Shown piece after piece: positions 1 to 64,000 of a stretch of DNA of 64,000 bases. A program made the translations under genes and the position numbers. The first letter of the stretch is position 1. The number at the start of each line of letters is the position of its first letter. A model generated the notes under the pieces. It did not search any database, was not told the DNA's origin, and worked only from the letters and a program-made list of their open reading frames with translations. The stretch comes from Bolinopsis microptera (Eukaryota > Ctenophora > Tentaculata > Lobata > Bolinopsidae), in NCBI RefSeq assembly GCF_026151205.1, contig NC_087072.1, positions 3,491,375 to 3,555,374 of the forward strand, in the 5' to 3' direction.

Positions 1-417
1 TACCAAATACTTGGACCTCTGCCAGTGTCAGGAAGTTGTTCTTCTGTACCACCTTCACAATTCGCCCGTTCTTACCACCACAGTTGATGGGATAGACAGC
101 TACTCCTCTGTAGTACGAAACATATCCACACTTGTAGTCATCGAGGTAGACCTCGGCTCCACCAATGCGGTCCTGGCAGCAGTCCCATCTGTTGTGAAGT
201 AGGACCAGGTACACTGGGTAGTGTCCCTCCAGGTCCACCTGCCACCAGTTGTCGTGTCCTTTGCCGTGTTTTGTGTGCATTGATGTTCCGTGTGCGTAGT
301 GGCCGTCGACGTTTCCGTCCACAGCTCGAGATGGGATTCCTCCCCATCCCATAGATGAAGATTTGGTGGGTTTGCGGTAGGATAGAAGTCCTAGTCCACT
401 GATCTCCCCGTCTCCTC
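1..417 (-). CDS. Exon 77: F-type lectin domain 26 (partial at window edge)
   Basis: The exon starts at 417 after a CTCAG acceptor (phase 1) and stays open to position 1. It encodes a nearly complete fucolectin domain in a single exon: a leading GG-D linker, [27 protein letters not shown], the conserved His in SMHT, the NWWQVDL strand, the [10 protein letters not shown] fucose-site motif and the closing EVQVFG. The His plus R-x-D-x4-R residues that bind fucose in this family are all present, with the vicinal cysteines. There is no stop, so the gene continues to the left. Confidence 0.85.
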
Positions 418-3400
418 CTGAGCAAATTTGTGTAGAAGAATGACATCCAATTTTGTTGTATGATATAACTGCTTTAAAATATAATGATACATCTGCCCCA
501 TATTCTTTTATACGACCTTCTTGAGGATGTGGTAAGTTGAACCGAAGTAAACATGTCAAGTCACTTACCGAACACTTGAACCTCAGCAAGTTGGAGGTAG
601 TTGTTTTGAGTGATCTTCACGTGGTCTGACTTGGCTCCGTTACAAGATATGTAGTACACGTAATGACCCGGAACATACCGGACAGAACCACATTCCTTGG
701 ACCCAGCAAACACCTTCGCGCCATTGATACGCTCACTGGAAGTGGATTCCTGCCGGTTGTAGATGATAACCAGGTTGATTCTGTACGCCTTTCCGAACTT
801 AACCATCCAGTATTGCACCTTGCCTTTCCTTTCCTTTGGTGAGTGTGTGTGGGACACGGATCTGAAAAGAGGGTTATCAATATTGGAATTATTGTTTCAG
901 AGCCGGCATCTAAATTGTCTAAAAAGGAATTTTATCGCGTTACACACAAGCCACTTCTGCAACTTACCCGCCGCTCCAACGACCGTTAAGGTTTCCGTCA
1001 ACAGCTTTGGATGACCTCCCTGAGGAGTAGGTGGAGCTCTGCTCGGTAACTGCTTTCTGTGAGAGCAGCTTCACGTCTCCCTTGCCCAGGATCGCTCCTG
1101 TCTCTCCTGAAGAATTGTGTTGCTACTTACTACTGATTTGCATACTTTTTATCGTTATCATTCCTTTAGTAATTACTGCACAAAATATTTCAAGGCATCA
1201 CAAAACACCTGATCGTAAGGATGAAGTACAAAGTATCAAACTAACCCTTGTAACAGCGTTTAAGACCGGAGATATTGTTTGTAGTTTGTGAGATAGGCTT
1301 GTGTCCACCGTGTTTAAGGAAGCAATTGCCTGTGTTCTTCTGCAGTGAGAACGCCAAACATGCCTTATCCGCCATACACGCATTCCTACACTCAACAATA
1401 TTCTTATTCTTGGTCTTGAAGTGCCTGATGTCTCCTCCATAGAAGTCCTTATCCACAAGCAAGCAACCTGTTTGAAAATAACAAAGTTAGTTTTGGAATT
1501 GTGCCAGCCTTTGGTCAGTGATTCGCCGCCACCTAATCAAGTAGATGAGGTGAATTTGCATCACGCGATACATCACACGTACAAATATGTTTTTGAGTAG
1601 TAGGAAACTGTTAAGTAAGCGTTTCTAATTCCGGATTCCCTGATAACTGTTGTCACGAGCCCTTAGAGCAGCACTGATCACATATGACACTTTCTATTCC
1701 CTAGAGTCGTGACTCAGTCAGCCAGAACTACTACTGGCACTTCGCCTCACGCTATTTTAAGCTTTCCCTGACAGTTGATTTGACATGATCTTAGAATGAC
1801 AGCGACATAACGTCCTAGATTTGGAATTTAATTGACTTACTCCTGTAGAATTTAGACCACGTGTTCTTGGGTCCTCCGACAGAGAATCTTGTGATGTCCC
1901 TGAATTTCTCCCTGTTGTTTATTCGCTGTGTGTACTGATGATCGTTCAACTGAAATGGAGTTTTGGTGTGAGCTTATCCGTGGTATCGGTTGCTGATATC
2001 AAATTAATTTCCAAATCATCATTAACTTGCTATTAGACTAGACTAACAAATTAATTAGTTATTAATTTGCAACGAACAAGTCCGAGTTGATAATGACGTA
2101 CCTTGAATGTAAATCCGTTGTTCTCAACTCGTACGAGAAGAACAAAGGTATCTCCAGGGAAGATTGATATCAGCCATGGCATTCTCACTTCTCCCGCCCA
2201 CTTCCAGTCTTTCTTCTGCTTCTTTGCAGAGTTCAACACGATTATCTTGTCTTTGGGCCGGGCATTAAAATGCAGAGCGATCTGGGGAAACGAGAATTAG
2301 TAATCTAACCGTCATATACTCTGTAACTCTGGTATTTAATCCACATTCTACAATTTCATCCGCTAGAATGAACTTCTTTACGATGTACGTGATCACTTCG
2401 AGATGGCCAGGCCTACTCCCATGCTGTCTATATATAGTGTGGATATCTGCGAATATATATTCTAAATAACTGATGTACGTGATCGTGTTAATCATATTTG
2501 TGGTGTTAGGTACAAATCCCAACTCTGAACTCACATCGCCACGTGCAGTGTAGAAGTTGAGGACAAACTGTTTGTTGAGGTCCTGAACGGTACCTTGGAA
2601 CACGAGGAAGGTTCCCTCAATCAGTGGGCCTCCTGGCAGATCGTAGCTGCTTCCAGATGTCAGCGTTGTCAGACTCATACCCTCTGTGAAAGGTAAGGTA
2701 AGTTGCTGTGTCAGTAAACTGTAAACCAATTAAATTGGTCACCAACCTGTTGCAACTTGTTGCAGTATACAGTTTACTGACACACCAAATGAGGCGTAAT
2801 AAGAAGGGAAGAAGTGAACGCAATAATCTCTGTCAGTTTACCAACAAAAATTGCATCACAGCTCACTGCTTAGTAGTCATTGCTCTTCCAAAATCACTTA
2901 CTTCCGGTGTTTTGAGTATAGTAAGAGCCGTAGTTAGTAGCTGCAGCTCGCTTTGAGACTCCGCCAGTAGCAAACACCTCAACCTCAGCCAGTGTCAAGT
3001 AGTTCCACTTGTTCTCAATCCTGACCACACTACCCGTCTTGCCCTCACAGTTGATTGGGTATTGGTTTATGCTTTGTTTGGCACTGACGGTACCACAGAG
3101 CTGCTTCTTGCCTCCGTTAACAACGTAGACTTTAGCACCGTCTAGTCTGTCCCAACAGCAGGCGTCCTGTCTGTTGTGAACTAGAACCATGTAGATTGGA
3201 TAATCTTTACCCAGTTCTACCTGCCACCAGACGTTTCTGTTGCCGCGAGTGTGGGAGGAGGTTGCTAGACCCCATACCCCTGCAGCGTTACCGTCCACAG
3301 CTCTACCTGCTTTACCTCCCCACCCCTCGTTTATCTGAGAAGCTGGTCGTCCGAGGGCTACGTTAGAGAGATCACTCGTGATACCACTGCTTCCTCCTGC

Positions 3401-6400
3401 ACAATAAGGAATGTTAGAAATGTATAGGACCCAGAGAGTTAAAATACTCGAAATATAACAGACATGAGGTTGACAGGTAACAGCTGGTGCTGTTGATGAA
3501 ATTGGTATTTGGGTATACATCTAGTCAGAACTAGTCAGATTTATTAACTGTAAAGTAGTCACGTGGTCTCTTACCGAAGACTTGCAATTCAGCCAGGGTC
3601 AGGAAATCGTTCTCGTGTTTAACCTGCACGTAGTCAGCCTTGGCTCCATTACACGAGATAACGTAGGCGTGACGGTTCTTAATCCAGCGGACAAATCCGC
3701 AGAGCTCGGTACCGGCGTAGACCTTGGCTCCGTTAATCCTGGTCTGACAGCAGTTGTCCAGTCGGTTGTAGATCACGACCAGGTTGATATGGTAGGTTCC
3801 TCCTAGCTCCACTCTCCACCACTGCTTGCCCTTGTTTAGGGTGGAGGTGGAGGTGCTGAAATCATTAGTGTTACTTCTAGTGTTACTCTAATACTGTTAT
3901 AGAGGCAGGAGGCAATATTTACTTTACTTCAACTGAAGTCTTGGGATCATTATATATTCATTGATTCTATAACTAACTAGTCCTTATGATTTCTTCGTTA
4001 TAAAGTACGTGGTACGCTTCCTTTAGAGTCTAAGATTCAGACAATCACGAAAATTAGAGTTATCTATGACTTCTTTAAACTACATTTGGTTTCAAAACAG
4101 TCGACTCACCTTGCACCCCATCGGGGGTCAGTATTACCGTCAGTTGCACGCAATGCCTGTCCTCCATAGCCTGTTGTTGACTGGGAAGCATGGTAGGATT
4201 GTGATAGCAACTTGAAGTTTCCACTACCCAACGGGTTGTATCCTGGGATATGCATGCTTAAGATCCTTTGTGTGTACGCATGAGGAATACCAATGCTTTA
4301 TTTTCAACTTAAAAGAACATAATTTCTTGTATTGTTGCGAGTTTTCTTGTTTACACCTTTACACAATTTTTCCCGAACTGTTTCCCATTAATTTGAAAAC
4401 GGAAAGTTTAGGGCCGATAATAATATGTATTATAAAGATAATTACTCAAACCGCTTAAAATTCTCAAACCGCTTAAATTCTTAAACCGCTTAAATTCTCA
4501 AACCGCTTAAAACAACTTAACTCCCGGTTTTATGATTTTCTCATTGCACTGCTGCCGAAGCAGGTGATTATAGTATATTAGTGGTTTGCAGGAGATTCTC
4601 TAGAATTGTTAAAGGTTAAATATTTAAATGATCGAAGCTTCCTTATTCGTCGACCGAGACGTCGCTAATATCATTTCATTCGGGATTTACTTGGATTTGC
4701 ATTGCATTCGGTTGCATTCTTTAAACTGTTATATTAAATCAATTTACTTACTGATATCTAATGAATTCTGTCATTTAAAACGCCCCTAATTTTAGGAAGG
4801 TTTCAAAGACTACACCCTGACATGCACGCCACGAACGGGACAAACTCCACTTATCTGAGTGACCTGGAAAGAACAGCCCTAGTGATCTGGTCCATCACAG
4901 TGTCCTGTATCTCCGTTACCGGAACCTGATAGTCCTTATCTCCTCCCACAAGTACGGAGCTATAAAACTTGACAAGGTCTCAGTGATACTCATCAGGAAC
5001 CTCTGTGTAGCCGACTTGAGTTACGTGGTCTACATCCTGCTAACTGTGGGGAACATTGTGCAACAGGAGTACCAATATGGGGACTTCCTCTGTTATTGGT
5101 CCTACTGCTTTGCCCTCAGCCTCACTGCTACTGAGATGGGCCTGATCTGCGGACTAAATGTAAGCAAGCTGATCACGCTGCATGACCCGCTCAGAGCAAG
5201 GAGCAGGAAGACGAGAACAGGTCGGGTAATAGCGGGGACTGTTTGGTCACTCTCCTTCGGCTGGTCTCTCACGGTTAGGGTCTACAATTACCAGACTCAG
5301 GAGATAACTGCTTACTTTAACAATGCTAGTTTCCAGTGTTTTCCTTCCATCCACACTGAGCTAGCTGACACCCTGGTCAAGGTAAGTGGAGTTATCTACA
5401 ACCTCCTTCCCACCCTCATACTCCTCGTATCTACTGCCTGGCTCTTTTTCTTCGTCAGCAAAACATCTGGGGTTCACAAGCACACTGTCCTGACTCTAGC
5501 TCTGGTGTCTGGGGTGTTCCTGATGGCATACGGTCCTTACTCAGCTGCCATCCTCTTCTACCCTACCCACCAGGACAGTGCCCAGTTCATGATATACTTC
5601 AGATTCGCTGTCTTCAGTCCTTATCTCAACTACGCTGCTAATCCTATAATTTACTTTCTCACTCTGAGGAGCTATAGAGACTTTGTGAAGATGAAGGTGA
5701 CAAGGTGGATTCACAGGTCCGAAATAAGACATGTTAAGGTTGGTCCTGCCACAACGAGCACCAGCGGGAATCACAAACAAGAAACATCCTCTCTCTTCCG
5801 CTCATAGCAAACTTTTTAATTTCTGCTGCCGTATTTGAATGTAATGAACTTTTATCCATCTTGGTTTTTGTTTTTGTATATATCTTGTTATTGCTTATTG
5901 ATTTTGTTTTCTCATTTTGCTGTTTTGTACCATCATTGTTCAGATTATATTAAAAGTAAAGTTGTTTTATTTTTCTGCTTACCTTGATAACAAGATTTTA
6001 GTCCGGATAGGAGGTTTGCTCCATTGCTGTTGCGGTTGTGACCAGGACGTTTTATCCAGCATCTTCCGTTCTTAGTGTGGTATGTGAACGCAACACAATC
6101 AGCATTCTTCATACAAGCAGTCTTACACTCGTTAACAGAGTGGTTCTTTGTAATGAAGGTTTTGAGATCAGCTCCGGCGTAGTTTCTGTTAGCCAACAAA
6201 CAACCTGGGGATAGTATACTAGGTTAGATGGTTTAGGCAAGATGGTAATATTATTATATCTTATATCTAATTTAGATAGTTTAAATAATTAGCTACCAGT
6301 AAGTCCATTAAATTCAATATAGCCTCAATAATAACTCACTCCTGGTCATTTTGGTGAAGGTTCCTTCTGGTCCCTCGAAACTTATGGTACTGATTCTATG

Positions 6401-9400
6401 GATTTGATTGAGTCTTCCTCCTCTGAAATTGAACCTGATTCTCTGCTCTCTTCCGTTTATCTGGATTAAGAACAATGAGTTGTTTAATCAGTGCTGCTTT
6501 GATACAAATTCTAAATCCTGCCTTGATTTGACCTCTACTAACTTCATAATTTGGTGTACCACAAGTTACAAAAAACTGTTAGCATACGAGTCCTTTAACA
6601 AACCTTGAAACGGAAGAAGTTCTGTTCAATGGAAACTACGATGACAAAGCTGTCTCCTACAACGAAGGAGCCGGCCCATGGCAAGTAAATTTCCTTGCCC
6701 CAATGCACTTTGTCCTTTTTGGGAGTGGCCGAGTTCAGTACTATCTTGTAGTCCTTAGGTCGACCTGCTATGTGTAGCGGCATCTGTTGGTGGAGTTTTG
6801 TTAAATATTTATCAATAAACCATGCTCCACACAATATGCTCGCGATAAGACTATAGTTTAAACAATACTGATCAAAGATAGGGTGACAAAGAGCAACTCA
6901 CCTCCTTGTCGTCCCTGAACCGGAAGTTGATGGACCAAGGTGACGTCATATCTTTGATCACTCCTGTGAAGACCAGGATAGATCCCCGCTCGAGTATACC
7001 TCCGGGTATGGGGTACGACTTTCCGACCGAAATCGCAGCGGAGTTCGCACCTGAAAATAGAATGTCCGTTGAGAAAAATGGTTTTCAATACGAACTACTT
7101 TGATCAGTAATGAAGATTATGTAAAGAATGTGAAATATGAAACAAAAAAATGCTCCATGAATTTACCATTGCTCTGTCCGGTATAGAAGGCTCCTAGATC
7201 ACCACCAGCAGCTCTACCGTACACTTGAACTTCCGGGAGGACCAAGTTGTTCTTATTCTGTTCAATCCTCACAGTGCTTCCTTTAGTTCCCTTACAGTTG
7301 ATCGCGTACACTTTCACATCTCTGTGGTACTTTATGGTCCCACATGAAGTGGATCCCACCTTAACCTCGGCTCCGTGGATCTGCTCTGCGTTTCTGTCCC
7401 ACCTGTTGTGAACCAGAACCAGGTAGATGGGGTATGTTCCCTGTAGGTAAACCTCCCACCAGTTGTTTGTGTGTGAGTTTCCTTTGCTCGATGCTGGAGA
7501 TGTTCGTCTGGTGTTTCCGTCAACTTTGCCGTCAACAGCCTTTTGTCCTTCAGTGCGGTAAGCATATCCCTTCATGTTTGTTGGTTTGCCCTCGGAGAGA
7601 AGGTCAAGACCCTTGATGGATGTAGACCCACCTGAATTACGAGTGTCATGAATTTGAGATATCTCCACTTTTAAGCACATACGTACATATTATTACATAT
7701 TATGAAAAAGGAACAACTTCACCATTGGGTGTCACAAATAATAAATTAACAGATAATCAATCCATAATACCCACTCACCGAATACTTGAACTTCAGAGAG
7801 AGACAGGTAGTTTCCAGTGGACAGTTTAACAGACACCTCACTAGCCTTGACACCGTTACAAGATACAGAGTAGGTCTGCTTGTTGGCCTCGTAGAAGACC
7901 TTTCCACAGATGTGGTTATCTGCCCATACTTCTGCTCCGTTTATACGTTCCTGGCAACAGTCCATCCTGTTGTAGATGAGGACCATGTTGATGTGGTAGG
8001 AGTTGCCGAGAGTTACCTTCCAGAACTGTGTTTTCACATTCCTCTGTTGAGATTTACTGAGCGTATGTGATACAGACCTGGAATTGTCGTCAGATTATAT
8101 TTGGAAATGGTGAGGATGAGGAAGCACTGAGAGACTATTCAAATGGAACGAGTTGTGATTCTAGTTGAAATGTTGTACTTACTTTCCATTGTACCAGCCA
8201 TCAGTGAGTCCGTCTACAGCTCTGGAGGGATTGCCTCCCCAACCTTCGCTGGATTCCATAGCGGGCTTTCCTTGGGATAGAATCTGTACGTTTCCAGATC
8301 CGTAGTAACCCTCCATGGTGACCTTGGCACTAGCGAAGACTTGAACCTCAGCCAATGTCAGGTAATTGTATTTGTGCTCAACACGGACCTTGTTTCCTTT
8401 CTTGCCACCACAGCTTATCGGATAGACACCAACTTGTTTTCTGTAGCTGATTCTGCCGCAGAGCTGCTTAGCTCCTACTTCTGATACAACATAAACATAA
8501 ACACCATCGATCTGTTTTGGGCAGAATCCCTACGGTTGTGAACCAGTATCATGTAGATTGGGTATGTGAGCTCTAAGTCCACTTCCCACCAAACGTTCTT
8601 GTTTGTCCTGGTGTGAGAGCAACTGTGTCGATTATAGTTTCCATCTACATTTCCATCTACAGCCCTCTGAGCAACACCGCCCCAACCCATGTTGGTTTGT
8701 TTTGCTGGTTTCCCGTAAGAGACCAGGTTTAAGTCCTTGATCTTCGCAGTACCACCTGAGGAAAAATTGTAATAACTGTAAATGAAAGGATCTTATTTTT
8801 ACATTTGAAGGTTCAACCCTAAAATATCTCCATGTTTCAAACCCAATTGGGGAGCTAAGACTTCTAAGGGATCAGGTGAAAGGTGTACTTACCGTAGACC
8901 TGTACTTCTGCTACATTGATGTAATGGTTCACTGTTGTGATCTTCACGAAACTAGCTGATGCACCTTGGCAGGGAATTGTGTAAACATTGCGGTCACGAA
9001 TGTAGCTGATTTTACCACAGTATTTCTTTCCTGCGTAGACTTTAGCTCCGTTGATTTCTTCTTGAGCAGTGTCCATTCGGTTGTAAACAACCACTAAGTT
9101 AATATTAAAGGCACCTCCGAGGTCGACCATCCACCATTGAGGTCCCTTCTTCTGGGTGTGCATTACAGAGCTGGGGAGAAACATATTATTGGCAAGAATA
9201 TCAAATCAGTCCAAACAAGCAAATATACGATAATTTTCAACCTCAAAGAGCTAGAGGGCATCTTGTTTGTTTCTAGCGGATAAAATTTGAAATCTTACTT
9301 TGCTCCGTATTGCCCGTCAGTGTTTCCGTCGGTAGCTCGGCTTGGTTTTCCGTTCCAGCCGACCGAGGACTGAGAAGCCTCGAAGAACTGTGAGAGCAGT

Positions 9401-12400
9401 TTAACGTTGCCACTTCCAAATGAATGATCGCCTGGAATATTTTAGTGTCAGTCACTGTACGATCTAACGATTTCACAATTCGTAATTTGTGTTGTTACTT
9501 TCAGATTTATCCAGCTCAAAGCTTCTCTAAAATGCGACTTTTGCCAATTCTGACCTGTGTAACATGATTTGAATGCTGAGATCAGATTGTGGCCATAAGT
9601 GACATCGTTATGTCCGGGTCTCTTAATCCAGCACCTGCCAGTTGACTTCTGATACGTGAACGCAACGCATTCAGCGTGTTTCAAGCAGCGAGCCTTGCAA
9701 GTCAAGATGTTCTTCCCGGTCATGAAGTTGGTAATATCCCCTCCTGCCAGGTTCCTGTTCTCCAGCAGACAACCTGAAGGGTAACTTGTTTATGTGGGAG
9801 TTATTGTTCTTGGTTAGTTATTATCATTTTATGTTGGTTTTCTTTCTATGGAATTTATGCTATTTAAAATTGAGATCTCTTATCACTGTCTATAGTTGTA
9901 CTTACTTCTGTACATCATAGAGAATGTATCTGAAGGTCCAGCGTAGCTGATGGCACTGATATCGAAATATCTCTGGTGACGATGGTTGAAATGATACTTG
10001 TTTTTCTGTCCGTTAATCTCAAACTCGAACCAGCGATGATCTATGGTCAGCACCAGTGCCCATTGATCGCCCTTGCTGAAGGTGTCCGGCCAGTGGAAAG
10101 TCTTTTCATATAGCCATTTGTGTTTTCTCTCCTTGCCATGCATGTATGCTTGAGCTGTGTTCAAAACTATCTTCCCTTCTTTTGGTCTTGGATTGAAATG
10201 AAGAGCAATCTGAAAATTGATTACATGAGTTCTTGTTCCCCTAATCAGGAGAAACTGTGAATATAAAACGATCAACTAGGACAATTTTTTTCAATAATGT
10301 CTCTTTTTGAGAACTTGGATCATTTTAACCAATTATGATTCTATGATGTGTTTTTAAACGTGTGAGGCTGAATATCCTGACCTGGTCACCGTTTTTGACG
10401 AGGAGGTTGATGTACCAACTGGTCTTCTCGTCTTGAATAACACCCTCGAATATCAGAACGGTTCCAGGCTGTATCGGACCTCCCATAATGGGGTAGGTTT
10501 GTCCAGATACCACTGGTACTTTGAGTCCCTCTGGAAATGTCATGGTTAATTGCTACGTCAGTAAATTGATAAATAATTTGACCCAGACATTTTGAAATTG
10601 CTGGGTTCAATCACAATATATGAATAGAATAGAACTATGACATAGAAATATTGATTCAGCTACTATTTCAACTGTTCTTACTTCCTCTGTTGTTGAGGTA
10701 GTATTTTCCGTACGGAACGGTTCGTTTTATTCCGGAAGTGGTCCCGAATACCTGAACCTCGGGTAGGGTCAGGTATTCGTCCGTCTGCTCGATCTTAACA
10801 ACCTGTCCCTTTCTTCCTCCACAACTGATCGGGAAGACGTTCTGGTCGGGATTCCAGTGTACTGTACCACAGAGCGTGTTGTCCAAGTAGACCTGCATAT
10901 TTGTATTTCATGAATTATCAATTGATGCGTGATATCGAGTCATATAAAAAGTCGTTAATTCTAAATTTTTACCCAAGTCCAGGTTCATTTATGACATCTT
11001 CAGAAAGTTTGAAAAAAGTAGTAAAGTTTTACCTTAGCACCATGGATTCTGGCCCTGCAGCACTTGTCCATCCTGTTATGAATGAGAACCATGTACACGG
11101 GGTATTTTCCCTGGAGATCCACCTGCCACCAGTTTGTTCCTTTATTGGTTTTACTGCAGTAGGTTTGGTGATGACTCCACACACCATCGACATTACCATC
11201 GACAGCCTTTGCTGGAACACCGGCCCAACCAACAGAGCTTGCTTTTGTTGGCTTATTTTTAGAGATCAATCTCATTCCGGTGACAGCCTTGCTACCTCCG
11301 AACACCTGAACTTCGGCCATATGGAGCCAGTTCTTCTTGTTAACAATCCTGACGTTATCAGCAGTCAGACCATTACATTTGATGATGTAGTGAGCTTTAT
11401 TGGGGTTGTGGAAGATGTAACCGCACAATGATTTTCCTGCGTACACTTCAGCGCCGTCGATTCTTGTTGCAGCTTCCTTACGATTGTAGACGATGACCAA
11501 GTTTATCCTGTAATCCTGGTACAGGTTAACTTGCCACCAGTTATCTTTGGGTTTACCACTGTAAGAGACAGAGCCGTGTGACATCATACCATCAGTGTTG
11601 CCATCAACAGCCCGCATAGCGAGACCACCGCCAGCGACACTTGATTGGTGGGCGTATTTATTTTGTGACAGCAGTTTGGCGTAGCTTCCGGTTCCGATGT
11701 TTCGTCCAAGAGGCCCTGGGCCTCCTGATCCGAACACTTGTACCTCCGCAAGACACAGATAGTTGTTCGGTTGTTCGATTCGAACCTTGCTTCCCTTGTG
11801 ACCGTTACAGTTGACAGGGTACACATTCATTCCAGGGAGATAGTAGATGGTTCCACAGACATGGTTATCAACCTTGACAACAGCACCATCTATCCTGTCC
11901 GCATAGTTGTCCCAGCGGTTGTGAACAGCCACCAGGTAGACGGGGTATGTACCTTGGAGGTCCACTTCCCACCAGGCGTTCTTGTTGGTAGTATGGGTGA
12001 CGGAGCCGTGACTCCAGTGTCCGTCAGTGTTGCCATCAACAGCTCTGCTGGATTTTCCGCCATGCATGAGAGGAGAGGACTTTGTGGGTCTGCCTCCTGA
12101 TAGAAGGGATAGTCCAGAGATTCCAGTGCTGCCTCCTGAAGCGATTATAATGTAAGACTCTGAGTCGGGCGACCTTTAAAATAATATCTCAATTTGTTTA
12201 CTATTTTATGTTATGACATTACTATTTTTAATGTAATGATGATAGAAAATCGTCGTTAGGTCCCAGCACTCACCGTAAACTTGGACCTCTGCGAGATTGA
12301 GGTGATGAGTTTTCTGAGTGATCTTAATGGTTGAACCACGAGCGCCTCCGCAAGCAACCATGTAAGAACGTCTTCCTGGAACCAAGTAGATTGTTCCACA

Positions 12401-15400
12401 TTTCTTGGTCCCGACGTAAACCTGTAATATTTGGCGGTTAAGTTCAAACTATATCTCCATGAAATCAACATACATATTTATTTTGAGATTTAATTTGTCA
12501 AATATAGTTACGAGTATAAATTTTGGGCTTTGCGTACCTCAGCTCCATTGATGTTGATCTGTCCTTTGATGTTGTCGAATCGGTTGTAGACTATGATCAT
12601 GTTGATTGCGTATACAGTGCCAAGGTCCAAAGACCACCAATTGTCTTTGGGTGTCTTGGTTTCTGTGCACAAGCTGTGGATGATTCAGTGGTTATCGAAA
12701 TGCTAAAAAATAAATATCTGAATACTGCTATCTCCAACATTCATATTGTCATAATAAGTTGATAAGTTAAATCGAAACATTATAAAATGGATAATATTTT
12801 TACCTGAATGGGGCACGATCCACTTTGCCATCGACAGCAAGATACGCGAAATGTTTCCCATTAGTGGAAGACTGAGTGGCATATTTCTCTTGTGAGAGCA
12901 GCTTGACGTTTCCGCTACCGTAGTTGGGAACACTTCCTACATCACCTCCGGTACCGAACACTTGGACCTCCGCCAAAGACAGGAATGCGTTCTTCTGCAT
13001 AACCTTGATGATTTTACCTGCTTTGCCCCCGCAGTTGACGGGGTAAACGAGCACGCCCTTGTACCACTCGATTGTTCCACATTTGTAGTTATCCAGCCAG
13101 ACCTCCGCTCCGTTAATCCTCTCCCGGCAGCAGTCCCAGCGATTGTGAATCATCACCAAGTAGACAGAGAACGTGCCTACAAATTTAACAAAAGTTAGAG
13201 TAGGAATAATAATAATAATCGGATATGGCAGATTATATCTACATGTTCAATGTTCAACTATAGCTTTTTATTGAAGACTCACCCTCAAGATCCACCTGCC
13301 ACCAGTTGTCTTTTCCTTTCCCGTGTTTTGTGTGGGTCACAGACTTGTGCCCGTAGTGGCCATCGGTATTTCCATCCACGGCCCTGGATGGGATTCCACC
13401 ATGGCCCATAGAGGACTGTTTGGTGGGCTTACGGAATGAGAGCAGTCCGAGGCCACCAATCTTGCTGCTTCCTCCTGTGGTAATTATTGAAGATGAGAAA
13501 ATTGCATTCTGACTAAATATGATCGGAGTAATCTGGATAGTGAAAACAGTTGCTTTATTGAGAGTGATAAGTATTGAGATGCTGTTCTTCAGTGTTAAGA
13601 TATATTTGACTTACCATACACTTGAACTTCAGCGAGGTTGAGGAAGCCTACTGTTTGCACAACCTTGACAAAGTCAGCTTCAACGCCGCTACAATCCAGG
13701 TGGTAGACGTTGTGACCGGGAATGTATCTGATAGTTCCACACTTGTGGGTACCAGCGTACACTTCGACCCCGTCAATTCGGCCAGCGCAGCAAGCGTCTT
13801 TACGGTTGTAGACCATCACCAGGTTAATCTTGAATTTCTGCACTAGGTGGACTGTGAAAAATTGTGGCTTGCCCTTTGGCGCCAGTGTGCTCATTACAGA
13901 ACTGAGGAGAATATGCTGTCAGTGTCAACGGGACTGAAATCTTTTTATTTATTAGAATTTCAGCAACTAGGCAACTAAATCTCCAATGAATCAGCAATAA
14001 TTAGAACTATGAAGTCTAACCTGCCACCCCAATCTCCTCTGACGTTACCGTCCACAGCTCGCTCGGGTTTGCCTCCCGAGCCTATGGTACTTTGCTCCAC
14101 TCTAGCGTTCTGAGACAGCAGCTGTACACTTCCTGTACCGATAGTCGAGCCGCTCTTTCCTGGTGTTGATAGTTTAAAGATCAGTGATGTAAAGATTAAC
14201 AATTTAATCTGAAATGATAAACTTCTGACAAATGTCAATCGAGGGGCAGTCGATAGATAAAAAGTTAAATCTAAACTAACCGTAGAAACAACGTTTGAGT
14301 CCTGATATGAGGTTGTTGTCCCTGGAGATAGGTCTGTGGCTGGCTTCTTTAATCCAGCAGTTTCCGTTTCTCTTATCGAAGGTGAAGGCTGTGCATCTCT
14401 TCTCTGCCATACAGGCATTTCTGCACTCGACAGGGCTTTTCTTGCTCTTCGATTTGAAGTGTTTGATGTCTCCACCAGATAGGTTTCTGTTCATCAACAA
14501 ACAACCTGTAAAAATATTATACATTATTACTAACATTTGACATGTCAAGTTTGACTATACCGTTTCGTAACGTAATATGAAGAAGACTTTATGGTTGAAC
14601 CCCATTCCTTTTACAAGTCAGACAGTTCACAGCTAATGGTATGGTCAGTGCCTTGATGGGCTCCCAACATGGCTCTAAAAAGACCAAAACACTCACTTCT
14701 ATAGAAGTCTGACCAGGTACCAGCAGGACCGTTTACTTGCATCCTCCTGATTTCACGGAACTTCTCTCGGTGTGGGAATGTCTTCTTGAACTTGTGCTCG
14801 TTCAGCTGTACAAGGTTTATGGGTGTTAATGTTTTAATATTTAGTTTAATCCGTTACCATGGTGACAATGCACACAAAAAACCGTGAGTTACCACCCTGG
14901 CTGCTTATTCAAATTACGAGTTATAAATTTGTATTTCTACAGTACCTGGAATGTGAATCGGTTGTCCTCGACGATGATGATCAGAGTAAAGTCATCTCCG
15001 GATATCAGGGTCTCGGGGAAATGTACACTTATTTCTTTACCCCATTTCCATCCCTTACCAGCCTTCTTGGCTGAATTCAAAACGATCACTTCGCTCTTTG
15101 GTCTTGGGTTGAAGTGAAGGGAAATTTGTCCGGCGTTAGTGAATAAATTGACCGACCATCTCTGCTCCTTGTTTATGAGCCGTCCCTTGAAGATAAGAGG
15201 AGTTCCTTCTATGATGAGACCTCCAGGAAGCGTGTAGATTGCACCCTGTTTCAGGTTTCCAATGCTCATTCCACCTGAACGATCAAAAGTTAATAATGCT
15301 GATGTTTACATTTTCTTGTGAGTGGGAAATTAGATTAATCGTGTAAGCGGCGTGATGTACTATTAATTAGTGGAGACATTTTTTACTGAACTGTTCAACT

Positions 15401-18400
15401 CAAATAAATAGAGGTACTCACGTCCAGTATTCATGGTGTAGAAGGTACCGTAGTTAGCAGAACTGCGGGCTCCAGCAGCTCGAGTACCGAACACTTGGAC
15501 CTCAGCCAGAGTTAGGTAGTTATCTTTCTGAACCACCTTGACTACCTGGCCGGTCTTTCCACCGCAGTTTATTGGGTAGACATTCTCGAAAGCATTCCAC
15601 TGGACGGTGCCACAAAGTTGCTTGTCCAGGTAGACCTGAGCTCCGTTTATCCGGTCCCTACAACAAGCGTCAGCTCTGTTGTGGATCAAGACTAAGTACA
15701 CTTTGTACTTTCTCTGAAGGTCCACCTGCCACCAGTTGTTTTTGTTTACTTTGCTGTGCTGTGAGGTTCCTGCATTGTATGCTCCGTCAACATTGCCATC
15801 AACAGCTCGTTGTGGGACACCGCCCCATCCAACAGAGCTTGATTTGGTGGGTCTTTTCATGGAAAGAAGAGACATTTCTTGCACAGCCTTGCTTCCTCCT
15901 GAAGAATTTATCATCATAAATTTAGTTGGTGGTATCTGTATAAATATAACTAATAACAGCCCGGATTATTCATTTACTATGTTTGACAAATTTCTGTGTC
16001 ATGTCTTAAGATTATACGCACCATAAACTTGGACCTCGGCCACTTGCAGGGGATGTTTCTTGTTGACAACTCTGACTTTTTGTCCCTTTTTGCCGTTGCA
16101 AGATACTACGTACACTTTTTTTCCGGCTCGGTACCTGATTGTTCTGCATCTGTACTTTCCGACGAATACCTAGAAGATAGAAAGCGTTACAATTACAAAT
16201 ACAAACAGCGTGAACACTTCATAGTACTGTTCACGAAGACTGATATTCTATTATTGCTTTGCCTTTATTTGTATCCTTTCTCAATACATCATTGAGTTTG
16301 TACAGAATATTGTATTGGTAGTAAGATTACCTGTGCTCCGTTTATATAGCTCTCAGCACCCTTTCTGTTGTAGATAACAACCATGTTGATGTTGTACTCC
16401 GCGTACAAATCAACCTCCCACCAGTTATCTTTGTTCTTGCCCGTGTAAGCAATAGAGTTGTGTCCCCAGTTACCATCAGTGTTACCATCAACAGCTCTCA
16501 TCGCACGACCTCCAAATGACATAGTGGAATACTTGTTCTCAGAGAGAAGCATGGCGTAGTCTCCAGAACCAATGTTGCTTCCAACTCCTCCTACTCCTCC
16601 GCTTCCGTATACCTGCACTTCTGCGAGTGTCAGGTAGTTCTTGGGCTGCTCAATGCGGACTACTCTACCCTTGGCTCCACCACAGTTGATAGGATAAATG
16701 CTTTTTCCCTTCTTGTAGTTGACTGTACCACAGACATGTTTGTCTACCTTGACGATTGCTCCGTTAATTCGGTCATGGCAGCAATCCCGGCGGTTGTTGA
16801 TGACTATCAAGTGGATGGGGTATGTTCCTTGGAGATCCACCTGCCACCAACTGTTTTTAGGGTGTTGGGTATGAGAAGATGTTCCTTGGTTCCATTGTCC
16901 ATTAGTGTTACCGTCGACAGCTCTGGAAGGAACTCCTCCCCAGCCGACACTGTCCTGTTTGGTTGGACGTCCTTGTGACAGTAGACTCAGGTCTTTCACG
17001 ACAGTGGTTCCTCCTGGGAGAAATACAATTTTATAACATGCTCCCAATTTTAAAACCAATTACATTGTATCAGTACGATTTATCCTGCTGATTTGAATTT
17101 ATTTATAAAGGAATTCAAACCAGCAGGATTTGACATCAAATTGTAGCCATGATATGTCACAGTATATCTTACCGTAGACCTGGACCTCAGCCAGAGCCAA
17201 GTAGTTGTGTTCATTTGTTATCTTGACGACACTTCCTTTAGCTCCCTCACATGTGACAGTGTAGTACTTCAGGCGAGGTACGTAAACTATTCGACCACAC
17301 AGTTTCTTATCTACGTACACCTGGGCGATATTATTGTTATCATAGTATTCGCATGACCGCCGAATGAGCGTGGTACAACTTAACAGCAATAACTTTGAAT
17401 AAAATAAGATCGTCAGGCGCAATGATGTATACCTTAGCGCCGTTTATTCGCTCGTGGCAGCAGTCTTCTCGGTTGTAGATAACGACCATGTTGACTACGT
17501 AGGTTCCTTCAAGGTAGACCTTCCACCAACTGTTCTTTTTGTGTTGAGTATGGGATACTGACCTGTTATCGTAGTTAAGATAAGGTGTGTATCAGTGTTT
17601 TCTAGATACTTCTAAGATAATCTATTTAGTTTGGTGAGATTATAGTTTCACTTGTCATGCAAGCAGGTTAAATGTGGCGATATCGAATCAATACATGAAG
17701 AGTTCTCATGATAAAAACTGAAAGAGTAGTTCATACCTCTGATTGAAGCGTCCCTCAGTGTTTCCATCAACTGCGAACTTAGCTTGTCCGCTCCATCCCA
17801 TGCTATCCTCTGCAGCTCTCTTTCCTTGAGACAGCAGCATAAAGTTACCTGTTCCAACATTAGGAACCCTTCCTATCTTGTAGAAGACTAGGAGTGAATC
17901 TAACTTGAATGGAGACTTATGGTTATCCAACCTCAGTGTTATACTGGTTATCACGCCAGATTTCAAGAAGTTGCGGAAGCTATTCGCATTGCCACATCTG
18001 AAGTTTGCGTTTCGCTTGTTGTTAACCCTGGCCAAGTGTGATGTTTTAAGATCCCATTGGATTAAGTTAGCCATGCTGTTTTCAAGGACCTTCCAGTCGT
18101 TGCATACTCCACCAGTTTTTTTCGACCAAAAGTTAAGAGCTGATTTGATGACCTTGGTTCCTTTGTACTCGTAGTAAATTTCAACATATCCTACTCCTTG
18201 GTTCTTCTCATCCTTAAAGTCAAAGTAGATCGAGAACTTTCCACCATTGAATGGTTTTATTGGAGTCAGCCTTATGTCGATTGGGTTCCTTATTGGATCA
18301 AAGTAGACAGGTTTAGTAGTTCCTGTAACTCTGGACAGATCTGAAGGAAATTTATGTTAAAACAGATGTCCACATACAATGTATTGATAACTTCTCGATT

Positions 18401-21400
18401 AGGACATCTTTAAAAAACTTAACTTTTGTGAGCAATTGATCTAATAAACTTACCACCGCAAGCTCCGTAAGTCTTTGTGGACCATTTGGATTTGCCCTCA
18501 CTGTAGTAGACCATATTACCATCATTCTGCACTTCCAGGGAATATCCTTTGTTATTACCACTTGTGTTACTGGTCCACAACACGTTTCCTTTCTTTCCGT
18601 AGATAACCATGTTTCCGTCAGACTGTTGAATACATTTTTTACATACAAGTTAAATTCCTCAAAGTACAAAGAGCATCAAATATTTATAATGATGAACTAA
18701 CTCATGTAATGTGAGCAAATGCTTCCACATTTTTCTAACAGATACAATGTGTTAAATCTAAAATGTATTCATTGTGTGTAAATCAGTGATCACTCTTACC
18801 TGAAGTGTAAGACCATCCTTATTGACGTCTTTGCCAGCAGTCTTCGACTCCCAGATAGCAACCTTCAATTTTCCAACATTACAGTACAAGACGAAGTTTC
18901 CATCTTTCTGCACGACTGCAGTAACTTTACCGTTAGGAGAAGTTATGCTCTGTGTTGTTTTAACGAAACCAAGAGCTCCCCTGGGCACGGCACATGTGTC
19001 CTTACCACACTTTGCAATCATGGCTGGTCCGAATACTTGCACCTCTGCTAGGGTCAGGTAATTTTTGTTCTGGACAACCTTTACTATTCTACCAGATTTA
19101 CCACCACAGTTTATTGGGTAGACACTCTGACTGGACTGCCAGTGCACTGTTCCACAGAGTTGCTTGTCCAGGTAAACCTGAAAATTTTACAATTATTGGC
19201 GGGCGCATTCAGTAGTAAATCGGGGAATGAACCTTGACTGGTCTAGGTATTTCAAATTGAATGCTAATTAATTTATAACAAAATGGCAACAAGGAATGGA
19301 TTAACCCCTTACCTGAGCACCGTCGATTCGGTTCTGACAGCAATCAATTCTGTTGTGAATGAGAACCATGTAGACCTTATTCTGGCCCTCGAGGTCCACC
19401 TGCCACCAGTTGTTTTTAGTGCCTTTGCTGTGAGTTGAGGTTCCTGCACTGTATTTTCCGTCAACATTACCATCAACAGCTCGTTTTGGTACACCACTAA
19501 ATCCAACAGAGCTGGATTTGGTGGGCCTTCCTTGTGACAAGAGAGACATTCTGTTTATAATCTTCGTTCCGCCTGAAAAGAAGGTTTTAGTTAAACAAGA
19601 TGCCTAAATTCCTAAATTCAATTAAAAAGTGTTAACTGAATTTCATTATTTTTGGTATATTAGTATTTGAATCGTGAGTGGTTTTAACTTACCGTAAACT
19701 TGAACCTCGGCCATATGGAGCCAGTTCTTGTTTTGTACTACTTTAACAGTACTGGCCTCGTGACCATTACAGGATATGACGTAGAAGAATTTCTTGCGAT
19801 TGTAAGCAATCGTTCCGCACTTGAAATCACCCGCGTACACCTAGAAGTAGAAAACACTGTTATTTATGAACCTTATACAACTCTTGAATGTTTATCTCAC
19901 GGTTTATAATCAACACTAAAGAAATTTGTTATTCAAATCCCTTGTAACTAAAGTGTGATTGATTAGAAAGTGTCGCTCAGTTTTTAATAAATGTCAACTG
20001 TAAAGTTAACCTCTGCTCCGTTAATCCTGTTCTGGCCGGAATCCCTCCTATTGTAGATAACAACCATGTTGATTTTGTAATCATCGAACAGATCAACCAT
20101 CCACCAGTTGTTCTTTGGAGAACCACTGTGGCTTACGGAGCTATGTCCCCATATGCCATCAGTATTACCATCTACAGCTCTCATAGCATTACCCCCATGG
20201 GCTTCACTGGACTGACGAGCGTATTTGTTCTGAGACAGTAGCATGGAGTAGTCACCGACACCAACGTTCCTTCCGACTGGTGCAGCACCTCCAAGACCGA
20301 ACACTTGCACTTCAGCTAGTGTCAGGTAGTTCTTGGGCTGCTCAATACGGACTATTTTACCCTTAGCACCATTACAGTTGACTGGATAACTATTCATTCC
20401 CTTCTTGTAGTGGATTGTACCACAGACATGTTTGTCTAACTTGACAATCGCTCCATCAATCCGGGGTCCGGTCCCTTCCGACCAGCGGTTGTTGATGATG
20501 ATCAGGTAAACTGCGTGTGTACCTTGAAGATCCACCTGCCACCAACTATTTTTAGGATTGTGGGTATGGGAACATGTGCCTAGATTCCATTGTCCACTAG
20601 TGTAACCGTCGACAGCTCGAGCAGCTGCCCCACTCCAGCCGATACTGTCCTGTTTGGTAGGACGTCCTTGTGAGAGTAGACTCAGGGCCTTCATAGCAGC
20701 GGAACCACCTGTGAATATATGAGTTAGGTTAGTGTGTCATTTATCAAATTGAATCCTCTATTCTGTCGAGATAACTATTTAAATGTCTGTTCATCTATTT
20801 TTCTAACATATTGTCAAATACTAGTCGGGCAGTTGGATTATCTGAATTTAAAGAGAAAATTAACACATTTAGGCATCTCATATGATCTCTTACCGAAAAC
20901 TTGCACTTTTCATGCAGGCTACATGGATATTGGATTTATCATTTCCTGTTTCATCATTATTGAAATCTAGGATGGTATGATCCTGAATAATTAGCGAATT
21001 AAACGTCCTTACCGTAGACTTCGAGCTCAGCAAGTTGAAGATAGTCGTAGTCTTGGACAACCCTGACCACGTTGCCTTTAGCTCCGTTGCAATTGACAGG
21101 GTAGACAAGTTTGTTGGGAATCCAGATGATATGACCACACAGGTGTTTTTCAACGTATACCTTGATTTTAAAATGAATTTAGAAGGAATTTTGCTACGTT
21201 AACTTATATCATGGTTAGAGATTACTGCATAAAATAATGCATAATATTGTGTTAACAGAACTCAAAAGTAAATAGAACATGAAGTGGAATACTGGAATAC
21301 CTTAGCACCGTTAATAAAGCTCCTGCAGCATTTGTCCGTTCTGGCGTACACGACCACCATGTTGACAGCATAGGTCCCTTCCAGGTTTACTTGCCACCAG

Positions 21401-24400
21401 TTGTTTTTAGGTTGTTTTTTGGTACTCGAAGTTGATCTGAAATTTTTAAGATTAGAAACTTTTTAAAATTTTCCTTCGATAAACTTGCCACTTTTATTGA
21501 AAAATTACAGTGTACAAAAATGTAGCTATCCTGTGAGTTAATTTCGATGTCTCACCTCAACTGATAACGTCCTTCAGATTTGCCGTCAACGGCATACTGG
21601 GCTTCTGCAACCCATTTTGTAGATGATTGAGAAGCCCTCTTTCCTTGAGAAAGCAGCATGAAGTTTCCACTGCCATAATTTGGCATCCTACCAACTCGGT
21701 AATACACCCACAACCATTCAAGGTTGAATGGACTGCCAAAGTTGGTATATCTCAGTGATGCTCTCGCTATTTTTCCGGATTTCAGGAAGGCGCGGAAACT
21801 GTTTGCATTGCCACATTTGAAGTTGGCATCCTTCTTGTTGTTGACTCTAGCCATGTTATTTTCGTTAAGTTCCCATCTGATTACTTGAGCCATGCTGTTA
21901 TCAAGCACCTTGTCGTCGTTACAAACTGCACCAGTTCCCTTGGACCAGAACTTCAAGGCAGCATTGGCGACCTTGCCTCCTTTGAATTCGTAGAAGACTT
22001 CAACATATCCCAGACCCTTGTTCTTATCATCTAACAAGTTCAAATAGACTGAGAATTTACCTCCACTGAACGCATGGTGAGGGTTTAACCTTATGTAAAC
22101 TGGATTCCTTATAGGGTCGAAGTAGATAGGTGTGCTTGTCTTGGTTACTCTTGTCAGGCCTGAAAGGAAAATGATGTTTGTTCGGTCAGCTACGATATTA
22201 AAATCAGCCCATATATAAGACAGAAAATTTAAAACGGACAATTCGTTATGTCATTGGAAAATGTTCCTTAATTTCCTACCATCGCAAGCGTTCACTGTGT
22301 TTGTGGCCCACTTGGCCTTGCCACCGGTGTAGAACACCATGTTGTTATCGTCCTGTACTTTCAGGATGTAACCTCCGGTGTTACCAGGGGTTTGACTGGC
22401 CCACAACACGTTTCCTTTTACATCATACAGAACCATGTTACCGTCCGACTAAGGGGTTTGTTTTGTCAACCTTCGTACTAAAAACTGCAAACTTACGAGA
22501 ACATTGCAGAAATATCAAGTTTATGTGGCAAATTGGAAATTTCGAATCTATCTGCCTATTCGGTGAACAATTATATGATAATTGTGAATGCTTGTAAGTG
22601 ACCACTATGTCCCCACCTGCAGTTTAAGTCCATCTTTCACAGACTTGCCATCAGTGTTTGATGCCAAAATGGGAACACCTCCTTTGCAATAAAGAACAAA
22701 GTTTCCAGTTTTCTCCATGACCGCGTAAGCTTCGCCGTTGGTGGAGGTTATCCTCTTGCCATTTCCAATTAAACCGATTGTTCCTTTGGGAATCTCGCAA
22801 GTATTCTTACTGCATTCAGCTATCTTAGCTGGTCCGAACACTTGGACTTCAGCCAGAGTAAGGTAATTGGTTTTCTGAACGATCTTGACGATTCGTCCAG
22901 TTTTGCCGCCACAGTCAATAGGATAGACGTTCTGACCAGCGTTCCACTTGATCGTTCCACAAAGGTGGCTGTCCAAGTAAACCTGTAGGGTGTACCAGTT
23001 TTAAATATATGGGAGAATCTTTATGACAAGCATCTCTGCTACTTACAAATAATGATCTGTAAGACGATTGATTGTTAAGAGTACGTCATACCTGAGCACC
23101 GTTGAGCCTGTTTTGACAACAGTCCACTCTGTTGTGAATGAGGACCATGTAAACCTGGTTCTTCCCCTCAAGATCTACCTGCCACCAGTTGTTTTTGTTT
23201 ACTTTGCTGTGCTGTGAGGTTCCTGCATTGTATGCTCCGTCAACATTGCCATCAACAGCTCGTTGTGGTACGCCACCGTATCCAACAGAGCTTGCTTTGG
23301 TGGGTCTTCCCTGTGACAAGAGAGACATTCGGGGCACTTTCTTGCTACCACCTGAAACATCACAGATAAGATAATTATTAATTAAAGAAAATAGAATAAT
23401 AGAGGAGAAATGAAGTGATGATAATGTAGAAAGGTCGCTAAATGATTGTCTTGCAGAACTTAATTCAATTTTAACTATTTCTTACCGAATACTTGAACCT
23501 CAGCCATGTGGAGCCAGTTGTGCTTTTGGACAATCTTGACATAGTCTGCCGCATGGCCATCACAAGAGACAACATAGTATAACATCTTCTTATTATATTG
23601 GATCGTGCCACACTTGTAGTCTCCAGCAAACACCTATAACAGAAATTGGTAATTTGCCGCTCAAAATTATCTAATCCAAATTTAGATGAAGCTTCAAATT
23701 ACAAACATTTAAAAATCGGACAAATTTTCAGAATGTTCCGTTTGAACCCACCTCTGCACCGTTAATCTTCTCTTGACAACAGTCTCTCCTGTTATACACA
23801 ATCACCATGTTTATAACATAGTTTTTGTACAGATCAACCTTCCACCAATTATTTTTAGCTGCGCCGCTGTGAGTTACAGAGCCTCGTCCCCATACTCCGT
23901 CTGTTCTTCCATCTACAGCTCTCATGGCATTACCACCATGTGCTTCGCTAGACTGCAGCGAGTATTTGTATTGGGACAGAAGCATAGAAGAGTCTCCGCT
24001 GCCGATGTTGCTTCCTATGGGCTTTTGGCCTCCGGTTCCAAACACTTGTACTTCGGCAAGTGTCAAGTAGTTTTTAGGCTGCTCTATTCGAACAATTCGT
24101 CCTTTAGCTCCAGCGCAGTTTATTGCATATGTGTTACGACCTTTCAGGTACCAAACAGAGCTACATTTGTGTTTATCAACAAATACGGTTGCACCGTGGA
24201 TTCTGTCTTGACAGCAATCTAGACGGTTATGGATGATTACTACATGAATGGGGTATGTTCCTTGAAGATCCACCTGCCACCAACTGTTTTTAGGATGTTG
24301 AGTATGAGAAGATGTCCCGCTGGCCCAGAGTCCATTAGTGTTTCCGTCGACAGCTCTGGAAGGTGCTCCTCCAAATCCGACACTGTCTTGTTTGGTGGGG

Positions 24401-27400
24401 CGTCCTTGTGAGAGTAGACCAATTCCGGACACTCCAGCGTCTCCACCTGTAACAACAAGATAACCTGTTAAGATAAGAAAAAGTTGTTACATGTGAGTAT
24501 TCTTCTTGCAGGCTGCATGGATTATTGGCCTGTTTTATTACTATTGAAATATAGGATGGTTTGATCCTGAATATATAAATGAAAAGTCCGTACCGTAGAC
24601 TTCGACCTCAGCAAGTTGAAGATAGTCGTGATCTTGGACAATCTTCACCTCTTTTCCTTTGTGGCCATTGCAATTCACTGTGTTGAACTTCATGTTGGGA
24701 ATGTACACGATCCTTCCGCATTGGTAATTGTCAACGAAAACCTGAAGAAATTATTTTATGTCTCAATAGGTACAAATACAATATATGCTAATATTGATAA
24801 TTCATCTTAATCTTAGAAGCTTGCAGCTACTACTCTACTAATCAAAGCTTGTGATGCTGAAACCCCTTTACCTTGGCGCCATTGATCCTGCTCTGGCAGC
24901 AGTCAGCACGGTTGTAAACTATCACCAAGTTAATTGCATAGGTTTTACCAAGCTCCACTTTCCACCAGTTATTCTTATTGGTTTTGGTATGAGACACCGA
25001 TCTGAAAAGGTATCTAGTGTAAATCTGGAGGAACGAGGGTGGACACAAAATTGACATATTATCATAAAGTGTATCATAAAGAAGTGGAGCAAATCAAACT
25101 GTTCATTACTAACTTCTTGTTAAAGCGTCCATCAGTTTTACCATCGACAGCATACTTGGCGAGTCCCCCGGACAGGGTTGACGACTGAGAAGCTTTCTTG
25201 CCGTTTGAGAGCAGAATGAAATTTCCTGTCTCTGGGGGTGGCACTGAAAAACAAGACTAGTTAGTTAGAGGATGATTTCGTTGCCAACTGTTTTCAAAAA
25301 TTATTTTATTTGGATTCATTAAGTATCTGTTATTTTGGCTACCTGGTTCTGCTTTCCGTGGCAATTTTTCTCTTTTTTGGAGGCTGCTATGAATTCTTGG
25401 GTTAGGACCTGGAAAATTTTGGTTTAATCTAAACTTAAAACATACAATAGATGTCTCAAAAATCATGCTTTTTAATTATAATCATAACTATGGAAGTTAT
25501 AATTATAACTATAAAAGACAATAAGTCCAGTGTTTGTAAGGTTGAACTACAATTCAGCTAAATGAAATTGATGGTTTTTTGTTTGAGCAACTCACTATTG
25601 ACTGGATAATGACAAAGATGGTTATCTCTCCATGTATGGGGATCCGCAGTCTCCAACCACCGGATGCAAGCTTTTCCTGCTTTATGTTCATTATTTCTAT
25701 TAGCATCGCTGAATACCCAGGTAAACTGGTAAGGAGAGTTTGGTGGAACACAAAGATAGTTATCCCTCCATGTGTGAGGGTCTGCTGGTTCCAATATCTG
25801 TGTACATTTCGAGCTGGGAACTTTTCCTGAAAAACATTGAGATGATAAATTGATTCATTTGAAACTTACTTATTTATGGACTCTGTATACTGATGAAAGT
25901 GAAAACATAACTTTCAAGTAAATTGTTATGGAAATATGGAAACAATCCTCTATCTCGTACCGTTCATATTGAATCGTATTCCAGGATCGGCCTTGGTGTT
26001 CTTCCAGCAGAAGAAATTGTCTTTCCATGTGTGTTTGGCTGGTTCTGCTAGCTCAAGGATCCTGTCACAGTAATATCCTGCCGGCACACCAGCGTTGCTC
26101 CATTTGAAATCTTGGGGCCAGGACGGCAGGGGTTTTCTGACTGGAATTACATTTTGTCAGATAACAAGTTCAATTTAAGTAATCATCAGCTGGGTGTGGT
26201 AAATTCGAAACAAAATTTAAGATACCTTATCGGACCTTATTTGAACGGACATTAATTGAACGCTGGAGGTCCTAGCGTTCATATTAATGTCCGTTTAAAT
26301 AGAGTCCATCCAAGTTAAAGTACGTTGAGATTTTTTCCAAAATGATTCCACTGCGAACTCATATTTAGGATATGACAACTTTTTAATTTCCTGACAGCAA
26401 TATTACGTAATCATGGCCTGACCCCCATCATTGTTATGATATCCGGCCAAGCACCTTCTAAAGTACTTACTATTATAGCCGGATATTCGATCGATTTCTA
26501 AATTTGATCACTATCAGAGTGAAATTGAGTGGGATTTGAATTAAAATATTTTCAAATTGTTATTATTCTAGAGGATAAAATGAACATTTTGATTACTTAA
26601 TCAACAACCAAACCCCCCCCCCCCTCCCCCGTAATCACTAATCAACCGTAAGCATTTGGAAACCCCCCCCCCCCCCCCTCCGGCCTCGGCTGATTACTTT
26701 TTATGTGTAGGACCCCTAAGTGAAGTAACTGCACCCACACGCAACCTTTCAATTTTCGGAGTTGAGAGTATAGACATTATAGACACACGACACACATGAT
26801 CTCAGCTATAATATTATGAGTATTCATGATTTAGTTTGAAGATCAAAATGCTTACCACTGCATGTAGGTATATGACAGTACTCCCATCGAGGCTTAGTTC
26901 CCCCAGCATTATAACACCAGGCACCTTTTGAACTGAGGAAAATGACGACACCTGTTATAATGAAGAATTTCTAAAAGGAAAAAGAAATTTCACAGATGAT
27001 TTATATTCCAAAGCCTCTTCATTGCAGTTTATTATGGAACACTACCGGATATCAGATATTGAAGACTTACCCGTCTGGATTTCTGCAATAGTTTTCTTGC
27101 AGTCCTGAATCAGGGTATCTGAAAATGTTTTTGTAATAAGCTATTTTCCTAAAGTAGGTAGTGTTGTGAATTGTAATTAATAATTTGGCTTCTGTCGAAA
27201 GCCCTTTTAGAAACATCTCGAAGTTTGGGTGTAAAATGATTTAGGACGCTCGATTAAATATAGTACATGTCTCATCTTCCAAAATCCGAATAATCTGGAT
27301 AAGAATAAATCTAAATCTGGATTATGCCGTATTGTGGCCGCCTGTGGGTGAGACTAGCTTATACCTGTTGTGCCTTAGAAGCACCAATAAAACTTACTTC

Positions 27401-30400
27401 TTAGGAGTTCTAGTGTGTTTATTAGGTGATTGAGTGTCCCATCTCTGGCAGACGTGTCCTGATTTTGTGCGGGATACAGTTCCCCTGTAGTCTGATCCTT
27501 TCTTATCCGCTTTATCAACACACTCGTCTGGAGCTGGAGTTAATAATGAATAAAAGTAGTTTCTTGATAAACGATGGCTTGATAGTGAGGTAAATTGGGG
27601 TTTGCGGTAAATCTGTGTTTGCGGTAAATTGGAGCGCAGTAAATCTGCATTTACGGTAAATTGGAACGCAGTAAATCGGAATCTATAACAAGGCCAGGGC
27701 GTGGTAAATCGGACATCTGTGAATCGGAGCGCGTGGAGAATGTCGTATATGATTTACAAAGGCTGTCATGTAAGACCTCTGGAGTCGATGCAAACATTTT
27801 CAGACCTCTAGTTCATTGAAGGAGGGTATGGCAGCCTCATGATGATCAAAAAAACATATTTTCCAATATCTGGCATTCTGGCTCATTGTTTATACAAATT
27901 GGAAATCATACGATATCAAGTTTAGAAATATTCTACCCTAAACTTAAGTTTTAGTTATATGCAGAAATATTTTAACGTCATTATCATCACTCGATGGACG
28001 ATGACATATTGTTTGAATGTTGTGATATTTCGAATGTGATACCATAGTTGGTTCTTGCGCACTAAACGTACTTTTAAAACCGAAAGCACTTTACGGACAA
28101 AAAATTTTTTAAAGACGCACTTTTTAATCTGTTTCTAACAAATCAGTGCGTGGGCACGGAAAAAGTGGAGAAACTTGTATATATCCACGGTAATCTGCGC
28201 AATATCAGTGGTGCAGCTGCACGTGGTAGTTCTCTTTTACACTACCTTAGTAAGATGTAGGAATGAAGAATTTTGTCATTTTTTAACTCGTAAACCTCGT
28301 AATGTAAAGGCAGACGCACGTAATGCACTTTACCGCACTTAAACGCACGAAAAAATTTTCACGAACTAAACGCACTTTTCCTGGAAAATTAACGCACGAA
28401 CCAACTATGATTTTTACACAACTTTCATAATTATAGACACGGATCTACAAATATTTTTACATTTTTTACTGCTTAACGACTGCCTTTCTTGCTTATTGTA
28501 TGAAAAATTAATTTATAAATTATCTGCTAAAGTTTTAAAAACGCAAAATAAATTTGGATTTTTGGTACTTTTGAATGCCTGCGCCTTCGGGCGTTCATTT
28601 TAATGTCCGTTCGTAACTATGTCCGTTTATTTAATGCCCGGTCAAATAAGGTCCGATAAGGTATTTGTTATTTTAGCTCCATCTTGACTTTCGCACAGAA
28701 ATGGACAATTCAACGTTATCAAACCTGCTTTTCCAGCGTATCCAGGGTTACACAGATAATTATCATTCCACGTGTGTGGATCTGCTGCTTCGTGCCATTT
28801 GATACAAGGTTTCCCTTGTTTCTGGAACCCATCCTTCATAGCACCGCTAAAAGCCCAGACAAAGTGGTAAGGGGAGTTTTGTTGCACACAAAGGAAGTTG
28901 TCTCTCCAAGTATGTCCGGCTGGTTCTGCTCCCTCGATGATTTGAGTACATCTTTGTCCGGGGATGGCTCCTGTAATAATTTAGATCATTTAAAATATTT
29001 GCATTGTGGCAAATTTTTAAATTATTTAGCCCCTGAATTTATTGGTTACGTATGATTGATTGGCACTACGAATGTTAATATAGAACGGGTCTAACCAGCA
29101 AAGGACCATCTAAGTCCCGGATCAGCTCTGTCGTTTCTCCAGCACATAAAGTTATCATTCCAGGTATGGGGATCCTTAGGTTCCCATAATTTGACACAGG
29201 TGTATCCACGAGGAGGTCCAGCATTAGCCCATTTGAAGTCTTGTGGCCAGCTTGGGAGGTTCACTGAAAACACAAAGTCAGATAATTCTCTTGAGAGCGG
29301 ACAACTTTTTAATGAAATCATTTAAAAATTAAATATCTTTCAAGTATCTTTCAAACAGATCCTTAAAATTTTAATAAAGTCTATCAAGTTGATCACTTAA
29401 TAATCTGGTTTGATTTTTAAATCTAATCTTAGATATTAACGGACTTACAGAAATTGTTACAGTTAATATTTCCACTCTTAAGCTGGTTTTTATTACGCTG
29501 GTATTTTGCTCCGAAGGGAGTATGTTTCAGCCAGCAGTGCTTGTTTCCTTTGTGGAAGGTGAAAGATCGGCAACCTTGACCCTGAGCCTTGGCACATTCT
29601 GTGGCACAATGTTTGTAATCTCGAGCAACGAAGTTTCTGATGTCTGCACCCCAGTAGTCAACATTGTCTTCGGCACATACTGTGAATCTTACTACGGGTA
29701 CAGTCTTTTTGGGTTTAGAAGGTCCTCGGTAGCTCTGACATCTTCCATGGGGACATGGCTTGTGCTGGTCTCCCGCGCAGCACAAACTGTCTCTCTGAAT
29801 CACACTGCCGTCGCACTTGGCACCCTGAGGTTTATAGTGCTTCTCCTTGTTCGATTTGCAACAGTGTTGACCGTTGTAGTAGGCGTGAGGATGGGAAGGA
29901 GGACATTGAGCTGAAAAATTGTTTGTAAAAATAATGTGCGACAGATTTTCGAAAATTTCGTACAAGCTTGTACGAGCTTGTACAAACCCCCCTCCCCCTC
30001 CCCCATTTTGATTACTTAATCAACGACCAAACCCCCCTCCCCCGTAATCACTAATCAACCGTAAGCATTTGGAAACCACCCCCCCCCCCCCCCCCTCCGG
30101 CCTCGGCTGATTAGGTAATATGTGAAGGACCCCTAAGTGAAGTAACTGCACCCACACACAACCTTTCAAATTTCGGAGCTGAGAGTATAGACATTATATT
30201 TATAGACACACGACACACATGATCTCAGCTATAATATTATGAGTATTCATGATTTAGTTTGAAAATCAAAATGCTTACCACTGCATGTAGGTATATTACA
30301 GAACTCCCATCGAGGCTTAGTTCCCCCAGCATTATAACACCAGGCGCCGCCTGATGAACTGAGGAAAATGACGACACATGTTATAATGAAGAATTTCTAA

Positions 30401-33400
30401 AAGTAAAAAGAAATTTCACAGATCATTTATATTCCAAAGCCCCTTCATTGCAGTTTTATTGTAGATCTACTTAAATCTACAATAAATGTTTGTTCCCCTA
30501 CCTTGTGCTCGACTTGATAACAATCCTTATGGAACACTACCGGATATCAGATATTGAAGACTTACCCGGATGGATTTCTGCAATAGTTCTTTTGCAGTCC
30601 TGAATTAGGGTATCTGAAAATGTTTTTGTAATAAGCTATTTTCCTAAAGTAGGTAGTGTTGTGAATCGTAACTAATAATTTGGCTTCTATCGAGAGCCCT
30701 TTTAGAAACATCTCGAAGTTTGGGTGTAAAATGATTGAGGACGCTCGATTAAATATAGTACATGTCTCATCTTCCAAAATCCGAATAATCTGGATAAGAA
30801 TAAATCTAAATCTGGATTATGCCGTATTGTGGCCGCCTGTGGGTGAGACTAGCTTATACCTGTTGTGCCTTAGAAGCACCAAGGAAACTTACTTCTTAGG
30901 AGAGTATTTGTGTTTATTAGGTGAATTAGAGTCCCATCTCTGGCAGACGTGTCCTGATTTTGTGCGGGATACAGTTCCCCTGTAGTCTGATCCTTTCTTA
31001 TCCGCTTTATGAACACACTCGTCTGGAGATGGAGTTAACCCATTTGTTATACATTTTAGAAACGTTAATAATGAATAAAAGTAGTTTCTTGATAAACGAT
31101 GGCTTGATAGTGAGGTGAATTGGGGTTTGCGGTAAATCTGCCGTTTGCGGTAAATTGGAGCGCAGTAAATCTGCATTTGCAGGAAATTGGAACGCAGTAA
31201 ATCGGAATCTGTAAACAAGGCCAGGGCGGGGTAAATCGGACATTTGTGTCAAAACTCAACAAAAAACCTGGATTGAAAAAATATGAGATTTTCCTGAAAG
31301 ATCAATATTGTATACTTTTGCGAATGAGTATTTGTCAAAAATATGAAGACCAAACAATGTACCTCCGACAGGCTGTTTAGGAGGCAAGGGTTTGACATTA
31401 GGTCCTCGGTAGCTCTGACATCTTCCATGGGGACATGGCTTGTGCTGGTCTCCCGCGCAGCACAAACTGTCTCTCTGAATCACACTGCCGTCACACTTGG
31501 CACCCTGAGGTTTGTAGTGCTTCTCCTTGTTCGATTTACAACAGTGCTGGCCGTTGTAGTAAACATGGGGATGGGAAGGAGGACATTGTGCTGAAAAATT
31601 ACTTGTAACAATAATGTGCGACAGATTTTCGAAAATTTCGTACAAACTTGTAAAAACCCTTAAAATCAAAACTCAACTAAAAACATGGATTGAAAAGATA
31701 TGAGATTTTCCTGAAAGATCAATATTGAATACTTTTGCGAATGATTATTTGTAAAAAATGAAGACCAAACAATGTACCTCCAACAGGCTGTTGAGGAGGC
31801 AAGGGTTTGACATTAGGTCCTAAAGGCCGAGGAGGTAAGGGTCCGTCTTAGGTCCGCGGAAGCTCTGACATCTTCCATGGGGACATGGCTTGTGCTGGTC
31901 TCCCGCGCAGCACAAACTGTCTCTCTGAATCACACTGCCGTCACACTTGGCACCCTGAGGTTTGTAGTGCTTCTCCTTGTTCGATTTACAACAGTGCTGG
32001 CCGTTGTAGTAGGCGTGAGGATGGGAAGGAGGACATTGAGCTGAAAATTACTTGTAACAATAATGTGCGACAGATTTTCGAAAAGTTCGTACAAACTTGT
32101 AAAAACCCTTAAAATCAAAACTCAACTAAAAACATGGATTGAAAAAATATGAGATTTTCCTGAAAGATCAATATTAGATACTTTTGCGAATGATTATTTG
32201 TAAAAAATATGAAGACCAAACTATGTACCTCCAACAGGCCGGTGAGGAGGTCCTAGAGGTCCTAGAGGTGGATGAGGGGGTAAAGGTCCGTGATGAGGTC
32301 CTAGATTTGGATGAGGAGGTAAAGGTCCGTGATGAGGTCCTAGAGGTGGATGAGGGGGTAAGGGTCCGTGATGGGGTCCTAGAGGTGGGTGAGGGGGTAA
32401 AGGTCCGTGATGAGGTCCTAGAGGTGGATGAGGGGGTAAGGGTCCGTGATGAGGTCCAAAAGGTGGATGAGGAGGTAAAGGTCCGTGATGAGGTCCTAGA
32501 GGTGGATGAGGGGGTAAAGGTCCGTGATGAGGTCCTAGAGGTGGATGAGGGGGTAAGGGTCCGTGATGGGGTCCTAGAGGTGGGTGAGGGGGTAAAGGTC
32601 CGTGATGAGGTCCTAGAGGTGGATGAGGGGTAAGGGTCCGTGATGAGGTCCAAAAGGTGGATGAGGAGGTAAAGGTCCGTGATGAGGTCCTAGAGGTGGA
32701 TGAGGGGGTAAGGGTCCGTGATGAGGTCCTAGAGGTGGATGAGGAGGTAAAGGTCCGTGATGAGGTCCTAGAGGTGGATGAGGGGGTAAAGGTCCGTGAT
32801 GAGGTCCTAGAGGTGGATGAGGGGGTAAGGGTCCGTGATGAGGTCCAAAAGGTGGATGAGGAGGTAAAGGTCCGTGATGAGGTCCTAGAGGTGGATGAGG
32901 GGGTAAGGGTCCGTGATGAGGTCCTAGAGGTGGATGAGGAGGTAAAGGTCCGTGATGAGGTCCTAGAGGTGGATGAGGGGGTAAAGGTCCGTGATGAGGT
33001 CCTAGAGGTGGATGAGGAGGTAAAGGTCCGTGATGAGGCCCAAAAGGTGGATGAGGAGGTAAAGGTCCGTGATGAGGTCCTAGAGGTGGATGAGGAGGTA
33101 AAGGTCCGTGATGAGGTCCAAAAGGTGGATGAGGAGGTAAAGGTCCGTCATCAGGTCCGTGGAAGCTCTGACAGTTGCCATGGGGACAGGGAATGTGCTG
33201 GTCTCCCGCGCAGCACAAACTGTCTCTCTGAATCACACTGCCGTCACACTTGGCACCCTGAGGTTTGTAGTGCTTCTCCTTGTTCGATTTACAACAGTGC
33301 TGGCCGTTGTAGTAAACGTGGGGATGGGAAGGAGGACATTGTGCTGAAAAATAACTTGTATTATGATATACAAGGAAAATTGAAACTTAACTGAAAATTG

Positions 33401-36400
33401 GATTCAAAATTCAAATCTCTTTTGAGATGTTAATTTATTTTCCCTGAAAGATATATAGTCTATACTTTTGCAAATAAAAGAATAAGGTAAGTTACAGAAC
33501 TCCTGACCAAACGATAATCATAAATTACTTATGGTACGGCACAAGACAACAGTCATGGGAACATTTTCCGACCAAAATTTTGAAATTTGGTGCCTTTTAA
33601 CCTTAGTGGGTCAATACGTCAAAAAAGCTGACTTGGGTACGCGTACCACCACAATTTCAGTCGGTACGCGCAAATACGGCAAAATACGCGTACCCGTACC
33701 CAGTGCAGATACGAGTACGCCAAAATTAAAAAGCAAACGAATTCATTTATCTCAGAGACAAAATAAAAGACAATAGTAAATATTAAAAATGGAATTCAAC
33801 AATTACACATCCGCAAAGATAACACAGTTCATCAAACATGAACAGTGTCATCAAAAGTAATTATAAAGTCTGTAACAAACCACAGGTCTTACACCCGTTT
33901 GTTACAAACTTTATAATTGCGTTTCAAAATTTAAATTTAAATTTGAAAAATTCAAATTCACTTTTGAGTTTTCGGGTGCGGGTGCGGGTGCGGGTACGTA
34001 CTTACCGCTATCGGGGCCAGAACTCGGTACGCACGTACCCGTACCGCCGTACCGGGTGCGAATACGTATTGACCAACTAAGTTTTTAACCGTGTCAAATT
34101 GGCATACCGTTTCCTTTCATCTTGATTGTAATTGTTCTACTTCAAAGTCGTCAAAGTTTGTAACGAGTTGGGAACCTTTAGATTTTTTAAGCCAAATAAG
34201 TGCTTCGGTGAGTTCTTTATCCAATCTAGATTTCTCTGCCACTTGATCTTCAATGTGTTCTTTAGCCTTAGAGGACACACACTTATCCACCTTTCTCTTA
34301 GTACCTATTCACGCGTGATTTTTTTGGTGTCTCAATGATATTCGTAGAATGAACAGTCGTGCTTGAACTACAACACTACTTGTTGTGGCGATTCAATTTT
34401 CAAATTGTTGTTCATCATTTCCTGTTACAATTTATGAAAGTAGTTCCTTTCCGATCTACTCCACTAATTTAGAAAGTTTGAAATGATATTTCAAGCTTGA
34501 CCCAACCCTTCATGTTTACTCAAACTATAAGGATGTGAATTGTGAGCTATGAATCTAATTTTGCTTGAGCAGGAAATCCAGCTCTTCTCGCTGGCTAATA
34601 TTGGTCTCGTTATCTATAAACTGACTGTACCTCGTAACTGTGTCACTCGGTGACCACGTGCCCGACTGACTGGTGCCGTACCATAAGATAATATGAAAAC
34701 CACAAAATATACCTGTTCTTCTTACTGCAACTCTTGTACCCTGGATGCTAAAGTGATATCTTGCGTCGGGATCTGAAGATGATTTTTAGTTCTATATTTA
34801 TAATCATCTGTATCGAGATGCAATGAAAAATACATAATTTATTCATGCAAAGAAGTCTGGGTTCCTGCACAAACAGATAAACGATACGTACTGTTCATAG
34901 GTGCATGACAGAGATAGTTATCGTTCCATGTGTTTGGATCTGCACCCTCTGACCACTGAATGCAAGTTTTTCCTGCTTTTTGTTCCTTATCTCTAAGACC
35001 ATTGCTGAAGACCCAGCTAAAGTGATAGGGAGAGTTTGGTGGAACACAAAGATAGTTATCTTTCCATGTGTGAGGGTCTGCTGGTTCCAATATCTGTGTA
35101 CATTTCGAGTTGGGGACTTGTCCTGAAAAACATTGAGATGAGAAACTGAGTTCAGCATTCAAAGGAGATAAAAATTTAAAACTCAATAAGGTTGATTCAT
35201 TGACCCTGAGTTCCATTTAAAATGAAAACACTACTTTTAAATGTGTTGTGGGGATAATTAAAACCCCAGTCTCCTACCATTCATGTTGAAACGTATTCCA
35301 GGATCGGCTTTGTTGTTCTTCCAGCAGAAGAAATTGTCTCTCCATGTGTGTCCGGCGGGTTCTGCTGCTTCAAAGATCCTGTCACAGTAATATCCTCCCG
35401 GTACACCAGCGAAACTCCATTTGAAGTCTTGGGGCCAGGACGGCAGGGGTTTCCCGACTGGAATAGCATTTTGTCAGATCACTAGTTCAGTTTAAGTTTT
35501 GAAGAGCTAGGTTAGCTAATTTCGAAACTACATTTGGAATATTTCTTATCTTTTTGGAAAAAGGAAAACGCGATCATACCTGCTGTTCCAGTGTATTCGG
35601 CGTTACACAGATAGTTATCATTCCACGTGTGTGGATCTGCTCCTTCGTGCCATTGGATACAAGGTTTCCCTTGTTTCTGGAACCCATCCTTCATAGCACC
35701 GCTGAAAGCCCATACAAAGTGGTAAGGGGAGTTTTGTTGCACACAAAGGAAGTTGTCTCTCCAAGAATGGTTGGCTGGTTCTGCTCCCTCGCTGATTTGA
35801 GTACATCTTTGTCCGGGGATGGCTCCTGTGATCATTCAGATTTTAACAAATATTTGCATTAATTCGTAAATTTATTCAGTCTCTCAATTCATTTTCACTG
35901 GTATTCGTTTTAAATGGAAGAAGTCGTAACGCTTACCAGCAAAGGACCATCTAAGTCCGGGATCCGCTCTGTCGCTTCTCCAGCACATGAAATTATCATT
36001 CCACGTGTGAGGATCCTTCGGCTCCCATAATTTAACACAGGTGTGTCCGGGAGGAGGGCCATGGTTGGACCATTTAAAGTCCTCCGGCCAGCTTGGAAGG
36101 GTTGCTGAAAAGAGGGACTCAGGTAATTCCTACAGATAGAATAGAATGTAACCTAACTACTTGTTTTAAGCTAACAAAAAATTTGTAATATAAATTGAAG
36201 AATGATTTTACTTACCGTAATTTTTACAGTTAAGATTGGCACTCTTTAACTCGTTTTTATTACGCGTGTATTTCGCTCCGAAGGGAGTATGTTTCAGCCA
36301 GCAGTGCTTGTTTCCTTTATGGAAAGTGAAAGATCTGCAACCTCGAGACTGTGCTCTGTTACATTCTTGTGCACAATGGTTGAAATCCCTGGCACGGAAG

Positions 36401-37963
36401 TTCTTGATATCAGCACCCCAGTAGTCGACATTATCCTCGACACACACTTGGAATCTCCCTAAAATATTACCCATTACGAACTGAATTTCCTTTCTTTTAA
36501 TAGGATTAAATGAACAATTCTCAAGCATAAATGAATCGGTGATAAATAATAAAATTTTCTTTTCTCTCAAAAAAAATTTCTTTTCTCAACAAGTCCCCAG
36601 CATAAATGAACAAGTCCAATAATCAGTATTTCCCGCAATCAGCCAACGAACGAATTTCAAAAAGTTCCAATTAAATCTTTACAACATTGGCAGAATATTT
36701 TCTTTCATCATCAGTACCTAATAAAGATAAGATTAGTACTCCAAGCTCCCAGCATAAATGAACAAGTTCCCATCATAAATGAACAAGTCCCCGGCATAAA
36801 TGAACAAGTAACCAGCATAAATGAACAATTAACCAGCATAAATGAACAAGTAACCAGCATAAATGAACTATTAACCAGCATAAATGAACAAGCAACCAGC
36901 ATAAATGAACAAGTGAACCTGCACATGCAAGAATGGGCTTAGTAGTTTTTGGTAGTTTTGAGATAAACGGGAAAAACTATCCCATTTCTTCAGGTATATT
37001 TTTGGTCTACGTTACCTATCCCACAGAATGTTCTATAAATGGGTGGGCCAAGTTACGTAGACCAAATCAGTTTATTGGAAATAAGTTGGGTCAAGTAACT
37101 TGCCCATATCACCCTGCTTTTAAAAAGGAGTGAAGACCAAAAAAGTGTAATTACTTCGTGGGCTATGTTAGCTAGCCCATTCTTGACCTGCATATCTTAG
37201 GTGGAAGTCGACATCCGTGTTATACTTATATAGCCCGTTATTGAATTCTACAAAAAAAACTGATTTTACAAAAACATGCTTAAATTTACTTCAAATTTTA
37301 CATGCAGATGCGTCTATGGATCCTAATGATTTCTAGCCACAGAATGAGAAAATGAGCCAAGTTACTTGGCCCATTGTTGCATGTGCAGGTTAAAGTCACG
37401 ACCGTAAAATGAAGAGTCTAAATTAAATGGCAGCTTAATGACATACCGCATAATGAAACATCCACTTCTCCGAACCCTGTGAAATTGGATGATTAGCTAT
37501 TGGCAACTCATAGAGGGACTAGAGAGTTATAGAGACCTGATACCAGACTGGATGACACTTAGTCTGGTCAGTTATGGATATTTACCTGCATTTCATAGTA
37601 GATGGCTGAAAAAATTTTTGGGGGCCCTTTAAGGTCTTTAGAACCGAAAAAACTTCGGAGCCCTAAAATTCAGACTGGGAAAATCGCCCGTTTGGACACG
37701 CATTTCGTGATTTAGTATTCTCTGCTGTTGGGCCATCCTTTGGGATGTGGAGCTAAGTCTGGTTTCTATACTTAGGGGTCGTTCACATATTACGTAATCA
37801 ATATTTTGGAATTTTTTCCCTTTTTTCCCTGGAAACACTTTTCCTTACGTTTGTTGCTACCCTGATCATTATGAGCCGAAATTATTGTTATGATATCCGG
37901 CCAAGCACCTTTCAAACTACATAATTAAGTTATAGTCGGATGTCCGATCAATTTCTCCCCTCC

Positions 37964-38004
<41 letters not shown>

Positions 38005-38780
38005 TAATCAACCGTAAGCATTCGGAACACCCCCCCCCCCTCGGCTGATTACGTAATATGTGAACGACCCCTTATTATACAATTTATCATGCCATAAGTA
38101 TCACATTATGGCACTATGTAAAAGGGGATCGTTGCTAGCGTCAAAACTGTTTTAACCCTGCCTTAGTCAGTTGAAAGTCTGATAGCATATGTTCCGTTTG
38201 ATTTGACCAAACTAATGCCTTTCATTGCTTTATGATCACTTTCTCGATCTTCGGCTTCCTCGTTCACATCTTTGTAGTTATTATTTACATCCACATCTTG
38301 TAAAGTTTACACTAAAATGTAGGACCGAGGTGGTCGAATACAAAATTGTTTTTAAAAAGCAGGTATTAATGCACGATAATCCATTTGAGAAAGATCACCT
38401 GTCTCAAATCGCCATCTAGCGCTATATAGCGCTAGATGGCGTCTTTGGATCCTAATGACTTTGGATCCTAATGACTTCTAGCCACAGAAAAAATGAGCCA
38501 AGTTACTTGGCCCATTGTTGCATGTGCAGGTTCAAATGTTCCCATGACTGTTGTCTTGTGCCGTACCATAAGCAAGTTCCATAACTTACCTTATATTACT
38601 CTCAACAAAATATTAAGCACTCATGTTACAAGACATTTAAAATAGTTAACAATTACCTCCAGCCGGTGGGGGTCCAAGTTGGGGTGGTAGTTCTACCTCC
38701 AGTTCTACTGAAGTGAAGGAGAGAACCTTGCTGACCAGCAGCAAGGCTAGTAGAGAACAGCCCCGGAATATTAGTCTCAT
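1..38780 (-). CDS. Giant secreted multi-lectin mosaic protein (77 exons, 3' end outside window)
   Basis: One minus-strand gene traced exon by exon from an ATG at 38780 with a signal peptide to the left edge, where it is still open. I placed 77 exons; every internal exon has an AG acceptor and GT donor, and all 76 junction phases are compatible. Exon lengths sum to about 20.2 kb (over 6,700 residues). The domain order is apple, Cys/Trp repeats, Cys-rich and Pro/His modules, kringles, then 26 F-type lectin domains with bulb-type lectin, galectin, apple and an unrecognised domain interspersed. No other start exon and no stop-containing terminal exon was found between modules, which favours one transcript over a cluster. 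Three exons carry one-base frameshifts. The inferred role is secreted or matrix carbohydrate recognition. An alternative is several genes whose terminal exons I missed; transcript data would decide. Module details are in separate entries. Confidence 0.8.
569..1106 (-). CDS. Exons 75-76: F-type lectin domain 25
   Basis: Two exons, 968..1106 (phase 1 in, 2 out) and 569..861 (phase 2 in, 1 out). Exon 75 gives [12 protein letters not shown] and AVDGN; exon 76 gives [33 protein letters not shown] and LAEVQVFG. The conserved His is kept, but the R-x-D-x4-R site reads [10 protein letters not shown], so the Asp and both vicinal Cys are lost. Canonical fucose binding is doubtful in this copy. Confidence 0.8.
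1246..1467 (-). CDS. Exon 74: apple/PAN domain
   Basis: A single symmetric phase 1-1 exon following galectin 4. It carries the PAN/apple pattern: an opening Cys in [16 protein letters not shown], two Cys in [16 protein letters not shown], the core NGNCFLK, and a closing SGLKRCYKG. Apple domains bind protein or carbohydrate partners. The usual FTF/FTY motif reads FSL here. It is the last of four galectin-apple pairs in the gene. Confidence 0.82.
1468..1840 (-). other. Intron 73, no recognised content
   Basis: Spacer between the galectin 4 and apple exons. I see no repeat, RNA gene or reading frame of note in it. Confidence 0.6.
1841..2683 (-). CDS. Exons 71-73: galectin domain 4
   Basis: Exons 2535..2683, 2102..2281 and 1841..1949 (phases 1-0, 0-0, 0-1) encode one galectin carbohydrate-recognition domain. 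The first gives [16 protein letters not shown]; the second gives [15 protein letters not shown] and DWKWAGEVR; the third closes with a [13 protein letters not shown] segment. The sugar-contacting His, Asn, Arg, second Asn, Trp, Glu and Arg of the family can all be matched, so this is the best preserved binding site of the four galectins. Galectins bind beta-galactosides. Having one inside a secreted mosaic with a signal peptide is unusual, since classical galectins leave cells without one. Confidence 0.82.
2902..3396 (-). CDS. Exon 70: F-type lectin domain 24
   Basis: Whole domain in one phase 1-1 exon. Visible parts are a GGSSG linker, [51 protein letters not shown], and [11 protein letters not shown]. 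The His and vicinal Cys are present. The spacing after R-Q-D is one residue longer than the canonical R-x-D-x4-R. It ends in a Tyr/Asn linker ([12 protein letters not shown]) that leads into galectin 4, the same arrangement as exons 44, 55 and 63. Confidence 0.85.
3575..4242 (-). CDS. Exons 68-69: F-type lectin domain 23
   Basis: Exons 4110..4242 (phase 1-2) and 3575..3855 (phase 2-1). Motifs are [67 protein letters not shown] and LAELQVFG (each shown separately). The first-site His is replaced in STSTLNKG and the R-x-D spacing is one longer than usual. The intron before exon 68 hosts the nested receptor gene on the other strand. Confidence 0.82.
4443..4513. repeat. Tandem repeat, ~17-18 bp unit
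   Basis: Four imperfect copies of a unit built on CTCAAACCGCTTAAATT lie side by side within intron 67, upstream of the receptor gene. There are no coding consequences. Confidence 0.8.
4822..5807 (+). CDS. Orphan class A GPCR nested in the lectin gene (one apparent frameshift)
   Basis: Single-exon seven-transmembrane receptor. The ATG at 4822 opens an N-terminus with two N-glycosylation sequons (NGT, NST) and TM1. At 4921-4926 one base is missing, exactly where the TM1 Gly-Asn motif should be; the frame then stays open from about 4927 to the stop at 5807. Later landmarks are [12 protein letters not shown] (TM2), a Cys before TM3, LHDPLRAR in loop 2, a [13 protein letters not shown]5, and NPIIYF (NPxxY) in TM7. 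The DRY position reads SKL, as I recall for cnidarian orphan receptors. No ligand can be assigned. It is transcribed against the host gene. If the deletion is real the receptor is a pseudogene; sequencing error is as likely. Confidence 0.8.
5983..6204 (-). CDS. Exon 67: apple/PAN domain
   Basis: Phase 1-1 exon after galectin 3. It shows [43 protein letters not shown] and SGLKSCYQG, the full apple cysteine and aromatic pattern. It is closest to the apple exon at 9555-9773, with which it shares the CWIKRPGHN core. Its end lies close to the 3' flank of the antisense receptor gene. Confidence 0.85.
6340..7050 (-). CDS. Exons 64-66: galectin domain 3
   Basis: Exons 6902..7050, 6604..6783 and 6340..6460 (phases 1-0, 0-0, 0-1). 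Motifs are [46 protein letters not shown], and a last exon with [16 protein letters not shown]. The trademark H-x-N-x-R becomes HIAGR, losing the first Asn, while the second Asn, Trp and Glu remain. Galactoside binding may be weakened or altered. Confidence 0.8.
7167..7631 (-). CDS. Exon 63: F-type lectin domain 22
   Basis: Complete domain in one phase 1-1 exon: [68 protein letters not shown], and LPEVQVYG followed by a Tyr-containing linker into galectin 3. The vicinal Cys and the last Arg of the fucose site are missing, so this copy is probably structural or of changed specificity. Confidence 0.82.
7779..8755 (-). CDS. Exons 61-62: F-type lectin domains 20 and 21 (frameshift in 20)
   Basis: Exon 61 (8183..8755) holds domain 20 and the N-terminal third of domain 21; exon 62 (7779..8077) completes domain 21. 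Domain 20 has [17 protein letters not shown] and HNRRDSAQ, then a one-base deletion in the T run at 8515-8518 leads to a stop at about 8475. One frame over, [19 protein letters not shown] and [10 protein letters not shown] continue without stops to the donor at 8183, and the exon length fits the required phase only if one base is restored. Domain 21 keeps SVSHT and [10 protein letters not shown], a complete fucose site. Confidence 0.78.
8515..8518 (-). other. Apparent one-base deletion in lectin exon 61
   Basis: A run of four T (A on the coding strand) where five would keep the frame. Exon 61 is 573 bp although phases 1 in and 2 out demand 3n+1. Lectin homology continues cleanly in the next frame. 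Either a homopolymer sequencing error or an inactivating mutation. Confidence 0.8.
8893..9431 (-). CDS. Exons 59-60: F-type lectin domain 19
   Basis: Exons 9299..9431 (phase 1-2) and 8893..9170 (phase 2-1). Motifs are [80 protein letters not shown], and VAEVQVYG. The His is kept, but the site reads NRMDTAQEE with no vicinal Cys and no final Arg. It follows an apple exon, as domains 13, 23 and 25 do. Confidence 0.83.
9555..9773 (-). CDS. Exon 58: apple/PAN domain
   Basis: Phase 1-1 exon directly after galectin 2: [43 protein letters not shown], and SAFKSCYTG. All apple cysteines visible in the sister copies are present. Confidence 0.85.
9906..10530 (-). CDS. Exons 56-57: galectin domain 2
   Basis: Exons 10382..10530 (phase 1-0) and 9906..10209 (phase 0-1). 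The last two galectin exons of the sister copies are fused here. Motifs are [52 protein letters not shown], and a C-terminus with [16 protein letters not shown]. The H-x-N-x-R and second Asn are intact. The Trp-Glu region reads KWLYEK with a changed loop and an insertion before it. Confidence 0.82.
10682..12135 (-). CDS. Exons 54-55: F-type lectin domains 16, 17 and 18
   Basis: Exon 54 (11033..12135, phase 1-0) is the largest lectin exon. It encodes two complete domains and two thirds of a third; exon 55 (10682..10892) finishes domain 18. Fused exons imply intron loss. Domain 16 has SVTHT and [10 protein letters not shown] (R-x-D-x4-R kept, Cys pair lost). Domain 17 has SVSYS and NRKEAATR (site lost). 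Domain 18 has [11 protein letters not shown] with one extra residue. All three keep AVDGN, NWWxV and the closing EVQVFG; exon 55 ends in a YYLNNRGS linker into galectin 2. Confidence 0.85.
12274..13474 (-). CDS. Exons 50-53: F-type lectin domains 14 and 15
   Basis: Exons 13283..13474, 12804..13176, 12538..12673 and 12274..12421 (phases 1-1, 1-2, 2-0, 0-1). Domain 14 is split by an extra intron inside VDLEG; it has SVTHT and [10 protein letters not shown], a full site, and ends EVQVFGTGG. Domain 15 starts in the tail of exon 51 with [18 protein letters not shown]. Its site is lost ([15 protein letters not shown]) and it ends LAEVQVYG. Confidence 0.83.
13615..14159 (-). CDS. Exons 48-49: F-type lectin domain 13
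   Basis: Exons 14021..14159 (phase 1-2) and 13615..13901 (phase 2-1). Visible motifs are [65 protein letters not shown] and LAEVQVYG. The conserved His is replaced (SVMSTL) and WW becomes FF in the middle strand, so canonical fucose binding is unlikely. Confidence 0.83.
14281..14505 (-). CDS. Exon 47: apple/PAN domain
   Basis: Phase 1-1 exon after galectin 1: [44 protein letters not shown], and SGLKRCFYG. Complete apple pattern, and the first of the four galectin-apple pairs in transcription order. Confidence 0.86.
14697..15274 (-). CDS. Exons 45-46: galectin domain 1
   Basis: Exons 14946..15274 (phase 1-0) and 14697..14805 (phase 0-1). The first two galectin exons of the sister copies are fused here. 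Motifs are [50 protein letters not shown], and a final [12 protein letters not shown]. The family's His, Asn, Arg, second Asn, Trp and Glu are all present. Confidence 0.85.
15422..15898 (-). CDS. Exon 44: F-type lectin domain 12
   Basis: Complete domain in one phase 1-1 exon: [83 protein letters not shown], and a [12 protein letters not shown] linker into galectin 1. His and vicinal Cys are kept; the Arg spacing is one longer than canonical. Confidence 0.87.
16022..17013 (-). CDS. Exons 42-43: F-type lectin domains 10 and 11
   Basis: Exon 42 (16331..17013, phase 1-0) encodes domain 10 and two thirds of domain 11; exon 43 (16022..16169) closes domain 11. Domain 10 has [16 protein letters not shown] and [10 protein letters not shown], a full fucose site. 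Domain 11 has SIAYTG and NRKGAESY, a lost site. The exon pair is a diverged duplicate of exons 26-27 and 34-35. Confidence 0.85.
17173..18340 (-). CDS. Exons 39-41: unrecognised domain copy 2 plus F-type lectin domain 9
   Basis: Exon 39 (17737..18340, phase 1-2) begins with a ~155-residue domain I do not recognise (landmarks [52 protein letters not shown]) and runs without a break into a fucolectin start ([18 protein letters not shown]). Exons 40 (17433..17562) and 41 (17173..17320) complete that lectin: [23 protein letters not shown] and LAEVQVYG, a full fucose site. The unknown domain has two Cys and a beta-rich look and is also found in exon 31. Confidence 0.8.
18454..19572 (-). CDS. Exons 36-38: F-type lectin domain 8 plus bulb-type mannose lectin 2
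   Basis: Exons 19313..19572 (1-0), 18800..19177 (0-0) and 18454..18622 (0-1). Domain 8 has [33 protein letters not shown] and LAEVQVFG, with an intact site. It passes directly into a bulb-type (B_lectin, monocot mannose-binding) domain. This carries three Q-x-D-x-N-x-V-x-Y signatures: [18 protein letters not shown] (across the exon 37/38 junction) and QNDGNMVYY. In this family each such motif can hold one mannose. Confidence 0.85.
19693..20708 (-). CDS. Exons 34-35: F-type lectin domains 6 and 7
   Basis: Exon 34 (20011..20708) encodes domain 6 and most of domain 7; exon 35 (19693..19840) closes it. Domain 6 has [13 protein letters not shown], but its site is replaced ([11 protein letters not shown]). 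Domain 7 has [13 protein letters not shown] and NRRDSGQNR, which keeps R-x-D-x4-R without the Cys pair, and ends MAEVQVYG. Confidence 0.85.
20894..20908 (-). pseudogene. Possible remnant of an F-type lectin 3' exon end
   Basis: On the minus strand this intronic spot reads VQVFG followed by a consensus donor (G|GTAAGA), exactly as at the end of real lectin exons. The upstream coding sequence and acceptor are missing. The neighbouring intron sequence is shared with the intron at about 24500-24590, so this looks like exon debris left by block duplication. Confidence 0.4.
21013..22159 (-). CDS. Exons 31-33: unrecognised domain copy 1 plus F-type lectin domain 5
   Basis: Exon 31 (21556..22159, phase 1-2) carries the first copy of the unrecognised ~155-residue domain ([56 protein letters not shown]), then a lectin start ([28 protein letters not shown]). 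Exons 32 (21301..21436) and 33 (21013..21160) complete lectin domain 5. Its site is altered: His is gone (STSSTKK) and the segment reads [10 protein letters not shown]. The domain ends LAELEVYG. Confidence 0.8.
22280..23351 (-). CDS. Exons 28-30: F-type lectin domain 4 plus bulb-type mannose lectin 1
   Basis: Exons 23092..23351 (1-0), 22617..22982 (0-0) and 22280..22448 (0-1). Lectin domain 4 has [34 protein letters not shown] and LAEVQVFG. The bulb-type lectin that follows has a decayed first site ([10 protein letters not shown]) and two intact Q-x-D-x-N-x-V-x-Y motifs (QSDGNMVLY across the exon junction, and QDDNNMVFY). Same architecture as exons 36-38. Confidence 0.85.
23486..24446 (-). 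CDS. Exons 26-27: F-type lectin domains 2 and 3
   Basis: Exon 26 (23752..24446, phase 1-0) encodes domain 2 and two thirds of domain 3; exon 27 (23486..23633) closes domain 3. Domain 2 has [16 protein letters not shown] and [10 protein letters not shown]. Domain 3 has [13 protein letters not shown] and NRRDCCQEK. Both keep the His and R-x-D-x4-[RK] residues and the vicinal Cys. Ends MAEVQVFG. Confidence 0.86.
24594..25243 (-). CDS. Exons 23-25: F-type lectin domain 1
   Basis: First fucolectin of the array, in the three-exon form (25114..25243, phase 1-2; 24872..25001, phase 2-0; 24594..24741, phase 0-1) that is probably ancestral. It has [59 protein letters not shown] and LAEVEVYG. A full fucose site is present. 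Confidence 0.86.
25343..26140 (-). CDS. Exons 20-22: second Cys/Trp repeat block, 3' part
   Basis: Exon 20 (25961..26140) has [17 protein letters not shown] and one [11 protein letters not shown] signature. Exon 21 (25596..25826) has two: [11 protein letters not shown] and [11 protein letters not shown]. Exon 22 (25343..25408) is a short basic linker rich in Arg/Lys. All are symmetric phase 1 exons and pair one for one with exons 5, 6 and 7 of the first block. The module is not one I can name; conserved Cys, Trp and acidic Asp-Asn suggest a small disulfide-linked or metal-binding repeat. Confidence 0.8.
26588..27722. repeat. Kringle cassette copy 2 (direct repeat of 30004-31248)
   Basis: Exons and introns of the kringle, the poly-C tract with its flanks, and a trailing set of GCGGTAAATC(T/G)G-like repeats are all shared with 30004-31248 at high identity, introns included. 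The duplication is therefore recent compared with the lectin-domain duplications. Confidence 0.8.
26856..27527 (-). CDS. Exons 17-19: kringle domain 2
   Basis: Exons 27398..27527 (phase 1-2), 27071..27118 (2-2) and 26856..26932 (2-1) join to a standard kringle: [47 protein letters not shown] and GAWCYN, ending [10 protein letters not shown]. All six kringle cysteines are placed as expected. Kringles bind proteins or lysine-like ligands in extracellular proteins. This copy lies within the segment bounded by inverted repeats at 26224-28662, and the parallel block at 35-36 kb lacks it. Confidence 0.88.
28043..28409. mobile_element. Small inverted-repeat element (MITE-like), nested
   Basis: Ends match as an imperfect inverted repeat beginning CATAGTTGGTTC at 28043 and finishing GAACCAACTATG at 28409. 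The interior is AT-rich with repeated GCACTTT/ACGCAC words and no coding capacity. It lies inside the larger kringle-bearing segment. Confidence 0.6.
28725..29263 (-). CDS. Exons 15-16: second Cys/Trp repeat block, 5' part
   Basis: Exon 15 (29096..29263) has [16 protein letters not shown] and [13 protein letters not shown]. Exon 16 (28725..28970) has [36 protein letters not shown] and [11 protein letters not shown]. Both are symmetric phase 1 exons and nearly identical to exons 3 and 4 of the first block, which is good evidence for duplication of a whole run of exons. Function unknown. Confidence 0.82.
29449..29910 (-). CDS. Exon 14: Cys-rich module fused to an apple/PAN domain
   Basis: One phase 1-1 exon. 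The N-terminal half is the Cys-rich module ([50 protein letters not shown]) with eight or more cysteines. The second half is an apple domain ([57 protein letters not shown]). The apple half is the sister of exon 2. Elsewhere in the gene the two modules sit in separate exons, so an intron was lost or never gained here. Confidence 0.85.
30004..31248. repeat. Kringle cassette copy 1 (direct repeat of 26588-27722)
   Basis: Same exon, intron and poly-C layout as the copy at 26588-27722, including the GGTAAATCGG-type repeats at the upstream side. Unlike copy 2, I see no inverted terminal repeats bounding it. Confidence 0.78.
30279..31022 (-). CDS. Exons 11-13: kringle domain 1
   Basis: Exons 30893..31022 (phase 1-2), 30566..30613 (2-2) and 30279..30358 (2-1). 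They join to [52 protein letters not shown], and [10 protein letters not shown]. The six kringle cysteines are all there. It sits between two Cys-rich exons (10 and 14). It differs from kringle 2 by one extra Gly codon and a few substitutions. Confidence 0.88.
31363..31590 (-). CDS. Exon 10: Cys-rich module (intact copy)
   Basis: Phase 1-1 exon encoding [50 protein letters not shown], then a short proline linker ([12 protein letters not shown]). Similar CPxSHPxxYYNG modules are, as I recall, common in cnidarian and other invertebrate extracellular proteins; their function is not established. Confidence 0.82.
31778..32040 (-). CDS. Exon 9: Cys-rich module (one-base frameshift in its proline linker)
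   Basis: Same Cys-rich module as exons 8, 10 and 14, intact through CPHGRCQS. In the linker, at about 31847-31850, one base is missing compared with the matching place in exon 8 (33150-33157). The frame then hits a TAG, while the next frame continues as proline-rich sequence to the donor at 31778. The exon is 263 bp although a phase 1-1 exon needs a multiple of three. Confidence 0.75.
31847..31850 (-). other. Apparent one-base deletion in lectin exon 9
   Basis: The coding strand reads CCTAAGACGG where exon 8 has CCTGATGACGG. The missing base sends the frame into a stop within the linker. Confidence 0.7.
32229..33343 (-). CDS. Exon 8: Cys-rich module with a long Pro/His repeat tail
   Basis: The exon opens with the Cys-rich module ([42 protein letters not shown]). 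It continues as about 23 copies of a 13-residue unit, [13 protein letters not shown] with F/L variation, and ends GPPHRPVGG at the donor. The tail should be extended, polyproline-like and rich in paired His, a possible metal- or pH-sensitive spacer. A one-base deletion at 32627-32630 breaks the frame (stop near 32613), yet the repeat is perfectly in register in the next frame to the donor. Confidence 0.78.
32250..33150. repeat. 39-bp minisatellite encoding the Pro/His tail
   Basis: About 23 tandem copies of a 39-bp G-rich (plus strand) unit beginning GGATGAGGGGGTAAAGGTCC, with alternating GAGGAGG/GAGGGGG and CTAGAGG/CAAAAGG variants. The unit is a multiple of three, so several frames on both strands stay open. 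Variants recur in higher-order blocks, which suggests unequal exchange of several units at a time. Confidence 0.9.
32627..32630 (-). other. Apparent one-base deletion in the exon 8 repeat
   Basis: This unit has a run of four G where the equivalent units have five. It is the only break in an otherwise in-register repeat of about 900 bp. Confidence 0.8.
33344..34712. other. Intron 7
   Basis: Contains the inverted-repeat element at 33602-34082, a ~40-bp word near 33537-33577 that recurs inverted at 38534-38575, and AT-rich sequence. No coding content seen. Confidence 0.6.
33602..34082. mobile_element. Non-autonomous DNA transposon-like element
   Basis: Ends are inverted copies: CTTAGTGGGTCAATACGT on the left and ACGTATTGACCAACTAAG on the right, with one mismatch. 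Just inside both ends are runs of GTACGCGTACC / GGTGCGGGTGCG words, also in inverted arrangement. No transposase frame. Confidence 0.65.
34713..36104 (-). CDS. Exons 3-7: first Cys/Trp repeat block
   Basis: Five symmetric phase 1 exons: 35937..36104, 35580..35825, 35278..35457, 34892..35122 and 34713..34772. Together they carry six copies of a signature [D/E]P-x-x-[HS]-[ST]-W-x-D-N-[FY]-x-C, for example [22 protein letters not shown] and [11 protein letters not shown]. Each is preceded by a Trp/Phe strand such as FKWSNHG or [10 protein letters not shown] and a G-x-x-C. Exon 7 is a short linker, [19 protein letters not shown] cannot name the domain. Order and sequence match exons 15, 16, 20, 21 and 22. 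Confidence 0.82.
36216..36458 (-). CDS. Exon 2: apple/PAN domain
   Basis: Phase 1-1 exon. It has [53 protein letters not shown], and a final NLNCKNYG. A complete apple pattern of Cys with FTF and CWLK cores, and the first folded domain after the signal peptide. Confidence 0.87.
36746..36914. repeat. Tandem repeat, ~21-bp unit
   Basis: About eight copies of a unit close to AACCAGCATAAATGAACAAGT, with two more stray copies near 36590-36620. In intron 1. Confidence 0.85.
36915..38533. mobile_element. Inverted-repeat element(s), nested
   Basis: The left end has AACCTGCACATGCAA-x-AATGGGC at about 36915. Its inverted counterpart GCCCATTGTTGCATGTGCAGG occurs twice, ending at about 37393 and 38533. 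Both right ends are preceded by the same stretch (CTAGCCACAGAA, AAATGAGCCAAGTTACTTGG), so one copy is a duplicated end. The MITE at 37775-38071 lies inside the longer version. Confidence 0.55.
37775..38071. mobile_element. MITE with perfect 26-bp inverted ends (PIF/Harbinger- or ISL2EU-like)
   Basis: Starts GGGGTCGTTCACATATTACG and ends with its exact reverse complement over 26 bp, flanked both sides by TTA as a possible 3-bp target duplication. The interior has a run of 39 C at 37965-38003. Decayed relatives lie in the kringle cassettes (near 26590-26720 and 30004-30130). No coding capacity. Confidence 0.8.
38657..38780 (-). CDS. Exon 1: start codon and signal peptide of the giant lectin gene
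   Basis: The ATG at 38780 opens MRLIFRGC, followed by a hydrophobic core (SLLALLLV), a small-residue cleavage region and a short acidic/proline linker ([13 protein letters not shown]) that ends at a GGTAAT donor in phase 1. This is a textbook secretion signal and the only one found in the whole exon chain. A good acceptor (TATTTCACAG) just upstream at about 38786-38795 suggests a further 5' untranslated exon to the right. Confidence 0.85.
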
Positions 38781-41214
38781 ATCCGAAGCTGTGAAATAAT
38801 TTAGAATAGCCTACAACAGCCCGCTGTTGTATTTCTATCCTATAAATATTGTTTTGTTAGTTAATAAAACAATCAGTTTTACTACAAATCACACTTATTT
38901 TACTCTAACGGTTTTCAGGAGCCCTGATCTTGTTCCCGTCAATAAAAAGCTTCCGACAAATATTATAGAAATGCGCATTTCAACAGTCGTTCAATTAATA
39001 ATCAATCATGAGGATTCGACGAATTTTCTTCAACATCAAATAATTAAATTGAATCTGATGGACAAAAACTGTTAAATTGACTTGTCAGTTAACATTAATT
39101 AATAAGACACGCGTCAATACGATGATCAATCAACAATTAGATAACAGAAGCAGAACCTTGCTTTCTAATTAGCAGCTGTTATGTTTAGTGGTTCAAGTCA
39201 TTGTTACAAGTGGACAATACCAATAAAATTAAAGTCACTAAGAATGGGTAATTCTTATCGTTACGAAATAATATGGCTGATATAGAAAATTAAACCGACT
39301 AACTAAAGTGAAGATGAATAAAGAACACTGAACCACCGCTACCAGGATAAGCAATTGGAGGAATATTGATGCAAATCCAGGAAGTTAGTCCAGTCAGTGA
39401 TTACAATCTGAGAGAATAAATAGGAATATGCATTGGGAATTTAGAAAACACGTATAAAAGCCATCACCGGGGACATTTACACGCGGAATAAGTAACAAAT
39501 TTGGTGGTGAAGTTCATTTTAGTGATGTGTGGAGGTTTAAGAGTAGCCAAACTGGAAACACTGAGCATGGGAGCTTACGAATCAGAGATTGCAGTATGAT
39601 CCAGTGTATTATTGCGATGTGGAGACTTTTTGCCGCGATTTCAGCTAACATGTACAGTATACAATTGATTGTTAGCAAAATTGGATAATTTTATATATAA
39701 AATTACAGTACAGGGGGAAAAGTAAAATGCATGGTAAATCGGGGCGCGGTAAATCGGGGTTTTACTGTTCTTGTATTCCAGGTAATAATATAGTTTTAAA
39801 TCTTTGTCTTACTTTTTTGGTATTAATTTATCAAAGAACTGAACCAATCAATTTCTGACTGAGAAGCTGATTAAAAACGTATTATGAATGGTCTGGAATA
39901 ACGAGTGTCGGATGCATCATTTAATTCCGGCGGTTGTAGAAATAATCGCAACTTTTCGCATAATCTGACAGTTAATTATACCCGTTTAAAGTCCGTCTTG
40001 GAATCATTTGAGTGTCAGAATTATATTGAGTCGATGAGTTGGTACATTATCAGTTGCTGCTAGTGACAAGGAGGGATCTTTTGAGTCTGAGCTGCCAAGT
40101 GTTATGCACGTCATGGCTCATGCATCACTCATTAGTCATTACTGATTAACTGATAGTCAATCACTTTGCAAAATTCATTGACCAATTTTTTATAACGTAT
40201 GGATCCCAGTACTTCGACTGATATAAATTAAATCTAGCCATGAGAACATTCAAGTTCAAATATTTCGTCTTAAATTTTTCATGGGGATAAGATTATGTAT
40301 ATTAGTGACTTTAGCATCGTTTTTTATTATCGGCCAAAAGAACGCAAAATTCTGTACGAAATTTTCGTTCTGCTAATAAAAATAATTTTGTTTGAATATA
40401 AGATAGATTACAAAAACTTTAAAGATTATAATGATAAGACTTGTGGGAAAGGAATTATTTAGGATCGATTTTGAAACGGATTATATATTAAACTGAGTGA
40501 ATGAGGTTTATCTGAAGACTTTTACGCTGAGACCCAACGAATATTAGTTCGAACCTTCTAGAAAATTAAACTTCATGTTACGGACAAATACACTTGTAAC
40601 CATATTCAATTCAGCATCTGAAAACAATTTTCTTTAGGATAGTTGTCACTGTATCTTGGACTGTGATTACTAGAGTATCATTCTCCGGATTTACATCCTC
40701 TCCTCATCTCCTGTTTACTAGTCGTCACACCCGCACCGCTATTATTGCGAGTCATGCACGAAATTGTCCGTTATTGTTTTTGTTATAAGACCCCGAGGCG
40801 CACAACTATAGGGGCAACTTAGTCAATACCATCAGGAAATTGAATAGAATCTCACACATAACTCAATTTCATGGATCCATTGTTGTGTTCATGTTTGGGG
40901 TAAGTATTTGATAAAATTTGATTGGAATTTTTGTATCTCCTGTAATTATATTTCCCAAAATGAGCAGTATCCCATTTGATATGCTGTCCCATTTGACCCA
41001 TCTCTCCCCTACACACAAAGGGCCGCTGATTAAACATAGTTCAGAACACAACTGTGGAGTGAGTGTGGACTAAAAGCTAAAACTGATATTGTAGAGTAAT
41101 TTATCTTACAACCCACAGCAGATCAGATCTGTCTCCTAAGTCACAACCACTAACAGCTTGATACTTCATAGTTTACAGATATTTTCTTGGAAGTTTATTC
41201 TGATTTTATTTCAG
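38781..41214. other. Intergenic region between divergent genes
   Basis: Separates the minus-strand lectin gene from the plus-strand zinc-finger gene. It is AT-rich with no convincing frame. GGTAAATCGGGGCGCGGTAAATC words near 39733-39757 resemble the repeats in the kringle cassettes. Confidence 0.6.
39453..39460 (+). promoter_or_regulatory. Candidate TATA box (TATAAAAG)
   Basis: A consensus TATA element on the plus strand in otherwise non-repetitive sequence, with a GC-containing segment about 25-30 bp downstream. It could drive a 5' untranslated exon of the zinc-finger gene. No independent start-site evidence. Confidence 0.3.
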
Positions 41215-41303
41215 GTCTCTGTTATCTGGGTCACTAACTGCTAGAAGAGGACCTAGTTCAGCGAGGAGTTGACACAGGGGCATCAGGACATGACGATATC
41301 AAG
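41215..41303 (+). CDS. Candidate first coding exon of the zinc-finger gene
   Basis: Bounded by TTATTTCAG and AAG|GTAAGTAG, both strong splice sites. It contains ATG at 41290, and ATGACGATATCAAG joins in frame (phase 2) with the A at 46400 to give MTISRMLSF. If it is 5' untranslated instead, translation starts at the ATG at 46401. The linking intron would be 5.1 kb. Confidence 0.5.
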
Positions 41304-44300
41304 GTAAGTAGATGATAATAATATCGCCTGGTCGCGTTAGTAATCATTTTCATGTATCTAACCTGTAATCTGCACTATGATAAAAACAGGAGGGGGAGAT
41401 TGGTTGGCGCATTCTTTTAAACGGTCACATTAACTTATCTATATTATTATTACCACGGTCTTCAATTAATGAGATAACATATTCTTGTTAATAATTGTGT
41501 AATAGAATCTTGGTGATCTAAATGGGCTTGCAAGAGCTTCTTCGTCTAAAAGTTGCTGTACGAGGGTACCTTTCATTTGGCTCAGTCAACTGCCGGAATA
41601 TGAATGACATAAATACAACAAAGTGCCAGCAGCTATCTAAACCACATGACAACTGACAGTCAATGACCATAACCAGGCACCCAGGCACCCGTGGCCGAGG
41701 TCGGGGAGGTCACATAGGTCACACGCTCCTGATCTGGAAACAAGGAACTAACCACCAGGCCACTTGCCAATACTGCTCTAATTCTTAATTCGCTAAAGCT
41801 GTTTTGGAACATCAAATAGTTTCCTTGTAAGATCAATAAGTTGTCTCAGAAAGATCTGAGACAACTCCTGTTTTATTATGGACTCCTTCTAAATGGGTTC
41901 TTGATCACCATGTTAACAAGCAGCGGTAACCGCCCTCCATCAGTTTATCACGTGATCACATTTTCTACATTCCGATTGTTATGCTACTCAGTACTCCCGG
42001 AACTTGTTACAGCACCTACCCTGAGAGTTTGTGACATTCCTCACAACGGCTCACATTTCCTGGATCCTGGGAAAGTGCTTGCGGCTGAATACTTTACACT
42101 TGATCACAGGAAAAGGTTGGGAAAAGTGCGGGGCGGAAATGTGGTTTTGCTTGTCAAATTGAAGAAAACTCTGAAATCCATCCCTGTCATGATAATCAAA
42201 ACCGATTAGTGGGTTGTCAATTTGATTGGGTTAAATTGAGGCAACCATTGTCTTCTTTGCCTACAGTGGTTTCGGATTAATGGAGGGTACTATTTATAAG
42301 TCAACGCCTGCTATTGTATTTTCTATCTCCTCGGACCGTGTGTCATTGTTTTCTCTCTTGTGTTTCTTTACAGCTCCTCCCACCCCAGCTTCCAGCCCTT
42401 AGGACTAGAGCTCTTATTTCAGTGTGGAGCTCCTGTCTCGACTCCAGTTTTTAACCTTCCCGCTCGAACTTTGCCTGGTTACTTCATCATAACTACCAGT
42501 GAAACATGACAGTGAAACCAGTCCCTTAAATTAGTCCTTTAATTTCGACATCTCGTCCTCCCTAGTTTCACTGTCCACTTTTTAGTAAACCTTTCTTTAC
42601 CGTTAATTTCGTGTGGTAGTTCATAAAAACTTCGTTATAATCTAAATGCAGTGATCACTGATCACTGATCAGTGGTTATTGCTGACGATTATAACGTATC
42701 GTTACTGTTTCTTTGTTGTTAAATACTTAATAGTCACCAATTGTGAAATTATCTACCGTGAAATTTCCCAAAATTGGCAAATTAACCTGCTGGAAACAGT
42801 CGGGTACCTGGTGCGACGTGCGTGTTGTTAAACTATTAAGTTATTTGTTAATTTGAGCTCCTATAATTAGTGATTTAAAGATACCGACACGTTTATCCAA
42901 TCATACGATTTGCTGTTCAATGCATTAACGTAGCCATGATAACGGTATTCACTCTAATCGAGTCCCCGGTTTGTAGAATTATTATTATACCACCTAATTA
43001 AGATACTCTCCATATTACTCCCTCTTTCTCTCCTCCTGTCTTCTTCTTGTATGTAAAAATAGTCTGGTATTTTCGTCTTGAGTTCCGGGCAGTTTCCCCT
43101 GAACCATGTATAAGATTACAGAGCTAGTTGTGTCTGTAATTAGATGAGAGTATATTATACACGAGAGATATTATTACAGCGGCACGCGTCACCTTCTTCA
43201 CCTACGATTAAAATAAACATATTAACCCATTAACTTACAACTAATTGACAGGAGAAAAGTAGCGGCACGAGTCATCCCCTCCCGCCACACTTCAAATATT
43301 CAAATAGTGGCTTGTGATTGGCGGTGAACACGGTTGTTACTGGTGGAAGTGGCTGAGTGGGGTCCCGCTGTCTTCAGGGTCGGGAGAGGACCCCTTAGGG
43401 GACTAGAACGCGTGCTCGGGGTCTAATTAGTGTCCTATATATCATTACCAGGCACTGGAGAGCAGAGAGAGAGAGAGAGAGGGGAGAGAGAGAGGAGAGA
43501 GAGAGGGGGGAGGGTAGTGCTGTGGAGTTGGTCCGAACACGTTCATTGCCTGTTGCTCCCTGATATTGAGTTGTACTGTTCCGCCTCACGGTTTACTCAT
43601 TTAAGAGGTCACTTTAAACTAGCTTATTACTTCTAACCTGAAGCTTGATATTTCAACATAATATTAATGAGTTTCTGCCAGTTGTCAAATCATTGATCGA
43701 GTATTTTACTATCCTGTCACTAGACTGATTATTTCTTACGTTTGTTACGTCAGAATTTCGTTATACTTCCTCTTGTTCTTATTGATAAACTGCAATTTAA
43801 AGCTCTTTGGTTTAGATTGCCACCGTTTGTAACTGCATCCTGATTCTCTTCCCCTTAATTCCGATCGTACGTTTTCTCTAACCGTCCACTGAGTGACATT
43901 ATCAAATCCGCAAATTAAGATCAGGACTGCAACCTGTACTGGCAGTGTAAGAGTGCCTGGAGTTGTGAAGCTACAATATAAGACCGTGTTTCCATGAGAT
44001 TCAGACCTCTAGTTGGAGTAGCGTTAAATACGACCCTGAGGGCCGCTGGACAGTTCACTCGACATTAGTTACGTGTAATCAGTAGCGCACATGTGTCATC
44101 GTGTTTCCGAGTAATTGATGTGGATTTTCTGCTGTTTTCACCACAGAACCTGCACCTTGAGTTTTCTACATTTCCGTAATTACCTAATGAGGCTGTTAAA
44201 TTGACAGTCAACACGAGCAGATCATTTTTCCTGCTTTTTCTCCTGCTGCATGGTCGACGTTTTGCTGATTGTGTCTCACTGTCATACCTTCTGATGCTCT

Positions 44301-47300
44301 CTCAGACTGTAGATTAAATAGCATCGTCACTAATAAGATAGGATCGCCAGTAAGCCTGGATACTGTAAGTGATCACCAGATACTATGGTCAGTGAGTCTG
44401 ATAGATGCTGGTGAGTGCAAGTACCTGATTACCTGCCTCCTAGATCAGGGCACTTCTCACATGCACCACGCCGACCTGTCTCCCTCAATCCCTCATCAAC
44501 CCCTCATCTTATTATCACCACATACATATGTAAACTATCTGCATGTCAGGTGCTGGTTGTTGTGTCACGTGATCAGGCCCCTCAAACGTCATCTACTCGA
44601 CAGTTAGACGCCCACTGTCGGGCCGGTTTAAATATATATTCTTCAGAGTACTGAGTACTCTGAGTATTGTTGAAATGTTTTGTTGTTGGCTCTGACCCTC
44701 TGAATTTGTTTACAGTTGAGTATTGTGGGGTGCCGATCTTTTAGTTTAGGTCGTCATTAAAATTGAAGCTGTTGTCATTAAGTCATTCCGCCTTGCCCTC
44801 TTTATTTCTACGCTAACCATATCAACCATTGACTCTGATTATTGCGTATTGTTTGGTGAATGGATCCGACCTTTAAAGCTTGTTTAGGAACTGCAATTTG
44901 CTGTGTCTGCTCATTAAGAAGTCAACTTGGCCCGGGGCCACGAGATAATCGCGCAGTTTGGCTCGACAATCATCCGAATAACCATTAGAGATGTCCCTTT
45001 GTTTGAGCTTAAGTAATGTCTGTCATCCTTGACCCCAACTTGGCTCTCTTACTGCATTATTCTAAACATTTACGATTTTATTCTCGTCAATTTTGCTGAC
45101 TTCATACTGGGGTAGGCTGACTAAAATGGTCATTTAAAAACCAATTAAATGGTGCAGGTTACCAAAAGAGTCAAGTCCCACCTACCACGTGGACTGCTAG
45201 GTTGATTATTCTCTCAGTTTGTCATCAGTCCGGCCCCTGAATCGCCAGCAGATGTGCAAAAACCCAGAACCCTTTGCAGCAGTGCTCCAAGTTGACATCC
45301 AGCCAATGAGAAGTTGCCGCGCGGTCACGTGATCGAGCACCTCGCAGGTCGGAAAGCGCAGCCAATGAGAAACACGGTGATGCGTCACGTGACACGAAGG
45401 GGCCAATGTGAGTAGTTGAGGACGGGCACATGACTCTCCTGCCTGAGGGATTGCGCGCAGTGTGCGCCCTGGAGGTTACTGGGTACTGCAATTAGTGCAC
45501 TGCCTCGCTTTTCTAGTGCGTTTACCTTCCTCTCGGTGGCTTTGTTAACGACCAGGCCACCTTTGTCTTCCATCTCCCCACTTTTCCGACGAGGTACTCA
45601 CTTCCAAAACAAGGAATCCTTTCAAAATCACGGTTTAGTGCAGCCTTGTTGTTTGATATTAGTGGTGGGGTTGAGATGAACGCGAATTTGTTTACCTGCA
45701 TATACCTCATGGTTATTATACCTGCTTTCATCTGATGTCGTTCCATTTCACCGATCACTTGAATGATACATTTTTATTTTCTTGCACCCGAAGATGATGC
45801 CAAGAACGTTCGCCATTTTCCTTCATCCTATCTCTGACTATTTTCCAGAACGGTTTATCTTATTTTGCTTCTATATGATACATACTCTTTGATTTTAGGC
45901 CGCCTAACCTACGGTAAAAATCATTTTCTCATATTCTTGGCTAACCGATTTTACCTAAATGATTCGCTCTATGTCCGATAAAATCCTTCTCCTTCATCAA
46001 TCGCGTTATGTATCTGAACTTTTTCGGCCCGGAAATGATTCAGAAGTTCTTCCAGAGTTTCAGAATTACGTTACCAGTTTCTCGTTATAGTTTAAGAATT
46101 TTTACAGTAGCCAGATGGCTCCAATAAATTGGTATAAAAACAGTTCTTCTTTAGTTGCCTCTACAAGAACTGTTTTCTTTTGTCTTCCTGAGAGAAGCTT
46201 GTAAATTTTGGTTTTGCCATTATACAAAGTAAATTTGTCTGAGATAATATAGTGGCTCCAGTCTACAATAATTCGTTTCTTTTATATCAGTAAGTTTTCC
46301 TTGTCCCAGTAAAGATAACTGGATCCCAACGACTAATATTCCTTCTTAGTTATTCATTTATATCCAAATGTTTTTGACTAATTTTATCTCTCTTAACAGA
46401 ATGTTGTCCTTTCTACATACGCCTCCATCGAGTCCCTCAGAGATGATGAAGAACCCCTCAAAATCCGGATCAGTCAGTCCCGAATACATCCCAATCAAAA
46501 GAGGTAAATACAATATACATCAACGAATTATCTAACAACATTTTTGTAAATTTCGTGAAAAATATTGTTTCGAAATTATCAAAATTCATTTGATGACAAG
46601 TAAAGTGATGCGTTTTAACTTTAAGATTTCGTCTGCATTTCAAGTCTAGGCTCATCGCTCATAATGTTTCGGTTAATAATACTTATACAAATTATGGTCG
46701 CATCATCTTTAAATATTGAGTTCATTACCAACTCCAAACTCTTTGTTCCCATTCCGCTCTGCGCGGGAAATTCAAATAACTGATAAGATAATGGAGCCGT
46801 AGGAGTTGGCGTCGAGTTTTCAGCTCGCTATGCAGAACAATGGCGCGGTATCATGGAACAGTTTTATGTTGTAGTAAGCCGGTACTGGTCGAGGGTAACA
46901 TCTTTTGGAAAGATAGTTTGATTAGCATAAGCTGTGTCTACGATTTGCAGCTGTGTGCTGATAGTGCACAGAACTGTAAAATCGGACTGCTCAATAGATT
47001 TTGAGTAAGGTAGAGCAATGTTCCTCAGTAATGTCGGTGAAGGTGCCGAACAAGTACTTAGCAATCAGATTGGAGACTCCGCATGTTTCAGTCATAAATA
47101 ATTTTCTTTAAAGTATTTTACTGAGAACTGGTCAGAATCTTGATTAATTAGCTTTTCGTGACCATATTGCTTGAAGCCACACTATCAGAGTTCTCCCTGA
47201 GAGGCACCCTGCAACATGTAAAGAAGTCTAGTTAGGCTCCCAGCAGGAAACCTCCCTGGATGATACAGTCTGTTCTCTGATCCACAGACCTGGCACAAAG

Positions 47301-50300
47301 TGACATTACGCACTTCCTCTCCCTACAGACAATCATTAATGTCTGTCGGGTGAGATGTAGACGTCTAGCAGGTCAGGTGACCGCCACACAGAGACCGGTC
47401 TATTGGTGGTTCTTCTGAGTAGTGGGGTAAGTAGTCTCTTGTTTCCCTCTCTGGACCAGGGTTTGTTGGTGCTGGGCTAGCTTACTCTCGAATCCTGGGC
47501 GCCAGGAGGTCCCGGAAACCAGGTCCATCATCCTGACACTTGTTCGTAGTCCAGACGACGCGGTCATCCCACGTGCATTTTGTGTGTGCGTGTACTGTGG
47601 TTATACGATCCAAGGGATTGCTAAACTTACATCTATTCTCAAAAATCAGGATACTAATTCAACTTGTGACAAGTTTTGTGCTTTCTTTCCGTTAACCTTA
47701 TTCATTTTCAGAAAACTGGGCAGTATCCTCACCCGAATCAGAGATAGAGCTGAAGAGAAAGAGACGGCTAGAGAGCGCTGAGGAACAAGATAGACCTAAC
47801 CTGAAGCTACTGAAGTTAGACACTGCTGCCATTGATGCCGCTAACTACAAAGAGTGCTCAAAAATGTTCGATAATCCTGAGGATGTAGTTCAAGGTAAAT
47901 TCACTTCACACTAAACTCTGAGTTCTCTTTGTACTCTCAGCTTTACGTACAGAACTACCACCATATGAATTAGATAGCAGATGTTACTCAACTGTTTATT
48001 ACACCTGTTCGTCTTTTTGAGTGTCTTCTGATCACTGAATCCATTTTATGGAGAGATCGGCTGAACGACATTGTCTGGTGATCAGCTTATAGTCCTTAGT
48101 ACAGGAGACTGCTTCAAATGAGAGTTTTCGTCTGGATTATAGCCAATTTCTTTGTTAATATCCAGTTTTCAAGACTTTCTGAAGTCTCCTAAACACATTT
48201 TGAGTCAGCTTTAACAAAGGAAGCAGTAATGTTGCTGCTGTGGCATTATTGAATTTGTGAATCTGTGCTAATTCTAACTATTCTTTGTTTCCTTGGAAGA
48301 TGATCTGATAGTTACCTGTTACTGATCATCATGTGGTAGCGTTGTGTTTTTTGTTTTAGTGCACTAAACGGCACTAAGTCTCTCCTTAATCCAATGTGGT
48401 CACATTAATCATCAAATCTTCTTTTAGCAGCAGTAAATTCTCAGTACACGGTCTAATTGTAATCGCCCGGAGCCGGGGGAGAGAACAGTTCAACATGAGA
48501 GGTGCTCAAGAGTGAGCTGTCTCATTTTATCTCCGTGAGGTTTTGCCAGGTCCCTGCCTGACCCTCCTGCACTTGCTCTGGCAGTGGCGGCATATTCAAA
48601 ACCTGGACCTTTAGGTGCGCTGCAAATGCGGCCCGCAAGCCAATACAATTAGGATTGGAGCAGCGGAGAGTGGTTTTGTGGAGGATAATTAGGGAGCTTG
48701 GAGGGTGATCACGTGATGCCCTGTGGGCGGGACTCACTACTCCTGCCCACGTGCACTTCTGTTCAGCGCACGTGCACATTCCCTCCAATAAACTCCAGAT
48801 CCCTTTATCGGTCTACTCATTAAATCTCTGAAAAACTAGAACCCTCCCCAACAGCATCCTGCCAGATGCATTGTTACTGGAGAGACAAATTATATCTGGA
48901 TCTATAGTAATGACTAGTGTAAAATATCAGACACCCCTATTGTACTGGAGGTTTCATTATTGTAGCATCTGTCAGAGTAGCCTCATGGCTTGAAGTACAT
49001 TGTGCACCCCTGAGGGGCCAAAACCATCCATATAGCACCCTGCTTGCGGGCCATTTGTCATTTAGAGGTGCAAATGTCGCATAAATACAGTTTATTCCTT
49101 TTACAGAACCGGCCAGTTTTAGAGAGACTCGACCATGCCTGTTATAATGAGGAACTTGACACCAAATACTATGATATCAACTATTGCCAAACTATAAAGT
49201 AAATATTCTCCTTCCCCTCACCAATCTTATATTTCAGCTTTGTCACTCCTGAAGACCCGGAAGAACGTTGATTTAAAAGAGTACAGTCGCGAAGGAACGT
49301 TCATTCCTAACGTTTTACTAGCTCTGTCCCAGACCCCCATCTTGTCTCCGGAACACAGTGACAAACCTCCCACAGTCCGACCTGCTCCATACCCTTCAGC
49401 AAGACCTGTCCCTCATCCTACTGCTCGAACTGCCCCACAACATTCCAGCAAACCTACCAAACCCAAATCAGAAGCGTCCAGGCCTTACGTCTGCGAATAC
49501 TGTGGTAAGTTCCCTGTTTTCAGTTGGAGATTTTCATTTGATTTTCTATGGATTTAAACGTTTAGGGGTTTAACCCCTGGTCCCCAACCTAAGGCTCTGC
49601 TCCGCTAATATATTGGGGATATTGTTAATCCTGCTTGTATTGAGACTAACTGGTTTACGGGCTAGATCTTTATCCTAGTATAATATTCCGCCGAGTTAGT
49701 CTTTATTCTAATTCAATATTCTGAGAGTTAGCCTGGTCCCTTGGCCCCTCAGGGTCCATTGCTCTCGTGTTTGTTGTATTGATAGCTACATGAAATGAGT
49801 TTACCAGGGTTACCGACACGGAACACATAGGTCACGGAGCCGCTCATATTGTTAAACATTTACCAACCCCACTGCGTCTGTAAACTACCGTTGACCACAA
49901 CCATTTCCCTGACATGTTACATTTATGCTCTGTCGCACGTTCTTAGGCTGGTTTTATGTGCATATTATACCCATAATTTACGGCTCCCTCATAAATGGAC
50001 ACATTCAATTGACGGTATCACTTTACATTGTACCAATACAACACGGCCAAAATGGTTCAGCCAAATTATGTTTTACAGAAGGTCTAGCTACCTCCTAAAG
50101 TCCTAAGTACTGCAGTCTTCTGCCCATCCCGATAACTTTGATGGAACATTTTAAGGGGTATTTTAAGTTGGCCTGATATCAGAGAGGGTCTGATCGGGTG
50201 AGGTTGTAGAGGGTGAGGTTGTAGATCATCAGCCCTTAAATTAGACCACAAATAGTTAGGCTGGGTCACCTAAAGAGACGCTCGGGTGGTTATAATGCAT

Positions 50301-52192
50301 TATTAGAGATGAACCAAGTGTGCCATGTTCCTTAAACAATGTGCCTGACCTTGTTAACAAGATCCCAACCCTCCATCCCCTGAGTCTCACGTTATACAAA
50401 ATTGGGATCAAAACAGAATAATTAACCTTGTATCGTTTTGCTAGTGTGTGGCCAATCTCTCCCCTCAGGGAGCTCTCCGGACCAATGAGAGTCCTTGACA
50501 CCTGACATGTGACAATTGAATATCATGTCTCGGCAGAATAAGGGATAATTGATGCATTATACGGGGGGAGTATAGTACACTCTCCAACTCTCTAATTGAA
50601 AGCTAATAAGGTCTCCAAAATCTCTGCTTTGTTGCCCTCAGCGCGCTCACTCACGTGACATTGTCACGTGGTCTGTAAAACGCGGTCACGTGCCTCATAG
50701 AGGACAAAGATTGCGGTTATTGGCCGAGTTCCAGTTACCGGGGACGAATTAGGAGGCAGGGCTTGCTCAACACGTGCAAAATATCGCACTGTCCAGAGTC
50801 CAGAGGGGAGAGATGCGGATACAATGAGCAGTACCACACGTCACGTTAATCGACATCTTTTTAGGATCTGAACTAAACTCACACCACCCTCTCTTCTCTT
50901 TGTCTGAATATATCGGACTAATTCCAGGGCGATTGTTCCCAATGATCCTTGCAGTGGTAGGAAGGAACCCCAATTAACCCTCCCACCGTTCAATGATTAT
51001 TCGAGTTGACAATGCATGCTGCTCCTTCTTGACAATAGAACCTGAACCGCGCTCTCTTGGAATAATGCCAAGCATATTCCCGGACAACGACTCACCCAGT
51101 CCATACTCGCCCCTCTAACCGACATTGTACCCTCAGGTAAACAGTTCACGAACATTGGTAACCTAGCCACGCACGCGCGGACCCACACCAAAGAGAAGCC
51201 CTACAAGTGTGACAAGTGTGACCTGATGTTCGCGCACACCAGCAACCTGCAACGTCACCAGTTGGTTCACACCGGGCAGAGGAATAACAAGTGTCCGCAC
51301 TGCTCCAAGTGTTTTAGTCGCAGTGACTACCTCAAAGTGCACGAACGTACTCACACAGGTAATTATACATTGTGCCGTGTAATTTCGTGTTCTTTTGCTA
51401 TTTTTGGACTCTTTCCTTGATTATGCATATATTCATTAGCATAATTTATTTTCGATTCTTGATTCTTCCAGTTATGTTTACACTATGTTCTTCTCAGGAG
51501 AAAAACCGTATGCCTGTTCGGTAGCAGGATGCAGCAAACGTTTCTTGGACTCCAGCTCATTGAAGAAACACGAGCGAACTCACACCGGAGATAGACCTTT
51601 CGCTTGTCATATCTGCTGTAAGTTCCTCTTCAGTTCTCTCTGTTCTGTAGATATAATTTTATGACATGATTTCAGACCTTTAACATGTAATTCGGAGCCA
51701 GTTTTTTATCATGTTTTAACTAAAACGAATCCTAAAATGAATAAACTAAACTTACCAACCTACCTCCTAAACTTACCTCCTAAACTTACCTCCTAAACTT
51801 ACCAACTTACCTCCTCAGACAAGACGTACACAGAGAGTAGCAAACTGAAGATCCACCTACAGAGTCATTCCGCTCCCAAACAATGCACCAAGAAACCAGT
51901 GGTTCAGAAGAAACAAGAGCCATCTTTCAGAGGAGTTCCCACAGTGACTCTCCCTAACCCCTTCTACTCACCCGCTCTACCTCCATCTCTCTCCTACCCA
52001 TCCTACCACAGGCTCCTTCCCTACAGCATGGCCCCTACTCTTGCCAGGCCAACCCCTACTCGACCTCGAGCTTTCTACCCTCATCCATATTCACGCACCG
52101 TCTTATCAGCACCAACCCGGAATTCAAGTTCCCCACTCGTTCCTCAAGTTTCGAACTCTAGTCCCCGAAACTCTGCTTTTATGCCGGTGTAA
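41290..52192 (+). CDS. Five-finger C2H2 zinc-finger transcription factor
   Basis: Exons 41290..41303 (tentative start), 46400..46503, 47712..47894, 49238..49504, 51137..51358, 51498..51617 and 51819..52192; the sum is divisible by three and gives 427 residues (422 if the ATG at 46401 is used). The N-terminus is Ser/Pro-rich, then comes a basic KRKRR stretch, a Pro-rich linker, and five C2H2 fingers starting CEYCG, CDKCD, CPHCS, CSVAGC and CHICY. H-T-G-E-K-P-type linkers join several of them; fingers 1, 4 and 5 are split by phase 1 introns. The C-terminus is Pro/Ser/Tyr-rich. It is presumably a nuclear DNA-binding regulator. No ortholog is claimed. Confidence 0.85.
41304..46399. other. Long first intron of the zinc-finger gene
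   Basis: Holds a GA microsatellite (43465-43514) and four of the CACGTG sites. A 122-codon frame at 41841-42209 opens on TTG and resembles nothing I know. Much of 45200-45550 is locally GC-rich. Confidence 0.55.
43465..43514. repeat. GA-rich microsatellite
   Basis: Interrupted (GA)n with short G runs on the plus strand. Confidence 0.9.
46400..46503 (+). CDS. Zinc-finger gene, N-terminal exon
   Basis: AG acceptor, then A plus ATG at 46401. Encodes [18 protein letters not shown] and [12 protein letters not shown] before a phase 1 donor. Rich in Ser/Pro with SP-type phosphorylation sites; low complexity, with no fold recognised. Confidence 0.75.
46504..47711. other. Intron of the zinc-finger gene
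   Basis: No repeat or coding content recognised. Confidence 0.5.
47712..47894 (+). CDS. Zinc-finger gene, basic/acidic exon
   Basis: Phase 1-1 exon with [20 protein letters not shown] (a possible nuclear localisation signal in KRKRR) and a charged helix-like stretch [20 protein letters not shown]. Confidence 0.75.
47895..49237. other. Intron of the zinc-finger gene
   Basis: Includes three CACGTG sites at 48710-48774 and otherwise no recognised elements. Confidence 0.5.
49238..49504 (+). CDS. Zinc-finger gene, Pro-rich linker and start of finger 1
   Basis: Phase 1-1 exon: [20 protein letters not shown], then a Pro/Ala/Arg/His-rich linker ([20 protein letters not shown]) and the first two Cys of finger 1 (YVCEYCG) at the donor. 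Confidence 0.8.
49505..51136. other. Intron of the zinc-finger gene
   Basis: Splits finger 1. Contains four CACGTG sites between 50652 and 50776. No coding content or repeats recognised. Confidence 0.5.
51137..51358 (+). CDS. Zinc-finger gene, fingers 1-3
   Basis: Phase 1-1 exon: [16 protein letters not shown] finishes finger 1; finger 2 is [20 protein letters not shown]; finger 3 is [20 protein letters not shown]. The helix residues likely to contact DNA read [14 protein letters not shown] and RSDYLKV. Confidence 0.9.
51498..51617 (+). CDS. Zinc-finger gene, finger 4 and start of finger 5
   Basis: Phase 1-1 exon: the [15 protein letters not shown] form of finger 4 has a four-residue Cys-Cys spacing, with helix [12 protein letters not shown]. 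Then [11 protein letters not shown] begins finger 5. Confidence 0.9.
51819..52192 (+). CDS. Zinc-finger gene, finger 5 and C-terminal tail
   Basis: [17 protein letters not shown] completes finger 5. The tail has a Lys/Gln patch and a Pro/Tyr/Ser-rich region ending FMPV before TAA at 52190-52192. An ATTAAA hexamer near 52845 is a candidate poly(A) signal, giving a 3' untranslated region of about 650 bp. Confidence 0.85.
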
Positions 52193-53070
52193 ACTATATT
52201 GGTTTTTTCAATAGACCATTGCTGTTTGTGTTACTGTTTATGATGTAATGTTTGATTTAAAAAGTGCAGGACGCTTTTTGGTATATTTGAATGGAAGTTG
52301 TTACTTTTTTCGAATTCGATGAGGGACATTGAATGTCATATGGGAGTAGATATCTACTAGATACACAATTTCTTTTATTTATCTATTTTATATTTTCTTA
52401 ATTTTTCTTATATTTATATATTTTTTAAATTTTTCTTGAAAACAGACTACATACTTTCTTGTAAAGTATTTTAATACGTATTATTTGAATATTACTACGT
52501 ATGGGTTTTTAGTGGATACGGTGATTGAGGTTATTTCTATCGATGTTTTAATCTTCAACTACTTCTATTTATCTTGTTATTCAATTATTTTTATCTATTT
52601 CAATGGTATAAATCAGGACAACTGTGACATCAGATTTTAACTCCCAGAAATTTTTTACTGACAATCCCCCATGATTTTGTACACCCACACCTGCAGACTC
52701 GACCATTAAGATTAATTATTTCGTTGGAGCACTTTCTATTGCTTTGAACCACGGGCATACTTTTTAGTTCTATTGATAAAGATAGTTTTGTTTGGATAAA
52801 GTTATTCAATATTGGTGTTTTGATGATAAAGTTTTGTTTGTGATATTAAAGTAGCAAGTATAAAAATTTCAATGTATTGGAAATAATTTGTTACTCTTAC
52901 AATAATTATAACTTATTTTTATTGCAATTAACGGCTTTTATTTGCATAATGAAATTGCATCAAATTAAATTTTCAATAATTAATATATCTCGACACAATG
53001 CCTTATTGCTTATCTGTTATCACGTCCGATGACGTTTTCTAACTCATACTTAACAATAACCTTGACACAC
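52193..53070. other. 3' flank of the zinc-finger gene
   Basis: Very AT-rich, partly likely 3' untranslated region. Nothing else seen. Confidence 0.5.
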
Positions 53071-53078
53071 GTTGCTTT

Positions 53079-53120
53079 TCACGGCACTTTGCCTTGGGTC
53101 ACGGCACTTTGCCTTGGGTC
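53079..53120. repeat. Tandem duplication, 20-bp unit, two copies
   Basis: CACGGCACTTTGCCTTGGGT occurs twice in direct succession. Confidence 0.9.
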
Positions 53121-54729
53121 ATTCTGAAGAAATTTAGACCGTACCATCCGTTAAATGGTTTCATAATTAGTCCTTTAGTTACTGACAATAAGCTGGCGTG
53201 ACTTCACTTTGTCGCGTCTGTGATGTCAACCTGCCAATAATTAGCAACATGTGCTAAAATCAGACAGCACAACGAGGCACGGACGTGCTGCTTTGGGGGT
53301 TGTAGCGCGATGCGTTACTGCCGCGCACTTAATAAGGCTTCTCACAGCGACCTGGCTAGATCGGCGAGATGCGCTACTGTGCCGCGCCGAGCTGCTATGA
53401 ATTGACATCGTCAATTAACTTTGGGGGCCATCTACTTAGGATGTCCGCCAAAATCGCAGATTTTCAGACCATCCCCCTCCCCCTGTCCGGGTATGTCCGA
53501 ATTTTCAAAACCACCTTCCCACTTCCTCCTCCGGACGTCCGGATTTCCAGCTACTTTTGTTTGTTGTTGTTTGTTTGTCTATAGAACCCGTCCTCAATCT
53601 CGTATCGGAAAATGACTAAACTCAGGTCTGAGAGTAAGTGTGAATACGGCCGGGTGGTACCTGCAAGTGTGTTCATTAAGCATTTAGAGTTCTGTAAAAA
53701 CTACAGTTACAATTGTGCTGCCCCCCCCCCCCCCCCCCTCCCCCCCCCTCCCCTGTCCGGATTTGTCTGAAATTCCAAAACCACCCCACCCCTTCCTCTT
53801 TATTTGCCGGATGTCCTAAGTTGACCATTGTTAATGGACTAGCCCGGCACGCGCTACTTCGAAGAAATTTAGACGAGTAACATATGTCAACGTCCAAAGT
53901 GGATGGCCCCTTGTCCAAATGACGATTATCACAATAGAATACCGGAGGACTTCGCTGCATCGACGCGCCGCAAAAACTATCATTGTTACTTCGCATCGAG
54001 AGATCGTTGCTTTGTTAATTCGCAGAGCAACGATCTGGAAGGGTTGACATCGTCAAAATAAAATATATTTGAACATTGAAACGTTACCCCAATCACTGCA
54101 GAAAGCAATGCCCAGTAATGCATCGGGCCGGCAACAAGTTTATAACGCGATGCACTACTGCATGGGCCACACCTTACCTGGGGACCCCAGGCTATTATGT
54201 TCATAAACATAGAGATTCGGCGGAATGGCAGGCTGAGCGCGGCCCAGTAAGCCACACCGAGCTGCGAAGGATTGACATCCAACATCGTCAATCAAGCAAC
54301 AAGTCTGATATTTCATACTCAATATTGGAAAATCCAACCCCCGGTTATGATGTATATTGTATGATCGGATTAATATAAGAAATGTACGCCGAAGTTTGAC
54401 ATCTGTTGTATACAATTTTTTTACAAAAAAGGATTTGATCGGCCTTCGGCGGCCGCGCGCCTCGCGCAGTACAACTACAACGTGAATTAATGTTAAACTT
54501 AAATACTAATAGACGTATAACGACCAAAATTTTAACGGGTGATACTCGTAGCGTAAAATATTTGTTTCCAACGAGTCCAACTCGGCGCGCGTCCTGGTAG
54601 GTTATAAACCTACACGAGCGTGCTAAATCACTCTACAGTTGATCTTCGAGATTGTTCTAAAAGGGCCCCCGACGGTTGTAACCAACTTCAATCAATGTAT
54701 ATTCGGACGCTGATTCCGAATCACCCATG

Positions 54730-54990
54730 ACATAGGGTTAAATTGTCATACGTTGTATGACCCGCCGCGCACGAAGTGCGCGGCTCCCCCTGTATCGTCA
54801 GGACGATAAAGGGGTGAGTGAACCGACCGTGGGGGTCGCAACGTGATACAAGGGTTAAAATGCTTCCCTGACGAGATATTGGCGAAAAACTGTCTCAATC
54901 ACGTGATATGACTGTATAAGGAAGTTAGTCTAATTTCTCGTTAGGGTTAGGGTTTCAGTATATGTTTTTGTTAAGGATTGGGTTAGGGTT
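54730..54990. repeat. Dispersed repeat copy A (pair with 56090-56290)
   Basis: Shares CATGACATAGGGTTAAA, GCGAAAAACTG, and the TTAGGGTTAGGGTTTCAG tract with the other copy. A core of about 55 bp (54748-54803, GTCATACGTTGTATGACCCG to CCCCCTGTATCGT) is in opposite orientation in the partner. Confidence 0.75.
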
Positions 54991-55030
54991 AGTATAGGGT
55001 TGGGATCAGATTAGAGGGTTAGGGTTTCGA
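54941..55030. repeat. Interstitial TTAGGG-like repeats
   Basis: Imperfect TTAGGG runs (GTTAGGGTTAGGGTTT and variants). A shorter set occurs at 56250-56275. They resemble animal telomere repeat but are part of a dispersed element here. Confidence 0.7.
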
Positions 55031-56089
55031 AAAGTCGTTCAGAACCAGCTAGAGGACGAGTTGAAAAAGTCACGTGACAGTCGAGTGTAGAGTGATTAAT
55101 CATCATCCAAACCTACAACCAAAATTGAAAACAGAATAGTTTATAATTGTTAATATCATTTTGAGGCACCTCAATTATCATCAATGAAAGCAATTTTATA
55201 TTTACGCTATCATTATTTATATATTGTTTATCAATTATGCTTATGACAGGAAAATAAGTCGTTAACATTTTTAGTTTTATCCACTTTTAAAAGTAAATAA
55301 AAGGGCTTTAAATGAATAATTGCTTACAATTATTCCAAATAAAAATACAATGCAAAAGATTTCAAAAATTAAAAAAGTTTTAAAAATTAAATTTCATGCC
55401 ATGCTTTTATTTTTCGTGTATTAGGCAAAATAAAAAGCATACAATTCAATTTAAACACATTTAACATTAACATTTTTATGTTTAACAACAATTAAGAATT
55501 AAGCGCGATTCATATGTTTTTTGAAAAAGCATACTCTTCTTATTATATATATTATATTAGCTTACTCCATGCTGTGGTGCATGCCTGCGATCCGCGAAAC
55601 TGGAAACAAGAATGAAATTTTGCAAGCGCCCAGAAAACCTTATTGGTGAGGGCCCAACTTCAAAAATAAAAGAGCTAGAGACTTCCGGTTTTTTGCAAAA
55701 TGGTCGCTATGTAAAAATAACGTTTCCCCCTCAGGGGAAATTTGAAACAACGTAGATTTTGAGCGTTATCTCAAAATTTTCAGAAAAGTCTCATTCTGGG
55801 CCAAACAAAAGTTTGCCACTTTAACTTCGCGGATTCTTGTCGTCTGATTGGCTGAATTGTGTCACGTGCTGGCTGCTTGAAAATTGGAATGTGCCACGTG
55901 TGCAAATCACTTAATGTCGTGCGCCAGCTTAAGCCATTTGTTTAAATTAAACCACCTCTAGCGAGCCCGCCAGCCAGTATTAAATGTTAAAGTTTTCTGG
56001 GCGTGCTTAATCACTGTTGAGATCAGACCAACTTGAATCGATGTATTTTTGGAGGCTGTGCATGACATTTGTACCACGTTGTGACACCC

Positions 56090-56290
56090 ACGATACAGGG
56101 GGAGCCGCGCACTCGTGCGCGGCGGGTCATACAACGTATGACAAGCATGACATAGGGTTAAAATGCTCCCCTTGCGAGATATTGGCGAAAAACTGCTTCG
56201 ATCACTTGATATGACCGTATAATGTATAAAAAAATTGTCTAATTTCTCTTTAGGGTTCAGGGTTAGGGTTTCAGCATATGGTTTTGTTAA
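56090..56290. repeat. Dispersed repeat copy B with inverted core
   Basis: Partner of 54730-54990. The segment 56091-56142 (ACGATACAGGGGGAGCCGCG to CATACAACGTATGAC) is the reverse complement of the matching core in copy A, whereas the following ~150 bp match in direct orientation. Confidence 0.75.
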
Positions 56291-57512
56291 AGATTGGGTT
56301 AAGATTCGGATCAGATTAGAGGGCTAAGCTTTTGAATAGCCATTCACGGCCAGCTAAAGAACGTTTTTAAAACGTCATGTGACAGTCGAGTATAAAGTAG
56401 ATAATCATCAACCGAAATTTCGCGCGGCGCGTCGAACATCGAATTAAGCGTTGACATCCTTCATGCTCCAAATCATGCACAACACACAAGTGCTTGCCGC
56501 GCACAAGTGCGCAGCCATTTCGAAATCAAAAATGAGGATCACGACGTGAAAGAATACTTTTCAATTTGTTTGACGGGTCATACATGATATATTGGATATA
56601 CAGCTTCAAATTTTAAAAATAGTGGCCTTTTTCTATTAATAGGCGGTGCACGATAAAAATAAACTTGCTCGGATTTTCAAAATTTTTGTACCATCGTTTT
56701 CTAGAGACTGTGAGAATTTTCACAGTACCAAATTTATTATACCTTTTTGGAATGATCAGTGAGTTTCGCCTAGGTGCCATATTTGATGGTGCGCGGCTTT
56801 TGGAGCAAAATTAGGTGTAAAAGTCGCGTAATTTGACGAAATTCGTTGATTTTTGTCGTATTATTCTGTCATATCTTCGGTTCCTGAACATGAATCATGC
56901 TGAAAATTTGTCAGAACCTTCCAATCATACTTAACTACCGAACCTAATTTAGTTGGGAGAGATTGGCCTTGATTAAGAGGTCTAAAAATGACAAAATAGG
57001 TATAAATTCGTTGATAACTCAAATTCTGACCATTGAAATTGCTCAAACTAAATTAGGTTCAGTAGAATATAAGTGTTTACGTACGCTGACCAAATTTCAA
57101 CAAAATTGTTATATGGGAAGTATTATAACTTTTCGATTGTTTCCAAAATAATGTGCTGGCCGAAATAAGAGCTAAAAAACCATTCAATGGTCAGCGCGCG
57201 CGTCTTATTGTCGATGGCGCACTGCCTACTATTAATTGGTATAGAGTTGGAAGTAGCGCTATTATATATTATTAGCCGGTACTGGCTCAATAAAATGGGA
57301 CCTCCAGATCGACAGTAAAATTAAAAACGCTGGAAGAGCTGCATATAAATATATAAATAATAACATCCACTAATACTATTTAATATTAGCCCCTCAAATG
57401 TCAAACTTGCCAAGACACAAGACGCGCGCCGAGTTAGACTAGGAGTCGTCATTGTCAACTGCCAACTTGCTCTAACCAGAGCCCTCTCGCTTGCAGTAGC
57501 GCGCGAAACAAG

Positions 57513-58193
57513 CGCGTCACGCAGTTAGGGACTACGGCCTACGGGTGGAAGATGAATAATTGAAATTCCAACAGCATCTTGTTCCCTTCATTGTGCTAAT
57601 TCCGGGAAGCATTCTGTTTACGCTGTCATCATTCTGTAGAATGAGATATCGTTTATTTAAAATTGGGTAAATATAGGCCTGTCAATGATTGCAGCCCAAT
57701 TAAGAGCTGATCAATCGCAGCTCCTTGTGCCATATAAGGGATAACTGAGGTCACGTGACAGTCAGTCCTATCACGTGACCATGATTCGTTAATCCTCGAG
57801 CACGTGATGACATTCGTAACGTGTCGTATGCCGACTAGGATATTTTGTGACGTCACCAAAGCTCAAGTTACTTGGTCAGGCCTTATATGGAGTAATACAG
57901 TGTTTCGTGTGTAATTGGACCCAATTAGAGGAGCTGAACGCTTATCCCTTATATGGCACAAGGAGCTGCAATTGATCAGCTCTTAATTGGGCTGCAATCA
58001 TTGACAGGCCTATAATTACCCAATTTTAAATGAACGATATCTCATTCTACAGAATGATGACAGCTTAAACAGAATGATTCCCGGAATCAGCACAATTAAT
58101 GAAGTAGAACAATTAATAAAGGGAACAAGATGCTGTTGGAATTTCAATTATTCATCTTCCACCCGTAGTACTAGTCCCTACACGCAGTACGCG
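57513..58193. repeat. Large inverted repeat (foldback), ~230-250 bp arms
   Basis: Left arm 57513-57744 and right arm 57942-58193 are reverse complements with few mismatches (for example CGGGTGGAAGATGAATAATT and AATTATTCATCTTCCACCCG), around a spacer of about 200 bp. The spacer includes two TCACGTGA words. No frame inside. Foldback or MITE-like element. Confidence 0.85.
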
Positions 58194-61100
58194 TATACAC
58201 ATATATATATAACATGGCTATGTGAAACTGCCAACGGTTTGCTCTATCCAAAGCCCTCGCCCTTGCAGTGGCGCGCGGTTTTTAATTTTAATTACTGGTC
58301 GGCGATCAGCCTGTTATTCCGCGGAATATATTGGGACCTCAGGCTTTTGTTTCCACTTGAAAATATGGTATAAGGCAATATTTTAAATGCACTGTATGTA
58401 TTAGTTTTGGAGGACTTTGACGGATGTTACTCGTCTAAATTTCTTCGAAGTAGCGCGCGCCGCTTTCTTCTCGAAATGTTATGGCACGTGCTACGAAGTA
58501 GCGCGCGCCGGGACAAATCATTAACAATGGTCAAGGAGGACTTCGCCGCTTCGACGCGCCGCGCAAACTAGAATTATTGCTTCGACTATCGTTGCTTTGC
58601 TTTGCAGAGCAACGATCAACGATGTCTTTGACATTAAATTAAAATGTTTTGAACTTAAAATATGCATGCTGAACGACTTTCGATGAGTCTTAATGCATGG
58701 TAAAAACAGTATAAAGGGAGTATAATAGTATAGGGGGTAAATAATATAATGAGTATAATGCATAATGGCGGCGGTCGTGCTTGCCAGCACTGTGATATGT
58801 AATTTAAAATTTGTTTCATTACAAAATTTGCTCATTTAGTGGTTGGTATCCTTTTTATTTTTCTTCATTATCTTTCCATCTCAGATCTCGGTTGGCTATA
58901 TCCGTTTTGCAATTCAAGCTGTCCCAGCAGCGCACAAGTTTCATTAATATAACGGGTGATACTAGTAAAATAGTTGTTTTAAATATTAGACCGTCGACGA
59001 GTCAGTAGTAAAACAAAATTTTTAGTAAAACAAAATTTTTATTTACCACAAAACAATCAATACATATTTAATATTATTATACATTTACAAATAAATCTAA
59101 ATTTAAATTCAGCTATATACACAATACACAGCCCGCCGCGCAGACAGCCACACATTGCTGAGAGATTCTCAGGTGCAGATGTAAGCGCCGCGCGCGCGAG
59201 GTTTGTTATCTTACAATTACATGTCACGATATATTATTAATTATCAGAGAATTTTAGAAGCAAAATAATAATTGCATATTGGGAAAATTTCGGTCGTTAA
59301 CGCAGTATAGGGCGTGGACACTGCAATGCTAATAACGGAAAATTTTGAGGCACGAGTTTCATTCAGCTACCCAATTTATATCTGACATGTATTTGTATTA
59401 AATTCAGATAAATGTTAGTAACAATCGACGCCAACATTGTGCAACTGTAAACTGCAAAATGTTAACGTCGATTATCACTAAATCACATCTCGCAAGTTAC
59501 TAATTCTTTGCACTATATATGTTACGTCACTATAGCATATGTCATTCATATTGTACGTTATTGGTTATATAAGATAAAAATAAACATTTTATAATTGTTT
59601 CAATGTTCAACACTGCTAAAAAACAAATACCTACTTGCCCATCGATTAAGCAGTCGCCAAAACAAGGCTCAAAGTTAATTTACCTTCACACCTCGTTTTG
59701 GAGACTGAAGGATGTCAATAAATAAATAATGGATAACATTAATACTGAATATGATGGATAATCAGTAATATCAATAAAATCCACAATCACTAATCATGTT
59801 TTCGATGGGCAAGCACTCGCAACTGGATGCTGAAACAAACGGCGCAAGTCTTGCACCGTTCATGCAGCATACGTCGCGAGATATCATGAGCTCCGCTAAC
59901 TTTGCGATTCTAACGGATGAATTAGGCTACCCCGACAGAAACACAGGTAACAGGGGGTTGTGGAAGGACACGAACACTGTTCGTTAACTCGTACCCCGGG
60001 TACCCCCTATATAGATCTATGTCCCGCCGGAGACAGCCCACCACCAGTCATATCGAAAGCAGCTTTTAATTCTGCATTATAAATATCGCGTCGTCATAAT
60101 AAATAATATACATTACCACTACACACTTGTCACTACACACTTTTATGCACAGTACAACTAAAATATTAACAATAGACAGAAGAGTTTTACATCGGCTCAG
60201 CACCGCAAGGACGTTGGCTATACACGTGGTTCATAAATTAGTTTGATTTGGGTACGGTTCGACCGGGAAAGTGGTCGGGGTTAGTTCTCATAATGAGTGA
60301 TCACTGTCGTCAGATATATTAGAGCGGGAACTCCCCCAGGTTCCGGACGAAACGCGCACAGTATTTAGAGTATCAGCGCGCAATGCTGTGCGCGCTCCCA
60401 TATTGTTTTATCATTCGGCGATCGCGTTCAACGTGACTGGTTAGGAAGTGCTATGTTGTTTACCTAATTCCAAGCATGGTATCCATAGATAAGATTATCA
60501 GTCAGTAAGTGGGAATAACAGGCAAGTATCACTTCTCACTCAGAATTCAGTGAAATTTTTCAAGTCACCTCGGCGCGCGTCTTGGTAGGTTATATAATAA
60601 GTCTTATCGTATTAGGTATTTTGATTGAAATAAATTTTCGTGCACATACAGAATGAATGGTTAATAATTTAATATATATGTAGACCAAGGTCTGTGCACG
60701 GGATGCTTCCTGGAAGAATCCAGTTCTTTTAGCGGGGCACCCTACCTAAAGCCAAATTGAGATATAATAATCATATTCCTAGAGAAATAATCAGAAATCG
60801 AATACCAATCAAATAATATGATATATAGGAGTAGTAACCATATTTACTATGCAAAATGCCCCAACCACATAGTGTAAATTGATATAGAATTCAAATTCCA
60901 TATCATCATTAAACCTCAATAGTCAATATAATAGCCCAAGCAAAATTAAATAACTTCTTATATACCTTACTGTCATACTACAAATTAATTAAACATTTGA
61001 AATCTGTTAACCAGAGAATAAATTTCTAAAAAAAAAAATTTGTTTTCCTAAACCTAATGCAAGTGAAATAATTTAGATGCAATAATGAATGCCTAATGTG

Positions 61101-61546
61101 AGTATCATCTGTCAATGTCCTTGTAAAAAAGTCTGTAAAAGAGATATGAGTAACTAATATAGAAGAAAAAACAGGAAGTTGTCGTCTGTTGAAAAATAAA
61201 TTAAATATCTAGAATATAAATTAGAATATAAAATAACATTCAGTCAATGTGTCGTCAATAAACTGTACAATTATCAAATGTTAAAACTGGGTGATACAGT
61301 CACCAAAAATAAATACTAAGTATAATAAGTAAATAAATTAAATGTGGTCTATAAAACTACCACTAGGTATAATAGGTCAATAAATTAAAAGTGGTTTATA
61401 AAACTACCACTGTGCGAACCCTTCCTCCAGTTAAAACATGTCAGTCATGTGCAAAATCAATCAAAATGGTAAGGTGGTAAAAAAAGGGAAAATCCTTTCG
61501 ATACATCAATTATATATGCCTCAGATTTAAAAGAATTAGAAGATAC

Positions 61547-62410
61547 TTAGTTATCGTCGACTATGATTGCAGTGTAAAATTTGTCATATGAATTGTCGAC
61601 GGTATAATTAGGGTCTGTTGTTATAGATGAGAGTAGCTGTTTCTTATACGAATCACTTAAGCTTTTAACATCGGGCAGATTTCGTAGATCTGTTGGAACA
61701 TTATTCCAACATTTTGCCCCCAAGTATTGAAAGTTTTTATGTGATGTTGATCTATTAACATATAGGTTGCAGCTTTCGCCGCTCCTACTACCTCCTGATA
61801 TGTAACTAAATTTGTTCATAAAGTTTGTAGGACAATTGTCATGGATGATTCTAAACATATAATTTGACAGATGGAGTTGTCGTCTAAGATGGAGTGGTAA
61901 CCATTTCATGTCTCTATAAACATTAAGGCTGCTCTCTGTTTGTGGAACGTTGAGAGCTATTTTGGCTACCTTTTTGTACAGAGTGTCAAGTTCAGCAAGT
62001 TTTGTCTTGCCAGCTCTACAATAGATCGTGTCTAAATAATCGAATTGTGGCAACATGAGTGCATTGGCAAACATTTTCCTATATTTAATGGGTAGCAGTG
62101 CTTTACTTCTATACATGGCACCAATTCTCTTCATGACCTTCTTAATAATATAATCTACATGGCTTTTGAAGTTTAATTTACTATCTAGAATGAGGCCAAG
62201 ATATTTTGTCTCTTTGCACTCCTTGATTGTGAAAGTTACCTCATTACATTCAATGGTTAATTCATCATGTTGATCAACAGAATCAAACAATAGGAATTCA
62301 GTCTTCGTTTCATTGAGTGATAATTTATTTACACTGAGCCATTTAAAGATTGTCATAAGTTCTATTTTCATGTTTATAAATGTGCTTCTGCAGGTTTGAT
62401 CAAAGAATAG
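61547..62410 (-). pseudogene. Non-LTR retrotransposon reverse transcriptase, C-terminal part
   Basis: Open from about 62410 to a stop at 61547. Landmarks: IELMTIFKWLSVNKLSLNET and KTEFLLF after the palm, YLGLILDSKLNFKSHVDYI (thumb entry), IGAMYR, and a C-terminal CWNNVPTDLR segment typical of Jockey/CR1-type LINE proteins. The N-terminal half, including the catalytic palm, is missing on this strand but is found nearby on the plus strand. Defective. Confidence 0.8.
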
Positions 62411-62580
62411 TGCACCATCATCTAGCTGAATGTATTAAGAAAATGCTTTTCTAGAAACAGAATAACCGTGATTTATGATTGAAAGTATCCCGAGGGGGCT
62501 GCTAAAAGATTTTGAATATTGTAAGGGTACCTACAGAATCTTTGCAAGAACGTATTGTTAATGATGTCTATTTATGATGT

Positions 62581-63156
62581 ATGTTTTATGATCTATTTTT
62601 ATGTAAGGATAGAACGATCTATTTTTATGTAAGGATAGAACCAGCACTCCTGACAGTCCAACCAAGCTCATTCTCAAGGAAGACCAACACCCAGGATGAA
62701 GCCCGTCTTGATGTAGCAGCTGTCGGATTGTATGCACCTTTTGAAAGAACATTCTATGACATCAGGGTCACACATCCTAACTGTGACACAAATACATTTA
62801 AGCCACTAGATAAGATCTATAGAGATCATGAGAAAGAAAAGAAAGATTTGTATGAAGAGAGAGTACTTCAGTCGGAGAAGGGATCCTTTGTCCCTCTAGT
62901 CTTCACAACCTCCGGAGGTATGGGACCGCTCTGCACAGTGTTTGTAGATCGTGTCTCTGAGATGATAGCTGACCACAAAAAAGAAGCCAAGAGCCAAGTC
63001 AAAAATCATATCAGAACACGATTCAGATTCGATCTGTTAAGAAGTACACTCATTGCACTGAGGGGAATCAGAGGAAGGTCAACAGCCCAGCATCTTGAAC
63101 TGCAAGACGTATCCTTCAACCTCATTCCCCAGAAGACGAGCTTTGAGGTCTCCTAG
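62581..63156 (+). CDS. Retroelement-associated nuclease-like ORF
   Basis: The ATG at 62581 gives 191 codons; the conserved part starts at about 62635 with EPALLTV. Motifs: DEARLDVAAVGLYAP, FYDIRVTHPNC, a KEKKDLYEERV helix, and GSFVPLVFTTSGGMG. I recall this Asp / (F/Y)-D-[IV]-R-V arrangement from many repetitive cnidarian ORFs near reverse transcriptases, and it looks like a PD-(D/E)xK-type nuclease core; that reading is inference. It may be a fragment of a longer element protein. Confidence 0.6.
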   Translation: MFYDLFLCKDRTIYFYVRIEPALLTVQPSSFSRKTNTQDEARLDVAAVGLYAPFERTFYDIRVTHPNCDTNTFKPLDKIYRDHEKEKKDLYEERVLQSEKGSFVPLVFTTSGGMGPLCTVFVDRVSEMIADHKKEAKSQVKNHIRTRFRFDLLRSTLIALRGIRGRSTAQHLELQDVSFNLIPQKTSFEVS

Positions 63157-63221
63157 ATTTGTTTATGTAAATTTTGTAGATATTTTACTGTACTATTTTA
63201 TATTGTAAGCAACATGTCCTA

Positions 63222-63532
63222 GGGGTCTTTATCGATTTCTCAAAAGCCTTTGACACTCTAGACCACTGTAAACTAACTACAAAATTAAACAACTACGGCA
63301 TAAGAGGAAATGCTCTGAATCTTATCTCTAGTTATTTGTCTAATAGGAAACAATTTGTAAACGTTTTGGATACCAAATCTGATGAATTACCGGTCGAATT
63401 CGGGGTCCCTCAGGGTAGTGTATTAGGACCTCTACTTTTCCTACTGTACATCAATGACATATGCAATATAACTAAAAAGGGTAAATTTGTCTTATTTGCA
63501 GACGATACTAATATATTTGTCGATACTAATAA
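63222..63532 (+). pseudogene. Non-LTR retrotransposon reverse transcriptase, catalytic palm fragment
   Basis: Reads GVFIDFSKAFDTLDH (motif A Asp), LISSYLSNRKQFV, EFGVPQGSVLGPLLFLLYIN (motif B) and FADDTNIFVDTNK (catalytic FADD), then is cut off where the right inverted arm begins. The fragment at 61547-62410 on the opposite strand would continue it. Earlier RT motifs are absent. Not functional as it stands. Confidence 0.85.
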
Positions 63533-64000
63533 AATATGGCTGAGTGATATTTATTTGCCTGTTATTCCCACTTAAGCACTTACTGACTGACAAGCTTATC
63601 TATGATTACCATGCTTGAATTTAGGTAAACAACATACAACTCATTTCCAAGTTACGCTGAGCGCAACCGCCGAATGACACAGCAATATGGAAACGCGCGC
63701 GCATAGCATTGCGCGCCGATGCTGTGCGCGCGCGCGCGTTGTCGGCCGAAACTTGGGAAGTTCCCGCTCTAATATTCAGACGACAGTGATGACTCATTAA
63801 GAGCACTAATTTCGACCACTTTGCCGGTCGAACCATACCAAACCAAACTAATTGACCCACGTGTATAGCCAATGTCCTGGAGGTGCTGAGCCGATGTCAA
63901 ACTCTTCTGTAAACTCTTTTGTCTCTTGTAACTTGTTTATATTTTATATTCTAGTTATACTGTGTACTGTGTACAATAGTTATAGCGTATAGTGTGTAGT

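Follow-up and report, generated by a model that had tools for sequence, protein, structure and literature searches.

Ctenophores are characterized by the glue of their colloblasts. The colloblast and tentacle candidates of Mnemiopsis include many ctenophore-specific genes, and the available text of PMC6278862 gives no BLAST support for homology of the colloblast candidates with known adhesives. These candidates share secretion and lectin and TECPR domain types with the gene described here; unlike this gene, they come from a source whose main text, as available, contains the words "discoidin" and "galectin" 0 times. F-type lectins (FTL), among them FBP32 and the eel agglutinin AAA, typically occur as tandem arrays and mosaics, and the longest array in the accessible part of PMC5712786 has five domains plus a pentraxin domain. 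The predicted protein of Bolinopsis microptera reported here has the same domain in 42 copies, together with galectin, bulb-type lectin, PAN, kringle and tectonin domains and approximately 102 copies of a repeat with the predicted apple/PAN fold of factor XI, prekallikrein, apicomplexan MIC4 and the SML-2 lectins, which carry few apple copies. Titin, an intracellular Ig/Fn3 giant, and MUC16, a mucin, are in its size class; to our knowledge, neither is a lectin array, and the protein would be by far the largest lectin known if made in one piece. The gene is not described in the accessible portions of the open-licence literature on giant lectins or on ctenophore F-type lectins, galectins or tectonins (including PMC11797021 and PMC11184263).

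Materials and methods

The window is the 64,000-nt stretch C1:3491375-3555374 (C1 is contig NC_087072.1), and negative coordinates lie to the left of window position 1. Genome-wide searches used an assembly of 264.65 Mb in 232 contigs, of which the 13 largest (15.2 to 26.2 Mb each) hold 97.5% of the bases; C14 is 198 kb. For the gene model, 90 kb was fetched to the left of the window, and 60 kb of it was used in the final model. Exons were chained with a spliced-gene dynamic programme using codon bias from clear exons, simple splice-site matrices and GT-AG introns only, followed by hand checks. The final exon list was edited by hand, with exons removed, restored or re-bounded after programme runs were compared; spurious exons of earlier runs at 43449-43546, -39862, -53020 and -59351 were taken out. 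One-gene and two-gene parses were compared under a home-made scoring model at introns of at least 200 bp in an earlier model (exon 25596-25826 absent), leaving out the first two and last few introns. The fucose motif, given as H-x24-R-x-D-x4-R/K in the accessible part of PMC5712786, was searched with 24 to 29 residues between H and R. For dN/dS, 14 internal exon pairs were listed, one of which was a self-pair and two of which were absent from the then-current model. Sequons (N-x-S/T, x not P) were compared with 1,000 shuffles of the protein and with shuffles within alignment columns, which keep the repeat structure.

Gene model

The gene lies on the minus strand at C1:3432951-3530154, a span of 97,204 bp, and was modelled with 173 exons and a median intron of 143 bp. 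The predicted protein has approximately 17,304 residues (one X included; 1.93 MDa, pI 9.5, 499 Cys). The original prediction, made from the window, was a chain of 77 phase-compatible exons encoding at least 6,700 residues. The chain was recovered up to the left edge with slightly lower counts (76 exons starting inside the window and ~6,312 residues), and the length of the whole gene had been underestimated about 2.5-fold. The gap between 6,700 and 6,312 residues may be due in part to the minisatellite exon at 32.2-33.3 kb, which lies mostly outside the model. As predicted, the window part of the model contains no terminal exon. The left edge falls inside an exon (468 to -150), and the chain continues for ~58 kb to a TAA stop at C1:3432951 (window -58423), with the C-terminus ..GLYLLFKGIQECD and an AT-rich stretch after the stop. 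This places the terminal exon, which had been expected further left, 58.4 kb beyond the window. Junction scores were high (only 2.6% of the GT and 4.2% of the AG dinucleotides score up to the medians), and they are not independent evidence because the programme was restricted to GT-AG and selected by splice scores.

The single signal peptide that had been predicted was found again in an exon with an ATG at 38780, which was attached manually on the basis of its phase; unaided, the programme picked 36474 in one run and 43546 in others. The following intron is 2.2 kb and contains a 21-bp tandem repeat at 36728-36933. Ten hydrophobic ATGs occur in the 97-kb region, and two of them (38780 and -5580) are phase-compatible with the chain. 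The Met at -5580 is in frame and internal to a galectin exon, and the hydrophobic run there is galectin sequence. Beyond the signal peptide, the highest 19-residue hydropathy is 1.68, again within a galectin, so no transmembrane anchor is seen and the gene model supports a secreted product with no convincing transmembrane segment. Table 1 lists the features in the window.

Table 1. Features of the predicted giant gene in the window (window coordinates).
Feature	Position	Strand	Comment
Window part of giant gene	1..38780	-	76/173 exons, ~6,312 residues
First coding exon, ATG 38780 and predicted signal peptide	38657..38780	-	Phase-compatible, attached manually
PAN/apple exon 1 of 8	36216..36458	-	
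N-terminal block, six W-x-DN-x-LC units (~45 aa), four exons	34892..36104	-	
Cys-rich QCPP domain, four copies (two truncated in model)	29449..33343	-	
Second N-terminal block (units, kringle exons 26856-27533, units)	25596..29263	-	Partial duplicate of 30-36 kb
FTL domains 1-4	22838..25243	-	
Bulb-type (B_lectin) copy 1 and first unclassified domain	21657..22835	-	
FTL domains 5-8	19031..21656	-	
Bulb-type lectin copy 2 and second unclassified domain	17837..19030	-	
FTL domains 9-12	15488..17836	-	
Galectin 1 and PAN	14281..15428	-	
FTL domains 13-18	10745..14121	-	
Galectin 2 and PAN	9555..10685	-	
FTL domains 19-22 (second, 8183-8755, frame-broken near 8.5 kb)	7218..9399	-	
Galectin 3 and PAN	5983..7051	-	
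FTL domains 23-24	2971..4210	-	
Galectin 4 and PAN	1246..2908	-	
FTL domains 25-26	1..1106	-	Exon at 468 reaches -150

Several further features lie in the same window. A C2H2 zinc-finger open frame is found at 51046-51417 (+), and a 158-nt inverted repeat at 57587-58099 (96% complementary, 197-nt loop) is hairpin or MITE-like. The stretch 60390-63698, with a reverse transcriptase fragment at 63180-63572 (RVT_1, E 1.1e-18) and a 122-nt inverted pair, consists of mobile-element remains.

Domain order and sugar motifs

The census comprises 42 FTL (26 in the window, as predicted, all found with a local profile), 6 galectins, 2 bulb-type lectins, 8 PAN, 2 kringles, a tectonin and ~102 copies of a ~75-residue Cys repeat. 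All but one of the 42 FTL are intact, and a partial F5/8-like piece at the C-terminus is extra to the 42. To the left of the window lie 16 FTL, 2 galectins, 2 PAN, the tectonin stretch, the repeats and the partial piece; the tectonin part and the repeat array were therefore missed by the original prediction.

From the N-terminus, the order is signal peptide, PAN, six W-x-DN-x-LC units, QCPP domains, kringle, QCPP and PAN, and then a second unit set with another kringle. The first kringle exons (30279-31022) lie between QCPP copies, and exon 29449-29910 also contains PAN 2. Next come four FTL, a bulb lectin, an unclassified domain, four FTL, the other bulb lectin, an unclassified domain and four FTL. 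Galectin-PAN pairs then alternate with FTL runs: galectin-PAN, six FTL, galectin-PAN, four FTL (one frame-broken), galectin-PAN, two FTL, galectin-PAN, ten FTL, galectin-PAN, four FTL, galectin-PAN and four FTL. These are followed by ~4 repeats, tectonin, the rest of the repeats and the partial F5/8-like piece before the stop. The W-x-DN-x-LC units, three per exon pair, may form two beta-trefoils; among the unit exons scanned, no Pfam family was above cut-off, and one exon had no PDB sequence match. One unclassified-domain exon likewise had no match in a PDB sequence search. Within 25596-36458 the N-terminal block is duplicated with 82-98% DNA identity, which represents either a recent duplication or uncollapsed haplotypes.

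The proposed mixture of lectin, apple and kringle folds was borne out by Pfam for FTL, galectin, PAN and kringle; the bulb-type lectins stayed below cut-off and have their motifs. One three-domain FTL exon matched PF22633 (F5_F8_type_C_2, E 2.1e-36) and, among PDB sequences, FBP32 (E 2.7e-26), eel lectin and fucolectin-related chains; the remaining FTL were assigned with the local profile. Gal-bind_lectin (PF00337) matched one galectin exon at E 2.1e-14 and another at 1.7e-6. Classical PAN (PF14295/PF00024) was found on the two exons scanned (PAN_4 at E 2.5e-11 on one, and E 9.2e-9 on the other), with all eight found by local profile. Kringle (PF00051) scored 34.4 bits against a cut-off of 34.3 on one of three exons, and two exons in the leftward extension scored 44.8 and 54.0 bits for tectonin (PF19193; cut-off 30). 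The bulb-type domain is split over exons, and its PF01453 scores of 23.0 and 13.9 bits (cut-off 32.4) come from two single exons and not from the whole domain.

The full fucose motif is present in 15 of the 41 intact FTL, 11 of these with 26 residues between H and R, and is lacking in the other 26; R-x-D-CC or R-x-D-x-CC is present in 23 of the 41. The sugar-binding residues of galectins are H-x-N-x-R and W..E. The former is found in four of the six galectins as modelled and the latter in all six, and the fifth galectin has HFNGR directly ahead of a frame break. QxDxNxVxY is the mannose motif of bulb-type lectins; its five occurrences in the whole protein all fall within the two bulb-type copies. 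Since the motifs are kept in part of the domains, only part of the sites need be active.

Apple-like repeat array

The ~102 copies of the Cys repeat were counted with a local profile at ≥15 bits. No Pfam family was above cut-off on the scanned stretches of the array, and the repeat profile had no PDB match. An hhalign comparison of the repeat with PAN/apple was weak, covering 22 columns only (probability 20, E 0.0011). The predicted fold is a helix packed on an antiparallel sheet, with Cys after the helix and before the next strand, and only two Cys are invariant in 24 aligned copies. The repeats may be mini-PAN/apple-like, a low-confidence assignment based on a model of a relative's sequence with a mean pLDDT of 65 and TM-scores of ~0.2 over the whole multi-domain model. 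Matching exons at ~-21 to -57 kb are ~16-17 kb apart with 36-51% identity, so the array looks like a large internal duplication. A stretch at ~-39131 to -40690 (C1:3450684-3452243), possibly a mobile element, is inserted between two repeat exons with a frame break adjoining.

Frame breaks and constraint

At least four exons are frame-broken: 8183-8755 near 8.5 kb, the minisatellite at 32.2-33.3 kb, ~-5.56 kb in galectin 5, and ~-40.7 kb in the repeat exon beside the inserted stretch. The 39-bp minisatellite (32139-33256) encodes Pro/His/Gly repeats, adjoins a QCPP exon and is shifted in frame by one 38-bp unit. The breaks may be assembly errors, alleles or real. Some were masked in the programme output by false splice sites, and since the break at ~-5.56 kb was masked by a false acceptor, further hidden breaks are possible. 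The programme's intron 8530-8648 across the 8.5-kb break was rejected as artificial and would remove core strands.

In all 11 internal exon pairs compared, dN was below dS, with ratios of 0.06-0.34 in ten pairs (several with saturated dS) and 0.59 in one very similar pair. ORFs of relatives that match giant-gene exons stay open. Those of P0012 (96%) and P0014 (92%) match FTL exons ~1,700 residues apart and come from contigs of equal size (368,968), and those of P0009 (77%) and P0011 (74%) match exons ~840 residues apart and come from contigs of equal size (429,962). P0016 (55% over 389 residues) is one ORF of FTL-FTL-galectin that spans two intron positions of the giant gene. At the 74-79% grade, a repeat ORF (P0002) is on a contig of size 335,491 and an FTL ORF (P0004) on one of size 1,585,575; linkage of the lectin half to the repeat half was seen in no relative. 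Judging by ORF starts like the 'MVKDT..' of P0001, the protein database probably holds ORFs called from contigs without splicing, and fused exons are then the only evidence on splicing that it can provide. Judged from the dN/dS pairs and the exons kept in relatives, the exon chain is more than a chance pattern.

Sequon depletion

The giant protein has 23 sequons against 149.8 ± 11.3 in shuffles (minimum 115), a ~6-fold depletion; the reversed motif occurs 129 times. In a spacing control on an earlier model, N and S/T were found at gap 1 in 30 cases, against 122-153 for gaps 0 and 2-6. Within-column shuffles gave 14 observed against 54.5 ± 6.1 for the 102 repeats and 1 against 18.9 ± 3.1 for the 41 FTL. 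Elsewhere in the genome, domains of six other FTL loci have 0 sequons against 25.9 in shuffles, and a cadherin ORF is mildly depleted (15 against 30). Single ORFs gave observed/shuffle counts of 1/0.6 (L002), 1/4.8 (L003), 0/0.6 (L004), 3/2.6 (L005), 3/2.3 (L008), 5/3.1 (L045), 1/5.9 (L047) and 3/4.7 (L048), a mixed picture; among these, two F5/8-type ones show no depletion (3 against 2.6 and 3 against 2.3). Five named animal FTL proteins are depleted (8 against 21.9); other FTL proteins, mostly metagenomic or bacterial, are not (105 against 117; 448 against 377). The depletion would fit ER passage and selection against self-binding.

Related loci

Six other loci were modelled. Five mix FTL with galectin, bulb lectin or PAN in one predicted gene, as the giant gene does (C4:5.25 Mb, C9:0.99 Mb, C13:7.56 Mb, C13:14.37 Mb and C1:12.03 Mb), and the sixth (C7) has FTL only. 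The locus at C13:7.56 Mb has an apparent signal peptide, then two galectins and four FTL. These genes are smaller (385-3,841 residues, from rough models that stop where the fetched sequence stops) and differ from the giant gene in having no apple-repeat array; two have one weak repeat-like match each, of 26 and 28 bits. The lectin combination, put forward at first as singular, is therefore a family habit of which the giant gene is the extreme, and the surprise lies in its size and repeat array. The genome has at least 138 PF22633 and at least 30 PF00337 matches, and further F5/8-type or F-type clusters were seen at C7:5.26-5.30 Mb, C13:4.99-5.09 Mb and C11:10.11-10.14 Mb.

Discussion

The reading somewhat favoured here is one 97-kb gene whose predicted product is one secreted ~1.9-MDa multivalent sugar-binding protein acting by avidity, probably made from one single transcript. 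Under the scoring model, the one-gene parse won at all 36 introns tested, with margins of 3.9 bits at 4243-5982, then 11.7 and 12.2 bits, the last of these at a 4.7-kb intron left of the window (-8510 to -13233). At 25244-25960, close to a break near 25300 that the original prediction had allowed for, one gene is favoured by 20.5 bits; near 15.9 kb the introns measure 123-161 bp, under the 200-bp limit. It is unlikely that the chain instead represents two or more adjacent head-to-tail multi-lectin genes on the same strand with separate mRNAs, for example N-terminal block and FTL/galectin genes and a separate tectonin/apple-repeat gene, perhaps expressed through spliced-leader trans-splicing. 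The genome does have smaller genes that combine galectin and FTL at other loci, one of which has its own apparent signal peptide, and the 3.9-bit preference is small; after a split at that intron, however, the first exon of the new gene would be an FTL exon lacking a signal peptide. The only phase-compatible hydrophobic ATG other than 38780 is the one inside a galectin exon, module junctions are alike with phase kept, and the FTL-galectin junction is fused in P0016. Leader trans-splicing occurs in ctenophores according to the accessible part of PMC8527503, which keeps the several-gene reading alive. The Hormiphora leader had 0 matches genome-wide within 3 mismatches. It was rejected as a marker of internal starts, its best local matches having 16-19 mismatches of 44, no better than shuffles; the same part of PMC8527503 treats the Mnemiopsis leader as distinct in sequence, with one end in common. 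The intron 4243-5982 also holds a nested rhodopsin-type GPCR open frame at 4863-5804 (+; 7tm_1, E 7.6e-19).

A decaying or mis-assembled tandem array, whose broken copies the gene model would have stitched into a chain, would account for the frame-broken exons and the N-terminal duplicates (82-98% DNA identity). It is very improbable: the breaks are few among ~17,300 codons, dN is below dS in every pair compared, the matching ORFs are open in relatives, and sequons are depleted in all three parts of the protein.

For the single-gene reading, support for the earlier proposal of one secreted chain that reads several sugar classes comes from the gene model, together with the signal peptide, the lack of a convincing transmembrane segment, the motifs kept in part of the domains and the depleted sequons; the full fucose motif is present in 15 of 41 intact FTL. 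The signal peptide would route the giant protein through the ER. Its N-terminal half could form a multivalent sugar-binding surface for fucose (FTL), beta-galactosides (galectin) and mannose (bulb-type), with PAN and kringle, and its C-terminal half of tectonin and ~102 mini-apple repeats could be a disulfide-braced long thread or a second array of weak sites. Many weak sites on one covalent chain would provide avidity for surfaces that bear fucose, galactose and mannose, be they those of prey, of microbes or of the mucus of the animal itself; the very few N-glycan sites would avoid self-capture. On the gene model, the protein most likely works as a secreted thread that adheres to sugars multivalently. 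An adhesive or mucus role is inferred, with colloblast glue the leading guess by analogy of domain types. Alternatively, the protein could serve in immunity, as an opsonin or agglutinin at the body surface or in mucus, and read microbes through several sugar classes; this is possible if somewhat doubtful. The accessible part of PMC5712786 implicates both F-type lectins and galectins in recognition by the immune system, and the two families are numerous in this genome, but the 102-repeat thread and the size would suit a structural or adhesive polymer better. This immune reading does not exclude the adhesive one. The fullest version of the latter, in which the ~1.9-MDa product of colloblasts or mucus cells, with its lectin half (50 lectin domains for three sugar classes) and 102-apple half, is the ctenophore glue itself and is N-glycan-poor by selection, so that it would hold prey rather than itself, is advanced only tentatively.

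If made as one product, the protein would be among the largest secreted animal proteins. Sequon avoidance by lectins of the secretory route may be a simple rule, testable across other lectin families. The gene is a concrete glue candidate, with a new repeat array and predicted 5' and 3' ends, and is conserved in relatives. If the glue reading is true, ctenophores would have an adhesive class based on sugar avidity, as opposed to DOPA or low-complexity proteins.
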